From assembly GCA_017506865.1 (NCBI GenBank), contig JAFCMP010000201.1, positions 806,001 through 870,000 on the forward strand: a DNA stretch of 64,000 nt. Reading direction: 5' to 3'. Below the pieces are notes generated by a model. That model was not told the DNA's origin. It did no database searches and saw only the letters and a list, made by a program, of their open reading frames with translations. Of the stretch, positions 1 through 64,000 are shown in pieces (positions within the stretch are counted from its first letter, which is position 1; every line of letters begins with the position of its first letter). This DNA is from Tribonema minus (taxonomy: Eukaryota; Sar; Xanthophyceae; Tribonematales; Tribonemataceae). The translations under genes were made by a program, and so were the position numbers.

Positions 1-2181
1 CAATACCAGCACGCTGCCACTGCTGGCTACCTCATTGTCACCAGCAGTGCAGGCGGCCAGCAGGTGTGACTTCATGACTGCCGCGGTAGCGCAGCCGTGC
101 AGGTGCAGCATGCGTTCAAGCGTCCATGCACAGAACCCGTCAAATGCGTGCAGCCATGTCTCACTCAAAGCCGTGTCAACGACCCGAGCTAAGAAGCCCA
201 TGCGCTTTGTCAGTGACCTGCGCAGAATGAATTGTGCTGCCTGTAGGTGATGCCGCGCCATCCCAGCTAGCTGCCACGACAATCGCCATGTCCCTGCGTC
301 AACAAGATGCTTGCTCATGGCAGCATGCACATAGGCTGGGTGCCCTACCGGTACCCCGACCGACGTAAAGCCCTGACTGGATTCTGGCATGGTGGCGTCC
401 ACAAACGGTATGTCAAGGGCGCGCAGGCGTGCTCTGGCCGCTTCATCAAACACTGTGCCGCGCATGGCAATGGCCAGCGACTTGTCTGGTCGAACGCGTA
501 GGCCCCCTGCCGCAAGCCGACGGATCACCTCTGCCACCCCAGCGGCCGCTGCATCGTCGAAGTAGGCAGCTTGCAGCACGTTGAGGTCATCCAGGAAAGC
601 GCAGTGCGGGGCTGGCGGTTCCGCTGTGCTGTGGCCGTAGGCCGGCATACTGCCGGGCGTCGCACTCACTCCATCAGGGTAGAAGAGTAGGAATGCCGCT
701 GCCACTGCAAAGTACAGCGGCCCTAGAGGGTCCCCTTGCTGGCACCCTAGGTGGGAGCAGATAATGCGAGCTTCACCGTTCACCTCCACTCGCATCTCTG
801 GGGCAGTGTCACCACAGTATACGGACTCAAAGTGCGGGAGCAGCTCCGGACAGAAGAGCATAAGTCCCCGCACAATGGCGGCGCGATCCACACTGTTAAA
901 TGCGTTCTCACAGTCCAGCTGGATTGTGGTGCCATACAGCTCGTGCCACACGCGCGCGCGCGCTGCCACATGCTCGACGCCAGACCGGTATCCTACGCCA
1001 AACTGCGACATGGAGGCCAGCAGCCCCGATATTTTGCCCTTGACACCCCGTGCCGCTGTGGACCCGAGGAGTCTGCGCCAGACACTGGAGCAGGCGATCG
1101 GACGCCGCTTCTGTCCTATGCCTGAGAGGGCCGCGGCGCGGAGAAGCCGTTGCGATTGCTCCGGCAGCAGTTCGGGCTCAACAAGCAGCGTCGTGAACAC
1201 CTTGGCCAGGTGATGGGCGAATGCCGGTTCCATCACATCCGATTCTGAATCACCAGCTAGTCCTGGCGAGGCACTGCCCACGGGGCGGGTGGCTGCTTTC
1301 ACTGGTGCACCAGGCCCAGCGGCCATCAAGAGGTGTTCATAGCGTAGGCCGTCCAGCCCTCCTGCCTTCCCCGCCCCTGCTGCGGACAAGGTCGACAGTA
1401 TGTCTGTCGCCTCCACCTCGAGGCGCCGTCCGGCTGCGCTGGCAGCATCCTCAGGCCTATCGCTGCGATCATGCGCCTGACCCGATTCGAAGACGGGACT
1501 GCCGCTGCCAGCGGGCCCGGCGGTCGTTGCCACCCCTGCGCCGTGCAAGCAGTGCCGCCGGGCGTCGCGTACCAGGCCGCGCACTTGCTCCATTGGCGTA
1601 TCGACTACCCCGGGCCGGGTGCCAGTTTCAGGGTGCTTTGCTGCCAGCACCTGTGCCGTGACCTCGTCTGCTGGGGCGCATGCTTCACGCGCCTCTAGTC
1701 GTGCGGCAGCCAGGCCTACCCCCCGTCGCTTGCCTGAGAGGGCAGCGCATGCTGTTTGCTGCCTGGAGTCAGCCTCCGTCCAGTCGGCATCGAAGTTCGT
1801 TTGTGCCGACGCCGTAGCTGCGTTGTTTGGTTTGGGGGCCCGCAGCGCCGCTGCTGCTGACAGCGTCTTTCTCAGTAGCTCCGCAAAGTCGCCAGACAGC
1901 AACGCTGCCAGCCGGGCCGCAGGCGGCATACCGGTTCCCTCCGGTTGCCTACCAAAGGCCATTGCTGCTAGCAGGTGCAGCAGCCTGTAGCCGCGCTGCA
2001 CTAGAGTCTGAGAAACCTGATGAGCAAACGCCCCGGCACCATGGTGGAGGCGCACCCGTGCCGCCTCACGTGCACTGTCTGTGGCGTCCGCCAGTAGTCG
2101 TGTGGCGTGCTCCACTAGCCGTGCCCACTGGGTGCACTGCAGCTGAGTGCGGAAGGGGTTGGCAGTCGTGGTATATGTACA
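1..2181 (-). CDS. Reverse transcriptase of a non-LTR (LINE-like) retrotransposon, partial
   Basis: The minus frame is open for exactly 727 codons from 2181 down to the window edge, so the C-terminus lies outside. Reverse transcriptase motifs appear in order: a template-grip block with RPIACSSVWRRL and QFGVGYRSG (residues about 355-405), motif A IQLDCENAFNSVD with its Asp at base 915 (residue 423), motif B GCQQGDPLGPLYF (about residue 480-490), and motif C AFLDDLNVL with the Asp pair near base 589 (about residue 531). This is the RVT_1 fold that copies element RNA at the nick. Just upstream of 2181 lies TTTTATTATTTTAG followed by an in-frame stop, so the start is either an acceptor there or an internal Met; no endonuclease domain is visible. 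GC-rich third positions match the neighbouring genes. No disabling stop is seen, so the copy may be young. The clade within non-LTR elements is not resolved. Confidence 0.87.
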
Positions 2182-2185
2182 CTAA

Positions 2186-2490
2186 AATAATAAAAAGTAC
2201 TCTGCCTAGTGGCATAATTCAGACGTGTCAGCATGGTCCTCAGTTCTGGGCGCTGTCAAAGGTGACCCAGGCCTGCACAAATCTTTTCCAAGACGGGACA
2301 AGGTGCTTCACGGCTGGGCAACCCTAAGTACTACCGTTTGGTCGTGTAATGTTTGTGGTAGTGTGAAGAGGGCCCCGGGAAGCCTATTTGCGTTAAGTCT
2401 CTCTTTGGAGAAGGAATGGTGCATTGAGTGCACATCCAAAGAAAGGGCTGTTCGCGCCCCTTGCAAAGCGAGAATAATAAAAGTACTCTG
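2186..2490. mobile_element. Short insertion flanked by near-identical 18-19 bp direct repeats
   Basis: AATAATAAAAAGTACTCTG at 2186-2204 recurs with one fewer A at 2473-2490. The roughly 270 bp between carry no convincing reading frame. Direct repeats of this length flanking a short noncoding segment look like the target-site duplication of a SINE-type retroposon. The 3' part contains the stem GGGC-(7)-GCCC at about 2446 followed by AGCGAGAATAATAAAA, which recurs elsewhere in the window. It could equally be the tail of the adjacent retroelement. Confidence 0.4.
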
Positions 2491-2589
2491 AGTGAGTTGA
2501 TCATCATGGTTGTTGGTACGTTTCCAACACCGTTGGCAATTGATTAATGACTTGCATGATGTTCGATCTAGAGTACACTTGAAACTAAC

Positions 2590-2660
2590 CATCAAGTACC
2601 ACTCGACCAGATGCGGGCTTTTCCGCGCGCTACTTGGTAAGCGAGAATCAGTAATATATA
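2590..2660 (+). repeat. Dispersed stem-loop repeat (CCACTC ... GGGCTTTTcCGCGC ... GCGAGAAT)
   Basis: A stretch with CCACTC, then GGGCTTTTCCGCGCGC, then GCGAGAATCAGTAA. A related copy lies at 25390-25455 and a shorter one at 2446-2490. The shared core can form a GGGC/GCCC hairpin with a pyrimidine-rich loop, followed by GCGAGAAT and an A-rich stretch. This suggests the 3' end of a short retroposon family. Confidence 0.45.
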
Positions 2661-2671
2661 GCAGCGAGCAG

Positions 2672-3046
2672 CAGGGGGGCGTCAACAAGCAGAAGCTTGA
2701 CCCCAAGGAGGCGTACGACGTGGAGAAGATGGCGGCCAACGAGGCGCTGCGCGAGGTGCACACAGACGCGGGCAGCCGACAGCGCAGATCGGTGCCGGCG
2801 CCGCTCGACCTTGCCGCCTTCGAGCTGGAGGCGCTGGCCTTCGCGGCGGCCATGGCCGCGGAGCCTCCGCTGCAGCTGTCCGACGCGGCAGCGCCGCTGC
2901 AGGACGTTCTCGTTGTGGGCGAGCGCCACACGGTCCGCATGCAGCACTCCTGCGCCTTGAGACTCGATGCGGAGGCCAGCGGCGGCGGCGACGGCGACGG
3001 CGACGGGGGCGGCAACGGCAGCAATGACGGCGCGGCAGGGGGTTGA
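2672..3046 (+). CDS. Hypothetical protein, GC-rich 3'-terminal exon
   Basis: An open frame runs from a possible acceptor (GCGAGCAG at 2664-2671) to TGA at 3044-3046. Its composition is coding-like: GC-rich third positions, a charged first half (KLDPKEAYDVEKMAANEAL), then Ala/Leu/Glu-rich sequence and a low-complexity Gly/Asp tail of GGDGDGDGG type. The frame is also open upstream to about 2510, but that part overlaps the dispersed repeat and looks noncoding. No domain is recognised. The 5' part of the gene is not visible; a retroelement lies immediately upstream, so the gene may have been interrupted. A poly-G tract follows at once. Confidence 0.35.
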   Translation, partial: QGGVNKQKLDPKEAYDVEKMAANEALREVHTDAGSRQRRSVPAPLDLAAFELEALAFAAAMAAEPPLQLSDAAAPLQDVLVVGERHTVRMQHSCALRLDAEASGGGDGDGDGGGNGSNDGAAGG

Positions 3047-3800
3047 GCGGCTGGGGGGGCGGGGGGGGGGGGGGGGGGGTTCTGGGGGGGGATCTGGAGG
3101 GCTTAGAGGGGGTGAGCAGCGGGCGACTACTTAGAGTGAAGGCAACGGACGTGAAGGTGAGCAGTGTGAGGACTTGTTGGGTACTTGCTCATTTGCGGTG
3201 GTGGGTAGGTATGTATACCCATATTCATGTATGTATGCGTGTAACTGTGTATTTCCTCTTGAAGCAGTGCAAAGCGGACGCTCTCTTCTGGCGAAGCAAG
3301 TAGTTCCGGCAACACTTGATGTATGCTCTGGCATGTACCCACCCATGTGGGCCATGTATGCGCAAGTATTCCAAGAACGCGTGCGTACAGTCCTTGAGTC
3401 ACCATCGTCCATATTGTGCACCACACCGTGCTGCCTACTCACGCACCTGCATTCCCTGTGTGCTTGTACATTATGTTACTGCAGGAACACAACGATGGAC
3501 CAGCAAATCAAGACAAGAACCCCGACGCTAACGAAACCTCGACACCAACGGCTGTGCCGCGATGGCAAGGCAGCCGTTACACCTGTGAGCAGCGGCGGCG
3601 CGGCACATGCGGCCTCCTACGGACCTGCCTGCATAGTCTTCGATCTAAAGCTGGCCTTTTGTTGTTTTAGCATCTTAGCAGGTGGACACGTGTGCTACTT
3701 TGGGGTTTTAGGGGTGGGGTCAAACTTTAAGGTTCTTTGACTGCCACAGTTTCGACGGGACAGAGTTGTGATACAAAGGTGGCACAGGATGGCGTTGGAT
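3047..3800. other. Region without an assigned gene
   Basis: It opens with a poly-G tract (3061-3079). A possible plus-strand exon sits near 3484-3588, between a CTGCAG acceptor and a GTGAGC donor, but no neighbouring exon could be joined to it. Nothing else convincing was seen. Confidence 0.4.
3061..3079. repeat. Poly-G homopolymer
   Basis: An uninterrupted G run of 19, within a longer G-rich stretch from 3053. Comparable G or C runs occur at 5856-5874, 8546-8572, 47182-47208 and 54275-54291. All except 5856-5874 fall in noncoding sequence. Run lengths of this kind are unreliable in assemblies. Confidence 0.85.
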
Positions 3801-4815
3801 CTAGCCAACGCGCTGCAATACAGACCGCAGGTCAGATGTAAATTCACCGGACAGACTGCAGGTAACACCGCCACTACCGCTCCACAACTCCACAGACTTG
3901 CTCGCTGCTGCGTCCTGCCCGTGATCTACCACCACGGCGCCGGTCGCAAAGTGTTGGGGCATCAGCGCGCGCTGGCAAGACAAGATACATCTCATCAAGG
4001 CTGCTGGTGAAGACGCAAGGTGACAGGTGCGTCGGTGTGTTTTATGTCAGGTCTTTGCTCGCTGTTGCGTTTGGCTCATCTGCACTCTGTAGGGCACGGG
4101 CTGCTTACCATGGTTATTTCCTAACTGTAGCGTTTGTCTTATCTGCACTCTGTAGCGCACGGGCTACTTACCATGGCTCTTTCTAGCTGTTGCGTTTGGC
4201 TTATCTGCACTCTGTAGCGCACGGGCTACTTGCCAACCAGAGAACGTCATCGCTGACATTGCTGCTGAGGTCATAACCTGTCATGATGGGAGCAATATTA
4301 ATCTGCGACGGCTGTCGATGGCCAGTGCCCCCAGAGTCGAACGGATTTGGGCTTGACCATGATGTTGGTGATCGGATCGACAAGGGGCTTGATGCTCAAA
4401 GGGACTTCAGGCTCGCTCTCCCCAGGCTCAGCGCCGACTGCGCCGGCGCCCGCATCAGCCATGTGCAGCCCCAGCAGAACGCCGATTCGGAAGCTGTATG
4501 TGGTGTATTTGGCAGAGACCCACGCGCACTCCAGCACGCCAGCCTGCCGCCGCTCTACGTTCAAGCGTTTTGCCCGCACCGTCCAGCGTAACGGTCGGGG
4601 CATCCCCGGTGGCATGTATAAACTGTGCATCGCGGTGGAGCCACGCAAGCAGCGGTTTGTGCTGCTCTTGATGGCGGCGCGGGACGCCAAGCACTGTGCA
4701 TATGTCGATGCACCAGTCCGCGCTGCCCCCCTCCGGCGTGAGCGTGCAGACCCGCGACAACACATCCTCCGGCATGCCGAGGTTGCACAGCAGGCGGCAG
4801 AAGCCGAGCGTATAC
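3801..4815 (-). CDS. Unidentified protein, 3' exons, apparently frameshifted
   Basis: Three coding-like blocks lie on the minus strand. Block one (4815 to about 4363) starts after an ATACAG acceptor. Two overlapping frames are used in succession: first with LGMPEDVLSRVCTLTPEGG and GVPRRHQEQHKPLLAWLHRD, then with NVERRQAGVLECAWVSAKYT and FRIGVLLGLHMADAG. Both have GC-rich third positions, implying an indel or a missed intron near 4560-4640. Block two (4302-4234, 23 codons, INIAPIMTGYDLSS) ends at a GC donor, TTG|GCAAGT. Block three (3971-3801, 57 codons with stop) joins in phase 0 and reads RALMPQHFATGAVVVDHGQD. No family is recognised. The 5' end should lie between 4815 and the transporter gene upstream. 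It may be a decaying gene or carry an assembly error. Confidence 0.4.
4060..4233 (-). repeat. Echo array downstream of the GC donor of the unidentified gene
   Basis: Three units of about 70 bp (near 4064, 4136 and 4200) share TATCTGCACTCTGTAGCGCA and CACGGGCTACTT. On the minus strand the two distal units read CCATGGTAAGTAGCC or CCATGGTAAGCAGCC, copying the donor region at 4234. The distal copies carry GT where the proximal donor is GC. Confidence 0.6.
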
Positions 4816-5778
4816 CTGTATTCTACTTGGTGGTGGACCCCCAGCCCCGCGCTGGTGGACAATTAATGCATGTTCATGAACAACGCAGCATTGCTGCACA
4901 CGAACGAGCGGCACTGGGACTCAGACAACACAGCAACGCCGGTGAAAAGAGAGGATTCTGCAACTTTGCAGACGCAAAGTGGACATTAGGGCGCTGCTTC
5001 AGAGAATTGGTACAGTGCACAGCGTGCAGCTGGCTCGCGTGTACTTCCATGCACAAGCTTCTGGTAGTTCTTGAAGTTTAACACTGTCGTGGCGTGCAGA
5101 CTGTGCAAAACGATTATGCACGCCCCGTTTTGCCACTGACAGTTCACAATGAACTGACGGCGCCCATCTACTTGGCGGCCGTGAAGATTTCTACAATGCC
5201 TTCTTTGCTCAGAGCCCAGCACAATGTGCCGAAGGCCTTTGCTGATGCTGTCTGCACACTTCAAATGCCACAATGCGCCAGACCCTGCCGAAAACAGCTA
5301 GCTTTGCGCAGCCGACTGAGTGTGCTCAGGATCATTTGTCACTGAGTGGAGTGTCACAGCATACTGCTTGAAGATCTGCATACCTTATCGAAATGCCGCT
5401 CGTGCGCACGCATGGCGGGGCGAACAGTGGCCATGCAAGCTGCGCTGCGGCAGCGAAGCACGCCTGAGTGACGTGTGCCAAATGGCATTATCACTTGTGC
5501 AGTGGTGCGACCCGCTGCATCGCGCACCAGAACCGACCAGTAAGTGCACTGCAATGCGCCTGTGCGCGGTTGCCAGCAGGCGCCTTTTGCAAACAAGTAC
5601 TTCAACTGAAGTATCAGTTCTTCTATCCTCAGCCCATGTATGTGGTGCCTCTGCCATCCTGACGTCACTGTGACAGAGAATGGGCAGCATTTCGGGCTCG
5701 TGTCGCTGCGCTGCCGAGTGCTGAGCGCTGTGACATTTTCTGAGGGCTGAGCATCACCACTACAGCTGTCCCTTCCGC
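4816..5778. other. Region without an assigned gene
   Basis: Between the transporter 3' end and the unidentified minus gene. Open frames on both strands are short and of mixed composition. The missing 5' exon of the 3801-4815 gene should be here, but I could not pick it out. Confidence 0.4.
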
Positions 5779-5800
5779 TCACATCTCATATTCAAGCTCG

Positions 5801-8800
5801 TCACTGAGGGCAACCATCTCGACGCCGCGTTTCCCCCTCCCCTGCACCCGCCCCTCCCCCCCCCCCCCCCCCCCTGCCAACCCTAGAGTACCCTGCCTCC
5901 CCCCCTGACGCTGAGTCGCGCAGATGTTGATCGTTGGATGTGCCGTTGTGACGAGATGCGGCGGCGCGCGCTAGAGCTACACAGGCCGCGAATAGCGCCA
6001 CCATGCCCAGCGCACCTGCAAACATCACGCGCACGAGCGCTGCCCCACCCTGCGCACAGCGAGTGAGTGACGTCATGTGAGTCAGCACCGGTAAAGTGTC
6101 GGCGATATCAAGGAATGTGGCATGGCGCGCACTGGAAGTTGCAATCGCTCACAACTTCAAAGCAGGCGCTGCGGGATATAAAAAAGAACACAACGCACAC
6201 GTGCGCTGCACCACCCTGCGCAGCACCCCTCAGAATGAGCGAGTGGTGTCATGCAGTGGGATTTGGCGTGTTGCGGAGCGGATGTCCTGACAATAGACCA
6301 AATAATCTGCGACCAGCACTGTGGGATACCGACAGGAGCATGATGTGTATGAGCGCTGCCCCGCCTTGCGCAGCACTGCTCAGCAAGTGAGCAGAGCGAG
6401 TGATTGACCCTGGGTAACTGGTGACGCTATGGGATATTCCAGAAGCGAAACTTGGCTGTGTATGAGCGGCGCAGCATGGCTCAGCAAGTGAGCGTGTGAT
6501 GATGGGAGTTCACAGCGTGTCGTGGAGAGAATGTCCTGGCAATCGTTCACAAGTTTGTGCGAATCAGGCACTGCGCAATACAACGACCTTGACAACACGA
6601 GCGCTGCCCCACCGTGCACAGCACCACCTGCAGTTGCCAAAACGCAATGCTTGAACGCATCAGCGCTGTCACACCTGTGACAGCATCGATAGTTTGACTT
6701 GCTTGTAATCTAATCAACTCGCCGATACCCAGGGGGTATGATAATCTCATATATACCAACATACAACATATATACTTCTGAAGTATATATATATATATAC
6801 GCATTAGTGCTGCCACAACTGTGACAGCATCAATACTTCAACTTGCCTGTAATCTAATCAGCTCGCCGATACCCAGGGGTATAATCATCTCCCCCAAGGA
6901 CCAGGATAGGACCCTCCCAACAAACACAATTTGTTCAACTTGCCTGTAACATAATCAGCTCGCCGATACCCAGGGGTATGATCATCCCCCAAGGACAGGA
7001 CCCTCCCAACAAACACAATTTGTTAAACTTGCCTGTAATCTAATCAACTCGCCAATACCCAGGGGTATGATCATCTCCCCCAAGGACCCTCCCACCACCA
7101 GCCACGTGCTATTTCTGCCGGACAGATTGATGCCGAGGCTGACAGGCAGGCTCATTGCCAGAGGGTACATGGCAGACCTGTGGAATAATCAAACCAGGGT
7201 GCAGCAATGATGTTGCATGGCGGGTCTGTGGAATTGGCATGCGTGATCTTAGAGTTAGGGTTAGGATGAGGGTCACAGCAGAGCGTGGTTGAGCACAAGG
7301 TGATTGGGCCCTGCCGACACATGGCGGATACATACATACACAGGACCTGCTGAGCACTGATGTGCGTGGCCAGGGGGGGTACAGGGGGACACATGGCGAA
7401 TACATACTTGCACGGGGTGTTACATGACCGATCTGTAAAACGGGCGTACAATACCTGCCAGACCAGAGCGCAACTCAGCACAAGTTGAGGTTGCGGGCTG
7501 CGGAGCCCTCATATGGGTGAACTGCGCAACGACCACCATAGATGTCATAGAGAATGGCTCGCTACGTGCTGCGGGCGTGTGCGCTGTTGAGCACTGTTTC
7601 ACAACGCTCATGTACGTTGAGCAGTGATATTTGTTTTTGCATGGCTTCCTGGTATCAAAGTAGTTGTTATTTCCTCAAAAAAAGCGGGTGATCAACACAC
7701 ACCAAACGCAATTGCCACTCTCTCCGCCCAGCCAAGTTATCATCAATAAACTTGAAGGTGATGCTCTACTGGTACATAACCCACTATTTATCCCCGAGCA
7801 AACTTCAGTACCTTCGTTTCTGTCCTACATTAGTCTGGCACAAGCCTGCGATACATGGCCCTCTGAGCCTGTCAAATCTTAGTTTCATGCACATGGTCCC
7901 ATCAAATCAAGGCCGCCATGGGGCTGTCATTTACTTGTACAGCAAGATGATTTTCAGGAGCATTGCATGCCAGAATGAGGCACTACAACGTGCAATCACA
8001 ATCCAAACGCAGCTGCAGAACAGGTCCCTAACAGCCCATCCGCCTTTGGTATTTTGCACATGACCAACACAGCAAGGCCTCCTTGGGGCTATTGCATACT
8101 TGTGAATACAACAACATGATGGTCAAGAGCATTGTACTTGAAGTATGTCAAAGTGAGGCAGTACTTTAACTCACAAGCACACTCCAAATGCAGCCGCCAA
8201 TCCCATCTCCTCGGACCAGCCGACTTGCCCAAGTATGAGCGCTGCCACAGTCCACACCAATGACCCCGCCAGCAGCCCCTGTAGCAGCACGCTGACGCTG
8301 AACAGTGCTGCCAGGGGTATAGCGGCTACGCGGCCGATAGTGACCTGAAAAACAGGTTACAAGTGGCAGTTGAAGTAGCAGTTGAAGCAAATAACCAGTG
8401 TCCGCCAGCAGCCCCTGCAGCAGCACGCTGACGCTGAACAGTGCTGCCAGGGGTATGGCGGCTATGCGGCCAACAGTGACCTGGGCAACAGAAAGTAGCA
8501 GTTGAGTGAATAACTGACATGTAAGCATGCCAGACAATACTATATGGGGGGGGGGGGGGGGGGGGGGGGGGGCAACAGTGGCCTCGGCAACAGCAAGTAG
8601 CAGTTGAGTGAATAGCCACCATGTAAGCAAGCTGGTCAACAACTGTACTATGAGCTACGAGCAAGCCATTGCATCTGGTTTTACAAAGAGAAGTCTGGCC
8701 GTATCAGCCCCGCTCCAACACAACGGAAATATAGGTTCAGAAGTCTGGCCGTATCAGCCCCGCTCCACCACAACGGAAATATAGGTTCGATACATCAAGT

Positions 8801-11800
8801 ATCGCAATGCACCTTCAACAACTGCTAAAAAGCGACACAGGCCTTTGATCCATGGGCAAATAATGGAAACGGCAGCCTTGCAGACAAACCACCCCGCTTT
8901 CCTACTGTTCAACAGATCAACATCAATGAGTCAAGCAACACATACCTACGCAAGCCAGAATTGGATACTCACTTACCCCAATCCAGTGCAATAAATAAAT
9001 ACCCCAAGCCAGAACTGGATACCTACTTGCCCCAAGCCAGCGCAATACATACCTACCGTAAGCCAGAACTAATACCTACTTACCCCAAGCCAGAACATGG
9101 TGGCGGTGTAAGCGCCGTGTGCCTCGTCCACCCCCTGGAGCGTCATCACGACTGGGAGCCATCCCCCGAAACCAACTTCAAGACCCGTGTAGCAGAAGAA
9201 GAAGGCGCACAGGAGGACTTGAAGTAGTGTGGGCATTGGTGCCAGCCCTGGCGGCGCTGAGTCGTCCTGGCCATAAAAACAGATGTATCAACATCAACAG
9301 GGCAAACACTTCAATGAGGCTAAACTTCAAGTTGCCCAGAGTGTGCTTCAGAAGTATGCGATTACTAAAGAAAAGCACGAGTTACTGCGAGGAAACTGCA
9401 AGAAAGTGCAGCACGAAGGTGAAGCAGGCCAGTGCTGACACCTCAAGCAGTGCAGCCTTCAGCAAATGAAACATCAATAGGGTAAGCACTTCAAGACGGC
9501 CTATATTATGTGAGCAGCAGGGTGAAGTATGAGTGCTGAAAGAGACCTGCGACAAAGTTCAACACAAAGGTGAAGTATACACAACAGGTCCAGCACTCTA
9601 CCAAGCATACAGTTTAGACATAGCACGTCGAAAGTGCCATCCTGATCGCACCAGGTAATCACAGCATAAACGCTCAGAATGTGCACACATGTGCAGAAAT
9701 CTGTACCTGATGCGTTGATACACATATACTTCTAAACTGACTGCACCAGGTTTAGAGCTAGGGTTGAGCGTTAGGGTTAAGCCTGGTCCGAAGCTGCAGA
9801 AGCCTCTGGCGCTTTGCGGTTCTCGAGAGCGCTTCACGGCGCAGCTGAGTGCAATAGCGTAGTGGTGCTGGCAATGAACCCTTCCACAGCACACAGCAGT
9901 TGAGGTGCGCGCTGTTTGAAAGAAGCATCAGATAGGAAAAGCCGTCGGCGCATACCTGCTCGCTGGTTTCAGTCCAGGCACTTATGCAAGATGCTGCAAA
10001 CGCCTGCGCGAGCGTATCAGAGCAGCGCTCAGCACATATTGAGGTTGGATCCACAGTGAGCTGTGACGTGCCACCTCCGACAGGGTTCACATCATGTTCG
10101 GAATCGACTTCTTGTTAGCGCAACTCATGCTCTCGTGAGTTGCGTCTGCTTGGAGGATGCTTGTTTGTCCACCTCTGGCACGGTGGCGGTGCCACGCGCT
10201 GCCAACTGCACACCCTGATTGCGTGTCTGCTTGTTTACTCTGGTTACCCTGGCTTATCCTCTGAGCTACAAAGCTTGCACTTAGCAGGGCCCTGGGTGCC
10301 AGGGGCGCCCTCGCCCCCCCCACATTGATTTGAAGTACGATTCCAAACATTGCATGTTTACTGGAATAATGCAAGCGAACTCTAGAATAACAATGAAAAT
10401 TAGGGACCGGGGGTATTGTAGCATTGAAGCAAGCAACACATCTGCAGTATGTACTCATTACCTTGGCTTGCCCGTCTTGCTCTGCGGCCAGCTCCAGCAG
10501 TCCCCCCTCGAATTCGTCGACAGGGGGTTGCGATTCCCCTCCACCATCCCCCTCACTGGGGCCTGCAAGACGATGTGCACGCAAGAAATGTAACTTTAAG
10601 TTGCATACTTCATGCAAGTTGAACATGCCCTGAATGTAGTTACTTTTTGCACGTCGTGGTGGCAGTGGTTGCAATTCACTCAAGTTCAAGACTATACGCC
10701 ATTGTTGTTGACCGATATATCAACAGCGCGGTGCACATGTGAGGGTAAACGCTAACACTAGCCCTAATCCTAATCCTTACCGTAACCCATAGCCAAGCGT
10801 ACGCCATTTCATGCACAGAGATTACCATATGAGACTTCAAGTAGAAGAGCATCATCTGATGCTGATGGTGAACATGTTGTGCCTCAGCACAGGCTGACTC
10901 GTGTGTGAAACATCAACACCCAAAGTAGGCAAAGTAGGTGGCATTGCAGCCATGCACTGGCAAGCCCATGCTGCGGCGCCGCTACGTTTACTGTGTGACA
11001 TAAGGAGGTGAGGATGTCATTGAGTATTGCCATACTGCCGAAGGCTTCCATGCCACTTGCAGTCGTTATGTCAACTGCCCCATAAAGCCATGACACACAA
11101 ACACGCACTTCAAGTACGTACGTCCAGGAAAAATGACTTAGCAGGCAATGACGTGGATATTGCCAGTTCACACCCCTACTGTTGCTATGCTACTAATTCA
11201 ATGCATCCCAGACAGTCATGTGAAATAACCACTTCATTATATCTCACCATAGTGCCGTCTTTCGAGATTCGAACCTTCAAACGCGGCCATCTCCAACCGC
11301 TCCTTGGGACTCTCGTCCACCCGCACAGGCGTAAAGTGCGGTCTTCTTGCCCCATCATAAATTGCAAGTGCGCCCAGCATCAACGCCAGTACGGAAAATG
11401 CGGAGTACGATATGGGTACCCCTATCACGCCGATTACAAGGGGGGAGAGCAGGGCCCCCAGGCTAAAGGAGAAGTGGAGGGCTTGCATCCATGGTCCCAC
11501 TTTCTGCGCGGTGTAGGCAGAAAATTAGGGGGGAGGGGGGTGCTCAATCATGGGGGTCAAAACCAGTTCGGGCTGAGACGACACCTGAAGCCGAAGGCAT
11601 ATCAGCCCATGTGTGTGTTTGCGGGGCGTACTATGGGGGTAAACACAAGTTTGAGCTGAGGTGGGGTTTAAAACCAAAGGCAGGTTGGCCTCAGTTCTCT
11701 CAATAGTTGCAACAGTGGCAGCAAGAGAGGCGATCGCACAGATGTCAACAGCATACCTGTCAAGGCGGAGGGCCTACTTTCTGCGCGGGTGCAGCAGAGA

Positions 11801-14800
11801 GGCAGAGGATGGGGGGGTGTTGTTTTGGGGTGCGAACAAGTTCGGGCTGAGATGGGGTCTGAAAGCGTGGGGGTGGCTGTAAGGTAAATTAATACTAAGG
11901 TAAGGCGGGGCCTGATAACCGGGGGTACTGTTGTGGGGTAGAAACAGATTCGAGCTGAGATGGGGCCCAAAAGCGCAGGCAGTCTGGTCTTTGTCCTAAT
12001 GCTGGGTCATACGAGGCAGAAGGTTGAGGGGGGGCGGGGGGGGGGTTGTCGACAAGGGGTGCACTCAGTGTCTACTCTGACGGATGCATCGAGGTCCCAT
12101 CGTTGCAGTGCATCCAATTTTTAGAAGTGATGCTGCTGTCACATTCGGTAGTGCTGTGTTGCAAATATTAATCAATTCAAAGGACGCCTCTGTGCGCGGA
12201 ACTGGAGATGCCAGCGCGATCCTGCTCGGCAGCTGTCATGTTAAGGCAGTTTCTACATGCCAAATAATGCATAATCAGCCACACAATGGTTCATGAACTG
12301 GCGCTGGTGACAATGGCGCGCAGCCAAACAGAGCGTCGCAGGCGCAGTCACAAAACTCGCGCCGCTCGCTCGCTGCGCGGTGGCTGAGCTTCAATACAAG
12401 TACTTCAAATAGTGCATCAGAGAGTGTCGTCCCCCCACAACATGTACTTCTTCAAGTAGCAATATGTGCATAAGCGGGTGTGGTTGTGCCTGCAGATAAG
12501 TAGTATTTTCTCAAGCAGGTAGTGTATTTGGTGACAGGCGGCGCACCTGTCCATGAACTTCAACAAGTGACGCACCTGTCCATGAACTTCAACAATGGCG
12601 GCATTCCCAGGAGCGTCCACGGTGCCTGCCGCACAGCCCTGCATTGTGCAAATGACCACGACGCAAGTTTTAATCGCTGGAAAAGGAGGCTGGCCTTGCA
12701 TATGGTTGACATTACAGTAGGCGGTTTGGGGTTTGCCGGCCTGACAGGCAGGCAGATTTGGGCGCAGCAGAATACCCAGTACATCGCGATCAATGATACA
12801 CCGAGTGCTATGTTCTATTGCGGCGTGCAAGCCTGACAAGCACATGTGACTCACTCTGTGAGCGCAGCTGCAGATCCAGTGCACCGCATTCAATAGCACA
12901 CATACAGCTATGTTCAGTCGCATACTAACATCACGGCATGCATATCGTTGTTGCTATGCATGATGCGACAGCCGCGTCAAGAGTCACCCCCTGATGCACG
13001 AATATACGTACCATCTTGCAACGTACCTAACAATGTGCGCTTTCATAATGGATTTGACAGCGCACAGCGCCACCACCGTGCCAGAGGTGGACAACCAACC
13101 AGCCAAGCAGACACAACTCACGAGAGCATGTGTTGCTACAGAACGAAGTGAACTAGGAATAAGATGCGAACCCTGTCTGAGATGGCACGTCAGTGCTCAC
13201 TGAGGACCCAACCTCAACATGTGCTGAGCTCTGCTCCATCAGGATTGATAGCCAGCATATTGACGTCTCTAAGACTTAGGTGCGAATCACACCATCATGT
13301 CTGGTCAGTACATCCCTACACTCGAATACCGTAAAGGAGCTGTAGCGGTGACACTGGCAAGTGCCCAGTAAAAGCGCAGGGTTACGGTGGCTTCACTCAA
13401 GCCCACACATCATCAAATTCAACCTGGATTTCAGACACAGGCTCAGTGCTCTAACCTCAAGAGTGCAAAGCGGTAGTCACCCACTCAACATTACCAAGCA
13501 TGCATTGTGTGTGGTGCTGTAGGCTGCACGCTTACCAGGAGAGAAATAACTGACGCCATGACACAGAAGCGCAGGACACGAGCACGGCTACTCCACTCAA
13601 GCGCACACATCATTACACCTAACCTTAATATCAAAGACAGGCTCAGTGCTCTAAACGCAAGCGTGCATAGCGGCAGTCACCCACTCAATATATACAAGCA
13701 TATCCGTTGTGTGTGGTGGTGCAACACACACACTCACCAGGAAGAAAGTCACTGACGCCATGACATAGAAGCCCGGGGACACAAGAGCTGCTACTCCACT
13801 CAAGCCCATCATCACAGCAGCAACGCCTGCAATGACATCGCGTGGCAACGCCCAGTTTGTATGTGGAGCATTGCTCAGCAACAAAACTTTCAGGCTTGTA
13901 GCGCGGGAAAGCGGCACGGAAATTATTCACATGTCAGGCTAAGGCTTGCAGCATGACAGCAGCCACCAACAAGAGGAGTTAAGAAGATACATAGCAAGGC
14001 AGTGCTCAAATGACGTGGAGACCGCCTAGCCTGTCATCATGTCCAATAGCTCTGCATGTCACACACTGCATTCAGAACCAAGGCAACAAGATTGCAAATG
14101 CTGCTGTGCTGCCCAGAAACACATAGGCCTGAGCAGTCCATTAAGTGCCACTGTCAGCAATGAAAACAAAGAGCGGAAGCAGACTTTTGAAACATGGAGC
14201 TCAGACAACAATAGGGAGCTACGCACGAAACCTGTTTTCTGTAAGTTGCACGCCAGTTGTGCCCTGCTAAATGGGCACGTGCTTCGGTCTGAGCGAACCC
14301 CCTAGCCACATGCGTCGGTCTGACTGAGTAAGCGAGTGATTGTTGCAGAAAGACAAGTGTCACGACTGACTGCTAAGTGCCGAATCAGGGCCATGCGCCG
14401 ACGAAAACACAGCACAGCCAGCCCACACAATGCTGTGACGCCACTGAGCTCAGCACAGGGGCGCACAGCGCTGGCCACAAAGGTCTTCTCGTTCCAGTTA
14501 GGGTTAGGGTTAGCTTACCCGAAAGCTTTGGAGCGCTGCTTCATGACTACACAGCGCAAGCCGCCAGCAACAACAAATGCGTGCAATAACAATTAGAGAG
14601 AGTTTGCCTAGGGCTACTGTGATTGTGAATGTGTACAATAACAGTCAGAGAGAGTTTGCCTATGGCTACTTGCTCACCAATCACAATGAAGCGCAGTCCT
14701 CCCACGCATTGCGCGCTGTGGCCCGATGCCAGTGACCCCAGCAGATACCCCACGCCACGCGCCGCAAACACCTGACCAAAGCGTGTCTCCGGCTGCTCGA

Positions 14801-16653
14801 GCGTCCGCGCAAAGTAGGTGATGGACGGGCCTGCGTATGATCAAGTATCCAAGTAGGGTTTGGTTTAGGGTTAGGTTAGGTCCGAAGCGTGTCTCCGGCT
14901 GCCCAAGTGTTCGCGCAAAGTAGGTGATGGACGGGCCTGCGTATGACCGAGTATTCAATTAGGGTTTCGGTTAGGGTTTGGTTAGGTCTGAAGCGCGTCT
15001 CCGGCTGCCCGAGCGTCCGCGCAAAGTAGGTGATAGAGGGGCCTGCGTAGGATAAAGTTTAGGGTACTATAGGGTTAGGATTAGGGCTAGGCTGAGAAAT
15101 TAGGATTGGGACGAGGGGTAAGGATTGGATTCGGGTTAGGACTGAAGCGTGTCTCCGGCTGCTCGAGCGTCCGTGCAAAGTAGGTGATAGAGGGGCCTGC
15201 GCATGATCGAGTTTAGGGTACTATAAAATCAGGGTTCGGGCTAGGATTAGGGATTAGGGTTACAATGAGTGTTGGCGTTACGACAAGGGTCAGGTGAAAG
15301 AGTATCTTCGGCTGCGCTGACAGCTGCTGAAGGAAGGTGATGCACGGGCCTGTGTATGACCATTTTTGAAATTAGCCTTCTGGTAGCAAGATGGGGGGTC
15401 AGAGTAAGGGTTAGGTTAGGACAGAAGCGCGCTGTAGCGTCTGCGCAAAAGTGTATGATGGAGCATTTAATTAGGGTTTGAGACAGGGTTAGGTGAGGTG
15501 CGAAACGTGTCTCCGGCTGCTCGAGCGACCGCGCAATGTAGGTGATAGAGGGGCCTGCGTATAGCAAGTGTGATATTAGAGTTTGAAGGTAAGAGGTAGG
15601 GTCCAAACGAGGGGTTGTGGTTAGGGTCAGGACCAAAAGCTGGTTTCCGGCTGCTGTAGAGTTTGTGCAATGTGGGTGATGGACGAGACTGCATGGAGGA
15701 GAGTGCCAATCAACTGGTGCCGCGGGTGGCAGCGGGCACCTGACAAACATCCTGCAAGCCACCCTGGTCTAGGGGACTCCGGTGCGCCTGGAACGAATGT
15801 TTGAAAAAACGAAACTAACATGTCAACCGGGGTATCTATGTACACAAAGCGTGGCAGCTCTGCTGAGCACTGACATGCCCTGAGCACTGCCCACTCCAGT
15901 AGCCACATCTGGCGAGGGGGGGGGGGGTCAGTGACTTTTCGATACATGATAGACAATGTTGAGGTCATAGTGTGTCAGCAGTGCACGTACTGACGACAGC
16001 CCGGCCTGCTCTGGCCCTGTATTTGACGTTTGAATGCATTCCAGATGCGTGCTGATGTGAGGATGGGCGTAGCACCGGATACGTACAACAGTCTGACACT
16101 AGGTTCAGCAATGGACTGACGCACAGTGGCAACAGCACCACAAGGGCAATGCAATGCCAACAGATAGCGTCTTGATTATATTTGGTGGGATTGTGTTGAA
16201 GTTGGACTAAACAATGCTCGAGGCCAGAAGCGTTGCTAGAGGTATCTTGAGCTCATGAGCTCATGACACATTGAAATTATTTCTTCTTGCACCAGCATAA
16301 CTGTTGCCTGACCGCTCTGGTGAGAGATTTGTATCTGCAACATTATGATCCGCAAAGTGTACATGGGCGCAGTAGCTCGACTTTTGCAATGTGATAGTCA
16401 ACAGTGTCACAGAACCTGGGAAAACTTCGACCGCAGCTTCATGTTCTCGATTTTGATAGTGGTGCGACAAAAGAGGAACGCAGCTTGGCAGGCAACTTGG
16501 CAGCAAACTTGAAGCAGCAAGCACAGAATGTTTACCTAAAGAGGATATGAATAGTCCCAGCACCAGAAATGCGCCGAAGAGCGGGACGCTGAGTGCAGCC
16601 CTCACTCGCAGCGGCTGCTGCGTCTCCAGCTGCTCCTTGCTGTGCACCTCCAT
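5801..16653 (-). CDS. Major facilitator superfamily transporter, MFSD4/fucose-permease-like
   Basis: Ten exons join in phase: 16653-16536, 14830-14678, 13826-13738, 12638-12576, 11503-11248, 10562-10462, 9266-9084, 8344-8175, 7177-7033 and 6049-5801, giving about 508 residues. Helix 1 ends GLFISSLG and is followed by GPSITYFARTLEQPETRFG and ARGVGYLLGSLASG. Later come GCAAGTVDAPGN, VGPWMQALHFSFSLGALLSP, an acidic cytoplasmic loop between helices 6 and 7, GLEVGFGGWLPVVMTLQG, GRVAAIPLAALFS and GGSLGEMIIPLGIG. This 6+6 layout with D..N and G.WMQALHFSFGLGA-type motifs is that of the MFSD4/NaGLT1/FucP group of sugar-type symporters; the substrate is not readable. The ninth exon ends in a GC donor (CAG|GCAAGT). 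The last exon crosses a C19 run (5856-5874 on plus). One base more or less there would give a tail ending ALSDELEYEM with stop at 5779-5781, which looks more natural. Head-to-head with the glycosylase gene. Confidence 0.85.
5856..5874. repeat. Homopolymer C run inside the last transporter exon
   Basis: Nineteen C on plus (poly-G, read as poly-Gly, on the coding strand), within a wider G/C-rich stretch. Its length sets the frame of the C-terminal tail, so it is a likely place for a sequencing or slippage indel. Confidence 0.85.
6160..6640 (-). repeat. Echo array upstream of the last transporter exon
   Basis: Copies of the acceptor edge, coding for a CAQGGAAL-like stretch (plus strand GAGCGCTGCCCCACCCTGCG), recur near 6205-6235, 6350-6390, 6455-6490 and 6598-6630. 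The true exon edge is at 6049. The spacer contains further shared words such as TCAGCAAGTGAGC. Confidence 0.6.
6720..7032 (-). repeat. Echo array downstream of transporter exon 9
   Basis: Three extra copies of the exon end and its GC donor. On plus the words CTTGCCTGTAATCTAATCA and CGCCGATACCCAGGGG recur near 6700, 6845 and 6940. The copies encode MIIPLGIGELIRLQ followed by GCAAGT, like the true edge at 7033. Similarity falls with distance. The most distal copy reads AAGCAAGTC instead of AGGCAAGTT. Confidence 0.75.
8345..8660 (-). repeat. Echo copies upstream of transporter exon 8
   Basis: 8405-8485 repeats the acceptor and first 75 or so bases of exon 8 almost exactly (VTVGRIAAIPLAALFSVSV), then breaks off in GCGGACACTGG. 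A second, shorter copy of the acceptor side (GTTGCCGAGGCCACTGTTG) follows at about 8570-8620 next to a G27 run. Confidence 0.75.
8940..9083 (-). repeat. Echo array downstream of transporter exon 7
   Basis: The exon end TTCTGGCTTGGG with donor GTAAGTAGGTAT is repeated about five more times at roughly 25-35 bp spacing (near 9060, 9032, 9003, 8975 and 8950). On plus it reads as repeated ACTTACCCCAAGCCAG words. Several copies retain a plausible GT donor. Confidence 0.75.
11553..11990 (-). repeat. Repeat array upstream of transporter exon 5
   Basis: Four copies of a TTCGGGCTGAGATGGGG-type word (near 11567, 11650, 11842 and 11950), with repeats of the pre-acceptor TTTCTGCGCGGTGTAGGCAG near 11777. 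They lie just outside the acceptor at 11504. Confidence 0.6.
13340..13737 (-). repeat. Echo array downstream of transporter exon 3
   Basis: Two extra units of roughly 190 bp share CTCCACTCAAGC, GACGCCATGACA and the following intron text AGACAGGCTCAGTGCTCTAA with the true exon end at 13738. The unit nearer the exon keeps a TTACCAGG-type donor; the distal one is more degraded. Confidence 0.7.
14498..14513. repeat. Interstitial TTAGGG tract
   Basis: A short perfect TTAGGG tract in a transporter intron, one of many in the window. Others are at 18436-18470, 19228-19260, 28707-28735, 31513-31533, 31748-31765, 31796-31834, 33331-33392 and 44571-44612. Confidence 0.85.
14860..15705 (-). repeat. Telomere-repeat-linked echo array upstream of transporter exon 2
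   Basis: Seven extra copies of the exon 2 start, GPSITYFARTLEQPETRF with its CGCAG acceptor, near 14887-14945, 14993-15053, 15144-15206, 15297-15352, 15424-15465, 15503-15562 and 15634-15700. The true exon begins at 14830. Most copies are cut right after the ETRF codons and run straight into CCTAACCCTAA-type sequence on the minus strand. Confidence 0.85.
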
Positions 16654-17448
16654 GGCTCTAGGTGTCTCTGCGCGCAAGCAAAGAGCATAAAAAAAAGCGC
16701 GTCACAGGTTTGAAGTGCAAGTTTTGATCAAAGGTGTGTACTTTGGCACGCACCAGCTGGCGCGAGCAGCCGCTGTGAGAAAGGAACGGCTTACTGGTTT
16801 GTCTCAAGCCACCACGAGCAGAAGCAAGCCAGCGACAACGCCCAACGCACATCGGTTTACGCAGCACGAGAGCTCTACAAGTGAGTCAGCACTGTGCTCC
16901 TGTAGGTTGTACGCCGCGCCACTGTATGGGGTGCAGCTTGTGTCGGCGCAAAAATTCAGCATCGTCAACATCGTCTATGATTAAATTAGAACTGACTCGG
17001 GGCCCTAAGTGCTGGCGTCAAGATAAGAAAAACATGCACCCGTGTGCAAACCTCGCGATCAATTGGTTTGACACACACCTGTCGGGAGACTATGTAAATA
17101 TTGTGATTCAGTGCTTTTCTTTCATTGACGAAATTGACGCTTAGAGCTTGCAAGATGGCTCAACTGCAGGTACCAGGCATCAGTGTTTCACTCAGCTCGC
17201 CAGTAAGGTTTTTCATGGGGGGCAATTTTCAGGCAGTGTCATCGAAGCTTTTCAAGTTTCCCACCAACTAGCTTGTGACGAGTGCATCAGCAGTCATGGC
17301 ACATTAGCTCTATGCTGCCTTTATTGGGCAATGGTCAATGTCGGCAGTCTTTTCCTGGGATGTGTATCGCTTGTTGGCATGCTCACTGATAGTCCGCATG
17401 TACGCTTTGCACTTGTTGCTTGCTTCCTGTTTTGGTTGCGGCAGCACC
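16654..17448. promoter_or_regulatory. Shared upstream region of two divergent genes
   Basis: About 0.8 kb between the start codons of the transporter (minus) and the glycosylase (plus), so both promoters should lie here. I see no clear TATA box or repeated operator. It contains AT-richer stretches and no convincing reading frame. Confidence 0.4.
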
Positions 17449-20400
17449 ATGCCTGAGCTCCCAGAGGTGGAGTGCGCCCGGCGTTTGCTGGAGGAACACT
17501 GCGTGGGTGCCAAGATCGTTAGCGTCAACGCCAGGGAGAGCGGCGGTGGTCCGAGGGATGGCCAGTTTGACGACATCATTATGGGAGAGGTACTTCAAGT
17601 ATGAAATTTTGGTATGGGGAGGGATCATGTATGCATTGCTTGTAATCTTGTACTGTGTTGAAGTTGTGGAATTTTGTGTGCAACATTGCAAGTTCGTCGA
17701 CATCAGCATGAAAGAGGTGTTTTAACAACATCAGCATGGTGCCCACTTTGATGACATCATCATGGGGGAGGTATGTTTGACTCGTGGCCAATGACTGCAG
17801 CATCGGCGACTACGGTTATTGGTGGAAGGCACTTGCGGCTATCCACTCCTTGTCACCTAGAGCTTTACGATCATTTGATTCGTTTCAATTATAATTGTGT
17901 CTTATGTATGTACATCTTCAACTTATGCATGCACAGGGCGTAACAGAGGAGGATGTGGTGGCAGCGCTCAAGGGCAGGAAACTGCTGCATGCGGGCAGGA
18001 AGGGGAAAAACCTGTGGCTGGAGCTGGAGGGGAAGGGCAAACACCCAACCATGCACCTGGGGATGACAGGTTATGACGCTGTTTTCAACTTGAAGTTGAA
18101 GTAGCTGGTCAAGGCTGTTTTGCGTGTGGTTGGAAGTGGAGGGAAATGGCAAACATTCCACCATGCACCTGGGAATATCAGGTCATTACATTGTCTTCAA
18201 CTTTGAGTTGCAGTAGCTGGTCAGAAGGAACAGGCTGTTGTGCAAAGCTCTGAACGCCGCGATTTTGCAAGTGAGGTCACCAGGGTTAGCTCAGTTAACT
18301 CTGGCTCAGGTCCTCAAGCGTTTCAAGCGACGACTTACCATATGCACACTGGACGTTGCAACAGCGCATGTGTGCGGTTGGCCGACACAGCGGCTTGAGA
18401 CCCTCCGTCCCTGGCGTGCAGTGCGTGCGTTAGGATAACCCTAACCCTAACCCCAACCCAAACCTAACCCAAAGGCAACATGCGACCGTCACCAGCGCAG
18501 CGACGGCCTTAGTTGCCTTCAAGACTATAGAAGTATGCACATGCCTGAGGGTATGTATAGGACGTGAAAGCCAGATGTCGCCAGTGATGTCTTGAGGTAC
18601 TGCAACATGGTGGTTGCAGTACCTTATGGGCTAAAGCGACGTCTGCAAGTTGAAGTTGCCATTAAGCGCAAATTTAGACCACCGCATACACTGAGCTATG
18701 TTTCAGTAGGGCTGTGCAAATCGAGGGTCAGCAGTGAACCTCAACGTATGTATCGCAAGCACTGGGGTTTTGGCTATTATCACACTTGCATTTCTGACAA
18801 TCTTCAATCACCTGCTGCGTGCTGCTGTTTGCACAGGCAATTTGTCAGTCAAGGGGGTGCAGACGCCAAAGTACAAGAGCTTCACCGTGAGTTACTTCGT
18901 CTCTTGAGCGAGATAGTTGAAAACAGACACTGTGAGAGTGTGAACTTAAATGTTTAGTTGATAAGAGACATCTGGAGAGTGCGAATTCAGATTTGAGTCG
19001 AATAAAGTCATTTGGAGAGTGCGAATTTCAATATTCAGATGAAAATAGACATCAGCAGAGTGCAAATTTGAATGTTCACGACGCCTCATCAGTTGCGATT
19101 GCAATGGCAGGGCCGCCTGTGCTACCAGAGTTGGCACTCTGCACGCCACATCCTGAGCCACGAGGCGCATGTTATCCGTTCGGAGCCAAAGCTCTAGTTT
19201 GTGAGCTGGGCGTAATGCCATGGTTCTTTAGGGTTAGGGTTAGGGTTATGGTTTGGGTTAGAAACCTATCCCTTTAGAAACCTAACCCTCAGCTCTACAA
19301 TGGGCAATACAACTTGACTAACAATCTGCCGAACTCTAAGCTCTACGATGGGCAACACATTTGTTGTATTATTGCAAATAGGTGCTAGGTAGAAGGCCTG
19401 CTTCAATTATGAACATAAAGTGTTGCTGTCAATGTGCGCTTGAAGTCTGCCATCATTGCAGCGTGCTATTGATGTGCGCTATTCTAACGCCAGAAATCGT
19501 CTGCTCCACAGCATCTTTGCCACTTGTCCTGATCATCATGTAGGTACATGCGCATACTCTCTGCGACCCTTTGAGCGCGCAGATTGAGTTTCAGGTGGCG
19601 GCCCTTTCTGCTGTGCACGTTTGCAGTTCACCACAGCATCTGGTGGAAGCGCTTGTGACATGGCAAAAATGCACGCATACATACATACCATTGAGCGTGT
19701 AACTTCAGGTCAGAGCAGCGGCAGCTTTTCTTTCTGCTGTGCGCATTCACAGTTCACCACAATTCGTTGATGGATGTGTTGGTCACATGGTGCTGCTCGT
19801 TGCTGCAGGTGGGGGATGAGTGGCCTCTGAGATTCACAAAGCTGGAGATCGACTTCTCTAATGGCGTTAAGCTCGCGTTCACGGATCCACGAAGGCTAGG
19901 CAAGAGCACGCAAACGTAAAGTCTGAAGTACATTGGTTCCCCATTGCCACCACGCTCAATACCAAGTATCGTATGATTGTGCAATTGAATTGGCATCTGC
20001 GTGGCCTATCGCAATCAGAATGTGCTGCGTTAGCATGAGTTTCCATGTGTTGCTAATATTCAAACTGAGGGCTAATATTCAAGAAGTATCGCTGACATAC
20101 GAGTAGTGCGCTGCAAAGCGGCCATTGAACTGCTTTAATGAATTCATACCCTACAAACAGATATTCAAGAAGCACTTCAACTTCATGATCAGCACCGCTC
20201 ATCCAGTGCCATTATTTACCTGCGCGCGCCCTGCATGCGTAGACTGTGATGGCGTGTTGCGTGCTTTGTATACGATCAAATTTTGCCACATGGGGGACCA
20301 TGGTATGTTGGCAGGTCATGGTGGCACAACTTGGCAAAATATCATCAGTATGTCCGTATACTTGCACTGGCTTATCAATATATACCTTTAGGAATATGTA

Positions 20401-23400
20401 TAAAGGTAATAGAAGTACAAGTGCTTCGAAGTATATACTTCTCTATGCATGTATATTCGCGCGCGTATGCGCCTGGCAGGTCCATGTGACATGCCCTCCC
20501 TCCACTGGTGTGGCCAATGCCACCACCAAACACTGCAGTAGAGCACCTGAAAACCGTGCTCAATAACATTTGTTGTCATGTTGTGATGCTGCAGGGCGCA
20601 TCGCCTCAGACATGACCGATCCCAGCACCAATTGGCGATTGCTGCCGCAAGTAAATCATCATGGACCATGCATAATGACCAAATTGTGTTATGTTGTGAT
20701 GCTGCGGGGCGCATTTGCCTCAGGTACAACCAATCCCAGCAGTTTCATTGGCGGTTGCTGCCGCAAATAACTCATCATGCAGCAAAAAATGCATCATGAA
20801 TAATCACGCTTAATAACCGCATTGTTTTCATGTCTTGATGCAACAGGACGCATCTGCCTCAGAGCAGATCCAAAGGCCGAGTATCACCAATCCTAGCACT
20901 GAACTACGATTGCTGCCGCAACAAATTCATCCAGAATCACGCTCAATAACCGCATTTGTGTCATGTTGTGATGCTGCAGGGCGCATCTGCCTCAGGGCAG
21001 ATCCAAAGAGCGAGCCCCCCATCAGCACGCTGGCCCCAGACCCCCTGTACGAGCCCCCCACAGTTGAAGACCTGGTCGCCAGATTTGCCAAGATATCAGC
21101 GCCTCTGAAGGTGCTTAACATACTGCCATGCTTAGGTGCTTAACATACTGCCATGCTTACGTGATCAATTGCCACGTCTGTGTGCTCCTACTGTCTACGG
21201 GGCTGAGAGCAACAACTGTAGAGGCTTGCAGTGTAGACACTTGCCTTTGGGCGAGGTGTAGGTATAGGTTAAGGACGAGGGTAAGGGTTGGCGTTAGGGT
21301 TACGGCCAAGATATCAGCGCCTCTGAAGGTACGACCCTGGAGGCAGGAGCAGTTGCAGCATGCATTGCTGGTGCCAGTTTGCGCTAGTTCGCACATCACC
21401 TCTGCAAGTACTTGCTTGCATTACTCAAACCGTTGCGATGCCTCATCCAGGGACTTCTGCCCTCCCCACTCCCCTTTTCCCACAGTACACAGAAATGCAT
21501 CCCTCCGTGATCATTCCTGACCAACGTCATATCAGTGATGTACCGTTGCACCTGCACGCAATTCAGTCCAGGCACAAGAGTCGAGTACATCGGTCAGTGT
21601 AGAAATTAAAGTTGATGCCGATATTGCAGGCTGCTTCAGGTAAACTCATGCTTCTTAAGTTCTACGCGCGAACACCCCTGATGAGCAGACATCTCGAAGC
21701 AGATGTTGTTGCTTGCAGTCAACAAACACGACCAAGGCTTGCGTAGATCACCTCATATGCATATTAACAGCTGTAGTGCTCTGTAGCAGTCTTTTTAGGT
21801 GTGTCTGACCCGCACTTCAACCCTGCCCACCTCAACCTCGTTCCTGACCCTAACTCAGGCTGTGCTGCTGGACCAGAACCGGATTGTGTGCGGCGTCGGC
21901 AATTGGGTTGCGGATGAGGTAAGGCGCACGCGATATTCAGTCACGAGGCAGTGCTCAACCCATGTATATGGCGATGTTTGCCAAGCGTCATTGCTGTTGT
22001 AGGTTAGGGCATCCCAGGCACCAGGGTGCAGCACAGCTCAGTCAGTTAAACATCTGCGCAAGGTGTTGTATATGTGCTGAGGCCCTGCTTGAGGTATTGT
22101 GCAGCTGCCATATGTGATGCACTGACCAAGATGCGCAGGCGAGCCATGCAGTCTTGTCTACATGCCTGTACTTCAATGCCTGGGAGCGCCCATACTTTAA
22201 CCTTACACAACTCTCAATAGGCTGCATGAGTGCAAACCTCGTCCAATGCTGCTTGTGCTGTGTATGGTCGTGACTGAGAGCTGAGCAGTGATGCATGACA
22301 GTAGGCGATCTCAGTTGATTTGTTTAAGAATGCAGCAGGTTACGCTAGATGGGGGGCGTTGCACTGTGCACAGTGCATCCGAACACGCAACTCATGCCTT
22401 TCTTACCTTGAGGTGATCTTACGGCTGATGCGCTTGATAGGCTTAGAGTCACATTGATGTCCGGTAATGCATGAAGCCGCTGCACACAGACGTGACTGCA
22501 AGTATGGTGCGACTCTGGCTCGTCTCGTGGCTTGTCCAAGCGACACTGTGTTGGCTACAGTCGTGTATGCACAATCGGGCCAAGTAGGCATGCATCCCAT
22601 TGTTGAGCTTGATGGAAGCATTCTTGTAGAACCACTGATGAGTACCATTTCACCTTCACAACTCTGCGTCTGTTTTCGTCAATTGTGACCTCGCGCTGCA
22701 GGTGTGCTATCAGGCAGGCATTCACCCGGGCTCTCCATGCAACACACTCAGCGCAGAGCAGGTGAAAACCACTGTAAGTTCCATTCATGTCCTCTTGTTG
22801 ACTAAATCTTTGTCGGTGCAGATGAGGCCTATCATTTTTTACAAGGTGCTCCTACAGATGTCTCTTGACATTTTTTCGAGCACACCGCAGGCGCTCGTGC
22901 ATGTTATGTACTTGAAGTATGCATCATACAAGTGCATGCAATAACGCAGTGCTCACTGGCGATGTGAGATGCCCCTCGGTGCACTTGTGCTGCCCCCACT
23001 TCATGTATCCAGCCTTCACAAGGCGCTGAATCACCTGGCACTGGACCAGGGCATTCATTGTATATAGTAGTGGGGCAAGCTCGTACGGTTAGGGTTAGGA
23101 GGGGTCCCTTGAGATTGCTATTGCCAGGTCATGCACTCGGGCCCCATGCACAATCATGGCATTTACATACACACAGTTGGCTTCAGTTGATACTGCCTTC
23201 AGACTACTGCCGACAATGCATGTACCTTATACAGGGCCTTTTCCCTTCAATTGGGTCATATACACATCTATTGTGACAGATTTTTATTCTTCAAGGTTTC
23301 AAAGATTAGGGCTGGACGGGCGATGGGCAACTCATCCAAATGCAAGCCTGCACACGCTGTCATTGTTCATGTGACAGTTTGCTTTCCTTGCTCATTGACT

Positions 23401-24854
23401 GCTGGTTGCTGCAGTTTACCAGAGCCTCATGTGTGACTGCTGTTCGCTGCAGATCTCCCAACTTCACGAGGCACTAATTCAAGTTGTGACGGTGGCCTGC
23501 GAAGCCAACGCTGACAGCGACAAGTACCCCAAGTCGTGGCTGTTCCACTACCGCTGGAGCAAGCGCAACAATGGCGGCAAGGTCACCGATGCGCATGGCA
23601 ATCCCATTGAGTTCGAGACTGTGGGTGGTGAGTCAGAGTGGGAGTCACCATTGCAGCATGTACATACTCTTTAACTGCGCCCTGGCTTGGGCCATGGGCG
23701 TAACGACAACACACTAAGAGAGGAGCTGGTGAAGTTCAGTTTGCTGATGAAATGTCCTTCATTTGCTTTTGCACTTGTTCTGACGGCCTTCTCACCTTCA
23801 GCTGTGAAGGCAGGCGGTTTGTTGAGCCTGGGTTAATTGCGCACTGTGCATCAGCCTGAGGCCACACAAGTGCTAAGATTCCGTAGATATCTTGAGGGCG
23901 ACAATAACACCACAGTAACACTGAAGCATCGGCCATTCTGCCACCGGCGCACCCCAAACGGCCAGACATTTGTGCTCACACTCCCACCCCCCCCCCACTT
24001 GTACTACAACAGGCCGAACGACTGCGCTGGTACCAAAAGTCATGAAGAAGGGCAACGGGACCCCCCCCGCACCCAAGCCCAAGGCGCCAAGGCAACGTGC
24101 CAAGGCTAAGAAAGAGACTGCTGTACAGGAGGAGGAGGGGGGGTCTACAAAGCCTGCTGCCGAAGCAGAAAAGAAGCCCCGGGGCAGGGGCAATGCTTCT
24201 AAAAAGAAGGCTGATGAAGAGGGCGAAGAGCCGTCTGTGGACGAAGGCGTTGAGGAGCAGGCAGAAGAAAGTTCTTCGGCAGCAGGCAAGAAGAAACGGG
24301 GCGCGGCAGCGGAGGCGGAGGGGGAGGGGGGCGGTTCAAAGGCTCCCAAGCGCACGCGTGTAAAGGCGGGGGGAGCGGCAGTTGCGGCAAGCGCCAAGCC
24401 CAAGGGGCGCGCACGGAGTGCCAAGGCTGCTGCAGAGGCTGATGAGCCAGCGGAAGGGGGTGGGGAGGCTGGCGCGGAAGAGGGTGGCACAGACGAAACT
24501 GCCGCAACCGCTACTCCTGCAAGCGCAGGGCGGGCCGCCAAGCAGCAGCAACAGGGTGCTGCGGGGGGTGCTAAGGGGAAGGGCAAGAAGCGCGCCGCCG
24601 ATGCTTCCGCAGAGGCGGCGGCAGAACCTGCAGCTCCTGCTGAGGAGAAAGCAGTGGAACAGGAAGCACCGGCGCCAAAGAAAGCACGCGCGGCGCGGAA
24701 GCGAGGCGCTGCGGAAAGTTCCAAGGAAGGCGCTACGGAAAGTTCCAAGGAAGGCGCTGAAGCAAAGCCAGCGGCGAAGAGAGCGCGCGGTGGCACCAAG
24801 GCAGCGCTCGCCGAGAAGCCCCCTGCCAGGAAACGAGCGGCGCGCAAGTCGTAG
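17449..24854 (+). CDS. FPG1: Formamidopyrimidine-DNA glycosylase (Fpg/MutM), zincless plant type with basic tail
   Basis: Nine exons join in phase: 17449-17589, 17937-18069, 18837-18886, 19809-19899, 20980-21110, 21859-21918, 22702-22773, 23453-23627 and 24013-24854, giving about 564 residues. The start MPELPEVE supplies the catalytic N-terminal Pro and Glu after Met removal. GRKGKNLWLEL carries the conserved beta-strand Lys, then HPTMHLGMTG, KLAFTDPRRLGR, the helix-two-turn-helix LLDQNRIVCGVGNWVADE and QAGIHPGSP. The C-terminal DNA-binding hairpin lacks the four Cys of bacterial enzymes and ends ETVGGRTTALVP, as in plant zincless-finger FPGs. It excises oxidised purines such as 8-oxoguanine and cleaves the strand. 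From residue about 300 there is a 270-residue Lys/Ala/Glu-rich, histone H1-like tail, much of it low complexity. Exon 4 uses a GC donor (CTAG|GCAAGA). Divergent from the transporter. Confidence 0.92.
17690..18200 (+). repeat. Echo copies after glycosylase exons 1 and 2
   Basis: TTTGATGACATCATCATGGG with a GTATGT donor at 17749-17777 copies the end of exon 1 (17589). CACCATGCACCTGGGAATAT with AGGTCATTACA near 18160-18190 copies the end of exon 2 (18069). Confidence 0.7.
20580..20979 (+). repeat. Echo array upstream of glycosylase exon 5
   Basis: Three extra copies of the acceptor and first codons (GCAGGGCGCATCTGCCTCAG; GRICLRADP) near 20588, 20706 and 20845, at about 120-140 bp spacing. The true exon starts at 20980. 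The copy nearest the exon is the most similar and extends furthest (ADPKAEYHQS versus ADPKSEPPIS). A downstream copy of the exon end, AAGATATCAGCGCCTCTGAA with GT, sits at about 21307-21331. Confidence 0.75.
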
Positions 24855-25787
24855 CGACCGAGTCCTGTGTGCAGTCCTGGTTCGGTCTGCAAGAGGTCCA
24901 TTGGCAAGGCCTGTATGTATGTGCCATGATATCATACATCCCTTGCTCTAGCCCTAGCGCCTGCAGCTGACGCATGGCCTTTTGCAAAGTGCTCCTGGTT
25001 CATCACTGAGCACCAACATGTACATGAGCTTCACAATGAAATGAAGTTGATGTTGTGTGGGGGCACAGCTAGTGGAGAGTTCGCCTTTCTCTGCAGTATG
25101 CATAATCCTCTGTGAATGTATCCATACTTGGTCCACGCCAACTGCGATGTGCGAGGCTATTGATGGCAGGTTGAAAAATCTCTTGCACATGCGCCGGCAC
25201 TGCGCACATGCAGCATTTTTTGACCATTGCAGTAACTCGTTCTGTGGAGCCAGCGAGAGGTGGACTTCATGATTGATCGGGCTTTAAGCACAAACATGCT
25301 TTTCAGCATGCATGTACAAGCATTTGAGTGGTTGACGTTGAGACACTTTCAGACTGCCACACGACATGTAGATTCTGTACAGCAAGCTTCAAGTTAGATG
25401 CCACTCATCTGGGCTTTTTCGCGCCCTGAGCGAGAATTAATAAACAGTACAAGCATGTATGTATGTCAATGCATGCGTAAACGGTGGGGTACTTCAAGAT
25501 CAGCGGTGCTTTCGTCAAACGTCATGTGTGTGCTGTACGATGCTATGCTACGCACGCGTTGTTGACCTCAGCGCTACCTGGCGCCCTCCATTGGGCCTTG
25601 ATGAGGATGTCAGAAACAGAATGTCGGCTGTTCACACCGGCGTTCTTGTGGAGATATGCTTTGTTTAGCTAGCGGCGGCAATGCGGTTGTGCTTAGTAAG
25701 CAGACGAAACGGGCATGTGTGCGACTCGCGTAATACAAGTGTCATTATCATGCATTGCAGCATTAATAGTGTGTTGGTGCTGCATAC
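24855..25787. other. Region without a confident gene
   Basis: Contains a copy of the dispersed stem-loop repeat (25390-25455). Minus-strand stretches could be exons: one reads FFNLPSIASHIAVGVDQ before GTATGG (about 25135-25190), another reads KAMRQLQALGLEQGMYDIM (about 24925-24990) and overlaps the glycosylase 3' end. They might continue the 25788-25979 exon, but I could not join them in phase. Confidence 0.3.
25390..25455 (+). repeat. Dispersed stem-loop repeat, second full copy
   Basis: CCACTCATCT, then GGGCTTTTTCGCGCCC (a 4 bp stem with 8-base loop), then GAGCGAGAATTAATAAACAG. Same order of words as 2590-2660. Confidence 0.45.
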
Positions 25788-25979
25788 CTCTACCAGAGAG
25801 TGATGGTTGAAACCATATGTCTGCTTGCGATCAAGTGCTGCAAGTTTCTTGCTTCTGTGCTCTGCGTATTGCCTTGCAGCTTTTTCAGACAGTGCCATGG
25901 TGTTCATGCACATGTCTTGTTGACTCTTACGGATTTCATCCTGGTGGCAATCAACCACAATGGAATCGGCTGCTTCAAC
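25788..25979 (-). CDS. Unidentified internal exon
   Basis: A 64-codon phase-0 exon bounded by an ACAAG acceptor and a GAG|GTATGC donor. It reads VEAADSIVVDCHQDEIRKS, then EKAARQYAEHRSKKLAALDR and a Gly-Phe-Asn-His-His stretch. It is charged and helical. The family is not recognised. Its partner exons are uncertain; the membrane exon upstream appears to end in a stop at 26107. Confidence 0.35.
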
Positions 25980-26106
25980 CTTGTATCAGCATGTCGAGAA
26001 CTTTCCAATTGCTGCCGACACGGTAGCGGCAGTACATTCACAGTGGGACGAAGTGAGATAATCGACACTGTGGCAATTTGAATGATGAGGCTGCTAACCC
26101 AGGACA

Positions 26107-26489
26107 TCATATGCTAAGCCCCCATTGTGGTAGATGCTGGGGCAGCAGCTGCCATGCAAGACCTGACGGGACAATTGCTGCGAAAAACATCAGCTCAAAC
26201 TACAACTACCTCCAAGCACACTCCTGAGTTTGGCTAGCAGCGACTTAGGGAAGTAGGCGGACACTGCAGTATACACATCACTCCACAGCTGTGGTATTCC
26301 TGCGACGACGAGCATTGCAGAGGTTTGCTGTGCGCTGCGAATGTGTATGTACACACAAAGGACGCCAAGCCCCATGAAGCCAACGAGGCTCAAGCATAGC
26401 CATCCAGCGGAACATTGCACAGCAAGTATTTGCGACTTGAGATTGCCGTCGTATGCTCGTCCATCGTGGCGTATATGATCTAGGATGGT
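26107..26489 (-). CDS. Unidentified membrane protein, 3' exons
   Basis: A first block from about 26489 to 26210 reads ILDHIRHDGRAYDGNLKSQI, then a hydrophobic segment LCLSLVGFMGLGVLCVYIHI (one membrane helix), then PQLWSDVYTAVSAYFPKSLL. A G|GTAGTT donor joins in phase to 26177-26107, which ends QLLPQHLPQWGLSI and TGA. No domain is recognised. A start codon is not evident; the nearest upstream gene on the opposite strand, PreP, starts only 400 bp away, so the 5' exon must be short or overlap it. Confidence 0.35.
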
Positions 26490-26890
26490 GCTTCAAATGG
26501 AAGGATGTTGGATTGAGGGATTGGCGGCCCAGGTGTTTCCATCTGCTATGCCGGCATTCGAGCACAAAACGTTTGCTGAAATGCAGTGGTAGCCGCCAGC
26601 ACAATGGAGGCGGCAGAACGGCCAAGTACCCAGTAACGCAGTATCACGCAGGCTCTCCTGTGCGCTCCACAGTCGTGATATTGCAGTAAACCTGGCTCAG
26701 GCAACCGTTTGACTTGGCCGCCTAGCGCAAGCTACAAGGCTTGCACTAAGAGGTTTGCGAGCCTGAACACGTGGGCACCGGTTCAGGTCAAACTTCTGAC
26801 AACCTCAAGATCCTGAGCAAGGATGCTCTTCGATCTCTGATGTTCACATACCGCCGTGTTGCCCAGCTCAAGGGCAGCTCGATACATCAT

Positions 26891-29800
26891 ATGGGAAGGA
26901 GAGGACGTGGCGGAGGGCGTGCACGCTCCCTAGCCCTCTGTGCGCTGCTGCAGATTGGCGGGTCATTCATGTTGCCTGGAGTCAGGTGTGCTCTCGGCAG
27001 GGGAACAGGAGGTCAGCTTGGGTCACGCGCCAAGACGCTCTGGACGACACCCAGGAAGCTGGCGGCCAACGGCGTCTGCATGGTAGCTGGCCAGGTGCGC
27101 TGGGGTGGCTGTGCTCCTAATTATATGCTGTAACAAACTCGTTTGCTGCTCATTCTGACTGTGTCAGCACACGTGTCCTTCAAGATCGTGGTAGATCTTG
27201 GTGATCCTTGTGCTAGAAGGTAGGCTTACCTGAGTAATGCAGTCGTAGCTTTCCAGCAACTTGCACACGATGTGATCTCTGTGCCTACAAGCCCTGGATG
27301 ATCTGCGTGGATTCCAATCTTTGCTGGACAGCTCAGGTAGAGGTTCAAAGGCACTGCACGTGTGGACGTTATCGAATGGTGCTGGTACATATCATAACCA
27401 TTTAATGATCGCTACGTTTTCATTCTGCAGTCTGTCATGCAGTTAAAAGTGAGTCATTTCTGCCGACTTCCACGTGACACGGACCTTCAACTTGCGAGTT
27501 TCATCTCATGACAGCAAACCAAACGGCATACGTACTGTGAAGCAGTGGCTGCTTTTTGCCTGCCAATGCACCTATATCTTTGGGTGCTCGACTACCGCCA
27601 CAACACATTGGTTTGCATAAGTACCCCCAGCGAATGATTCGGCTCTTGGATCGCCAATCGCACTAGGGTTGCTCTGGGCGACGATTCACTCATACTTCCA
27701 ACTAAGTCAGCAAGTTGTACACAGCACTACACTGCATGGTATTGATGCGTTGCGTAGAAATAGCATGTGGCTTTGCATTCAGGAATTACTGACTGCCCAC
27801 ATCACACTGCTTCACTGAAGTGTATCAGCAGTAAGCAAGTGGCTATGTTGGTATACGTAGATTCGGTACTTGCAATGACCTCACGAGAACGCCTCGGTGC
27901 ACACTGATCGACTCAAGCGCCTGTCAAACCAAGTACATGTTTGAGCGCAGCGTGCGATGCACATAACATTGGCTCTAACCAGATCATTCCAGTCACTTTG
28001 TGTCAAGCACTATTGAAACACCCCCCAAACAACTTCGTGCGACCAATTTGTGACTAAATGAGTTTTACTGTTTTCAACGCAGTGCCAAGTTATTCTGTGA
28101 AGGAGTAATTTGGTGCATGCCACCACATTATTTCCATGGCTGCCGATATGTTATTCAGGTTGATCCTGTCATTTGTGGTGAAGCAAAACGCAGCAGAGAA
28201 TGCGTTGTTGAGACACTCCTCAGGAGTAATTTGGTGCATGCCACCACATTGCTTTGTTGAGACACTCCTCAGACAAGTCTGTGGGACCAATTTCTGAGTA
28301 CATGCTTTCTACTGCTTTCAAAGCAGTGTCAAGCGAACCTGTGAGATCTACTTTCTTGTCTGTCGCCTCATGCACACGTGTTCCAACACATTGCGTCCTC
28401 TGTACAGTGTTAACGAATGCAGTACATAAACGGTGGAAGACAGTCATGTCCATACTATATCTATGCATTAAAGATGGCAGCAAACACCTGTTGAAGATAT
28501 TGACCGCCTTGCAGACCTCAGAGATATGCACCCTTACATGGTCACCTGCCATTCGCCATAGGGCGAACTACATCTAGAGCACTCTCAGGCTTGTTGAATT
28601 TGAATCGCAGTTGCCTTCGCGTTCGAGGTAATATTACAGCATGTCTCAAGGGTTGGCGCATGCCTGATCAAAGCATGCGTTGCACACTTGTTACTGGAGA
28701 CAGCCCTTAGGGTTGGGGTTAGGGTTAGGGTTAGGCTCTACATTGTAGACAGCCCCATGTAAATAAATTCCATACTTCTTGAAGTGCTATCATGTAGCCT
28801 CAATCTGCCAGCAACTTTGCTGCCCAATTTACACTTGATTGTACAACTACATGGCGGACAACAGCCCTCGTTGCGCCTGCACGTCTATCACTGAAGGGGT
28901 ATTAAAGTGTTCATCGACTGCATCATACGTTTGGCTATAACGCAGCCTCAAACTGCCAGCAAGTTTGCTTGCCATTTTTGGTAGGTTCTACATCCGCCTA
29001 TGGCGGATCCAGGTTGTTGTTGAGCCTGCACATCTTTTGTTGACGATACAGCAAACTTCTCATCAACTTGCTATATGAGTTGCAAGTGTAACTGCGTGCC
29101 TGACATTGAAGTAATGCAATCGCCCGCCAATGGCACACAACTCAAATGAGCTCTGACACTCTACATGAGTGCGCAAGCCAACTCTGAACAAAAGCCTGCA
29201 ACGTAATTGCTGCCACAATGCGGTCAGCTCGCTGTAGTCTTCATCAGTGCACCCCAGCTTCCAGCTGCTGTGTGATGAGTTGATCCTGACTGTAGGTTCT
29301 CTATTTACCATGTTGTATATGCCACAAATCAGCAGTCTGTGGTCAGCGCGCAATCACCTTTGCCAGCACCGCCGCGATGCTGCAGCTATGACCATCACTG
29401 ACCACCAACTTCAACGAATACTTTACTAGTTATGAATTGATTCCACCTGTAACAATTTGCGGTCAGCGCACTGTCGCCTTCTTTATCTACTATGATTCAT
29501 CTGCCACAAATCCTCAGTCTGCAGTCAGCGCCTTCATCATGGACCATTAACTTCAACTGTATTTCACCCTGTTTACCATCACTAGTATGCGGTCAGCGCG
29601 CTGTTGCCTTCGCCAGCGCACCCAGGTTCAAAAGGCTGAGATGTTTTCATCACATACAACTAATCACTCACTAGTGAGTGATGACTTCAACTACCTACTT
29701 CAACTTGTACTTTTTTGTACCTGTGTTGTACGTGCAATTCAGCAACAGCATGCAGTCAGCGTGCGGTCATCTTCACCGGCGCACTCCATTTACGAGCAAA

Positions 29801-32800
29801 CCGATGCCTTCATCATGGACCATCAACTTCAACTGTATTTCACCCTGTTTACCATCACTAGTATGCGGTCAGCGCGCTGTTGCCTTCGCCAGCGCACCCA
29901 GGTTCAAAAGGCTGAGATGTTTTCATCACATACAACTAACCTCAACTTGTACTTCACCCGTGATATTATTCCTCCTGTGACAGTCTGCGGTCAGCGCGCG
30001 GTCATCATCCCCTGCGCACCCTAGCTACGAGCTTCTGAGTGAGGACTTTATCAAGGACCGCTAACTTCAACCTGCAACTCAACAGTGATATTTTCCCCTG
30101 TAACAGTTGGCGGTCAGTGCGCGGTCGTCTTCCCTTGTGCACCCCAGCTACGAGCTGTTGAGCGAGGACTTTATGAAGGACCACTAACTTCAACTTTAAT
30201 TCACCTTTGATGTTTTCCCCCTGTAACAGTCGGCAGTCAGCGCGCGTTCATCATCCCCTGCACACCCCAGCTACGAGCTTCTCAGTGAGGACTTTATCAA
30301 GGAGTACGGGGCCAGGACGGCGCTGTACAGGCACAGGAAGAGCGGCGCGGAAGTGCTCAGCGTGCAGATAGATGACGACAACAAGGTATGTAGGTTCTAG
30401 ATGGGGAAGAGGGTATGTAGGTATGGACATCAAGGTATGTAGGTATGGCCAGGATGGAGGAAGAGCGGCGCGGAAGTGCTCAGCGTGCAGATTGATGATG
30501 ACAACAAGGTATGCTTGTATGGCGCAATTACACCCATAATTCACTGTGTCAGGCATTCAGCAGTTGGCTGCTACGTTTGCCCAAACACTGATGAATGGGT
30601 ACAGAACAGCGGCGCAGAAGTGCTCAGCGTGCAGATCGACGACGACAACAAGGTATGTAGGTATGCACAACAGGGTTTATAGGTATGGCCAGGACAGCGC
30701 TGTACAGGAAGAGAGGCACAGCAGTGCTCAGCGTGCCGATCGATTATGACAACAAGACTTGCACGCATGGTGTAATTATACCCTATGTTCATGTGCCAAG
30801 ACATTTAGCAGCTTGGCTGTTTCACCTTACTGAATGACACAATGAATGGGCACAGGAGGTATGGCGCGTAGTGCTCAGCATGCGGAATGACGATGACAAG
30901 CAGGTATGTTGGTCTGGAGGTTCCTTGACATGGGTTTAAATGTTAATCCTAAAGCATGCCATTGTTTCATGCCACGACGCTGTAGCTACAGGCACAAGAA
31001 GAGCTGGGCGGAAGCTGTGACCGTGTAGATGTAGGCAGCAAGAGCGTCATTGGTATGTGGCAACAGTGGTGTCGTACAGCCAATACTGCAGTCAGGAGCA
31101 CCTGGAGCATTCAGTGTCTTTTGCATGCTGAAAAGCACACCAAGTACCACAACTCACAATGCACTCCTTACAGTTTTGACCAGACCATCTTCTGCATATA
31201 GTTGAAGTCTGGAATGCTTGTATGTGCCACACCAGCTGACCGTGACCGTGACCGTGACCGTGAGTGCCACTCAGAACTGGCAGTCAATTGGCGAATGTGC
31301 CCTCTCTTGCGCTCGAATTGCGCCTGACGCCAGTAAGCGTACCTGATAGGCGTCACCCCCCCCCTCCTTCTGTTAGGCGTCAACACCCCCCCCTCTTGAG
31401 GACAGTGAAGCCGCAGTTTCACGTCATGCTCTGCCGTGTGAATTGTGAAGCCTGCTCACTTCACATTCTGCCTTGGTGTCTGCTTGTACAGCTGTCTGCT
31501 TGACATTCCGCACTAACCCTAACCCTAACCCTATGTTTGCGCAGCTGTCTGCTTGCGTTCTGCACTAACCCTAACCCTAACCCTTTATTTGCACAGGTGT
31601 TTGGCGTGACGTTCCGCACCCCCCCTGATGACAGTTTAGCATTGTATCACCTCACAATCTGTTTTGCGAATCGTAAAGCCTGCTCGCTTCACAATCTTCT
31701 ACCTCGGTGTCTGCTCGTGCAGGTGTTCGGCGTAACGTTCCGCACTCACCCTAACCCTAACCCTATGTTTGCAGGTGTTTGGCGTGACGTTCCACACTAA
31801 CCCTAACCCTAACCCTACTAACCCTAACCCTAAATATTTTTTTGTACAGGTGTTTGGCGTAACGTTCCGCACCCCCCCTGAGGACAGCACAGGCGTGCCT
31901 CACATTCTGGAGCACTCGGTCCTGTGCGGCAGCAGAAAGTTCCCCGTGAAGGAGCCTTTCGTCGACCTTCTCAAGGTGCGTTTCGAGCCACTCTGTACAC
32001 AAATGATCTGTAGTGCAGCGATGATGTTCAGCAGAAAGTCTGTGCTAAGCAGTGCAACCATGATTTTCAGCAGAAAATTCCCGGTGAAGGAGCCGTTTGT
32101 CGATGTGCGTGTGAGGGTACTTTGTCGATCTTGTTATGGCCACGAATTCCAGCAGAAAGTTTCCTGTGAAGGAGCCCTTTATTGATCTTGCTAAGCGATT
32201 GTTAAGGTGCGTCCAGAGCCAAACTGTGCAGCTTTTGCGGCCATGACTTTCAGCAGAAGGTTCCTTGTGAAGGAGCCCATTGTTGAACCTTCTTAAGGTG
32301 CGCTTAGCACCTCTCTGTACTAGTCTGCATTGTTGCAGCCTTACGATGGCTGCGGTTGAGAGACACTTTTTTTTTTAGCCTCGAGGAGCATCTCTTTGAG
32401 GAACAATGGCCGTATACCATCACAACTATCAAATCACTTGAAGCATATGCTTGTCGTCATGGACTCAAAGCCATGCTGGTACTTTGATTGAGCTCTGCAC
32501 CCGTACAGCGTTGTGCCATTGCTCACCATCTTACCGCTGCTATCTCGTTCTACCAGACATCGACTCACATCTTACAGTTTCTCTGCAACACATGCAGCGT
32601 TGTGCCATTGCTCACCATCTTTCCGCTGCTATCGCGTTCAACCAGGGCTCTCTCCAGACGTTCTTGAACGCATTCACCTACCCGGACCGTACTTGCTACC
32701 CCGTGGCCAGCCAGAACACCAAGGTATGTACGTATACACAGTGGGCCAGGGTATGTATGCATATACGGTGGACCACCGTATGTATGTATACTTGGCGGGC

Positions 32801-35800
32801 CAAGGCATGTTGTGTATATCAATGGGCCAATGTATGTACGTACATACGGTGGGCCAACACATGTATGTATATACGGTGGGCCTGCCTGCTGTACCACATG
32901 CACTTGAAGCATCAAAAGATCGCAGAGCTCTAGGTGGCAAGGTGTGGTTAGCCGTCAAATTGAATGCCTTCCACCAACAACCGCCGTGGTCGCCGCTGCT
33001 GCGGCAATTGGCCACGAGTCATACAGTGCCACCATACCCTCAGTAGTCAAAGGAGTTCTGTGAGCAAGCTTTTTAGCGCTCGAGGCAAGGGTGTTCAGTG
33101 TGGAAAGGTCTTGCGTGTTCGGTAGACCGCACAACGGCTTGCCTGCTGTACCACATACCGTTAGGGCATGGCGTCTGTTGCTGATGGTTGGGTGTGGCCT
33201 GCCTCACTTGCCTAACCCTCATTCTAACCCAGAGTGTGCCTGTCGTAGCCTTCATGCACGCACAGCATCAGACAGTGCTGTTGGGATTAGGTTGCGCGGC
33301 TGTAATGTTGCCCAGCTCTAATGTTGCCCAGGGTTAGGGTTAGGGTTAGGGTTAAGGGTTAGGGTTAGGGTTAGGGTTAGGGTTAGGGTTAGAACCCCTA
33401 AGCAAGCTTGTGATGATGCTGGTTGTGTGAAGGCAACCTTGATGGTGCTCGATCTTTATGATTCAAGCTGTGGTGCTGATCAAAATCACTCATCGCAAGA
33501 ACCTTTATTTCGTTGCGAGAGGGCCTGGCGCCTCGATATGGTGCGTGGCTGTAATCCTGTGTCGCCTTTCTCAATATGTAACCCTGTGTTGCATTGCTTG
33601 ATAATGTTGATCTGTGTTGCATTGCTCAACATCGTCGCTCCGCAGGACTTCTACAACCTGATCAATGTCTACCTGGATGCAGTCCCTCAGTATGCAACCT
33701 TGTGGTTCATTGCTCAAGCATGTAACCATGTGTTGCATCGCTCACACTGTCGCTCCTGTAACTTTGTGTTGCATTGCTCAACACTGTGGCCCCTGCAGGA
33801 CTTCTACAACCTGATCAGGACTTCTACAACCTGATCAACGTGTACCTGGATGCAGTCTTCATTATGCAACCTTGTGTTGCATTGCTCAGCACGAATCCTT
33901 GTCTTGCATAGCTCAACACGAATTCCTGTGTTGCATCGCTCAACATTGATGCTCCTGCAGGACTTCTACAACCTGATCAACGTATACCTGGATGCAGTCC
34001 TGTTCCCCCGTGCCGTCTCTGACCCCATGGTCATGCAGCAAGAGGTGAGCGATGACGCGTGTGTAGGCTCAGATAGGAGTAAGGGTAGCTTCGGGGTAAA
34101 TGTCTTTTCTCGCTGTACCAAGGGTAGGTATTGTATCGAGATTATACGTACCGTAGTCCTGTTCCCCCGCGCCGCCTCTGACCCCATGGTCATGCAGCAA
34201 GAGGTGAGCGGTCATGCGTATGTAGGCTCTGACCCCATGGTGATGCAGCAAGAGGTGAGCAATGATGCATGTGTGGGCTTGAACTGGAGGTCAGGGTAGT
34301 TTCAAAATAGGGTGTGTCGTGTGTGGGCTGAAGTTGGCGGTAAGGGTAGCTTCGAAGGAGGATGCGTTTTACTGCATCGAGAGTGGGTGTTGTGTTAGGG
34401 GTCACACCTACCGTAGGTATTGTTCATCTGTGATGCCACATAGCCCCTGTCAGGTGCTACTTTCCCCGCGGATTGAGGTTGAAGGTATAGATAGGTCAGC
34501 ACGGCTGCTGCTACACATCGTCATGGCCACGAAGCATTGATGGGCAGGTTCAACTCCCGTCTGGAACCAAAGCGCCGCGCTAAAAGCTTGAACTGGACTG
34601 CCATGCAACGTCAACTCCACTGCCCTGCAACTTGAACTTTCTTTTTCTGCATTACACAAAGGTGCTGCGGTGTCGTGACTCTACATATCGCGACCACGAT
34701 CACACAAGGTGGCACTTCTCTCAACCCTTGTGTTGTCATTGCCCTATGATCGAAACTGTGCTCTATCGCCGCAGGGCTGGCACTACGAACTGGAAAACGC
34801 CTCTGAGCCTCTCAGCTACAAGGGCGTCGTCTTCAATGAGATGAAGGGAGTGTACTCCAGCCCCGACTCTCTGCACGGCAGGGCCTGCCAGCAGGTGCGT
34901 CTCCTCAAACCCTGATTCCTCATTCAAGTTCAAGTTGATCATGCTCACATGAGAGGTTGGAGACAGGGTGTTCAAGCAGCATGTGCAGTGTGAAGCAAGA
35001 ACACAATATTGACGCAAACATACTTCTACATCAAGTTGAAGTACTTGAAGTAGGCATCGCCACTGGTCCCCTTATTGGGGTGGCGTCGTGCCAGAGCCGT
35101 CTCACTCGCTGATAAATTGCCTGAACTATTCCTTGTGCCATTGTTGAACGCTCTAAGGTCATTCACAGGTCGTGCTCTTCGGGAACACGAATGGCGACTC
35201 TCACATAATCACACACGCACGCTCTCTCTCTGCCACAACAGTTGAGCTGGGTGGCCATTAGTCAGGGCAGTCTCAATTTGCTCCTGAACTACGTTGTAAA
35301 GTTGTATTTGACGGCGTATGACAATTCTCAACACAATGTGTTTGATCTCAGGCCCTGTTCCCGGACAACATGTGTTACTACTTGTTATACGCATGACAAA
35401 GCTCAACATCATGTTTGGTCCTAGTCTCTCTACCTGATTGACACACATGACTACTTGACTGACATGCGCATGACAACACTCATCACAAATTGATGCACAC
35501 CCAGGCCTTGTTTCCGGTTTTGATCCGAGGGCCCTGTTCCCTGAGAACACCTGTGACTAGTTGACATGCGTATGACAACGCGCAACAAAACCTTGTCGTG
35601 AGCACAGGCTCTGTCTTGGACAACACATATGGCTACTTGACCTGTGTACAACGACGCTCAATACGATCTGTTGTGATTCCAGGCTCTGTTCGTGGACAAC
35701 ACGTACGACTGCTTGATATGGGTATGACAACGCCCAACACAACTTTTGTTGCAATCACAGGCTCTGTTCCCAGACAAACACATCTGCGAACACGTACGAC

Positions 35801-38800
35801 TACTTGACATGCGTACAACGATGCTCACCACAACCTGTTGCAATCCCCGGCTCGGTTCCCAGACAACACGCATGCTAACACATATGACTACTCGACATGC
35901 GCATGACCACCCTCACCACACCACAACTTGTTGTGATCGCAGGCCCTGTTCCCAGACAACACATACGGCGTCGACTCCGGTGGTGACCCCAGCGCCATCC
36001 CCGACTTGACGTTTGACTACTTCAAGAACTTCCACCGCCGCTTCTACCACCCGGCCAACAGCCGCATCTACTTCTATGGCGACGACCCGGTGCCCAAGCG
36101 CCTGGAGCTGCTCGACGAGGTGAGCTGAGCACTGCTGTCGCCCCTGACTTCAACTTTAACCCTAAGTGATTGCCCCAATTTGTCAACTCTAGCCCAAATC
36201 AGCAAATGCCTGGAGCTGCTCGATGAGGTGAGCTGATGATCGCTGCTGTTGGCCTTAACATCAAACGCAACTTTAACTCTAGTCCTTTAACTTCAACTCT
36301 AGTCCCCCCCCCCACGCTAACCTTAAACGCTCGGAGCTGCTCGATGAAGTGCGCGGAGCACTGCTCACCTCAACATGAACTTGCATCCTAGGCCCAGGCG
36401 TGAATGTTGACTCCTAAACCTATCTCCAAGCCTTTACCATTGAGGCTGTGACTGCGGGTCAGTTTTAACGTTGTGCCAGCTTGATGCTGCGCTTGCATGC
36501 TGGTGGTGCACTGAGGCACGCTTAGCCTGCTCATGCCCTCGCCCCCCCTACGACCAGTTGCCTAACCCTCAGTTTAAAACGTACATTGGCACTTGCATTG
36601 CGGGTTTCCAGCCCACAGCCTTAAGCTGGCAACAACTGCTTCCTGCTGCTAGTGGCAACTCTGTGCCTGAGCTACAGGCCTCGAACCCCTGCCTGATCAT
36701 TCAAGCACCCTGGCGTTCTGACTGCCGCGCTCCATGATGAGCTTGTAATCTCATGTACTTCTATACACAAGCGGTTGCACACAAATGAATATACACTCAA
36801 AGTATACAGATATGATGTGTGATCAGTTTCTTTTAAAGTATTCATTTCCACGCGTTCGTGCATGTGCACCACGCATCGCGCATGCGGTTTCACATCTGGC
36901 TCGCAGAGAGGCAGCCAGCTGATCACGCACACAAACTAGCCACGGCTACTTTGGGTTAGGGTTAGTGTTGTATTGCTGCTGCATTGCTTCCCTTTACAAG
37001 CTGCACCTGCTGATTCACAAGCGCCAACATCTGCTCTGCTGCGTGCAGTATCTGAGCGAGTTTGACAGACAGCTCTCAAAACAAACTCTCAAGTGCTGGA
37101 GCGCTTATGACGGTAACAGTTTGATTTACTGCTGGTGTCAAGCTCAAACTGCCAGCTCACAATGCGCCAACATCTGCTCTGCTGCCTGCAGTACCTGAGC
37201 GAGTTTGACAGGGCCGACGCGGACCCTGCGGCTTCCACCATCCAGTGGCAGGTATGTGTATGTATACAGGATAACTGATCAGGGGTATGCATGTACTTCA
37301 ATGTATTGAGATGGCACATGTGCTGCGGCCTCTACAATCCAGTGGCACATATGCATGTTGCAGTTGCTCTTCAACTGATAATGGGTATGTGCGTACAGTT
37401 ACTGCGCAGATCTCGTCGCTTGGCAAACTTGTGCACACAACTTCAATCAAGTGAACTTCAATGGTCAACTTCAGTACAGGCTATTCATTATGATCAAGCT
37501 TGCAACCTTGTACAAAGACATCAGTTTGATCCTATCGCCATCTCTCACTGGTCTGAATGCACTCTAATCACTGCACTGGGCATGTCCATGGCCCGCTACA
37601 CGCACACATGGCAATGAATCGATGACCACAGCCTGGCAAAGGCGCTGTCTCACCTCCCACACACACACATGTGTTCGCTTAAGCGTAATTCGTCCATGTG
37701 GACTTTTGGATCCACACCACTTCAATCACTTGATCCGCACACATCTCATACTTTCTACTTTGGAGGCGCTGCCTCGCCCCGCTTCTCTCCACAAGTGTGT
37801 CACTCTCAGGAGCTGTGGCTCATGTGCTGCTCAACTTCAACCTCTGCATTCGCATTTCCACTTTTCGTGCTGCCCAATACAGAAAATGCCCTAACCTTGC
37901 GCTGTTTCACTCCGTTCCCTTTACATCTGAAAACTCAACTTCAACTTCTCACCCGCAATCACTCCCCTGCTTTGTGACGTGCGCACAGACAACTGTGGTT
38001 CATGTGAAGCTCAACTTCAACTTCCTTACCTGCAATTACTCCCCTACTTTATGGTGCGCCATGTGCTGCCTCACCCCGCTTCCCCAGCGTGCCACTCGTG
38101 GAACTGTGGCCTTGTGAAACTCAACGTCAATGTCCGCACCCTCATTTCACTCCACTTTCCGTACTGCCCAATACAGAAAATGCGCCAGGAGCCGTGGAGC
38201 TACACTGAAACATTCCCCGCTAGCGAGGAGGCTTCAAAGCAGCACATGCTCAGCGTGAACTGGCTGCTGAACGACACCCCCATGTCGCCCAAGGAGAAGC
38301 TGGCGCTCAACATTCTGGATGACCTGCTTGTCGGAAACAGGTGAGCACTGCCACATTTGAAGGTCATTATTAAAGTTTGTGCATGGCGCGTATATGATTG
38401 CAGCACATGCTCAGCGCCAGCTACTGCTTGACGATATGCCCAAGCCGTTTTAAGAAAAGCTCGCTCACAATACACTGGACGATCCTGCTGGGTTGGTAAC
38501 AAGCACTGCTCACTTGACTTATACAGTGCGAAGTCCCTCCAATGATGTCCATGCATCTTTTACAACATGTTTGAAATCCAGGTCATGTATGGTTTCACCA
38601 CGATGACGTCTTTGAGCATGATTCATTGCTGTATTTCAGGTGCTGAGCACTCATTCACCGCCAAACTTTAAATGCTGAGCACTGTTTCTCCCTGTGTTGA
38701 GCAGCGCTGCGACCCTTCAGCTTCTGAGCACAGTTGTAGCCTCTGTTGAGCACCACTGCATGCAGTTGCTGAGCACTGTTTTCTTTCCTTGCTGAGCAGC

Positions 38801-41800
38801 GCTGCGACCCTTCAAAAGGCGCTCACGGACAGCGGCCTGGGATCCAGTGTCATCGGCGGCGGACTCTCCGATGAGCTGCTGCAGGCTACCTTCAGCATTG
38901 GCCTCAAGGGTGTGGCCCCTGAGAAGGTGTGTTTGGTAAACTCTGGTCTCACCTAATGGATCACAGTATATGTTGCTATAACATGGTGGATTTTGAGTGC
39001 CACCTTCAGCATTGGCCTCAAGGACGTTGCCCCTGGGAAGGTGCGTTTGTTTTCTGCTCAATCAATTACAACTTTGGCTTAGTGGGCATCGTATAGCAGT
39101 CATTGTGGCCAGTTATCGTGGCACTCTACAAAGGTTCTTGCTGTTGTCATGTACCTTGCACATGTTGCTATATAACTTAATGTTGGGTTTAGGGGCCACC
39201 TTCAGCATTGGCCTCAAGGGTGTCGCCCCTGAGAAGGTGCGTCTGGCTTCGTTAATGCGACCATCAGATACTGTTGTACTGCAAAGCAGTCATTCGTCCA
39301 TCACTTGTACATGTTGCCACAACTTGATGGGGTTTGGAGGGCCACCTTCAGCATTGGCCTCAAGGGCGTTGCACCTGAAAAGGTGCGTTTGTTTCTGCCC
39401 AATCAACTACAATTCCGGCTTTCGTGGGGCATCGTGAGCATGAGTCACCTAGGGGGGGTGGGGGTAGGGTTAGGGTTAGGTCCATTCATTGCAGTCCACA
39501 ACGGCAATGTTCTCTTGTCATGTACGTTTTGCATGTTGCAATAACTTGCTGAGATTTTGAGTGCCCCCTTTCAACCTTGGCCTCAAGGGTGTCGCTCCTG
39601 AATGGGTGTGTTTATTAAACACTGGTCTCACCTAACGGATCATAATTCCGGCTCTGTGGGTATCGTACAGCAGTTATCTCGTCCACTCGTGGTACTCTAC
39701 AATATCTGGTGCAGTGGTCATGTACCTTGCCCACCTCACCTGTGATCATTCACAGTAACGCACCATCAGATTTGTCTTCCCTTGTGCATGTATACCGCCC
39801 AAAATTGATTCTCGTCGCCATCTGGCGGCGGTTGCAGGTGGTGCAGGCACGTTTAGTTATGCTCCACCATGTAGCTGATGCAGACAAGTGCTTGAAGTCT
39901 GACCTGCTGTAAAAAAACTTCCTTGTCTTTATCCAGTGCTGGTTCTCTGCTAAAGAGCTTGATCATGTGCCGTTGTCTGCTGAAGCGCTTGAACTTTTTA
40001 TCATCAGCTTGCTTGTCTTCATTCACATGGTGGTCGTCCGCTAATCAACTTGTTTTGTACTTGTTCATTGTGGTGGGTTCAGTTTTCATTGACTCAGACG
40101 CTGCTCCTGACTCTGCTGGTATATGTGTGTTTTGTCAGGTGTCTGATGTGGAGACGCTGATCCTGGACACACTCAAGAAGTGCGCGGAGGAGGGGTTTGA
40201 GGTTAGTGAACAACTTTATCTTGCTAGTGCAAATACTACTTGTTTTTTTTGCATCCACTAGTAAAACAGGTCGTGAAACACGCTGTCAAAGCTCCATGTA
40301 TATGGCGTGCTTTCAATATTCACACATGTACGGGGTCACTGTGCAGCTCATGCCGCAAACATCAACTGCAAAACCGCCGCCTTTTTTCAACTGGCAAGGT
40401 ACCGCGCATCTGTCAACCCACTCACTCGCGTTGTGACTCTGACTCCGACTCTGACCCGTGCAGGACACCGCCATCGCAGCCTCGCTCAATTCCGCCGAGT
40501 TTGAGCTTCGCGAGTTCAACACTGGCTCCTTCCCGCGTGGCCTCTCTCTCATGCTCGGAGCTGTTGCCAACTGGGTCTATGACCGCAGCCCGACCTCCGA
40601 ACTTCACTTTGAGGCACCGCTTGCGGAACTCAAGGCGGATATCGCGAACGGCGAGCCCGTGTTCCAGAACCTGGTCAAGAAGCTGCTTGTGGAGAATGGC
40701 CACAGGTACATCACATCATGCGTACTGTGCAGTATGCATGTATTGAGAACTTGACATAGCCCGGAGCATTTGATTATCGGGAAAGGCACTCTTGTGTTAG
40801 GATTCAGTGTTCCTTGTAGCTGCTTGTAGAGGCAGGGCGTGCCTGTGTTCCAGAACCTGGTTAAGAAGCTGCATGAGAATGGCCACAGGTATGTACACGA
40901 ACAACATACATTCATAGACGATAACATGCCCTGATCGATCTGATTCTTGGAAAAGGCACTTTCCTGTTAACATTTTATGTTCTTTGGAGCTGCCTGTAGA
41001 TCCACCCAAGGCATCAACATACCCCTGCCAGACATTGCTCAGGTGCCGTTGAGTTTGTTTGGCTCCTTTGAAGAAGCATTTGTCGCAAAAGTGTGGCACA
41101 TTGAGCGCGCCGAGGTGCAAATATCAGTGACGGTTGAGATTTGCCAGCGCTTACATACAATGCTGGGCATGCCAGTGCTGAGCAATGCCACTTGTGCACA
41201 ATTGGCCACGCAAGCCAGTGCATCACCACGAAGTAGAAGTAATTGAATTGCCATGAAGTGAAATGATGGCAATGCGGAAAGTCGCTCCATTTGCACATGT
41301 ATGCAAGCAGCAGCTGGCAAAGCAGATTCTGCGTAGTGTTAGGGTATAAACTAGGCTCCAACCCCTGACCCCACCCGTAGTCATGCACACTCAACTGCAT
41401 GTGGAAGCATGATTTGATTGCACGATTACCATAGTACGGATGTCCATGACCACAGGTGCACCACAGCATTGATGCTTCTGAGATCAGGTTAGCCGTTTTG
41501 TCAGGGTTAGAGTTGGGGTTACCCGGAGCAACTTCTCTCCGTCTTGTTCCTGGGGACGCACTTCAACTTCACATGTCAACTTCCCGCTTGTGCTCTTTGC
41601 ATCGGACGCCTGTCACTTCTGAGACCTCATCAATGGAGCTCACTGACAGAAAAGTTTCTGCCAGCAGCCAATCTAACGTGCAGATGACAGACATTTGCTG
41701 CCGTGAACTCGTAAGCGTGTGCTATAGCTGTCAAGGCCACACCTTGGGACCTTTTTTTTGTTCACAGATAGGAAAATCCCTGCCGGCAGTCAATCAGATG

Positions 41801-44800
41801 TGCAGATTGTGAGCACGTGCAGCTTTGTAAAGACTCTCCAAAACATATGCTGTTACTTTTATGCGCACTTTTGTCGCAGGGTGACTGTTGAGATGAAGCC
41901 TGACACCAAGTACGAGGCGGAGACGGAGGAGAGTGAAAGGTCACGCCTCGAAAAGGTCAAGGCCTCCATGACGCAGCAGGTATGTTTTCATGAATTTCAT
42001 GTAGGGACAGTGAATGGGTGCGCCCCGAGAAGGTCAACGCATCCATGTGATAATCTCTTCGAAGTGACAATTACTTGAAGTATAATGATGGACAAGGGAG
42101 AGTGAAAGTCACCCCTCAAAAAGGTCAAGGCCTCCATGACGCAGCCGGTGCGTTCATGAGCATGAATAATCAGCATGATGTGAGTGAACTCGCCTTGAGA
42201 AGAAGGTCAATGCCTGAAAAATATTATGATGATGACTTGTATTGATGGTGACGAGGAGACTTGACGTGCTTTGAGACTGTCAAGGCATTCTGAATATGAT
42301 GTTCATGAGGAGAGTGCAAGATCACGTCTTGAGAAGATCAGGGCTCTGTTATACAGCCGGTTCTTCCATGCATATTAATGGGATACTAGAAATGGCCATG
42401 ACATCCTGTGTACGTTCGGCAGGTGTGCACTACACTGGGCTCAATCACGGCAGCTCATGTTTCGCAACGCAGCTGACAGTGCTCTAGCGCCATCGTGACA
42501 AAGGGCCATCAGCATGCTCGTTCAAGCGGTTTAACATCAAAGCATGGTGGCTGACTGTTGCGTGACTGTGAGCTCATTGGCACTTGTGCACACCAGTGCA
42601 GCCGCGCACAGCATCGCTATTATCGTGCTGCCAACTGATTGTCGCCAGGGCTGCACTCTGTCAAACTGGCGCTGTTCACAAGATTCCCACCTCAGCACCC
42701 CTCAAATGCTGTCGCACACACGCATGTGATTACCACATGATCCCGTGAACCTTCGTAAAGAGTAGCAGTAATCGCTCGCTAGCTTCACTCTGTGACAATG
42801 TGCAATCATCGGCATCCGCCTGTGCTACATAGTCCTCAGGACCTCGATGGCATGGTCACTGCCACCTGTTCCACCGTGTCCTCAGGACGCTGCTGAAAGG
42901 AGCACTGCCACCTGGGCTTTCATCCTTGGGACATTGCTGAAGTCATTACTGCCACCTGTTTGTATCTTGCCCTCAGGACATTGATGAGGTTATCGCTGCG
43001 ACTGAGAAGTTGAAGGCGGCACAGGCAGCGGAGGACGCACCAGAGGCAAAGGCCACCATCCCTGCGCTCAGCATTGGGGATCTGGACAGGAACATCAAGA
43101 AGATCCCGATCGCCGTGGATGAGGTGCGATGTGCATACTTGAAGTGCAGTTGAAAGCTGGCTGCAGTTGAAGTACTTGATTACAGTTGAAGTAGTTGCGG
43201 AGGACGCTCCAGAGGCAAAGGCCTCCATTCCTGCGCTCAGCATCGGTGATCTGGACAGGAACATCAAGAAGATCCCCATTGCCGTGGATGAGGTGTGATG
43301 GTGCATGCTTGCAGTGCTTGCCTGCAGTTGAAGTAGTTGGCTGCGAGCGGAGCTTGCCTGCAGTTGAAGTACTTGCTGACAGTTGAAGTACTTGCCTGCA
43401 GTTGAATACTTGGATGTAGTGCGCCCCACATGGTGCTGTGTGTGTTAGCATGCCTCTTGAATCATCGGAACTCAGTATGTGGCGCTCTCTATTCGTGAGG
43501 AGCGTACATTAGTGTCACTACTGGGATGGCCTCGCCTGCAATATGCACCGGACGAAAAGCTATACTCTACTGCTGACAAAGTGAAAAGCATGGTCATCAG
43601 CACTGCAACTCTGGCAATGCACATCGACCATGAGTCTGGAATAAGCTATGAGCTGCTACATGTTCACGATGGTGAAGCCACTACATTGTGTGCAAGTTGC
43701 TCGTGTTTCCGGCCAGGGCAGATTGCCTAACACAACGCCTTTGCCATCCAGCACCTGCTATCATGATCAATGATATTGCCGCTTGCTTCATGCCGCAGGT
43801 GCCTGATAAATCGCGCCGTCGCGTGCTTGCCTACTCTGTTCTAGACAAGCTCGACCTTCCTTGAGTACAATTATGATACTCAGCTTGTGTGTGACAACTG
43901 CGCCGTAGCGTGCTTGCCTACTCTGCTACGAAGCCGCCCACGACCCTTTTTTTGCACGACGGCACTTCTAATGTTCAGGCGTGCGTGATTGCCGCTTGAT
44001 GCGAGTACAACACCGCTACCATGCTTCTGAGTCTGCCGTCAATCCTCCCCATGTCTCAGCAATGTTATGAACTTAGTACTCATGGATTTCTTCGATAATG
44101 TGCTTCTGCGTATGTAGGTATCGGGCGTGAAGGTGGTAACACACGCCATTCCCTCATCGGGCATCCTCTACGCTGACGTCGGCGTGGACATCACAGGTGA
44201 TTAAGACTTGCAAAATAAGTTATTGTGAGTCGTTGAGTGAGTACTATCAAGTTCTTGAAGTCGGCAAAATTAGCCTTTCCGAGTTATTTAGCCTTTTCGG
44301 GAGCGAAGGGGAAGAGAAGGGGAGCATGCTGTATGCTACTGGAAACGAACAAAGAAGATTTAGTGGTGAAATTGGTGTTTCGGGCGATTGTGTGGCACCG
44401 CGCTGCCGCATCTGTTGTGTAGTCATGTGCCTGCGCTGTTTGTGTTAGTCAGGAATCGCAGTACAGAATGCGACATTGACAAAATGCGAAGATAGAGCAG
44501 ATGTCGACCGGAGGAAGGAACGTGTTCCGTAAGCCGCGTGACGTATTCTAATTGCATCATGCTGAACCTCAGGGCTAGGGCTAGGGTTATAGTTAGGGTT
44601 AAGGTTAGGGTCCTGATGTCCACATCATCCATCTGGTTCTCGCTATTGACTGCACAGACCGTCCAGCACATGGAGTGCACCTGGGCAGGCTGGGTTTAGG
44701 ATTAGGCTAGGCTAGGGTTAGGGTTAGGGGTAAGCTGGGTCGTACCTGCCAGCATTTGTCATCTTGCCAGATCTCAATGACATGTATTCAAGATCCTATC

Positions 44801-47800
44801 TCTCCTGTGACCAACTTATGGGAATTTGGTTTTCCTTTGCCTGCACTACCCTTACCCTGCCCTCCGCAGTTTCAATGGATCAATAATTATCGCTCTTCAG
44901 TCATCGTTGAGCATCATCGCTGCAACATCTCACTATACCTTTTCTGGTGCACTGCAGGCGTCCCCCTGTCCGAGTACCCCCTCCTGGGACTGTTCTCCAG
45001 AATGCTCCTGGAGACCGGCGCCGGTTCCATGGACCGCGTGGAGCTGACGCGTCACATTGGCACTCAGACTGGCGGTGTGTACTGCACATCGCTGACTGGG
45101 ACCAAGATGGGTGGTGGTGGCGTCATTGCGTCTTCCGACGATGTGGTTGGTTACCTGTTCCTCAGGTCAGCTGACGTGGTGCCTACTCATCACTTGTGAC
45201 TCACTGGGGTGGTATGATGGCATCAATAGCTCTTACGAAGCAGAGCAGTTGATTGTTGTTTGGTTGCTCACTGGCACCCGGCGGCAGCAGTACATAGCCT
45301 CATGACGCGACCGGCTACTTGTTGCTCAGGTCAGCTGATTTGGCTGAAATACATCAGACTGGGGTCATGTGTTGATTGATCGGCAATGACGCCATTGCGT
45401 CGACCAACAACGTGGGGGACTTCTTGGTTCTCAAGTCAGCTGATGGCATCATCGCTTTTGGCCCTGATCCTGCTGCTCATGACACTTGACACATACTTCT
45501 ATTTCTATGAAATGCACAATGGAAGTATGAGCAGCTTTGAGTCGGACTGGTGATATGTGCTGTTGCTGACTGGCACCAAGCTGGGTATGCAGCGGTGGCG
45601 ACATTGCTCAGCTTTGCGTCGCCTAATGAAGTGAGGTGCAAGTGGCAGGTATAGTTTAGGCTTACCCTGTGCCGTCGGTGGCTGTCCTCCATCATCTGTT
45701 AAGTGCAATATGACTGCACCCCGCTTGACTCACTCGGTGACTCACTCAATCACTCATGATTTGCTGGTTGCCACTCCTCGCTGTTTAATCCGCTGCCAGG
45801 GGCAAGGCTGTCTCTGCCAAGACCCCAGAGCTGCTGGACATTGTGCGTACAGTTGTCACCGAAGCTCGCCTGGACTCGCAGCAGCGCGCGATTGAGATCT
45901 TGAAGGAGACCAAGGCGAGGTACGCATGGAAGTGGTGTGTGCGTGTCACTCGTGGCACTGTTTTATGTTTCATGTGTGTTGAGTGGTACGTATGGACTTG
46001 TATTTATAAAGGCCCAAGGGAGGCCGGGTTGCCTATGCAATCGAAAAGCTTGCGTCAACGCAGCAGCCTAGTCCCTGACGGCACCGCGCACACAACATTG
46101 TGATTTGAAGTTGAAGTTGACATTGAAGTTAGTGTTGCGGCGCATTCCTCTGCGCTACTTTGCAGAGCGCCCCTGGTTTCTTTGGAGTACGCCGCGACTC
46201 TTGAGGCACCTGAGCAACGCTTCCAAGCTCAGAAAGCTTCAGCAATTGTGGTACAGAATTGGGGTTTCCATCACATCCTGCCGACCAGTGAACCCTTGCT
46301 AGTTACACAGTCTCGAACACATCTGCTAGCGTAGGTTACTCAGTCGTCGATGACGTGATTATTTTGGTCACAGGCTCGATGCCAGCATCGTCAGAGGGCC
46401 CATGGTTTCTGCATGGTACATCGCGATTTGCGAGACACTTCAGCATTGCCTCCACGCCCACAGTCTGTCACACACATGCTTATGTAGGTTACTAACCAAG
46501 CACAAAGCCTCAAACACACACATGCTTAATAGCAGGTCACCAATGACTTCGTCGTTATTCACATGTTATCGTGTTCACAGGCTTGATGCCAGCATCGTTG
46601 GATCCGGCCACTCGTATGCCTCCATGCGCATCGAATCGCGCTACACATTGGAGGGCTACCTCAACGAGATCTCGGGGGGCATCTCGTCAGTTGAAACTGT
46701 CAAGTCAGTGCTCAAGATGGCGGAGGACGACTGGCCGGCGCTGCTTGCGCGTCTCGAGAAGATCCGCGCGTCAATCGTCACGCGCAACAACCTGCTGATC
46801 AACCTCACCGGTGAGCAAATGGCGATGTGTGGCAGTGCTGTGTGAATTAGGCGAGGTGGCATCGCTCTAAAGTCACCTGCTTCGTATAACATGAGTAGAA
46901 ATTTGCTCGTGAATTATGTGCATGCTCGTGGATTTTTCAACATCCGCCCAATCGTTGAAATGGGCACAGCAGTAGCGCTCTGACAAGTAGTTGTAACTCT
47001 GCTCAAAGGACCTGGTTGTGCGCATTTGTCACTCTCAATCTTGTGGTGCCGTACCGTGCTGAAGATGAGGAACGACTGGCACTCATTCATTAGTGTGATG
47101 GCTTGAAAACCTTGCTGCAGCGACTTTGATGTTGCCTGCTGCATCATACATGCAGTTCTGCTCGCCTGGAGTTCACACAGTGGGGGGGGGGGGGGGGGGG
47201 GGGGGGGGTCAGGCAAAAGTTGCCCCCTGTCATGTGCGATCCTTTACAATTGCAAATATGCATCCGCCAATCATTGCCCATCTGCTTCTCTATCAAAGCC
47301 TGTAACACTTGGTAACACTGTGGCACATGTCATGTTACTTGCAGGTGACCAGGAGGTACTGGATGCAGCCGCCCCTGCCATCAGCAACTTCATCAACTCC
47401 ATCCCTGGTGAGAAATTGTGCTCAAGTAGCTTGACCCCCATGTTAGCTCCGCTCTGTGACCAGTTCATTTCGGCGGAGGCAGCTGCTTGTTCACGTTGTG
47501 AAAGTAGCTGCTGAGCAATGGTTCATGTACGCATCATGCACTTGTGCGCGCTTGTCTAACCTCAGATGCCCATAGACGCTGCGGGTGTACTTCAAGTACA
47601 TGAAGTAACAGTGCTTCCGCCATCCGCTGAATACAGCATGTGCGGCAACTATACGCGCGCTATGATGTAACGTGTTGTCCAGGACATCAGGCTATGCTTG
47701 GCACGCCTAATTGCCACAAACACTGACTTGTGTGCACAGGTGCTGGCGAGGGAGTGGTCTCACACTCTAACTGGGCGGCTGAGGCCAACCTCATCCCTGC

Positions 47801-50744
47801 TAGGAACGAGGGCTTCGCCGTGCAGACACAGGCAAGTGCACAGCACTGCCATCAATGTTGACACAACATTGAAACCACCGTTACGCGTAGCGCTGTCATG
47901 TGGAGCACAGGACAAACACGCTTTGAAGCATTGGCTGAGAGTTTTTTGGGTGCGCATGCTCTGCAGCTCAATGCGTGATCTGCAGTGCACAGCACCACAG
48001 TCTTTGATGACATTATGTGAAATCACTGTCACGTGCCGTGCAGCGCAGGCAAGTGGCAGGCAAGTGCACAGCGCAACAGTATTTGATAACATGCTGTGAA
48101 TTAACTGTTACATATTGTGCAGACGCAGGCCAGTGCACAGCGCAACAGTCATTGCTGACATGCTGTGAAATCACTGCTGTTGCTTGGAGTGCAGGACGAA
48201 CACCCACTGAAGCACTTGATTAGTGTCTTCTGGGTTCGCAAGCTTAAACAGCAAATTTCAACCTGCAGTGCATTACGCGTATATATATGAGTTATGAGCA
48301 GGGCGACGGGGTTGTGCTAGTTTACTTGTAATGTACTCACTGTGTACTCACAGTGTACTATGTTGGATGCAGTACAGCAACAGTGTGTACACAACATCAC
48401 ACAATGCAGTACAGCAACACTGTGTACACAACACTACACAATAAAGGATCTGCAGATGCACTCTGTCCTGATCTCCTTTCTTACCTTCATTCAACCTTTC
48501 TCTTCGCTGCAGGTCAATTACGTGGGCAAGGGTGGACGCCTGTTCCAGCCTGGGGAGGTTGTGCCTGGCAGCTTCCAGGTGGTTTCGAGGTGAGGCTTTC
48601 TGTTGCAGCAATTAAAATGCTTGAGACTATTGTTCCCCTTCCATTGTACTGACATCTGGCTGCTGTTGTTGACCATCCGAGCTGGCCCACTTCACAGATG
48701 CGGCAGGCAGTGCTCGTTAACGAATCATCAGAACTGTCAGATATTTCACACGTGCTTATACTTCAGTATATGTCATGCAAAGTGATGTGATTTCATGCCG
48801 CAAGAACCACCACGAACGCATTGCACTGGCAGCAGCCTGTAGACTCTGCTGCTGCTGCTGCTGCTGCCGCTGCAGCACATACCTCAAAGTAGATGTGCGA
48901 AGTTCACCTCCGTGATCCTGGCGGCATGCCCCCTTGACATCATGACCATTGCGCTCAGTGCTTGACAGTTTGTTGCGCAAACCGCGTGCAGCACCATGAC
49001 CTTATTGACCACACCTCCCCTGCCGCCATCTGCTGATGCAGGTATCTGCGCACCGGGTACCTCTGGGACAACGTGCGCGTGATGGGGGGCGCATACGGGG
49101 GGTTCTGCAACTTCAACCCCATGACCGGCCTCTTCTCCTTCCTGTCGTACCGCGACCCGAACCTGGCCAAGACGCTGGACATTTACGACGGCTGCGCTGA
49201 CTACCTGACATCACTGCACCTGCCAGCAGGTGATTTGCGCTTTTGAACTGCGCTCTTGAACTTCAGCAATTCTGTTAGCGTCATGAATGCTGGCAGCGAC
49301 ACTATATAAAGTTTGTGTGAAGTTCTACCTGGCATCGCTGCACCTGCCAGCAGGTGAGGTCGCGCTTTTGAACTACAGTATGTCTGTTAGTGCATATGCA
49401 TGCTGGCAGTGACAGAGTAGAAAGTTTTTGTCAACTTCTTCAGAAAGTATACAACAGTGGTTTTGTGGTGTATCCGCTGGTGCTTCCGCACTTGTGCCAC
49501 AAGCTACAGGTGCTGACTGTACACCTGAGATCTCTCACTGCAGCAACTTTGTAGCACAGAATGCTAAACACACACACAGAGACGCCTCAGGGCAGGTGCA
49601 AAAGCAACTTGAGCAATGTTTCTTCTATGTAGTCAGATTCTTCCTGATGAGCTAGGCACGCAGAAAAATCTCAGCATAAAATTATACCGTACGCTCAACT
49701 GCAGCTGTGAGATGCCTTTGACGTCCTCTCTTGTTGCTACAGCACTTGAACCTCTCTCATGTGAACCCCACATCCAGAGACACGTTAGCAAGCAACGCTC
49801 AGGCACCTTCGCGCAGCCCTCAGTGCAGCCTCCATTGACACTCTATATGCGTTTCCGCTGCTCTGCCTCTGTCAGATGAGCTGCAGATGAGCGTGATTGG
49901 TGCTGTTGGCGACATGGACTCGCCCCAGAGCGCTGACCAAAAGGGGTTCATGAGCCTCAAGCGGCACCTCATTGGGGTGAGTGAAACTTCAATCTTGTTC
50001 ACACTTCAACTCTGTCAACCTTATTTGTTGATGCTTTTTTAAAAGAATAAGGGATCTCTGCAGGTGCCTGCACGTGAGGTACAACATTGGCCTTTCCTGC
50101 ATGGCGCTTGTGAACGCGGTTTGCGCGTGTGAGAGCCTGCTTGTGTGTAGTGCGTGTGTCAAATTGTTGGGAAGAGCTTGCAACAGCGATTTGGCTCAAG
50201 TGCTTAGTTATAGTCTTGTTAACCATCAACCTCAAGGGCTGCTAGGCATTCAACCGCCACTGATGGAGCACGTGCCCTCATACATGGAGTAGAAACTCAA
50301 CAACGAGATTCAGGCGACTGAAGTCTTTGATTTGTGGAATTTCTCCATTTGTCGCCGTTTCGCTTCTGGACTAATGCTTTGGATGGTCATTATTTCTGTG
50401 ATGGCTTCCTGGTCATTGCAGCGAATGGCTTCAGGGCCTGCTATTGCACAGTGGGCTCTGTATATTTGTGTTCATACGCATACATGCAGGTGGCGACCCC
50501 ACTCTGTTGCACCTGCCTGATCCTTTGCCTCTTTCTTTACTGCATTCAGATGAGCGATGAGGACAGGCAGCGCATCCGCGACGAGGTCCTGGCAACTTCA
50601 ACTGATGACTTCAAGGCCTTTGGCGACCGCCTCAAGGCCCTCAACAGCAGCGCGCGCAGCGCGGTCGTGGGCTCAAAGGCGGCCCTGGAGGCAGCAAACC
50701 AGGGCCGTGAGGGCGATGATGCGTTCCATGTGCACGACATCTAG
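26891..50744 (+). CDS. PREP: Presequence protease (PreP), M16C metallopeptidase of mitochondria and chloroplasts
   Basis: Twenty-four exons all join in phase, about 1066 residues, the usual length for plant PreP. Exons: 26891-27094, 30230-30385, 31850-31975, 32646-32723, 33961-34044, 34775-34894, 35943-36119, 37192-37251, 38177-38340, 38800-38926, 40139-40201, 40464-40705, 41880-41979, 42977-43123, 44118-44196, 44958-45165, 45800-45919, 46581-46810, 47345-47407, 47740-47831, 48513-48589, 49042-49229, 49876-49976, 50550-50744. The first exon encodes 68 residues rich in Arg and without Asp or Glu, a targeting peptide. The inverted zinc motif HILEH is at 31901-31915, the distal Glu in [30 protein letters not shown] near the end holds the conserved C-half Arg and Tyr. 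It degrades cleaved targeting peptides and other short peptides inside organelles. Exon 20 (47831) has a GC donor, CAG|GCAAGT. Most introns hold echo arrays. The exact initiator Met is inferred. Confidence 0.95.
29220..30229 (+). repeat. Echo array upstream of PreP exon 2
   Basis: About eight to nine copies, spaced roughly 110-150 bp, of the acceptor plus exon start. Words are GTCAGCGCGCGGTCATC and CCCCAGCTACGAGCTTCT (near 29225, 29340, 29460, 29590, 29755, 29865, 29990 and 30110; true exon 30230). The two nearest copies also keep GAGGACTTTAT(C/G)AAGGA. The segment 29808-29930 repeats 29530-29650 almost exactly. Confidence 0.85.
30386..31030 (+). repeat. Echo array downstream of PreP exon 2
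   Basis: Five further copies of the exon end, coding [15 protein letters not shown], near 30455-30508, 30604-30652, 30690-30755, 30856-30903 and 30990-31030. The first two end AACAAG|GTATG like the true donor at 30385; later ones lose the reading frame and the donor. Confidence 0.85.
31513..31849 (+). repeat. Echo and CCCTAA array upstream of PreP exon 3
   Basis: The acceptor and first codons ([29 protein letters not shown]) recur near 31595, 31720 and 31771 before the true exon at 31850. Between copies lie perfect CCCTAA tracts (31513-31533, 31568-31585, 31748-31765, 31796-31834). The copies break into CCCTAA right after the codons for TFR/H T. Confidence 0.9.
31976..32310 (+). repeat. Echo array downstream of PreP exon 3
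   Basis: Four degraded copies of the exon end (AGCAGAAAGTTCCCCGTGAA, then GGAGCCTTTCGTCGA), near 32029, 32069-32105, 32150-32215 and 32250-32305. The last two keep AAGGTGCG, the donor sequence of the true exon end. Confidence 0.8.
32724..32890 (+). repeat. Minisatellite starting at the donor of PreP exon 4
   Basis: Five units of about 34-38 bp of the form GTATGTATGTATACGGTGGGCCA begin with the true donor GTATGTACG. The array continues to GTGGGCCTGCC, a word that recurs near 33135. Confidence 0.75.
33331..33392. repeat. Longest interstitial TTAGGG array
   Basis: About ten TTAGGG units in a row with one slipped unit, inside the PreP intron between 32723 and 33961. Confidence 0.92.
33640..34260 (+). 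repeat. Echo arrays on both sides of PreP exon 5
   Basis: Upstream of the exon (33961-34044), GACTTCTACAACCTGATCAA recurs at 33647 and 33818, with a truncated copy at 33799, each after CAG or inside a copied edge. Downstream, CCCCATGGTCATGCAGCAAG with AGGTGAGC recurs at about 34182 and CCCCATGGTGATGCAGCAAG at 34234. Confidence 0.85.
35330..35942 (+). repeat. Echo array upstream of PreP exon 7
   Basis: Six to seven copies of the acceptor plus ALFPDNTYG codons (AGGCTCTGTTCCCAGACAAC-like), near 35350, 35528, 35605, 35681, 35758 and 35848, at about 75-170 bp spacing. The true exon starts at 35943. Intron text ACTACTTGACATGCGTATGA repeats with them. Confidence 0.85.
36170..36365 (+). repeat. Echo copies after PreP exon 7
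   Basis: GCCTGGAGCTGCTCGATGAG with GTGAGCTGA at about 36208-36237 and CTCGGAGCTGCTCGATGAAG with TGCGCG at about 36331 copy the exon end at 36119. Confidence 0.75.
38690..39610 (+). repeat. Echo arrays around PreP exon 10
   Basis: Upstream, GAGCAGCGCTGCGACCCTTC at 38699 copies the acceptor edge. Downstream, GCCACCTTCAGCATTGGCCT and a GAGAAGGTGCGT-type donor recur near 39000, 39197 and 39341 with a poorer copy at about 39566 (true end 38926). Three of them could encode [14 protein letters not shown] intact. Confidence 0.9.
41980..42370 (+). repeat. Echo array downstream of PreP exon 13
   Basis: Copies of the [17 protein letters not shown] coding edge near 42010-42045, 42095-42150, 42185-42215 and 42300-42365, progressively degraded. 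The copy at about 42120 reads GGTCAAGGCCTCCATGACGC, identical to the exon. Confidence 0.75.
42820..43300 (+). repeat. Echo arrays around PreP exon 14
   Basis: Upstream, CCTCAGGAC with GATGG/GCTGA recurs at about 42832, 42879 and 42927 with CACTGCCACCTG spacer before the true acceptor at 42976. Downstream, 43197-43296 repeats the last 100 bp of the exon ([20 protein letters not shown]) almost perfectly, followed by GTGTGATGGTGCAT; the true donor is followed by GTGCGATGTGCAT. Confidence 0.9.
47182..47208. repeat. Poly-G homopolymer
   Basis: Twenty-seven G in a PreP intron. A run of the same length occurs at 8546-8572. Confidence 0.85.
48030..48160 (+). repeat. Echo copies of the GC donor after PreP exon 20
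   Basis: GCCGTGCAGCGCAGGCAAGT at about 48035 and GTGCAGACGCAGGCCAGTGC at about 48117 copy the exon end GTGCAGACACAG|GCAAGTGC (47831). The GC of the donor is kept in both; a second GCAGGCAAGTGCACAGC follows the first. Confidence 0.75.
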
Positions 50745-51846
50745 GGTCTGGGGGTGACCTATGCGAAGGGTTAGAGGACAGGTTTAGGCCCCCGCAAGTA
50801 CGCGTGTCAGCACGGGACGTGACCTGTATGCACATTTTTGGCTGGGTTTCGGCGCGCCGGGGGTCGCTCGAGGTTTGCGGGTGCACTGATGGAGCTTCAT
50901 CTTTGGACGCTGTTCAGTCCGAAGGGGCTCCAGTGCCTTTGCGGATGTGCGCCGGGGCTGCAGTAACAGAAATTGGCTGCTGCTGAGGGGGCTGGGGGTT
51001 CACGTGTTGGACATAGGGGGCAGACAACAAGTGACTCCACAGCGGCACACAAATAATGACGATGACACGGAAGCGTTGATTGCTCTCGGTGGCTGCCATG
51101 TTTGTGCTGCATTGACACCTGCTCCGAACTTGTGTAGGCTCATGGCAGGAGCAGCATGATCATACAAGTGCTTTCCTGTTGTTCGACTTAATGGCACACT
51201 GAAGTGATAGGTGTTGAGAGATTTTGATGGCGCGCATGTTTGCGCCATTGCTTGTTGGATGGTTGGCAGGATGTATTCATTTCTTCATCCATGGCCTGGC
51301 CCTGACCCTTTTCACACTTTGTGCAAACTATACGTGTAGAAGGTTCTCAATGCTTGTGGGCGTCACCTCACAGTGAAAAAAAAAATCAGCATTGACATGT
51401 CATTTGCCAAGATCTTCTAGAAGAGCATCAGCTGTGGGGGTGTAATGTGGGCGTGGGCTGCACTCAAGTGTTTAAACAAGGCGCATGGCACTGCATGTAG
51501 GCTGGGAAAAAAAGAGTACAGCACGGAGGCTTCCCACGTGGTCCCCCACCGTAGTACTAGCTCCGCTCAAGGGTGCTTAACTCCAGCGATCGGACGAGAG
51601 CTGGTGCTGTCACCATGATATGGCCGTACCCGACGATTAGCCTTCGGTACGTAACATCATGTAGCCTGCACGCTGCTGTAGTCCAATCTTGAGTAGGCAA
51701 TACACGTAGCCCTGCACATCTGTGATACGTCTGCTGGTGCACAGACTTTTCCTACCGATTCAACGCAAACTCCTGCTGCGGGCACTGCTGCAAAGGCTGC
51801 AGGAGGGTTGGGCCCTCGGGATGGAAAACAGCGCATCAAAGTTCTA
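50745..51846. other. Region between PreP and the SMIM13-like gene
   Basis: PreP 3' UTR, then probably the promoter and 5' UTR of the next gene. No coding signal stands out. Confidence 0.4.
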
Positions 51847-52562
51847 ATGGACAACGAAGGCACGCTCAGCAGCGGCAAGGGATTGGATATACTGCTGGTG
51901 GTGGTGTACGTGCTGGGATCGCTGGTACTCACAGTAGCAACGCTGGTCGGAGGTGAGAGCTCTGCACGGGGAGCGAGCAACCTCAACACCTGCATTTCGT
52001 AGTTGCAGTACCTTGATCACAGATGCTGCACTATCATGGGGATGCTGCTCTAGTGATGCAGATGCTGCATCGTTGGCCTCGGTCGAGCCCATGTTAATGT
52101 GTGCTGCAGCAGCAGTTCGCTTCATGGAGATCACATGATCCCAACAACACCAGCAAGCAGCCCTCTTTGTGATGAGCCTGAGCTTCTTCAATGTAGATGT
52201 TATTATGCCTCAAGATTGAGCAGTCTGGGTACAAGCACTACAGCCCATGGCGTTTAAACCATCTTGTGCCATACACATCAGCACCATGATGCGCAACCTG
52301 TGCATACTTCAGTACTCATGCATGCATGTACAGTACTTTGTCGCATGTCCTGCAACGCGCATGCCTGCCGTGCAATAGGTGCATATCGCCCCCCCTATTG
52401 ACAACTGAACATTACAGTCCGTCACCCCCCGTCTGCTTTTCTGGTGTTCCAGCGTGGTATCTTCTGTGGCATTTTGTGCTCAAGCGGCAGCGGCTAGTGA
52501 GGGAGTTTTTGGAGCTGGATCAGGACGAAAAGAAGGCAAAAACTAGGCAAAAGCAGCGGTGA
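51847..52562 (+). CDS. SMIM13-like small integral membrane protein (UPF0766 type)
   Basis: Two exons, 51847-51952 and 52453-52562, join in phase 1 across a GTGAGA...CCAG intron, giving 71 residues. A short acidic N-terminus (MDNEGTLSSGKG) is followed by one long hydrophobic helix, DILLVVVYVLGSLVLTVATL, then GAWYLLWHFVLKRQRLVREF and a basic tail ending KTRQKQR. A single helix followed by WY.(V/L)WH and a basic LRE segment is the pattern of animal SMIM13, whose function is unknown. The gene is short and easy to overlook. The frame is open upstream through non-ATG codons, so the first Met is chosen as start. Confidence 0.65.
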
Positions 52563-53581
52563 ACCTGCAACCACTGCAGGAGAGGCTCACATACCTCACA
52601 CTGGTTTACACCAGTTCCTTGGCACAGGTGCGGGACAAATTGCCATCAATAAAGACAAATAGGTGCTTCTATTAAATGCCATCGTTGGGAGCGTTTGTGC
52701 TATGTTACACTCAGTATCAACTAATGCCAGAGTACATTGAAACGCCATGTTCTTGGGCTGCGCTGGGCTGATTGTGCTCTGCTGTATGTATGTATGCACG
52801 CAGTGTGCCCAACTGGTGCGGGATAGTAGCTCTGTGAACCATATCTTGAGTATAGTTGAGGTTTGCACCCTGGCCTGATTTTGCCTGCCGCACAACATTC
52901 ATAGGCTTGATTCAAAACGAGTTGTGAAGCCAGCAGGTGGGCGAATATGAAGAGGACCGCCACCTACCACTCTATGAAAAGCAAAATTTTGAGGTCAGTG
53001 CTGGTAAAGCGCGTCATCCTGGATGCATGACATCCCCAGCGCAGGTGACCTGCGAGTATCATCATTTGTTGCTGTCTGGTTACCCCATTGCTTCATACAC
53101 GTGGTAGCTAGATAGATGCCGTGCAACCAGCAGGCCTACCAGCACCTTTTCATGCCTATGATGTGTACTCTGAGCTTGACTGCTGGCGTAGGAGTTCAAT
53201 CCAAATTACGGCAAATAATTTTCATGTCAAGAACGTAATGCTGAGCTTGACTGCCTTGCGTAGGCGCCCAATCCGTTGCGGTTAATGATACTTACATACC
53301 ACAACAGCACCGGCAGTGCTCATCTTTCTTCTGTGTTGAGCTCAGCGACGCTTGCTCCCAGCTTTTTTTTTTACATCGTGACACTCATGGGCCCCCTCAA
53401 ACTCATTCAACGCTGCTTGTGGCGAGCATCTTGTAGCTGTGCCAACGCGCCTTGCTGCTAATGCACCACTAACACGTGCGTGGTACCCTACCTACTCTCA
53501 CGGCTGCGCGCGCTGCCACCTTACGGCCCTGTGCTCGCAGCCAACCCTGACCTAAACTCTAACCCTGACTCTTGCAGCGGA
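52563..53581. other. Region between the SMIM13-like and S26 peptidase genes
   Basis: 3' UTR and promoter region. The text GAGCTTGACTGC(T)GGCGTAG occurs twice (about 53171 and 53244), a short tandem-like duplication. A pyrimidine tract and TTGCAG acceptor precede the peptidase ATG, so a noncoding first exon is possible. Confidence 0.4.
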
Positions 53582-55251
53582 ATGGCGTATCGCTACACGC
53601 GGCGACAGCGGACGTGGGATCTCGGCGACAAAGCTGGTGCAATTTGCAAGGGCCTGTGCTTGGCCTATACAGTCGCCCAATACGTAGTGAACGTGACGTT
53701 CACGTTCGGCGTCAGCATGCAGCCGTCGCTGGAGTCTGGCGACGTGATCCTGAGTGACCAGGTGCGCATGGGGCAGGGTATGTTTTACTTCAACTACTTG
53801 AAGTTTACCAAGTCGTAATCATCATGTGCGCTGGCAACTCATTTGTAAGGTGTCCTTGAGCAAAGCTGTCACCGCCATACGCATGTGTGGAATCAGTATG
53901 CAGTATGATTTGCCTTCACACTGGTGACTGCATTCGAAAGCTGGGCCTCAATGACCGAGTGTACGGTTTGTTGAGAGTAGCCTGGCAGTGACCACAGCAA
54001 CGGGAGGCATCAACTTCAACTGATCAGCTGTATGCATGTGGGCAATGTATGCGGTGACTAAGGGCGGATGGGATGAAGCGGCACGCTCTGCGGCAGTTGT
54101 GGACATGAACAAGCAGGTCTAAACTTCTGCCTGCCCATAACAGTGAGCACGCCGTTTCACTTTGACAGCATCATGATGCACTTGCCCACATAGCACGCAC
54201 GCGCTCATGTGCCTCTCAACTCAATCACATCGTGTCCTGACTCCATCACCAACATTGTCTCTCAGAGGGGAAAGCCCCCCCCCCCCCCCCCATCAGGAGT
54301 CTTTGTCTGTTGCATCACCTCCTTTACCTCTGACCTGCCTCCTTAGGATAACTCTGCTGCAGACATTGACCCTGACAATATGTTCTCTCTCCTTGTGTAT
54401 GGTGCACTAGTGGACAGGCAAGTTCAAGCCTGAATGGCTGCGCCGTGGCGCCTTGGTCAGCTACTTTAAGCCAGGGGAAGAGTCCCCCATGATTGTCATG
54501 AAGCGCATAGTGGGCCTGCCAGGGGATGTCATAGTGAACCGCCCCCCACCAGCAACGGCATTTGGGGTACCCCTGAGGTATGTTCGTTGAAGTTGAATGC
54601 CATGCAAGTACATTGATCATGCAGGCAGGTTGTGCGGTTGCTTGTGTGCTGTAGTACGGTGGAAGTTGTGGCAGTGCTCAAGCATGTGACGCAGCTGTGA
54701 TGTGTGCAAGACGTGCATGCTGCACCATAGATTGATTATTAGAGTTCTGCTGTCAGCAGCAGTTGACGAAATGGGCATCTCAGCCGCCCCACGTACAAAA
54801 TATGGGTACATACCTTTGTACCTGCATTTCACTGTAGCGCGCTTGGCAGAGAAAGACCGGCGTCTTGTGCTACCGCAACTTCACTTTCCAATATGTTGGT
54901 CTGTCAAAGTTGCTGATCGCTGCACACAGAGGCTTTGCACGCATGAACGGACAGCGTCTGACTTGGCAACCTTTTTGACAGTGGCGTCTGCACCATACCT
55001 GCGCTTCACTGCCTCTCCACACTGGCACAGCCTGACCGCAGCTCCACTGCCACTAAAAGACAGTTTCTTATCATTGCTGTCTCACCACTTGCAGAGCGCC
55101 ACTTGTCGTCCCCCCCGGTCACTTGTGGCTAGAGGGCGACAACAAGGCCAAGTCCATTGACTCAAGGGACTACGGACCAGTGCCCATGGCTCTGGTGACG
55201 GGCAGAAGTGTGGCAGTTGTGTGGCCACCATCCCGCATGCAGTTTGTCTGA
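53582..55251 (+). CDS. Mitochondrial inner membrane protease, S26 (IMP1/IMP2-like) subunit
   Basis: Three exons, 53582-53761, 54411-54577 and 55095-55251, join in phase, giving 167 residues, the usual size. One N-terminal hydrophobic stretch precedes [15 protein letters not shown]; the Ser in SMQP (residue 45) is the nucleophile of family S26. [10 protein letters not shown] supplies the general-base Lys (residue 91). [12 protein letters not shown] and [18 protein letters not shown] are the family-defining later boxes, and the tail ends VVWPPSRMQ. The enzyme removes inner-membrane sorting signals of proteins exposed to the intermembrane space. The DSR.YGP box is IMP1-like and the WPP tail IMP2-like, so the subunit is left open. 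Its introns contain no clear exon echoes, unlike those of PreP. Confidence 0.9.
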
Positions 55252-56499
55252 GCTGGTCTCACAAGCACACTGCTCCATGCGCCTCCACCTGTGACATTGC
55301 TCAACACAGCAATGGCCGCGTGTGGCAGTTACACGAGCGCTGTCACACATGATGCGGCTGGTTTGCGTTGGCCCTGTGCACACCGCTCGGCATGCTTTCA
55401 CTTGGCAGATTTGCGCAGCACGCGTGCTACCGCTGTTCAGGCTGGGGCCACTGCTTTCGACTATGTTTGCTGGTGGTTCATGTGTGCAAGAAAGCTGTGT
55501 GGGTGGGGATGGTATGTAGCTGTTGCTACAGCGCGCATGACCCACTTTGCGTACTGCTCATCTTGAAAGTGCACGTCTGCAGGGAAGCCTTGCACATGTC
55601 AGGGCGGTGAAGCGCAGCATTCGTGTTGCCAAGCAGCAGCTGCCCATCTGCATACACAAGAGAGTAAATGCAGTACAATCGATACACATTGTCTGTAGCC
55701 GCGTTCATTCAAACATTGTGCACAAGTGCGAGCACCAACATCAAACTGTCCTTGTTGACATCATCCTTGTCGTAGATACGTCAAAGACATTCCGCTCGCA
55801 GATTGAGTGTAGTCAAGCATCAGTCGTGCACTGCTGAGTTTCATGCATGACTTGGTTTGCATGCGCAACCATCAACAGCAATTGTTATTGAATACTGTAG
55901 TGAGTCACAGTGAACGATTGCATTCATTCATGAATTATACTGATCTGAGACTGTTATAACTGTCACCATCACCGTTCACCATTGTACATGAACGTATACG
56001 TGAGAATCTGACGCTGCTCAATCCTGATTTTCAGAGTCTGACAATTACTTTCTGCCTAACTGACCAGTTTTTTTAGCAAGCAGCTTTACGCCAGCAAGCA
56101 TGCCATACCCTCATTTGCGTGTCAACATACGGTCACCGGTGCTGTGCACCATTGGCAATGGTGCCGTAGCTACCCCTTCAATCATCAAACTAAACTTGAG
56201 CAATTGCATGCATTGCGGTGCTCATGTCACAGCTGGCAGCCCTTCATCTTAAAGTTACAGCACTGCTTCTGTATCCAGAACTGCCTTGGATTTTTCCTTA
56301 GCATGCACAAGTACACTCTCAAGGACGTCTGACCACCCCAACTTATTTCAAATTGACTGTGTGTCAGTGCTCACGCACACACGACTACTTCATGTAATGC
56401 ATACTATTTAGTGATAGAAGTATGATATTGCAGTCTGAGGTGTGCTCGTGAAGGACTTGCGCTGGTTATGTAGGTCATCTCTGTCACCCGTGCCCTCAG

Positions 56500-56757
56500 G
56501 TGGAGCTGCACGGGCTTTATGAAGCCACAGACCAAGCTGCGATATCGTATATACCATGCAATATCGTTATCATATACATCATGAGTTGCAGCTGCGGCAT
56601 GAGTGCACCACCAGGCGCCAGCTTTGCAGTTCGATTCAAAGTCTACATAATCACAGGACAAGGTGACGGGCCGCTACACCGGGCGGTCTGTGAAACACTC
56701 AAGTCCCAGGGCCTAGGTACCTACATCCTTTATACCCCAAAGGCAAACTTGGCATAG
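56500..56757 (+). pseudogene. Degenerate duplicate of the Smr exon
   Basis: It starts after CCCTCAG with GTGGAGCTGCACGGGCTTTA, parallel to the intact exon at 61633 (GTGGACCTGCACAGGCTGAA). VELHGL and YIITGQGDGPLHRA match VDLHRL and YIITGRGDGQLYRA. Between them a roughly 40 bp AT-rich insertion follows GATATCG, and the reading frame shifts over AGCTGCGGCATGAGTGCACC before returning. No PPR exons precede it. It is therefore a partial duplicate, 5 kb upstream of and in the same orientation as the intact gene. Confidence 0.7.
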
Positions 56758-56817
56758 GTCACATGCGTCCGCAAGAGCTGCCAGACTGTCAGTGCCAGTG
56801 GATGTCCAAAGGCGAAC

Positions 56818-57105
56818 GTGGCAGATGCATCTGCCTCGTGTTACCAGCCTCGAGGCTTCAGGATGAGTAGCTTGCGACTATGGCAGCAGGGCATATGCGC
56901 AATGGAAAATTTGCTGAATGCTTCAACTACAAATTTCAAAAACCGACTATTATTATATTTACAAAAACATTTAGCCTATAATGCCTGCGATACGAATAAA
57001 ACAATAGTGTCCCTTAGTCAATTACATTATCTGAGATTATGGGAGGTTGCTTTTAAAGTATTAAAATCTTTTGGTGACGAATTCGAGTTAACATATCAGC
57101 GATAG
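56818..57105 (+). other. AT-rich open frame of foreign composition
   Basis: From about 56900 to 57180 the base composition drops to roughly one third GC, in contrast to the surroundings. The frame reads NRLLLYLQKHLAYNA and LHYLRLWEVAFKVLKSFGDE with TTA- and AAA-rich codons and ends in TAG. A short hairpin TAGCCC-TTGGGCTA follows at about 57160. It might be an organellar or other transferred fragment. The family is not recognised. Confidence 0.4.
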
Positions 57106-58167
57106 CCCACCTGTGTCGGTTTCTAGTACAGGCCATTTTTGTTATTGAATTTTTTAGCCCTTGGGCTATTGTGGGATTCATGGATGTAAAAATTAGGTGT
57201 TGCTGGCTACCTCTTGTGGGTTACTATAAACAAAGAGCGGCTTTGAAAGGACCCCTCCCCTGTGACTGACATGATACATATGTGTGTCCGCTTTCAGCAC
57301 CAGGCTCATGGCACGCCACTCCCACAAACATTGGCATGCCTGTCTTTCTGACTCTGGGCCATTAACTCGTTCGTTGGGACGTGTGCTTGGACAGTTGCCC
57401 GTGCTGCTACGACCACTGTCAGCGACAGCTGCATTAAATCCACTTTGAAGCTGTCCCGCAGGCAAAACGGCAGCCAAGAAAGCCGGTGTTTGTGACAATC
57501 AGGAAGTTGCAGGAAGTTGATGTTGTGAAGCTCGCCGTTGATAGCATTAAAGCTCAAATTAAGCGTTAAAGCTCACATCAAGTTCAACAGCAAGTTGAAG
57601 ATGTAGTCAGAGAGTGCGAACACACACTACGATTTCTGAAACTTTATCTATCATGTCCTGGACCTCATGGGTTGAGCACACGATAAAACGGGCTTTGCGA
57701 ACAACATATCGGCGGGGGCGGCGTTGGCGTTGGCTGGCGAGGGCCGCGGCACCTGCAACAGTGCGATGCGTTGATAGGCTATGACTGCGTTCCAGCTTTC
57801 AATCACGACGCGAGTGAGCGCGCACTTTAGCGCGAGGGAGGTGTGGCGGCGCCAGAAAGCAACGCGCGCGCGCTGAGGAGTGTAGCTGCTGAGGAGTGTA
57901 GCTGCCCGTCGAGCTGTGCTCGACGAGTGCGCGTAGCAGCGCCTGGGTGTCGCGTGCTAGCGCCGAAGGCCAATAGCTGCGGAAAATAGGGTATGTGTAG
58001 TGGGGTCCAAGGCCCCCTTGAGCCTTGGGCGAATATCTCAAAAAGTTATCAAGCTCAAAGTTTAAGATCAAGTTGAAGTTGTAAAAAAAGTTCTGAAGTT
58101 CAAAGTTCAATATCAGGTTGAAGTTGCAAGTTCAGAAGATCAAACTTAGCACTGTGTGGTGACGCGT

Positions 58168-61100
58168 ATGTTGTGCTCTGGCTTACGCCTGGTAGCTAGA
58201 CGTCACGCTCAGACAGCTTGGGGCCTCGCACGGCACTTCTCTGCTCGTGATGCTGGCAGTGGTCGCAAGCCGCCACAAGTTGCACCAGTGTCGGAGCGCT
58301 TCGGCAAATATGGCTTCAAGGTGCTGTCGTCGTCGCCACTGAGTGCCCGCATGATGGCTTTGAGCCAAAAGGGCAAGTGGGCAGCAGCTCTTAAAGCCTT
58401 TGAAGATGCCGAGGCCAAGCATCACAAGCCCACAGTCTCCGAGAATAGGGCTCTACTCTATGCGCTGGCCCGGGACGGTGGTCCGGCCGAGGCGTGGGCT
58501 GCTGTGCACCGATTGCGTGTTTTGGGTGCTCTGACTGCTGTCGACTACGAGCACGCCCTCCGGGCGCACGAGAAGCCCCACCACTGGTCTGGAGCCTTGA
58601 AGCTGTTGAGCGACATGGACAAGAATGAAATCACATGGACAGTCCGTGCCTGCAGCCACGCATTGCTCATATGTGGAGTTGCAGGAAGGTTGAATGACGC
58701 ACTCCAGCTCGTAGAGGAGATGCGCAAACGCGGCATGCGCCCTGGCCCTGTTGACTTCCTCCACCTCATCGGTGAATGCCGCCGCAGCCGCCGCAAGCTG
58801 CGTGCTGCTGGTGACAGCAGAGGTGGCAGCACGCAGGCAATGGAGCTGCTGCAGCTTATGGAACGATTGGGCGTGACGCCCGAACCTTAACACTACAGCG
58901 CAGCCATGAATGTGTCCGGAAAGGAGGGAGACTGGATTACTGCCGTCCACATCTTTAAACAGATGCAGCTTCAGGTGATCAAATTCATCAAGTGCCAGCG
59001 CGCATTAGTATGGGGTTACACGTAGGCGTGGCAGTGAAGCTGTTGCACCACAATATAGGTTGCGTCAGCAGGCAAGTGCAGCAAGTATGCATACATGCAA
59101 TAGCTTTCTTATGAATCAGATGTTGTACCTCAAGTTCATGGCTGCAGATGTATATACATGACATCTTTTAGGCTAGCCGCTCTACATCATTTCTGTGCGC
59201 TTTCAGGTCTTTTCACTCGTTATAGCACCAGTGACCACTTTGACATCAGAAATATTAATGCAGCAGCCTGAGTTCTTGAGTATTTAACCTTTGAATGTAA
59301 CGCATTGTATGTACTATGATGATGTACAGCTTTGGGATAGGACAGAATGCGTGAGAAACAGGCACCAGATCAAACCTGCAACCCGCTTTTCACTATGGAG
59401 CAGACTCGCTGAAAAATCAAAACCTGAAGTCTTGTCTTGTCCGTGGCCTGCTCCATGCTGCAGGGGGTATGTCCCAGCATTACGTGCTGGAACGCCCTTT
59501 TGGATGCTCTCGGGAGGGCAAAAAAGGTGGACCAGATGCTGGAAGAATATGGGGAAATGCTCAAAAGCGGGCAGCAGCCTGACAGAGTCATGTTGACCAC
59601 AATGATAGCTCACTCAGGGGCGGCCGGACAGTGTGGCAGCACAGAGGACATCTGGAGGGAGATGCAGCGCCTCAAGATTACGCCTAATACCTGGAGCTAT
59701 TCTGCCTTGATCAACTGCTATACAGTAGCAGGAGACCCAGAAAAAGCTGAGGCAGTGCTGGCAATAATGCGCCAGTCCACCATGGCGAAGCCTGATGCCA
59801 TTGCATACAACAGGTATGTGCAATCAACATGTTCATGCCTGCTGTGGATTCAAGCTGCCCAGGTGTGTGCCGTCTGCTTTGAATGCAGAACTGCATGGCA
59901 CTACCCCTTGCAGCCTTTGGCCAAACAGCAGTGTGTGTTGAGAGCGACGATCTCATCGAATCCGCAGGTGATGTCCGACATGCACGCTCTGTGATACTCC
60001 GATTTATTACAGATTCTACAAGACTTGGAGTGTGACACAACCCAGCTTGGGTCCACATTGCTGTAGCGTGTGTGCTCACCTCTCACACTGCATGTGTGCA
60101 CGTCACTAGGGGTAACACTTTGAAGAGGCTCAGACTGGACCCTGCTTTTGGGACTTGAGGGCCTTTCTTGTGCAGAGCCCTGCCGCCCCTGTTTGCTCAC
60201 TCCAAGTCAACTTTTTGATGCGCACGTGGCCGCTGCCTCACCTACAGTATATTACGTCGGTGTACGTATCTCAGAGTCTGCAGACTCCGACAAACAGGGA
60301 CACACATAGGGACAAACTCGACGCCCACCTTATGGCGTGTGTACTCACAGCCACTGAAGCCTTTCTGCAACACTTTGTGTTGCTGGCGCATGCAATTGTT
60401 CCTTTTCTGAACTGCATCGTTGCTCCCCACCAATGCTGCAGTGAAGTTTAGCGCACTCAAATATGCGGCTGTGTGCAGCAGCAATGATTGCGATTATACA
60501 TGTGCTGCAGTATCTGACAGCTGTTCGTCTGCCTTGCCGGTGTTTCTCTTGCCCGATCAGTGTCATGAAGGCGTACACTGGTGTGGGGCGCCTGGATGAT
60601 GCAGTGCTCATCATCGACAGGATGATCGCTGATGGGGTACAGCCAGCAAGGAGCACATGGCTGGGGATAATACATGCTGCACATGAGCTCGGTGCTATCA
60701 AGAGGGCGGATGAGCTCTATGGTGATGCTCTGTCATCGAGGACAATCAATCCTTACAAGCCATGGGAAACCAGCGCCATTAAACTTGCCTCGGGCAAGGT
60801 GCCAACGAAGGGAGTCATGGTGAGTACCCAGAGGGTAGGCCATGACATCCACAGATGTGCATTGTCAGTGCTCACTGACCTGCCAAAGCGACAACCCTCG
60901 TTCAGACTAAGGTGCCTATTGACTTGCATCGGTACTGCAGTAATTAAGGCAGATGTGTTTTGCATTTGTTTGTGACAGGCGATGGAGACATAGTGCGTTT
61001 CAAGTAGATCAGTCATAGGGCATCAATGATTGAGGCAGAAACTTTGTATGCTGACCGCTGTGACACATGCACATGGTCAATGCTTCAAGCCTTCATGATT

Positions 61101-62355
61101 AACGCAGAACTTCATGCATAATATCAGACATCTGGATGTACTACCAGAGCTCTAGGTGCTGCATTACATGTACCTGGTCTCTCCTGCCATTGTCGTACAA
61201 ACAGTCCTATGAGCCCTCTCAGGTTTGCCAGCTACTCTTTTGAAGTCATTCAGCTTAACGTTGAACTTTATTTCTCTGGAAAAAGGCAGGTGCCATCATG
61301 CTTCAATTCGTCTCGCCCTTGAACTCAGTTGACCATTCGCTGAGTGGCACGGTATCACAACGCCTCATATACACCATTGGCATTGCTGTCGCTGTTTAAT
61401 TATGCATGAAGGTCACTCGTTTCTTGTCAGGTGCATTTTTATGGTGCGCGTTAAATGAAAGAGTTGTCTCGCAGTTGCCTTGGCGTTTTTATTTGTACGG
61501 CCTTAAGTTCACTGCATGCCCGTGCTCGTGCAAGCAGCAGCGTACAAATTCTCACACAATGCCTTCAGAAATCAAAGCTGTACTCATGACAGAGGGCTGC
61601 TGAAAGGGTGACTAACTAATCTGTGTTGTCAGGTGGACCTGCACAGGCTGAATCCAGCCACAGGTCAAGCTGCAATACGGCACGAATTGCGGCTGCGGCA
61701 AGACTGTACCACCAGGCGCCAAACTCCACTCTACATTATCACCGGGCGCGGTGATGGCCAGCTTTACCGGGCAGCCTGTGACACCCTTAAGTCTCAGGGC
61801 ATACCTCCTATTTGTCCCACATGTGATTGTGGCGTACTTTATGTGCCTCCAGTAAAACTGAGTGTGACCAGCCCTTCGCCATCAGTTCAATGACACCAGC
61901 TGCCAGTGGGGCATGTGTAGCGTCCATGTTTGCAGTTGGCATTCATGAAATGCACCTGACAAAATAAAACCTGCACGGCCATGCTGGTTTCGCGAACAGG
62001 TGCCTTACCTTGTGTGTAGGAGATGATGTTGCCTTGCATTTGACTCGCCAGGCTCATCACTCTGCGTTTTGTCACCAGAATGAGCATCTGTGCATCTGAG
62101 TGTCACCAGTCAATTTGAATGTATTGTCAATGAGACCTGCGGACCATGCGCGTCTTGAACCGTCACTAATGTTTGCAGTCGACTGTCATGAAGTGCACCA
62201 GACAGGAACTCCAACCACTGGCAATAGCTCAGGCTAAAGACCATACTATTAGCCTTTGCAAACAAGCCTTGCAATATGTTTTGCCGCATTGTAATGCTGC
62301 CTTGAGAAAGTTTGGTAGGGCATTTGCTGTAAACAGAGTGATGCATCTGCTTTGA
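58168..62355 (+). CDS. PPR-Smr protein with an in-frame TAA
   Basis: Exons 58168-58974, 59464-59813, 60561-60819 and one from 61633 join in phase. The N-terminus MLCSGLRLVARRHAQTAWGL is a basic, Ser/Ala-rich organelle-targeting type. Several 35-residue PPR helix pairs follow, for example CWNALLDALGRAKKVDQM, TWSYSALINCYTVAGDPEKA and YNSVMKAYTGVGRLDDAVLI. The fourth exon starts an Smr domain: VDLHRLNPATGQAAIRHELR, then PLYIITGRGDGQLYRAACDT. PPR-Smr proteins bind organellar RNA, and the Smr domain can be a nuclease. Exon 4 can be read to TGA at 61891-61893, or spliced at GGC|GTACTT to a last exon 62179-62355 (STVMKCTRQELQPLAIAQAK, TGA), which has an echo at about 61928. Codon 241 (58888-58890) is TAA, with clear PPR coding sequence on both sides, so the copy may be a pseudogene or contain an error. 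Confidence 0.75.
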
Positions 62356-63529
62356 CTAGCATTCATGCATGTCTGTTGTGTTCATGCCGAGCTTCCATGT
62401 ATTGCGTACAAGGAGGCTTTTGCGAGTTGAACCACTCAAACACGGCGCGCCGGAAGTCCCCCACGCTGAACATATGACATTGTCTTGAGCCTGGGCGTAT
62501 ATGGAAGTGATCGCTGCAAGGACCATGGGTGCATGCAGTGGCATTCTCGACGATTGCTGCGCGCCACTGTGGACATCAAGTGACTATTGCTGGCCTGGCC
62601 CTTGCAAATGCAACTTTTCCCTCCAGGGGCGATCGGCCGACAGTGCGCGCATTCGCATTGGTCTGATTTATTTGAGGTTCCCCCCCTGCACTCCACCGGA
62701 GGTACGCCCTCCGCTCCGTAGTTTATTGTTGTTCACAACACAACAACATCATATTGTGTTTCAAACAACACCCAATAAATGTATCGGATGCTAGGCGCTT
62801 TTCAAACACGGCCAATGTGCTTGGCGGTTGACTGAGGGGGTCAAGAAAAGGGGGACAGAGGAGATTTCGGCTAAAATTCACTGTCACTGTCTTGACGAAG
62901 TGCAGCACAGTGCTGGTGACAGCCGCTGGAAAGGGCACCGCGGCACAATGTGTGCAAAAAAGCAGCAACAATCTGCCGCGTGATGGTGCCACATTCGTCC
63001 GCAACGGTCAGTGCACGTGTCTCTATGGTGTTGTGAAAGCATTTGTGCACCTTGTAAGCCGACATGCACCTCAAGAGCAAGCCAAGCAGCAGGAGCACTC
63101 AGTGTGCCGCTGCCCCCAGCAAGCCTTGCGCGCTGTGCGGCATCCACTCATGCAAGTCACCGGGCATGGTAGGTGCTGAACTGGTAGTGGTGCTGAACAT
63201 CTGCTGATCGCTTGACGGGACTGTCTAGAGGTATGGCATTGCAACTCAGCTGGTAGGGCCCGTAGGAAGATCACATGTGAATAAAGCGGAAACATCATCC
63301 TCAGACTGCTTGAATAAAAAAAAGCAGCACATGCAACCATGATGATAGGTGGATTTCACCCATTTAAAAGTGATGATGTTTACTTGATAATTGTGGGTTA
63401 GCTCTGCCCTTGCGTGTTGTGTCCATCTCGCTGCCTTTCCCTTGCCTGCCCAATTTGGTAACACTCCGCCAGCTCCCATCGAATGGCACGGTTGCCTTCC
63501 AAATCTGCCACGCACTGCACTCTGCGCCT
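62356..63529. other. Region without an assigned gene
   Basis: A minus-strand stretch FSVGDFRRAVFEWFNSQKPP (about 62410-62475), followed by a GTACGC donor, could be an exon but has no partner. Otherwise nothing convincing. Confidence 0.35.
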
Positions 63530-63736
63530 TTAGCGCATTTTGTCACCTTCTGAGCCCACATTTGTCTGCTGAAATGTCTTACGCGCCCTGTCGAGAATCT
63601 CAGCAGTCCCAGGCCCCCGCGGTCCTTGACGCCGTTCTTCATCGGAAATAGCACTGGCCAGACCTGCCCTCTCCTTTTCAAGGTGATCGCGGGCGTCGGT
63701 CACCCTTTTCTGCTCTGCAGCCGATTCTTCCTCCAT
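63530..63736 (-). CDS. Weak ORF, possibly part of a decayed mobile element
   Basis: A 68-codon frame from ATG reads MEEESAAEQKRVTDARDHLE and ILDRARKTFQQTNVG, ending TAA. It is charged and coiled-coil-like. In a neighbouring frame GNRAIRWELAECYQIGQARE follows, and upstream at 63850-63995 another minus frame reads NDCLIIATAEPAVILGRATY. The pieces are in different frames with stops between, so this may be a decayed element entering from the right edge. No family is recognised. Confidence 0.3.
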   Translation of the reverse strand: MEEESAAEQKRVTDARDHLEKERAGLASAISDEERRQGPRGPGTAEILDRARKTFQQTNVGSEGDKMR

Positions 63737-64000
63737 TTCCTTTGCCCATTCAAGGGCGGCAGCGTACGTCTACCAGGCCTCCATTACACTACACCTCCAG
63801 TCATTTACGAGGTTCCGTGAGCGCACTTCGTCGGCACTCATGTCCAGCTGGCGTTGGCAGAGTGCGTTGCAGTGCAGCCACTTGCAGATATATCTGAGAG
63901 AATGCGTTGGCTGTAGGTGGCTCGGCCAAGAATCACGGCGGGCTCAGCTGTAGCAATGATCAGGCAATCGTTGGTATTTACCCGTGCCGCACCATTGTGG

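Follow-up and report, generated by a model that had tools for sequence, protein, structure and literature searches.

Why do introns at this locus carry imperfect copies of the edges of the exons beside them? An earlier note on the window, by which we mean the whole 64,000-nucleotide stretch analyzed here (contig 201, bases 806001-870000; the genome comprises 158 Mb in 554 contigs), described such copies, splice site included, in three genes and ascribed them to repeated tandem duplication across splice junctions. We call these copies echoes. The questions are whether they are real, how widely they occur, in what state they are found, and which process could have produced them.

Exon-edge copies in three genes of the window

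The genome contained 92 exon-level matches to chlorophyll-binding protein genes; therefore, it belongs to a photosynthetic eukaryote, probably an alga. According to the predicted splice sites, its introns are spliceosomal, with GT/AG borders. Self-BLAST of the window gave 90 direct repeats at an offset of less than 1 kb and no inverted repeat at that range, and one dinucleotide shuffle gave none. The GC content was 0.47 to 0.56 in the echo regions of the window (about 51% GC).

The largest gene in question encodes a presequence protease (PreP; 30257-50744, plus strand), of which 19 exons were placed by phmmer matches to PDB 2fge (2fge_A) and by splice-site reading. The start of exon 1 is approximate, and the stretches at 36.1-38.2, 43.1-45.0 and 46.8-48.5 kb each probably conceal one unplaced exon, so that 3 of the 18 PreP introns probably span such an exon. 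At a score of at least 18, 11 of the 18 introns had at least one exon-edge echo, with donor edges echoed in 9 and acceptor edges in 3. Introns 1 and 9, each with four donor echoes, and intron 3, with three acceptor echoes, were strong cases; intron 1 had three acceptor echoes as well. In intron 1 (30386-31849), donor-edge echoes started at 30469, 30613, 30723 and 30865, and acceptor-edge echoes at 31597, 31723 and 31775. Intron 2 (31976-32645) held donor-edge echoes starting at 32074, 32156 and 32257. In intron 3, the acceptor-edge echoes started at 33646, 33799 and 33819, within 33646-33960 and ahead of the exon at 33961. In intron 5 (35352-35942), the acceptor edge was echoed at 35761 with a score of 19, and three further echoes fell under the threshold of 18. 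The donor-edge echoes of intron 9 (38927-40138) started at 39002, 39198, 39344 and 39570. Further donor-edge echoes were found at 36203-36227 (exon ending at 36119), at 40852-40888 (exon ending at 40705), and at 42021-42147 with starts at 42021 and 42108 (exon ending at 41979). Two more lay in abutting copies: in the copy at 43197-43395 of 43028-43198, the echo was at 43253 and belonged to the exon that ends at 43123, and the copy at 49325-49439 of 49201-49326 carried one of the exon ending at 49229. All of these are on the plus strand.

An array with periods of 123 and 276 runs from upstream into PreP exon 1 (29530-30303, plus strand), with copies of the probable acceptor edge of this exon near 30020 and 30143. 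Within its far less similar 276-bp repeat, the 134-bp segments 29530-29663 and 29806-29939 were 99.3% identical, which suggests recent local conversion or recopying.

The other two genes also carried echoes. In the Fpg DNA glycosylase gene (exon at about 17940-18074, plus strand; Pfam PF01149), self-BLAST and translation showed that the donor edge near 18070, within 18013-18111, is copied at 18125-18223. The transporter-like gene (minus strand) was named by eye, and no Pfam match was found for it at an E value of 0.01. By the same two methods, its acceptor edge at 8266-8373 has an upstream copy at 8402-8505, and its coding stretch at 14673-14837 is accompanied by an upstream array of acceptor-edge copies (14779-15585, with a period of 106 and more; 14673-15585 together with the coding stretch). 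Exon-edge copies that include the splice site were therefore present in all three genes, as described before.

To the right of PreP, the window contains a signal-peptidase-like gene, a PPR gene and a 5S rRNA gene (51513-51631, minus strand). Duplicate coverage in these 13 kb (50745-64000) was 0.5% despite the genes, compared with 36% in the PreP region by a separate measure.

Sidedness and extent in a wider sample

A sample of 198 kb outside the window was assembled from exons found with HSP70, Cpn60/TCP1 and tRNA-synthetase profiles. From 164 profile matches, 126 in or near the fetched stretches were entered and 125 were placed; 6 of the echo type were set aside, leaving 119 exons. The spacing and profile-gap filter passed 66 pairs of neighboring exons, of which 9 could not be joined, giving 57 introns in 25 stretches. 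With the 18 introns of PreP, the set comprised 75 introns in 26 gene stretches. Kinesin loci served only in a protein-level table of 258 profile matches.

Outside the window, at a score of at least 20, the donor probe matched downstream in 29 of 115 cases and the acceptor probe upstream in 19 of 118. At the same score, reverse-complement probes gave 0/115 and 0/118, wrong-side searches 0/118 and 1/115, mid-exon probes 1/91 and 0/93, and probes against other genes 0/115 and 0/118. When a z of at least 4 was used instead, the counts were 33/115 for donors and 25/118 for acceptors, compared with 0 to 4 in each of the eight controls. At the protein level, 8 of the 9 echo-type rows obeyed the same side rule (five donor copies downstream and three acceptor copies upstream), and the ninth was a comparison of two echoes of one exon. 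These results confirmed that the exon-edge echoes are real and upheld the side rule, by which copies of a donor edge are found downstream of it and copies of an acceptor edge upstream of it.

The sidedness also bears on the idea that the echoes are left over from the birth of the introns, when an AGGT-containing exon segment was tandemly duplicated (the Rogers model; PMC4974935). The predicted donor and acceptor junctions are AG|GT-like, as this model would have it. However, each far boundary should then hold a single copy, whereas here there were often several, scattered through the intron, and the wrong-side matches amounted to just 0/118 and 1/115. The layout in question, in which the end of the upstream exon is repeated once at the 3' end of the intron and the start of the downstream exon once at its 5' end, was not found in these introns, and we give this origin hardly any credence. 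Introners or intron transposons would place the same sequence in introns of unrelated genes. Exon edges were therefore also compared with the introns of other genes, and a 20% random sample gave 0/1216 matches; in an all-against-all comparison of 38 stretches, most of the matches within these stretches were between paralogues, and three short ones were not. One study reportedly describes intronic elements of Amoebophrya.

Echoes had been expected throughout the genome, and they were indeed found in the sampled genes beyond the window; echoes lay on ten contigs. The claim that most introns carry them was borne out in PreP but not overall, as 26 of the 75 introns had at least one echo (donor edges in 21, acceptor edges in 10, both in 5). 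Mean coverage by duplicates varied widely: it was 0.22 for the PreP introns and 0.00 for eight introns from two related HSP70 genes, whereas a single Cpn60/TCP1 intron reached 0.76.

Donor and acceptor edges differed. Donor edges were echoed in 28% of introns, compared with 14.7% at nearby intron positions, an excess of about 1.9-fold (bootstrap by gene, difference of 0.018 to 0.217). Acceptor edges were echoed in 13%, compared with 11.7% at nearby positions, without a clear excess. Intron interiors also contain duplicates, with an excess at donor edges only, and the process is not particular to exon edges. Introns with one kind of echo favored donors over acceptors by 16 to 5 in this modest sample of 75 (bootstrap difference of 0.000 to 0.247), and there were 57 donor-edge copies against 17 acceptor-edge copies. 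More donor echoes would be expected if a spare donor downstream does no harm, the true donor having been transcribed before it, and fewer acceptor echoes if a spare acceptor upstream is encountered before the true one and is purged. Should the imbalance hold in a larger count, splice-site choice would become readable from it at genome scale.

State of the copies and the process behind them

We compared 74 echoes with their exons by codon position. The difference rates at positions 1, 2 and 3 were 0.094, 0.081 and 0.162. A ratio of 1:1:2 would be expected between a copy that is free to change and an exon in which only synonymous sites are. Since the observed rates are close to this ratio, the echoes decay near-neutrally. 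Over all genes, the third position held 177/367 of the differences (0.48, with a range of 0.48 to 0.53 across settings). The share was 0.60 to 0.70 over three settings in PreP alone (79/132, 55/79 with a shorter probe, and 69/108) and 0.42 to 0.44 in the other genes (98/235, 66/151 and 88/206). On the assumption that one exon change was counted against several copies, we put the PreP lean down to this effect; the PreP counts are not independent because a single exon change shows against every copy. Gene conversion between exon and echo was considered for a pattern that looked mostly synonymous by eye and was set aside, as the full count found it partly in PreP and not in the other genes. Similarity did not fall with distance from the exon, contrary to what had been described (Spearman coefficient of -0.05 for 26 PreP echoes).

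Among donor echoes that reach the junction, 39 of 46 retained GT (six ending short of the junction were excluded from this count), and 18 of 19 acceptor echoes retained AG, about what the rate at positions 1 and 2 predicts under drift. The distance was a multiple of 3 for 16 of the 46 donor echoes, and all 16 belonged to the 39 with GT. Two of these 39 were readable through, both in PreP intron 4 (34045-34774, plus strand; echo starts at 34164 and 34227). The earlier note had suggested that remaining splice sites could allow alternative splicing into peptide repeats. If the echoes were alternative donors or acceptors, or peptide-repeat exons under selection, the high third-position share in PreP (0.60, or 0.70 with the shorter probe), the mostly retained GT and AG and the 16/39 distances divisible by 3 would all be in keeping. 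The share over all genes, the drift-like retention, the 16/46 distances overall, the two open cases and the nonindependence of the PreP counts argue against such a role, which we hold to be very improbable. The codon-position, frame and GT/AG tests all looked like drift overall, and a function in alternative splicing was accordingly rejected. As judged from their sequence, the copies overall appear to behave as neutral debris.

The profile of similarity across the junction was then set against simulated introns. In 20-base blocks, the 46 donor echoes had identities of 0.81 and 0.89 in the exon part and 0.67, 0.57 and 0.49 in the intron part, the last being close to the null value of 0.46. Random tandem duplication with exon constraint, simulated under five settings with 250 introns, gave 0.73-0.77 and 0.85-0.87, followed by 0.70-0.76, 0.55-0.65 and 0.48-0.60. 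In every one of the five settings, similarity was lower than observed in the exon blocks and higher than observed in the first intron block. The simulation roughly reproduces the profile, and a tandem-duplication mechanism therefore suffices in outline. Special breakpoints at the junction were considered and dropped, because the fast drop in similarity beyond the junction, which had seemed odd, was nearly matched by the simulated introns. The donor-edge excess goes beyond what the tandem-duplication model fully explains; the simulated ratio was 0.99 to 1.21, and about 1.75 in one of four smaller runs (80 introns).

Copy number was a further point of departure. An echoed edge had 1 to 9 copies with a median of 2, and 16 of 33 edges had a single one, so that the two to ten copies reported before held for the multiple cases, up to 9, but not for the edges with one copy. 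The observed number per echoed donor edge was about 2.5, compared with 1.3 in the simulation. Ordinary minisatellite dynamics alone (unequal exchange or slippage, with break repair playing no part) would account for arrays in which an edge has as many as 9 copies, for more copies than a one-step simulation yields and for the overlaps at several short clean units. However, the 16 single-copy edges require an initial duplication, and clean units of at least 25 bp show little overlap. We consider this explanation unlikely. The overlaps in question come from 24 clean abutting units. The nine of at least 25 bp, which are near-perfect, had overlaps of 0, 0, 0, 0, 0, 0, 2, 0 and 1 bp, and the 15 of 15 to 24 bp had overlaps of 0 to 12 bp, above zero in 11, or at least 5 bp in five if counted strictly. 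Microhomology is therefore not absent.

For many close copies, tandem duplication is not plain. We listed 31 close pairs, of which 26 had a spacer of at least 20 nt; by a rough z score, 12 of these 26 spacers matched neither flank at a z of at least 4, and 14 did. Templated insertion may therefore contribute. It would copy a nearby piece of 50 to 130 bp together with filler, by a polymerase-theta-type process or replication template switching, instead of a true tandem duplication. Besides the 12 spacers unlike both flanks, near-identical copies that do not abut, such as 29530-29663 and 29806-29939 with their 142-bp spacer, speak for it, though this spacer resembles the sequence after the second copy. 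The 14 spacers that match a flank, the nine clean abutting units of at least 25 bp and the pairs that abut at 43028/43197 and 49201/49325, or nearly so at 40650, speak against it. As the general source of the echoes, local templated insertion seems to us possible but rather doubtful.

The reading that we favor, with good though not full confidence, is recurrent small local duplication in noncoding DNA, tolerated in introns and across single junctions, with the copies decaying and the introns lengthening. Small local duplications, mostly tandem and with units of roughly 50 to 200 bp, would recur in noncoding DNA, with the fill-in repair of staggered DNA breaks as their probable source. Selection would remove any unit lying wholly within an exon. 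In an intron or across one junction, units would be tolerated, since the donor that comes first or the acceptor that comes last continues to join the exons correctly. The spare exon edge would then decay near-neutrally, and later duplications would build arrays and lengthen the intron; the outer splice sites would be those in use. Tandem duplication across splice junctions, as originally proposed, thus agrees with the side rule, the near-neutral decay, the simulated profile and the trend with intron length described below, but fits poorly with the 12 of 26 odd spacers.

Intron length, known systems and telomere-like repeats

The duplicated fraction increased with intron length (Spearman coefficient of 0.58 over the 75 introns and 0.50 without PreP), from 1% in 9 introns of less than 300 bp to 30% in 10 introns of at least 1,200 bp. 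Detectable duplicates covered 19.7% of intron bases. The nonduplicated length also rose with intron length, from 238 to 1,192; this extra sequence in long introns may consist of older copies or something else. Two pairs of similar HSP70 genes were compared for insertions and deletions of at least 12 bp. In the pair C179:220892-225142 and C90:846108-850262, which is 97.4% identical over aligned bases and represents either alleles or a recent duplicate, 2 of 3 such differences were tandem copies. In the pair that is 85.8% alike (C522), 0 of 11 were. Intron lengthening is often credited to transposons or left unexplained. With exon edges as slowly changing references inside introns, duplication rate, unit size and splice tolerance would become readable from a single genome.

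The pattern itself is not new, since exon stuttering on chicken dot chromosomes matches it (PMC12954441). According to the available part of that report, it affects 190 of 5,572 dot introns (3.4%), is seen in birds and, as data not shown, in gerbils, and comes with intron length polymorphism within chickens. In both systems, the introns hold imperfect local direct repeats longer than microsatellites, and the lateral part of an exon is copied with its donor or acceptor into the adjacent intron while the exon stays intact. The copied source lies within 1 base of the exon border in more than 90% of chicken cases; for the 74 copies here, the figures were 74% within 1 base and 86% within 5. The median exon part copied is 36 bp in chicken and 50.5 bp here, and the median number of copies is 4 and 2, respectively. 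The chicken cases lie on GC-rich dot chromosomes, whereas those described here occur at about 51% GC on ten contigs and in 26 of 75 introns; in the available part of the report, GC-rich small chromosomes are the setting in birds and not one of the three main features. The echoes thus show, in sequence, the same pattern as chicken exon stuttering, and they are apparently more frequent, although the rates are not strictly comparable because the detection methods differ. Among the matches listed from the open-licence literature, we found no report of this pattern in an alga or a protist. What is new here is its presence in a distant, photosynthetic lineage of ordinary GC. If the chicken pattern occurs in a second, distant lineage, stuttering would not require GC-rich microchromosomes. 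Tentatively, and with less confidence than we place in the local process, stuttering could be a way in which introns generally grow, arising independently in an alga and in birds and wherever break repair often leaves small duplications, with the surviving echoes recording how splicing is decided.

Other systems, each judged from the available part of its report, share single features with the present one. In the intron gain of the potato RdRp gene (PMC4974935), the duplicate likewise spans one intron-exon boundary with its splice signals, but a single event made a new intron, whereas the process here lengthens introns that already exist and gives no reason to infer a new one. Novel Drosophila introns, formed by tandem duplication or sliding (PMC2891723), also involve duplicated coding sequence with a splice motif; their positions change, unlike here, where there was no sign of this. 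The chlorarachniophyte Amorphochlora (PMC12730881) is an alga with many long introns, like the organism studied here, and what is reported there concerns intron gain and size, not exon-edge copies. Small tandem duplications are made by CST-guided Pol alpha-primase at induced breaks in mouse and human cells, with less microhomology in the wild type than in theta-mediated duplications (PMC8355091). The near-zero overlap in the nine units of at least 25 bp resembles these NHEJ/CST fill-in duplications, which concern induced breaks and not introns as here.

Runs of TTAGGG/CCCTAA of at least 14 nt were a further feature of this DNA. There were 25 in 262 kb (13 in the window and 12 in the 198 kb elsewhere), and nine permuted hexamers gave no such run in the same 262 kb. 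Interstitial telomeric repeats have been described as break-repair scars; work by Schiml and by Vaughn and Bennetzen also forms part of the background. With telomere-like matches masked, the mean duplicate coverage was 0.354 in 13 bins of 2 kb with TTAGGG and 0.148 in 98 bins without (P = 1.2e-4), and 12 of 23 TTAGGG loci lay within 50 nt of local duplicates, compared with 8.2 expected. The position of the runs in duplicate-rich stretches fits break-repair scars, but both features avoid exons, so the link is no more than suggestive. In the window, the runs were located at 14497-14513, 18436-18453, 19228-19248, 28716-28735, 31513-31833, 33330-33392, 39465-39480 and 44713-44729. Seven of the 13 fell in PreP introns 1 and 3 (31513-33392), and five of them were probably multiplied by local duplication. 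The window also contained two uninterrupted runs of 27 G, at 8546-8572 and 47182-47208.
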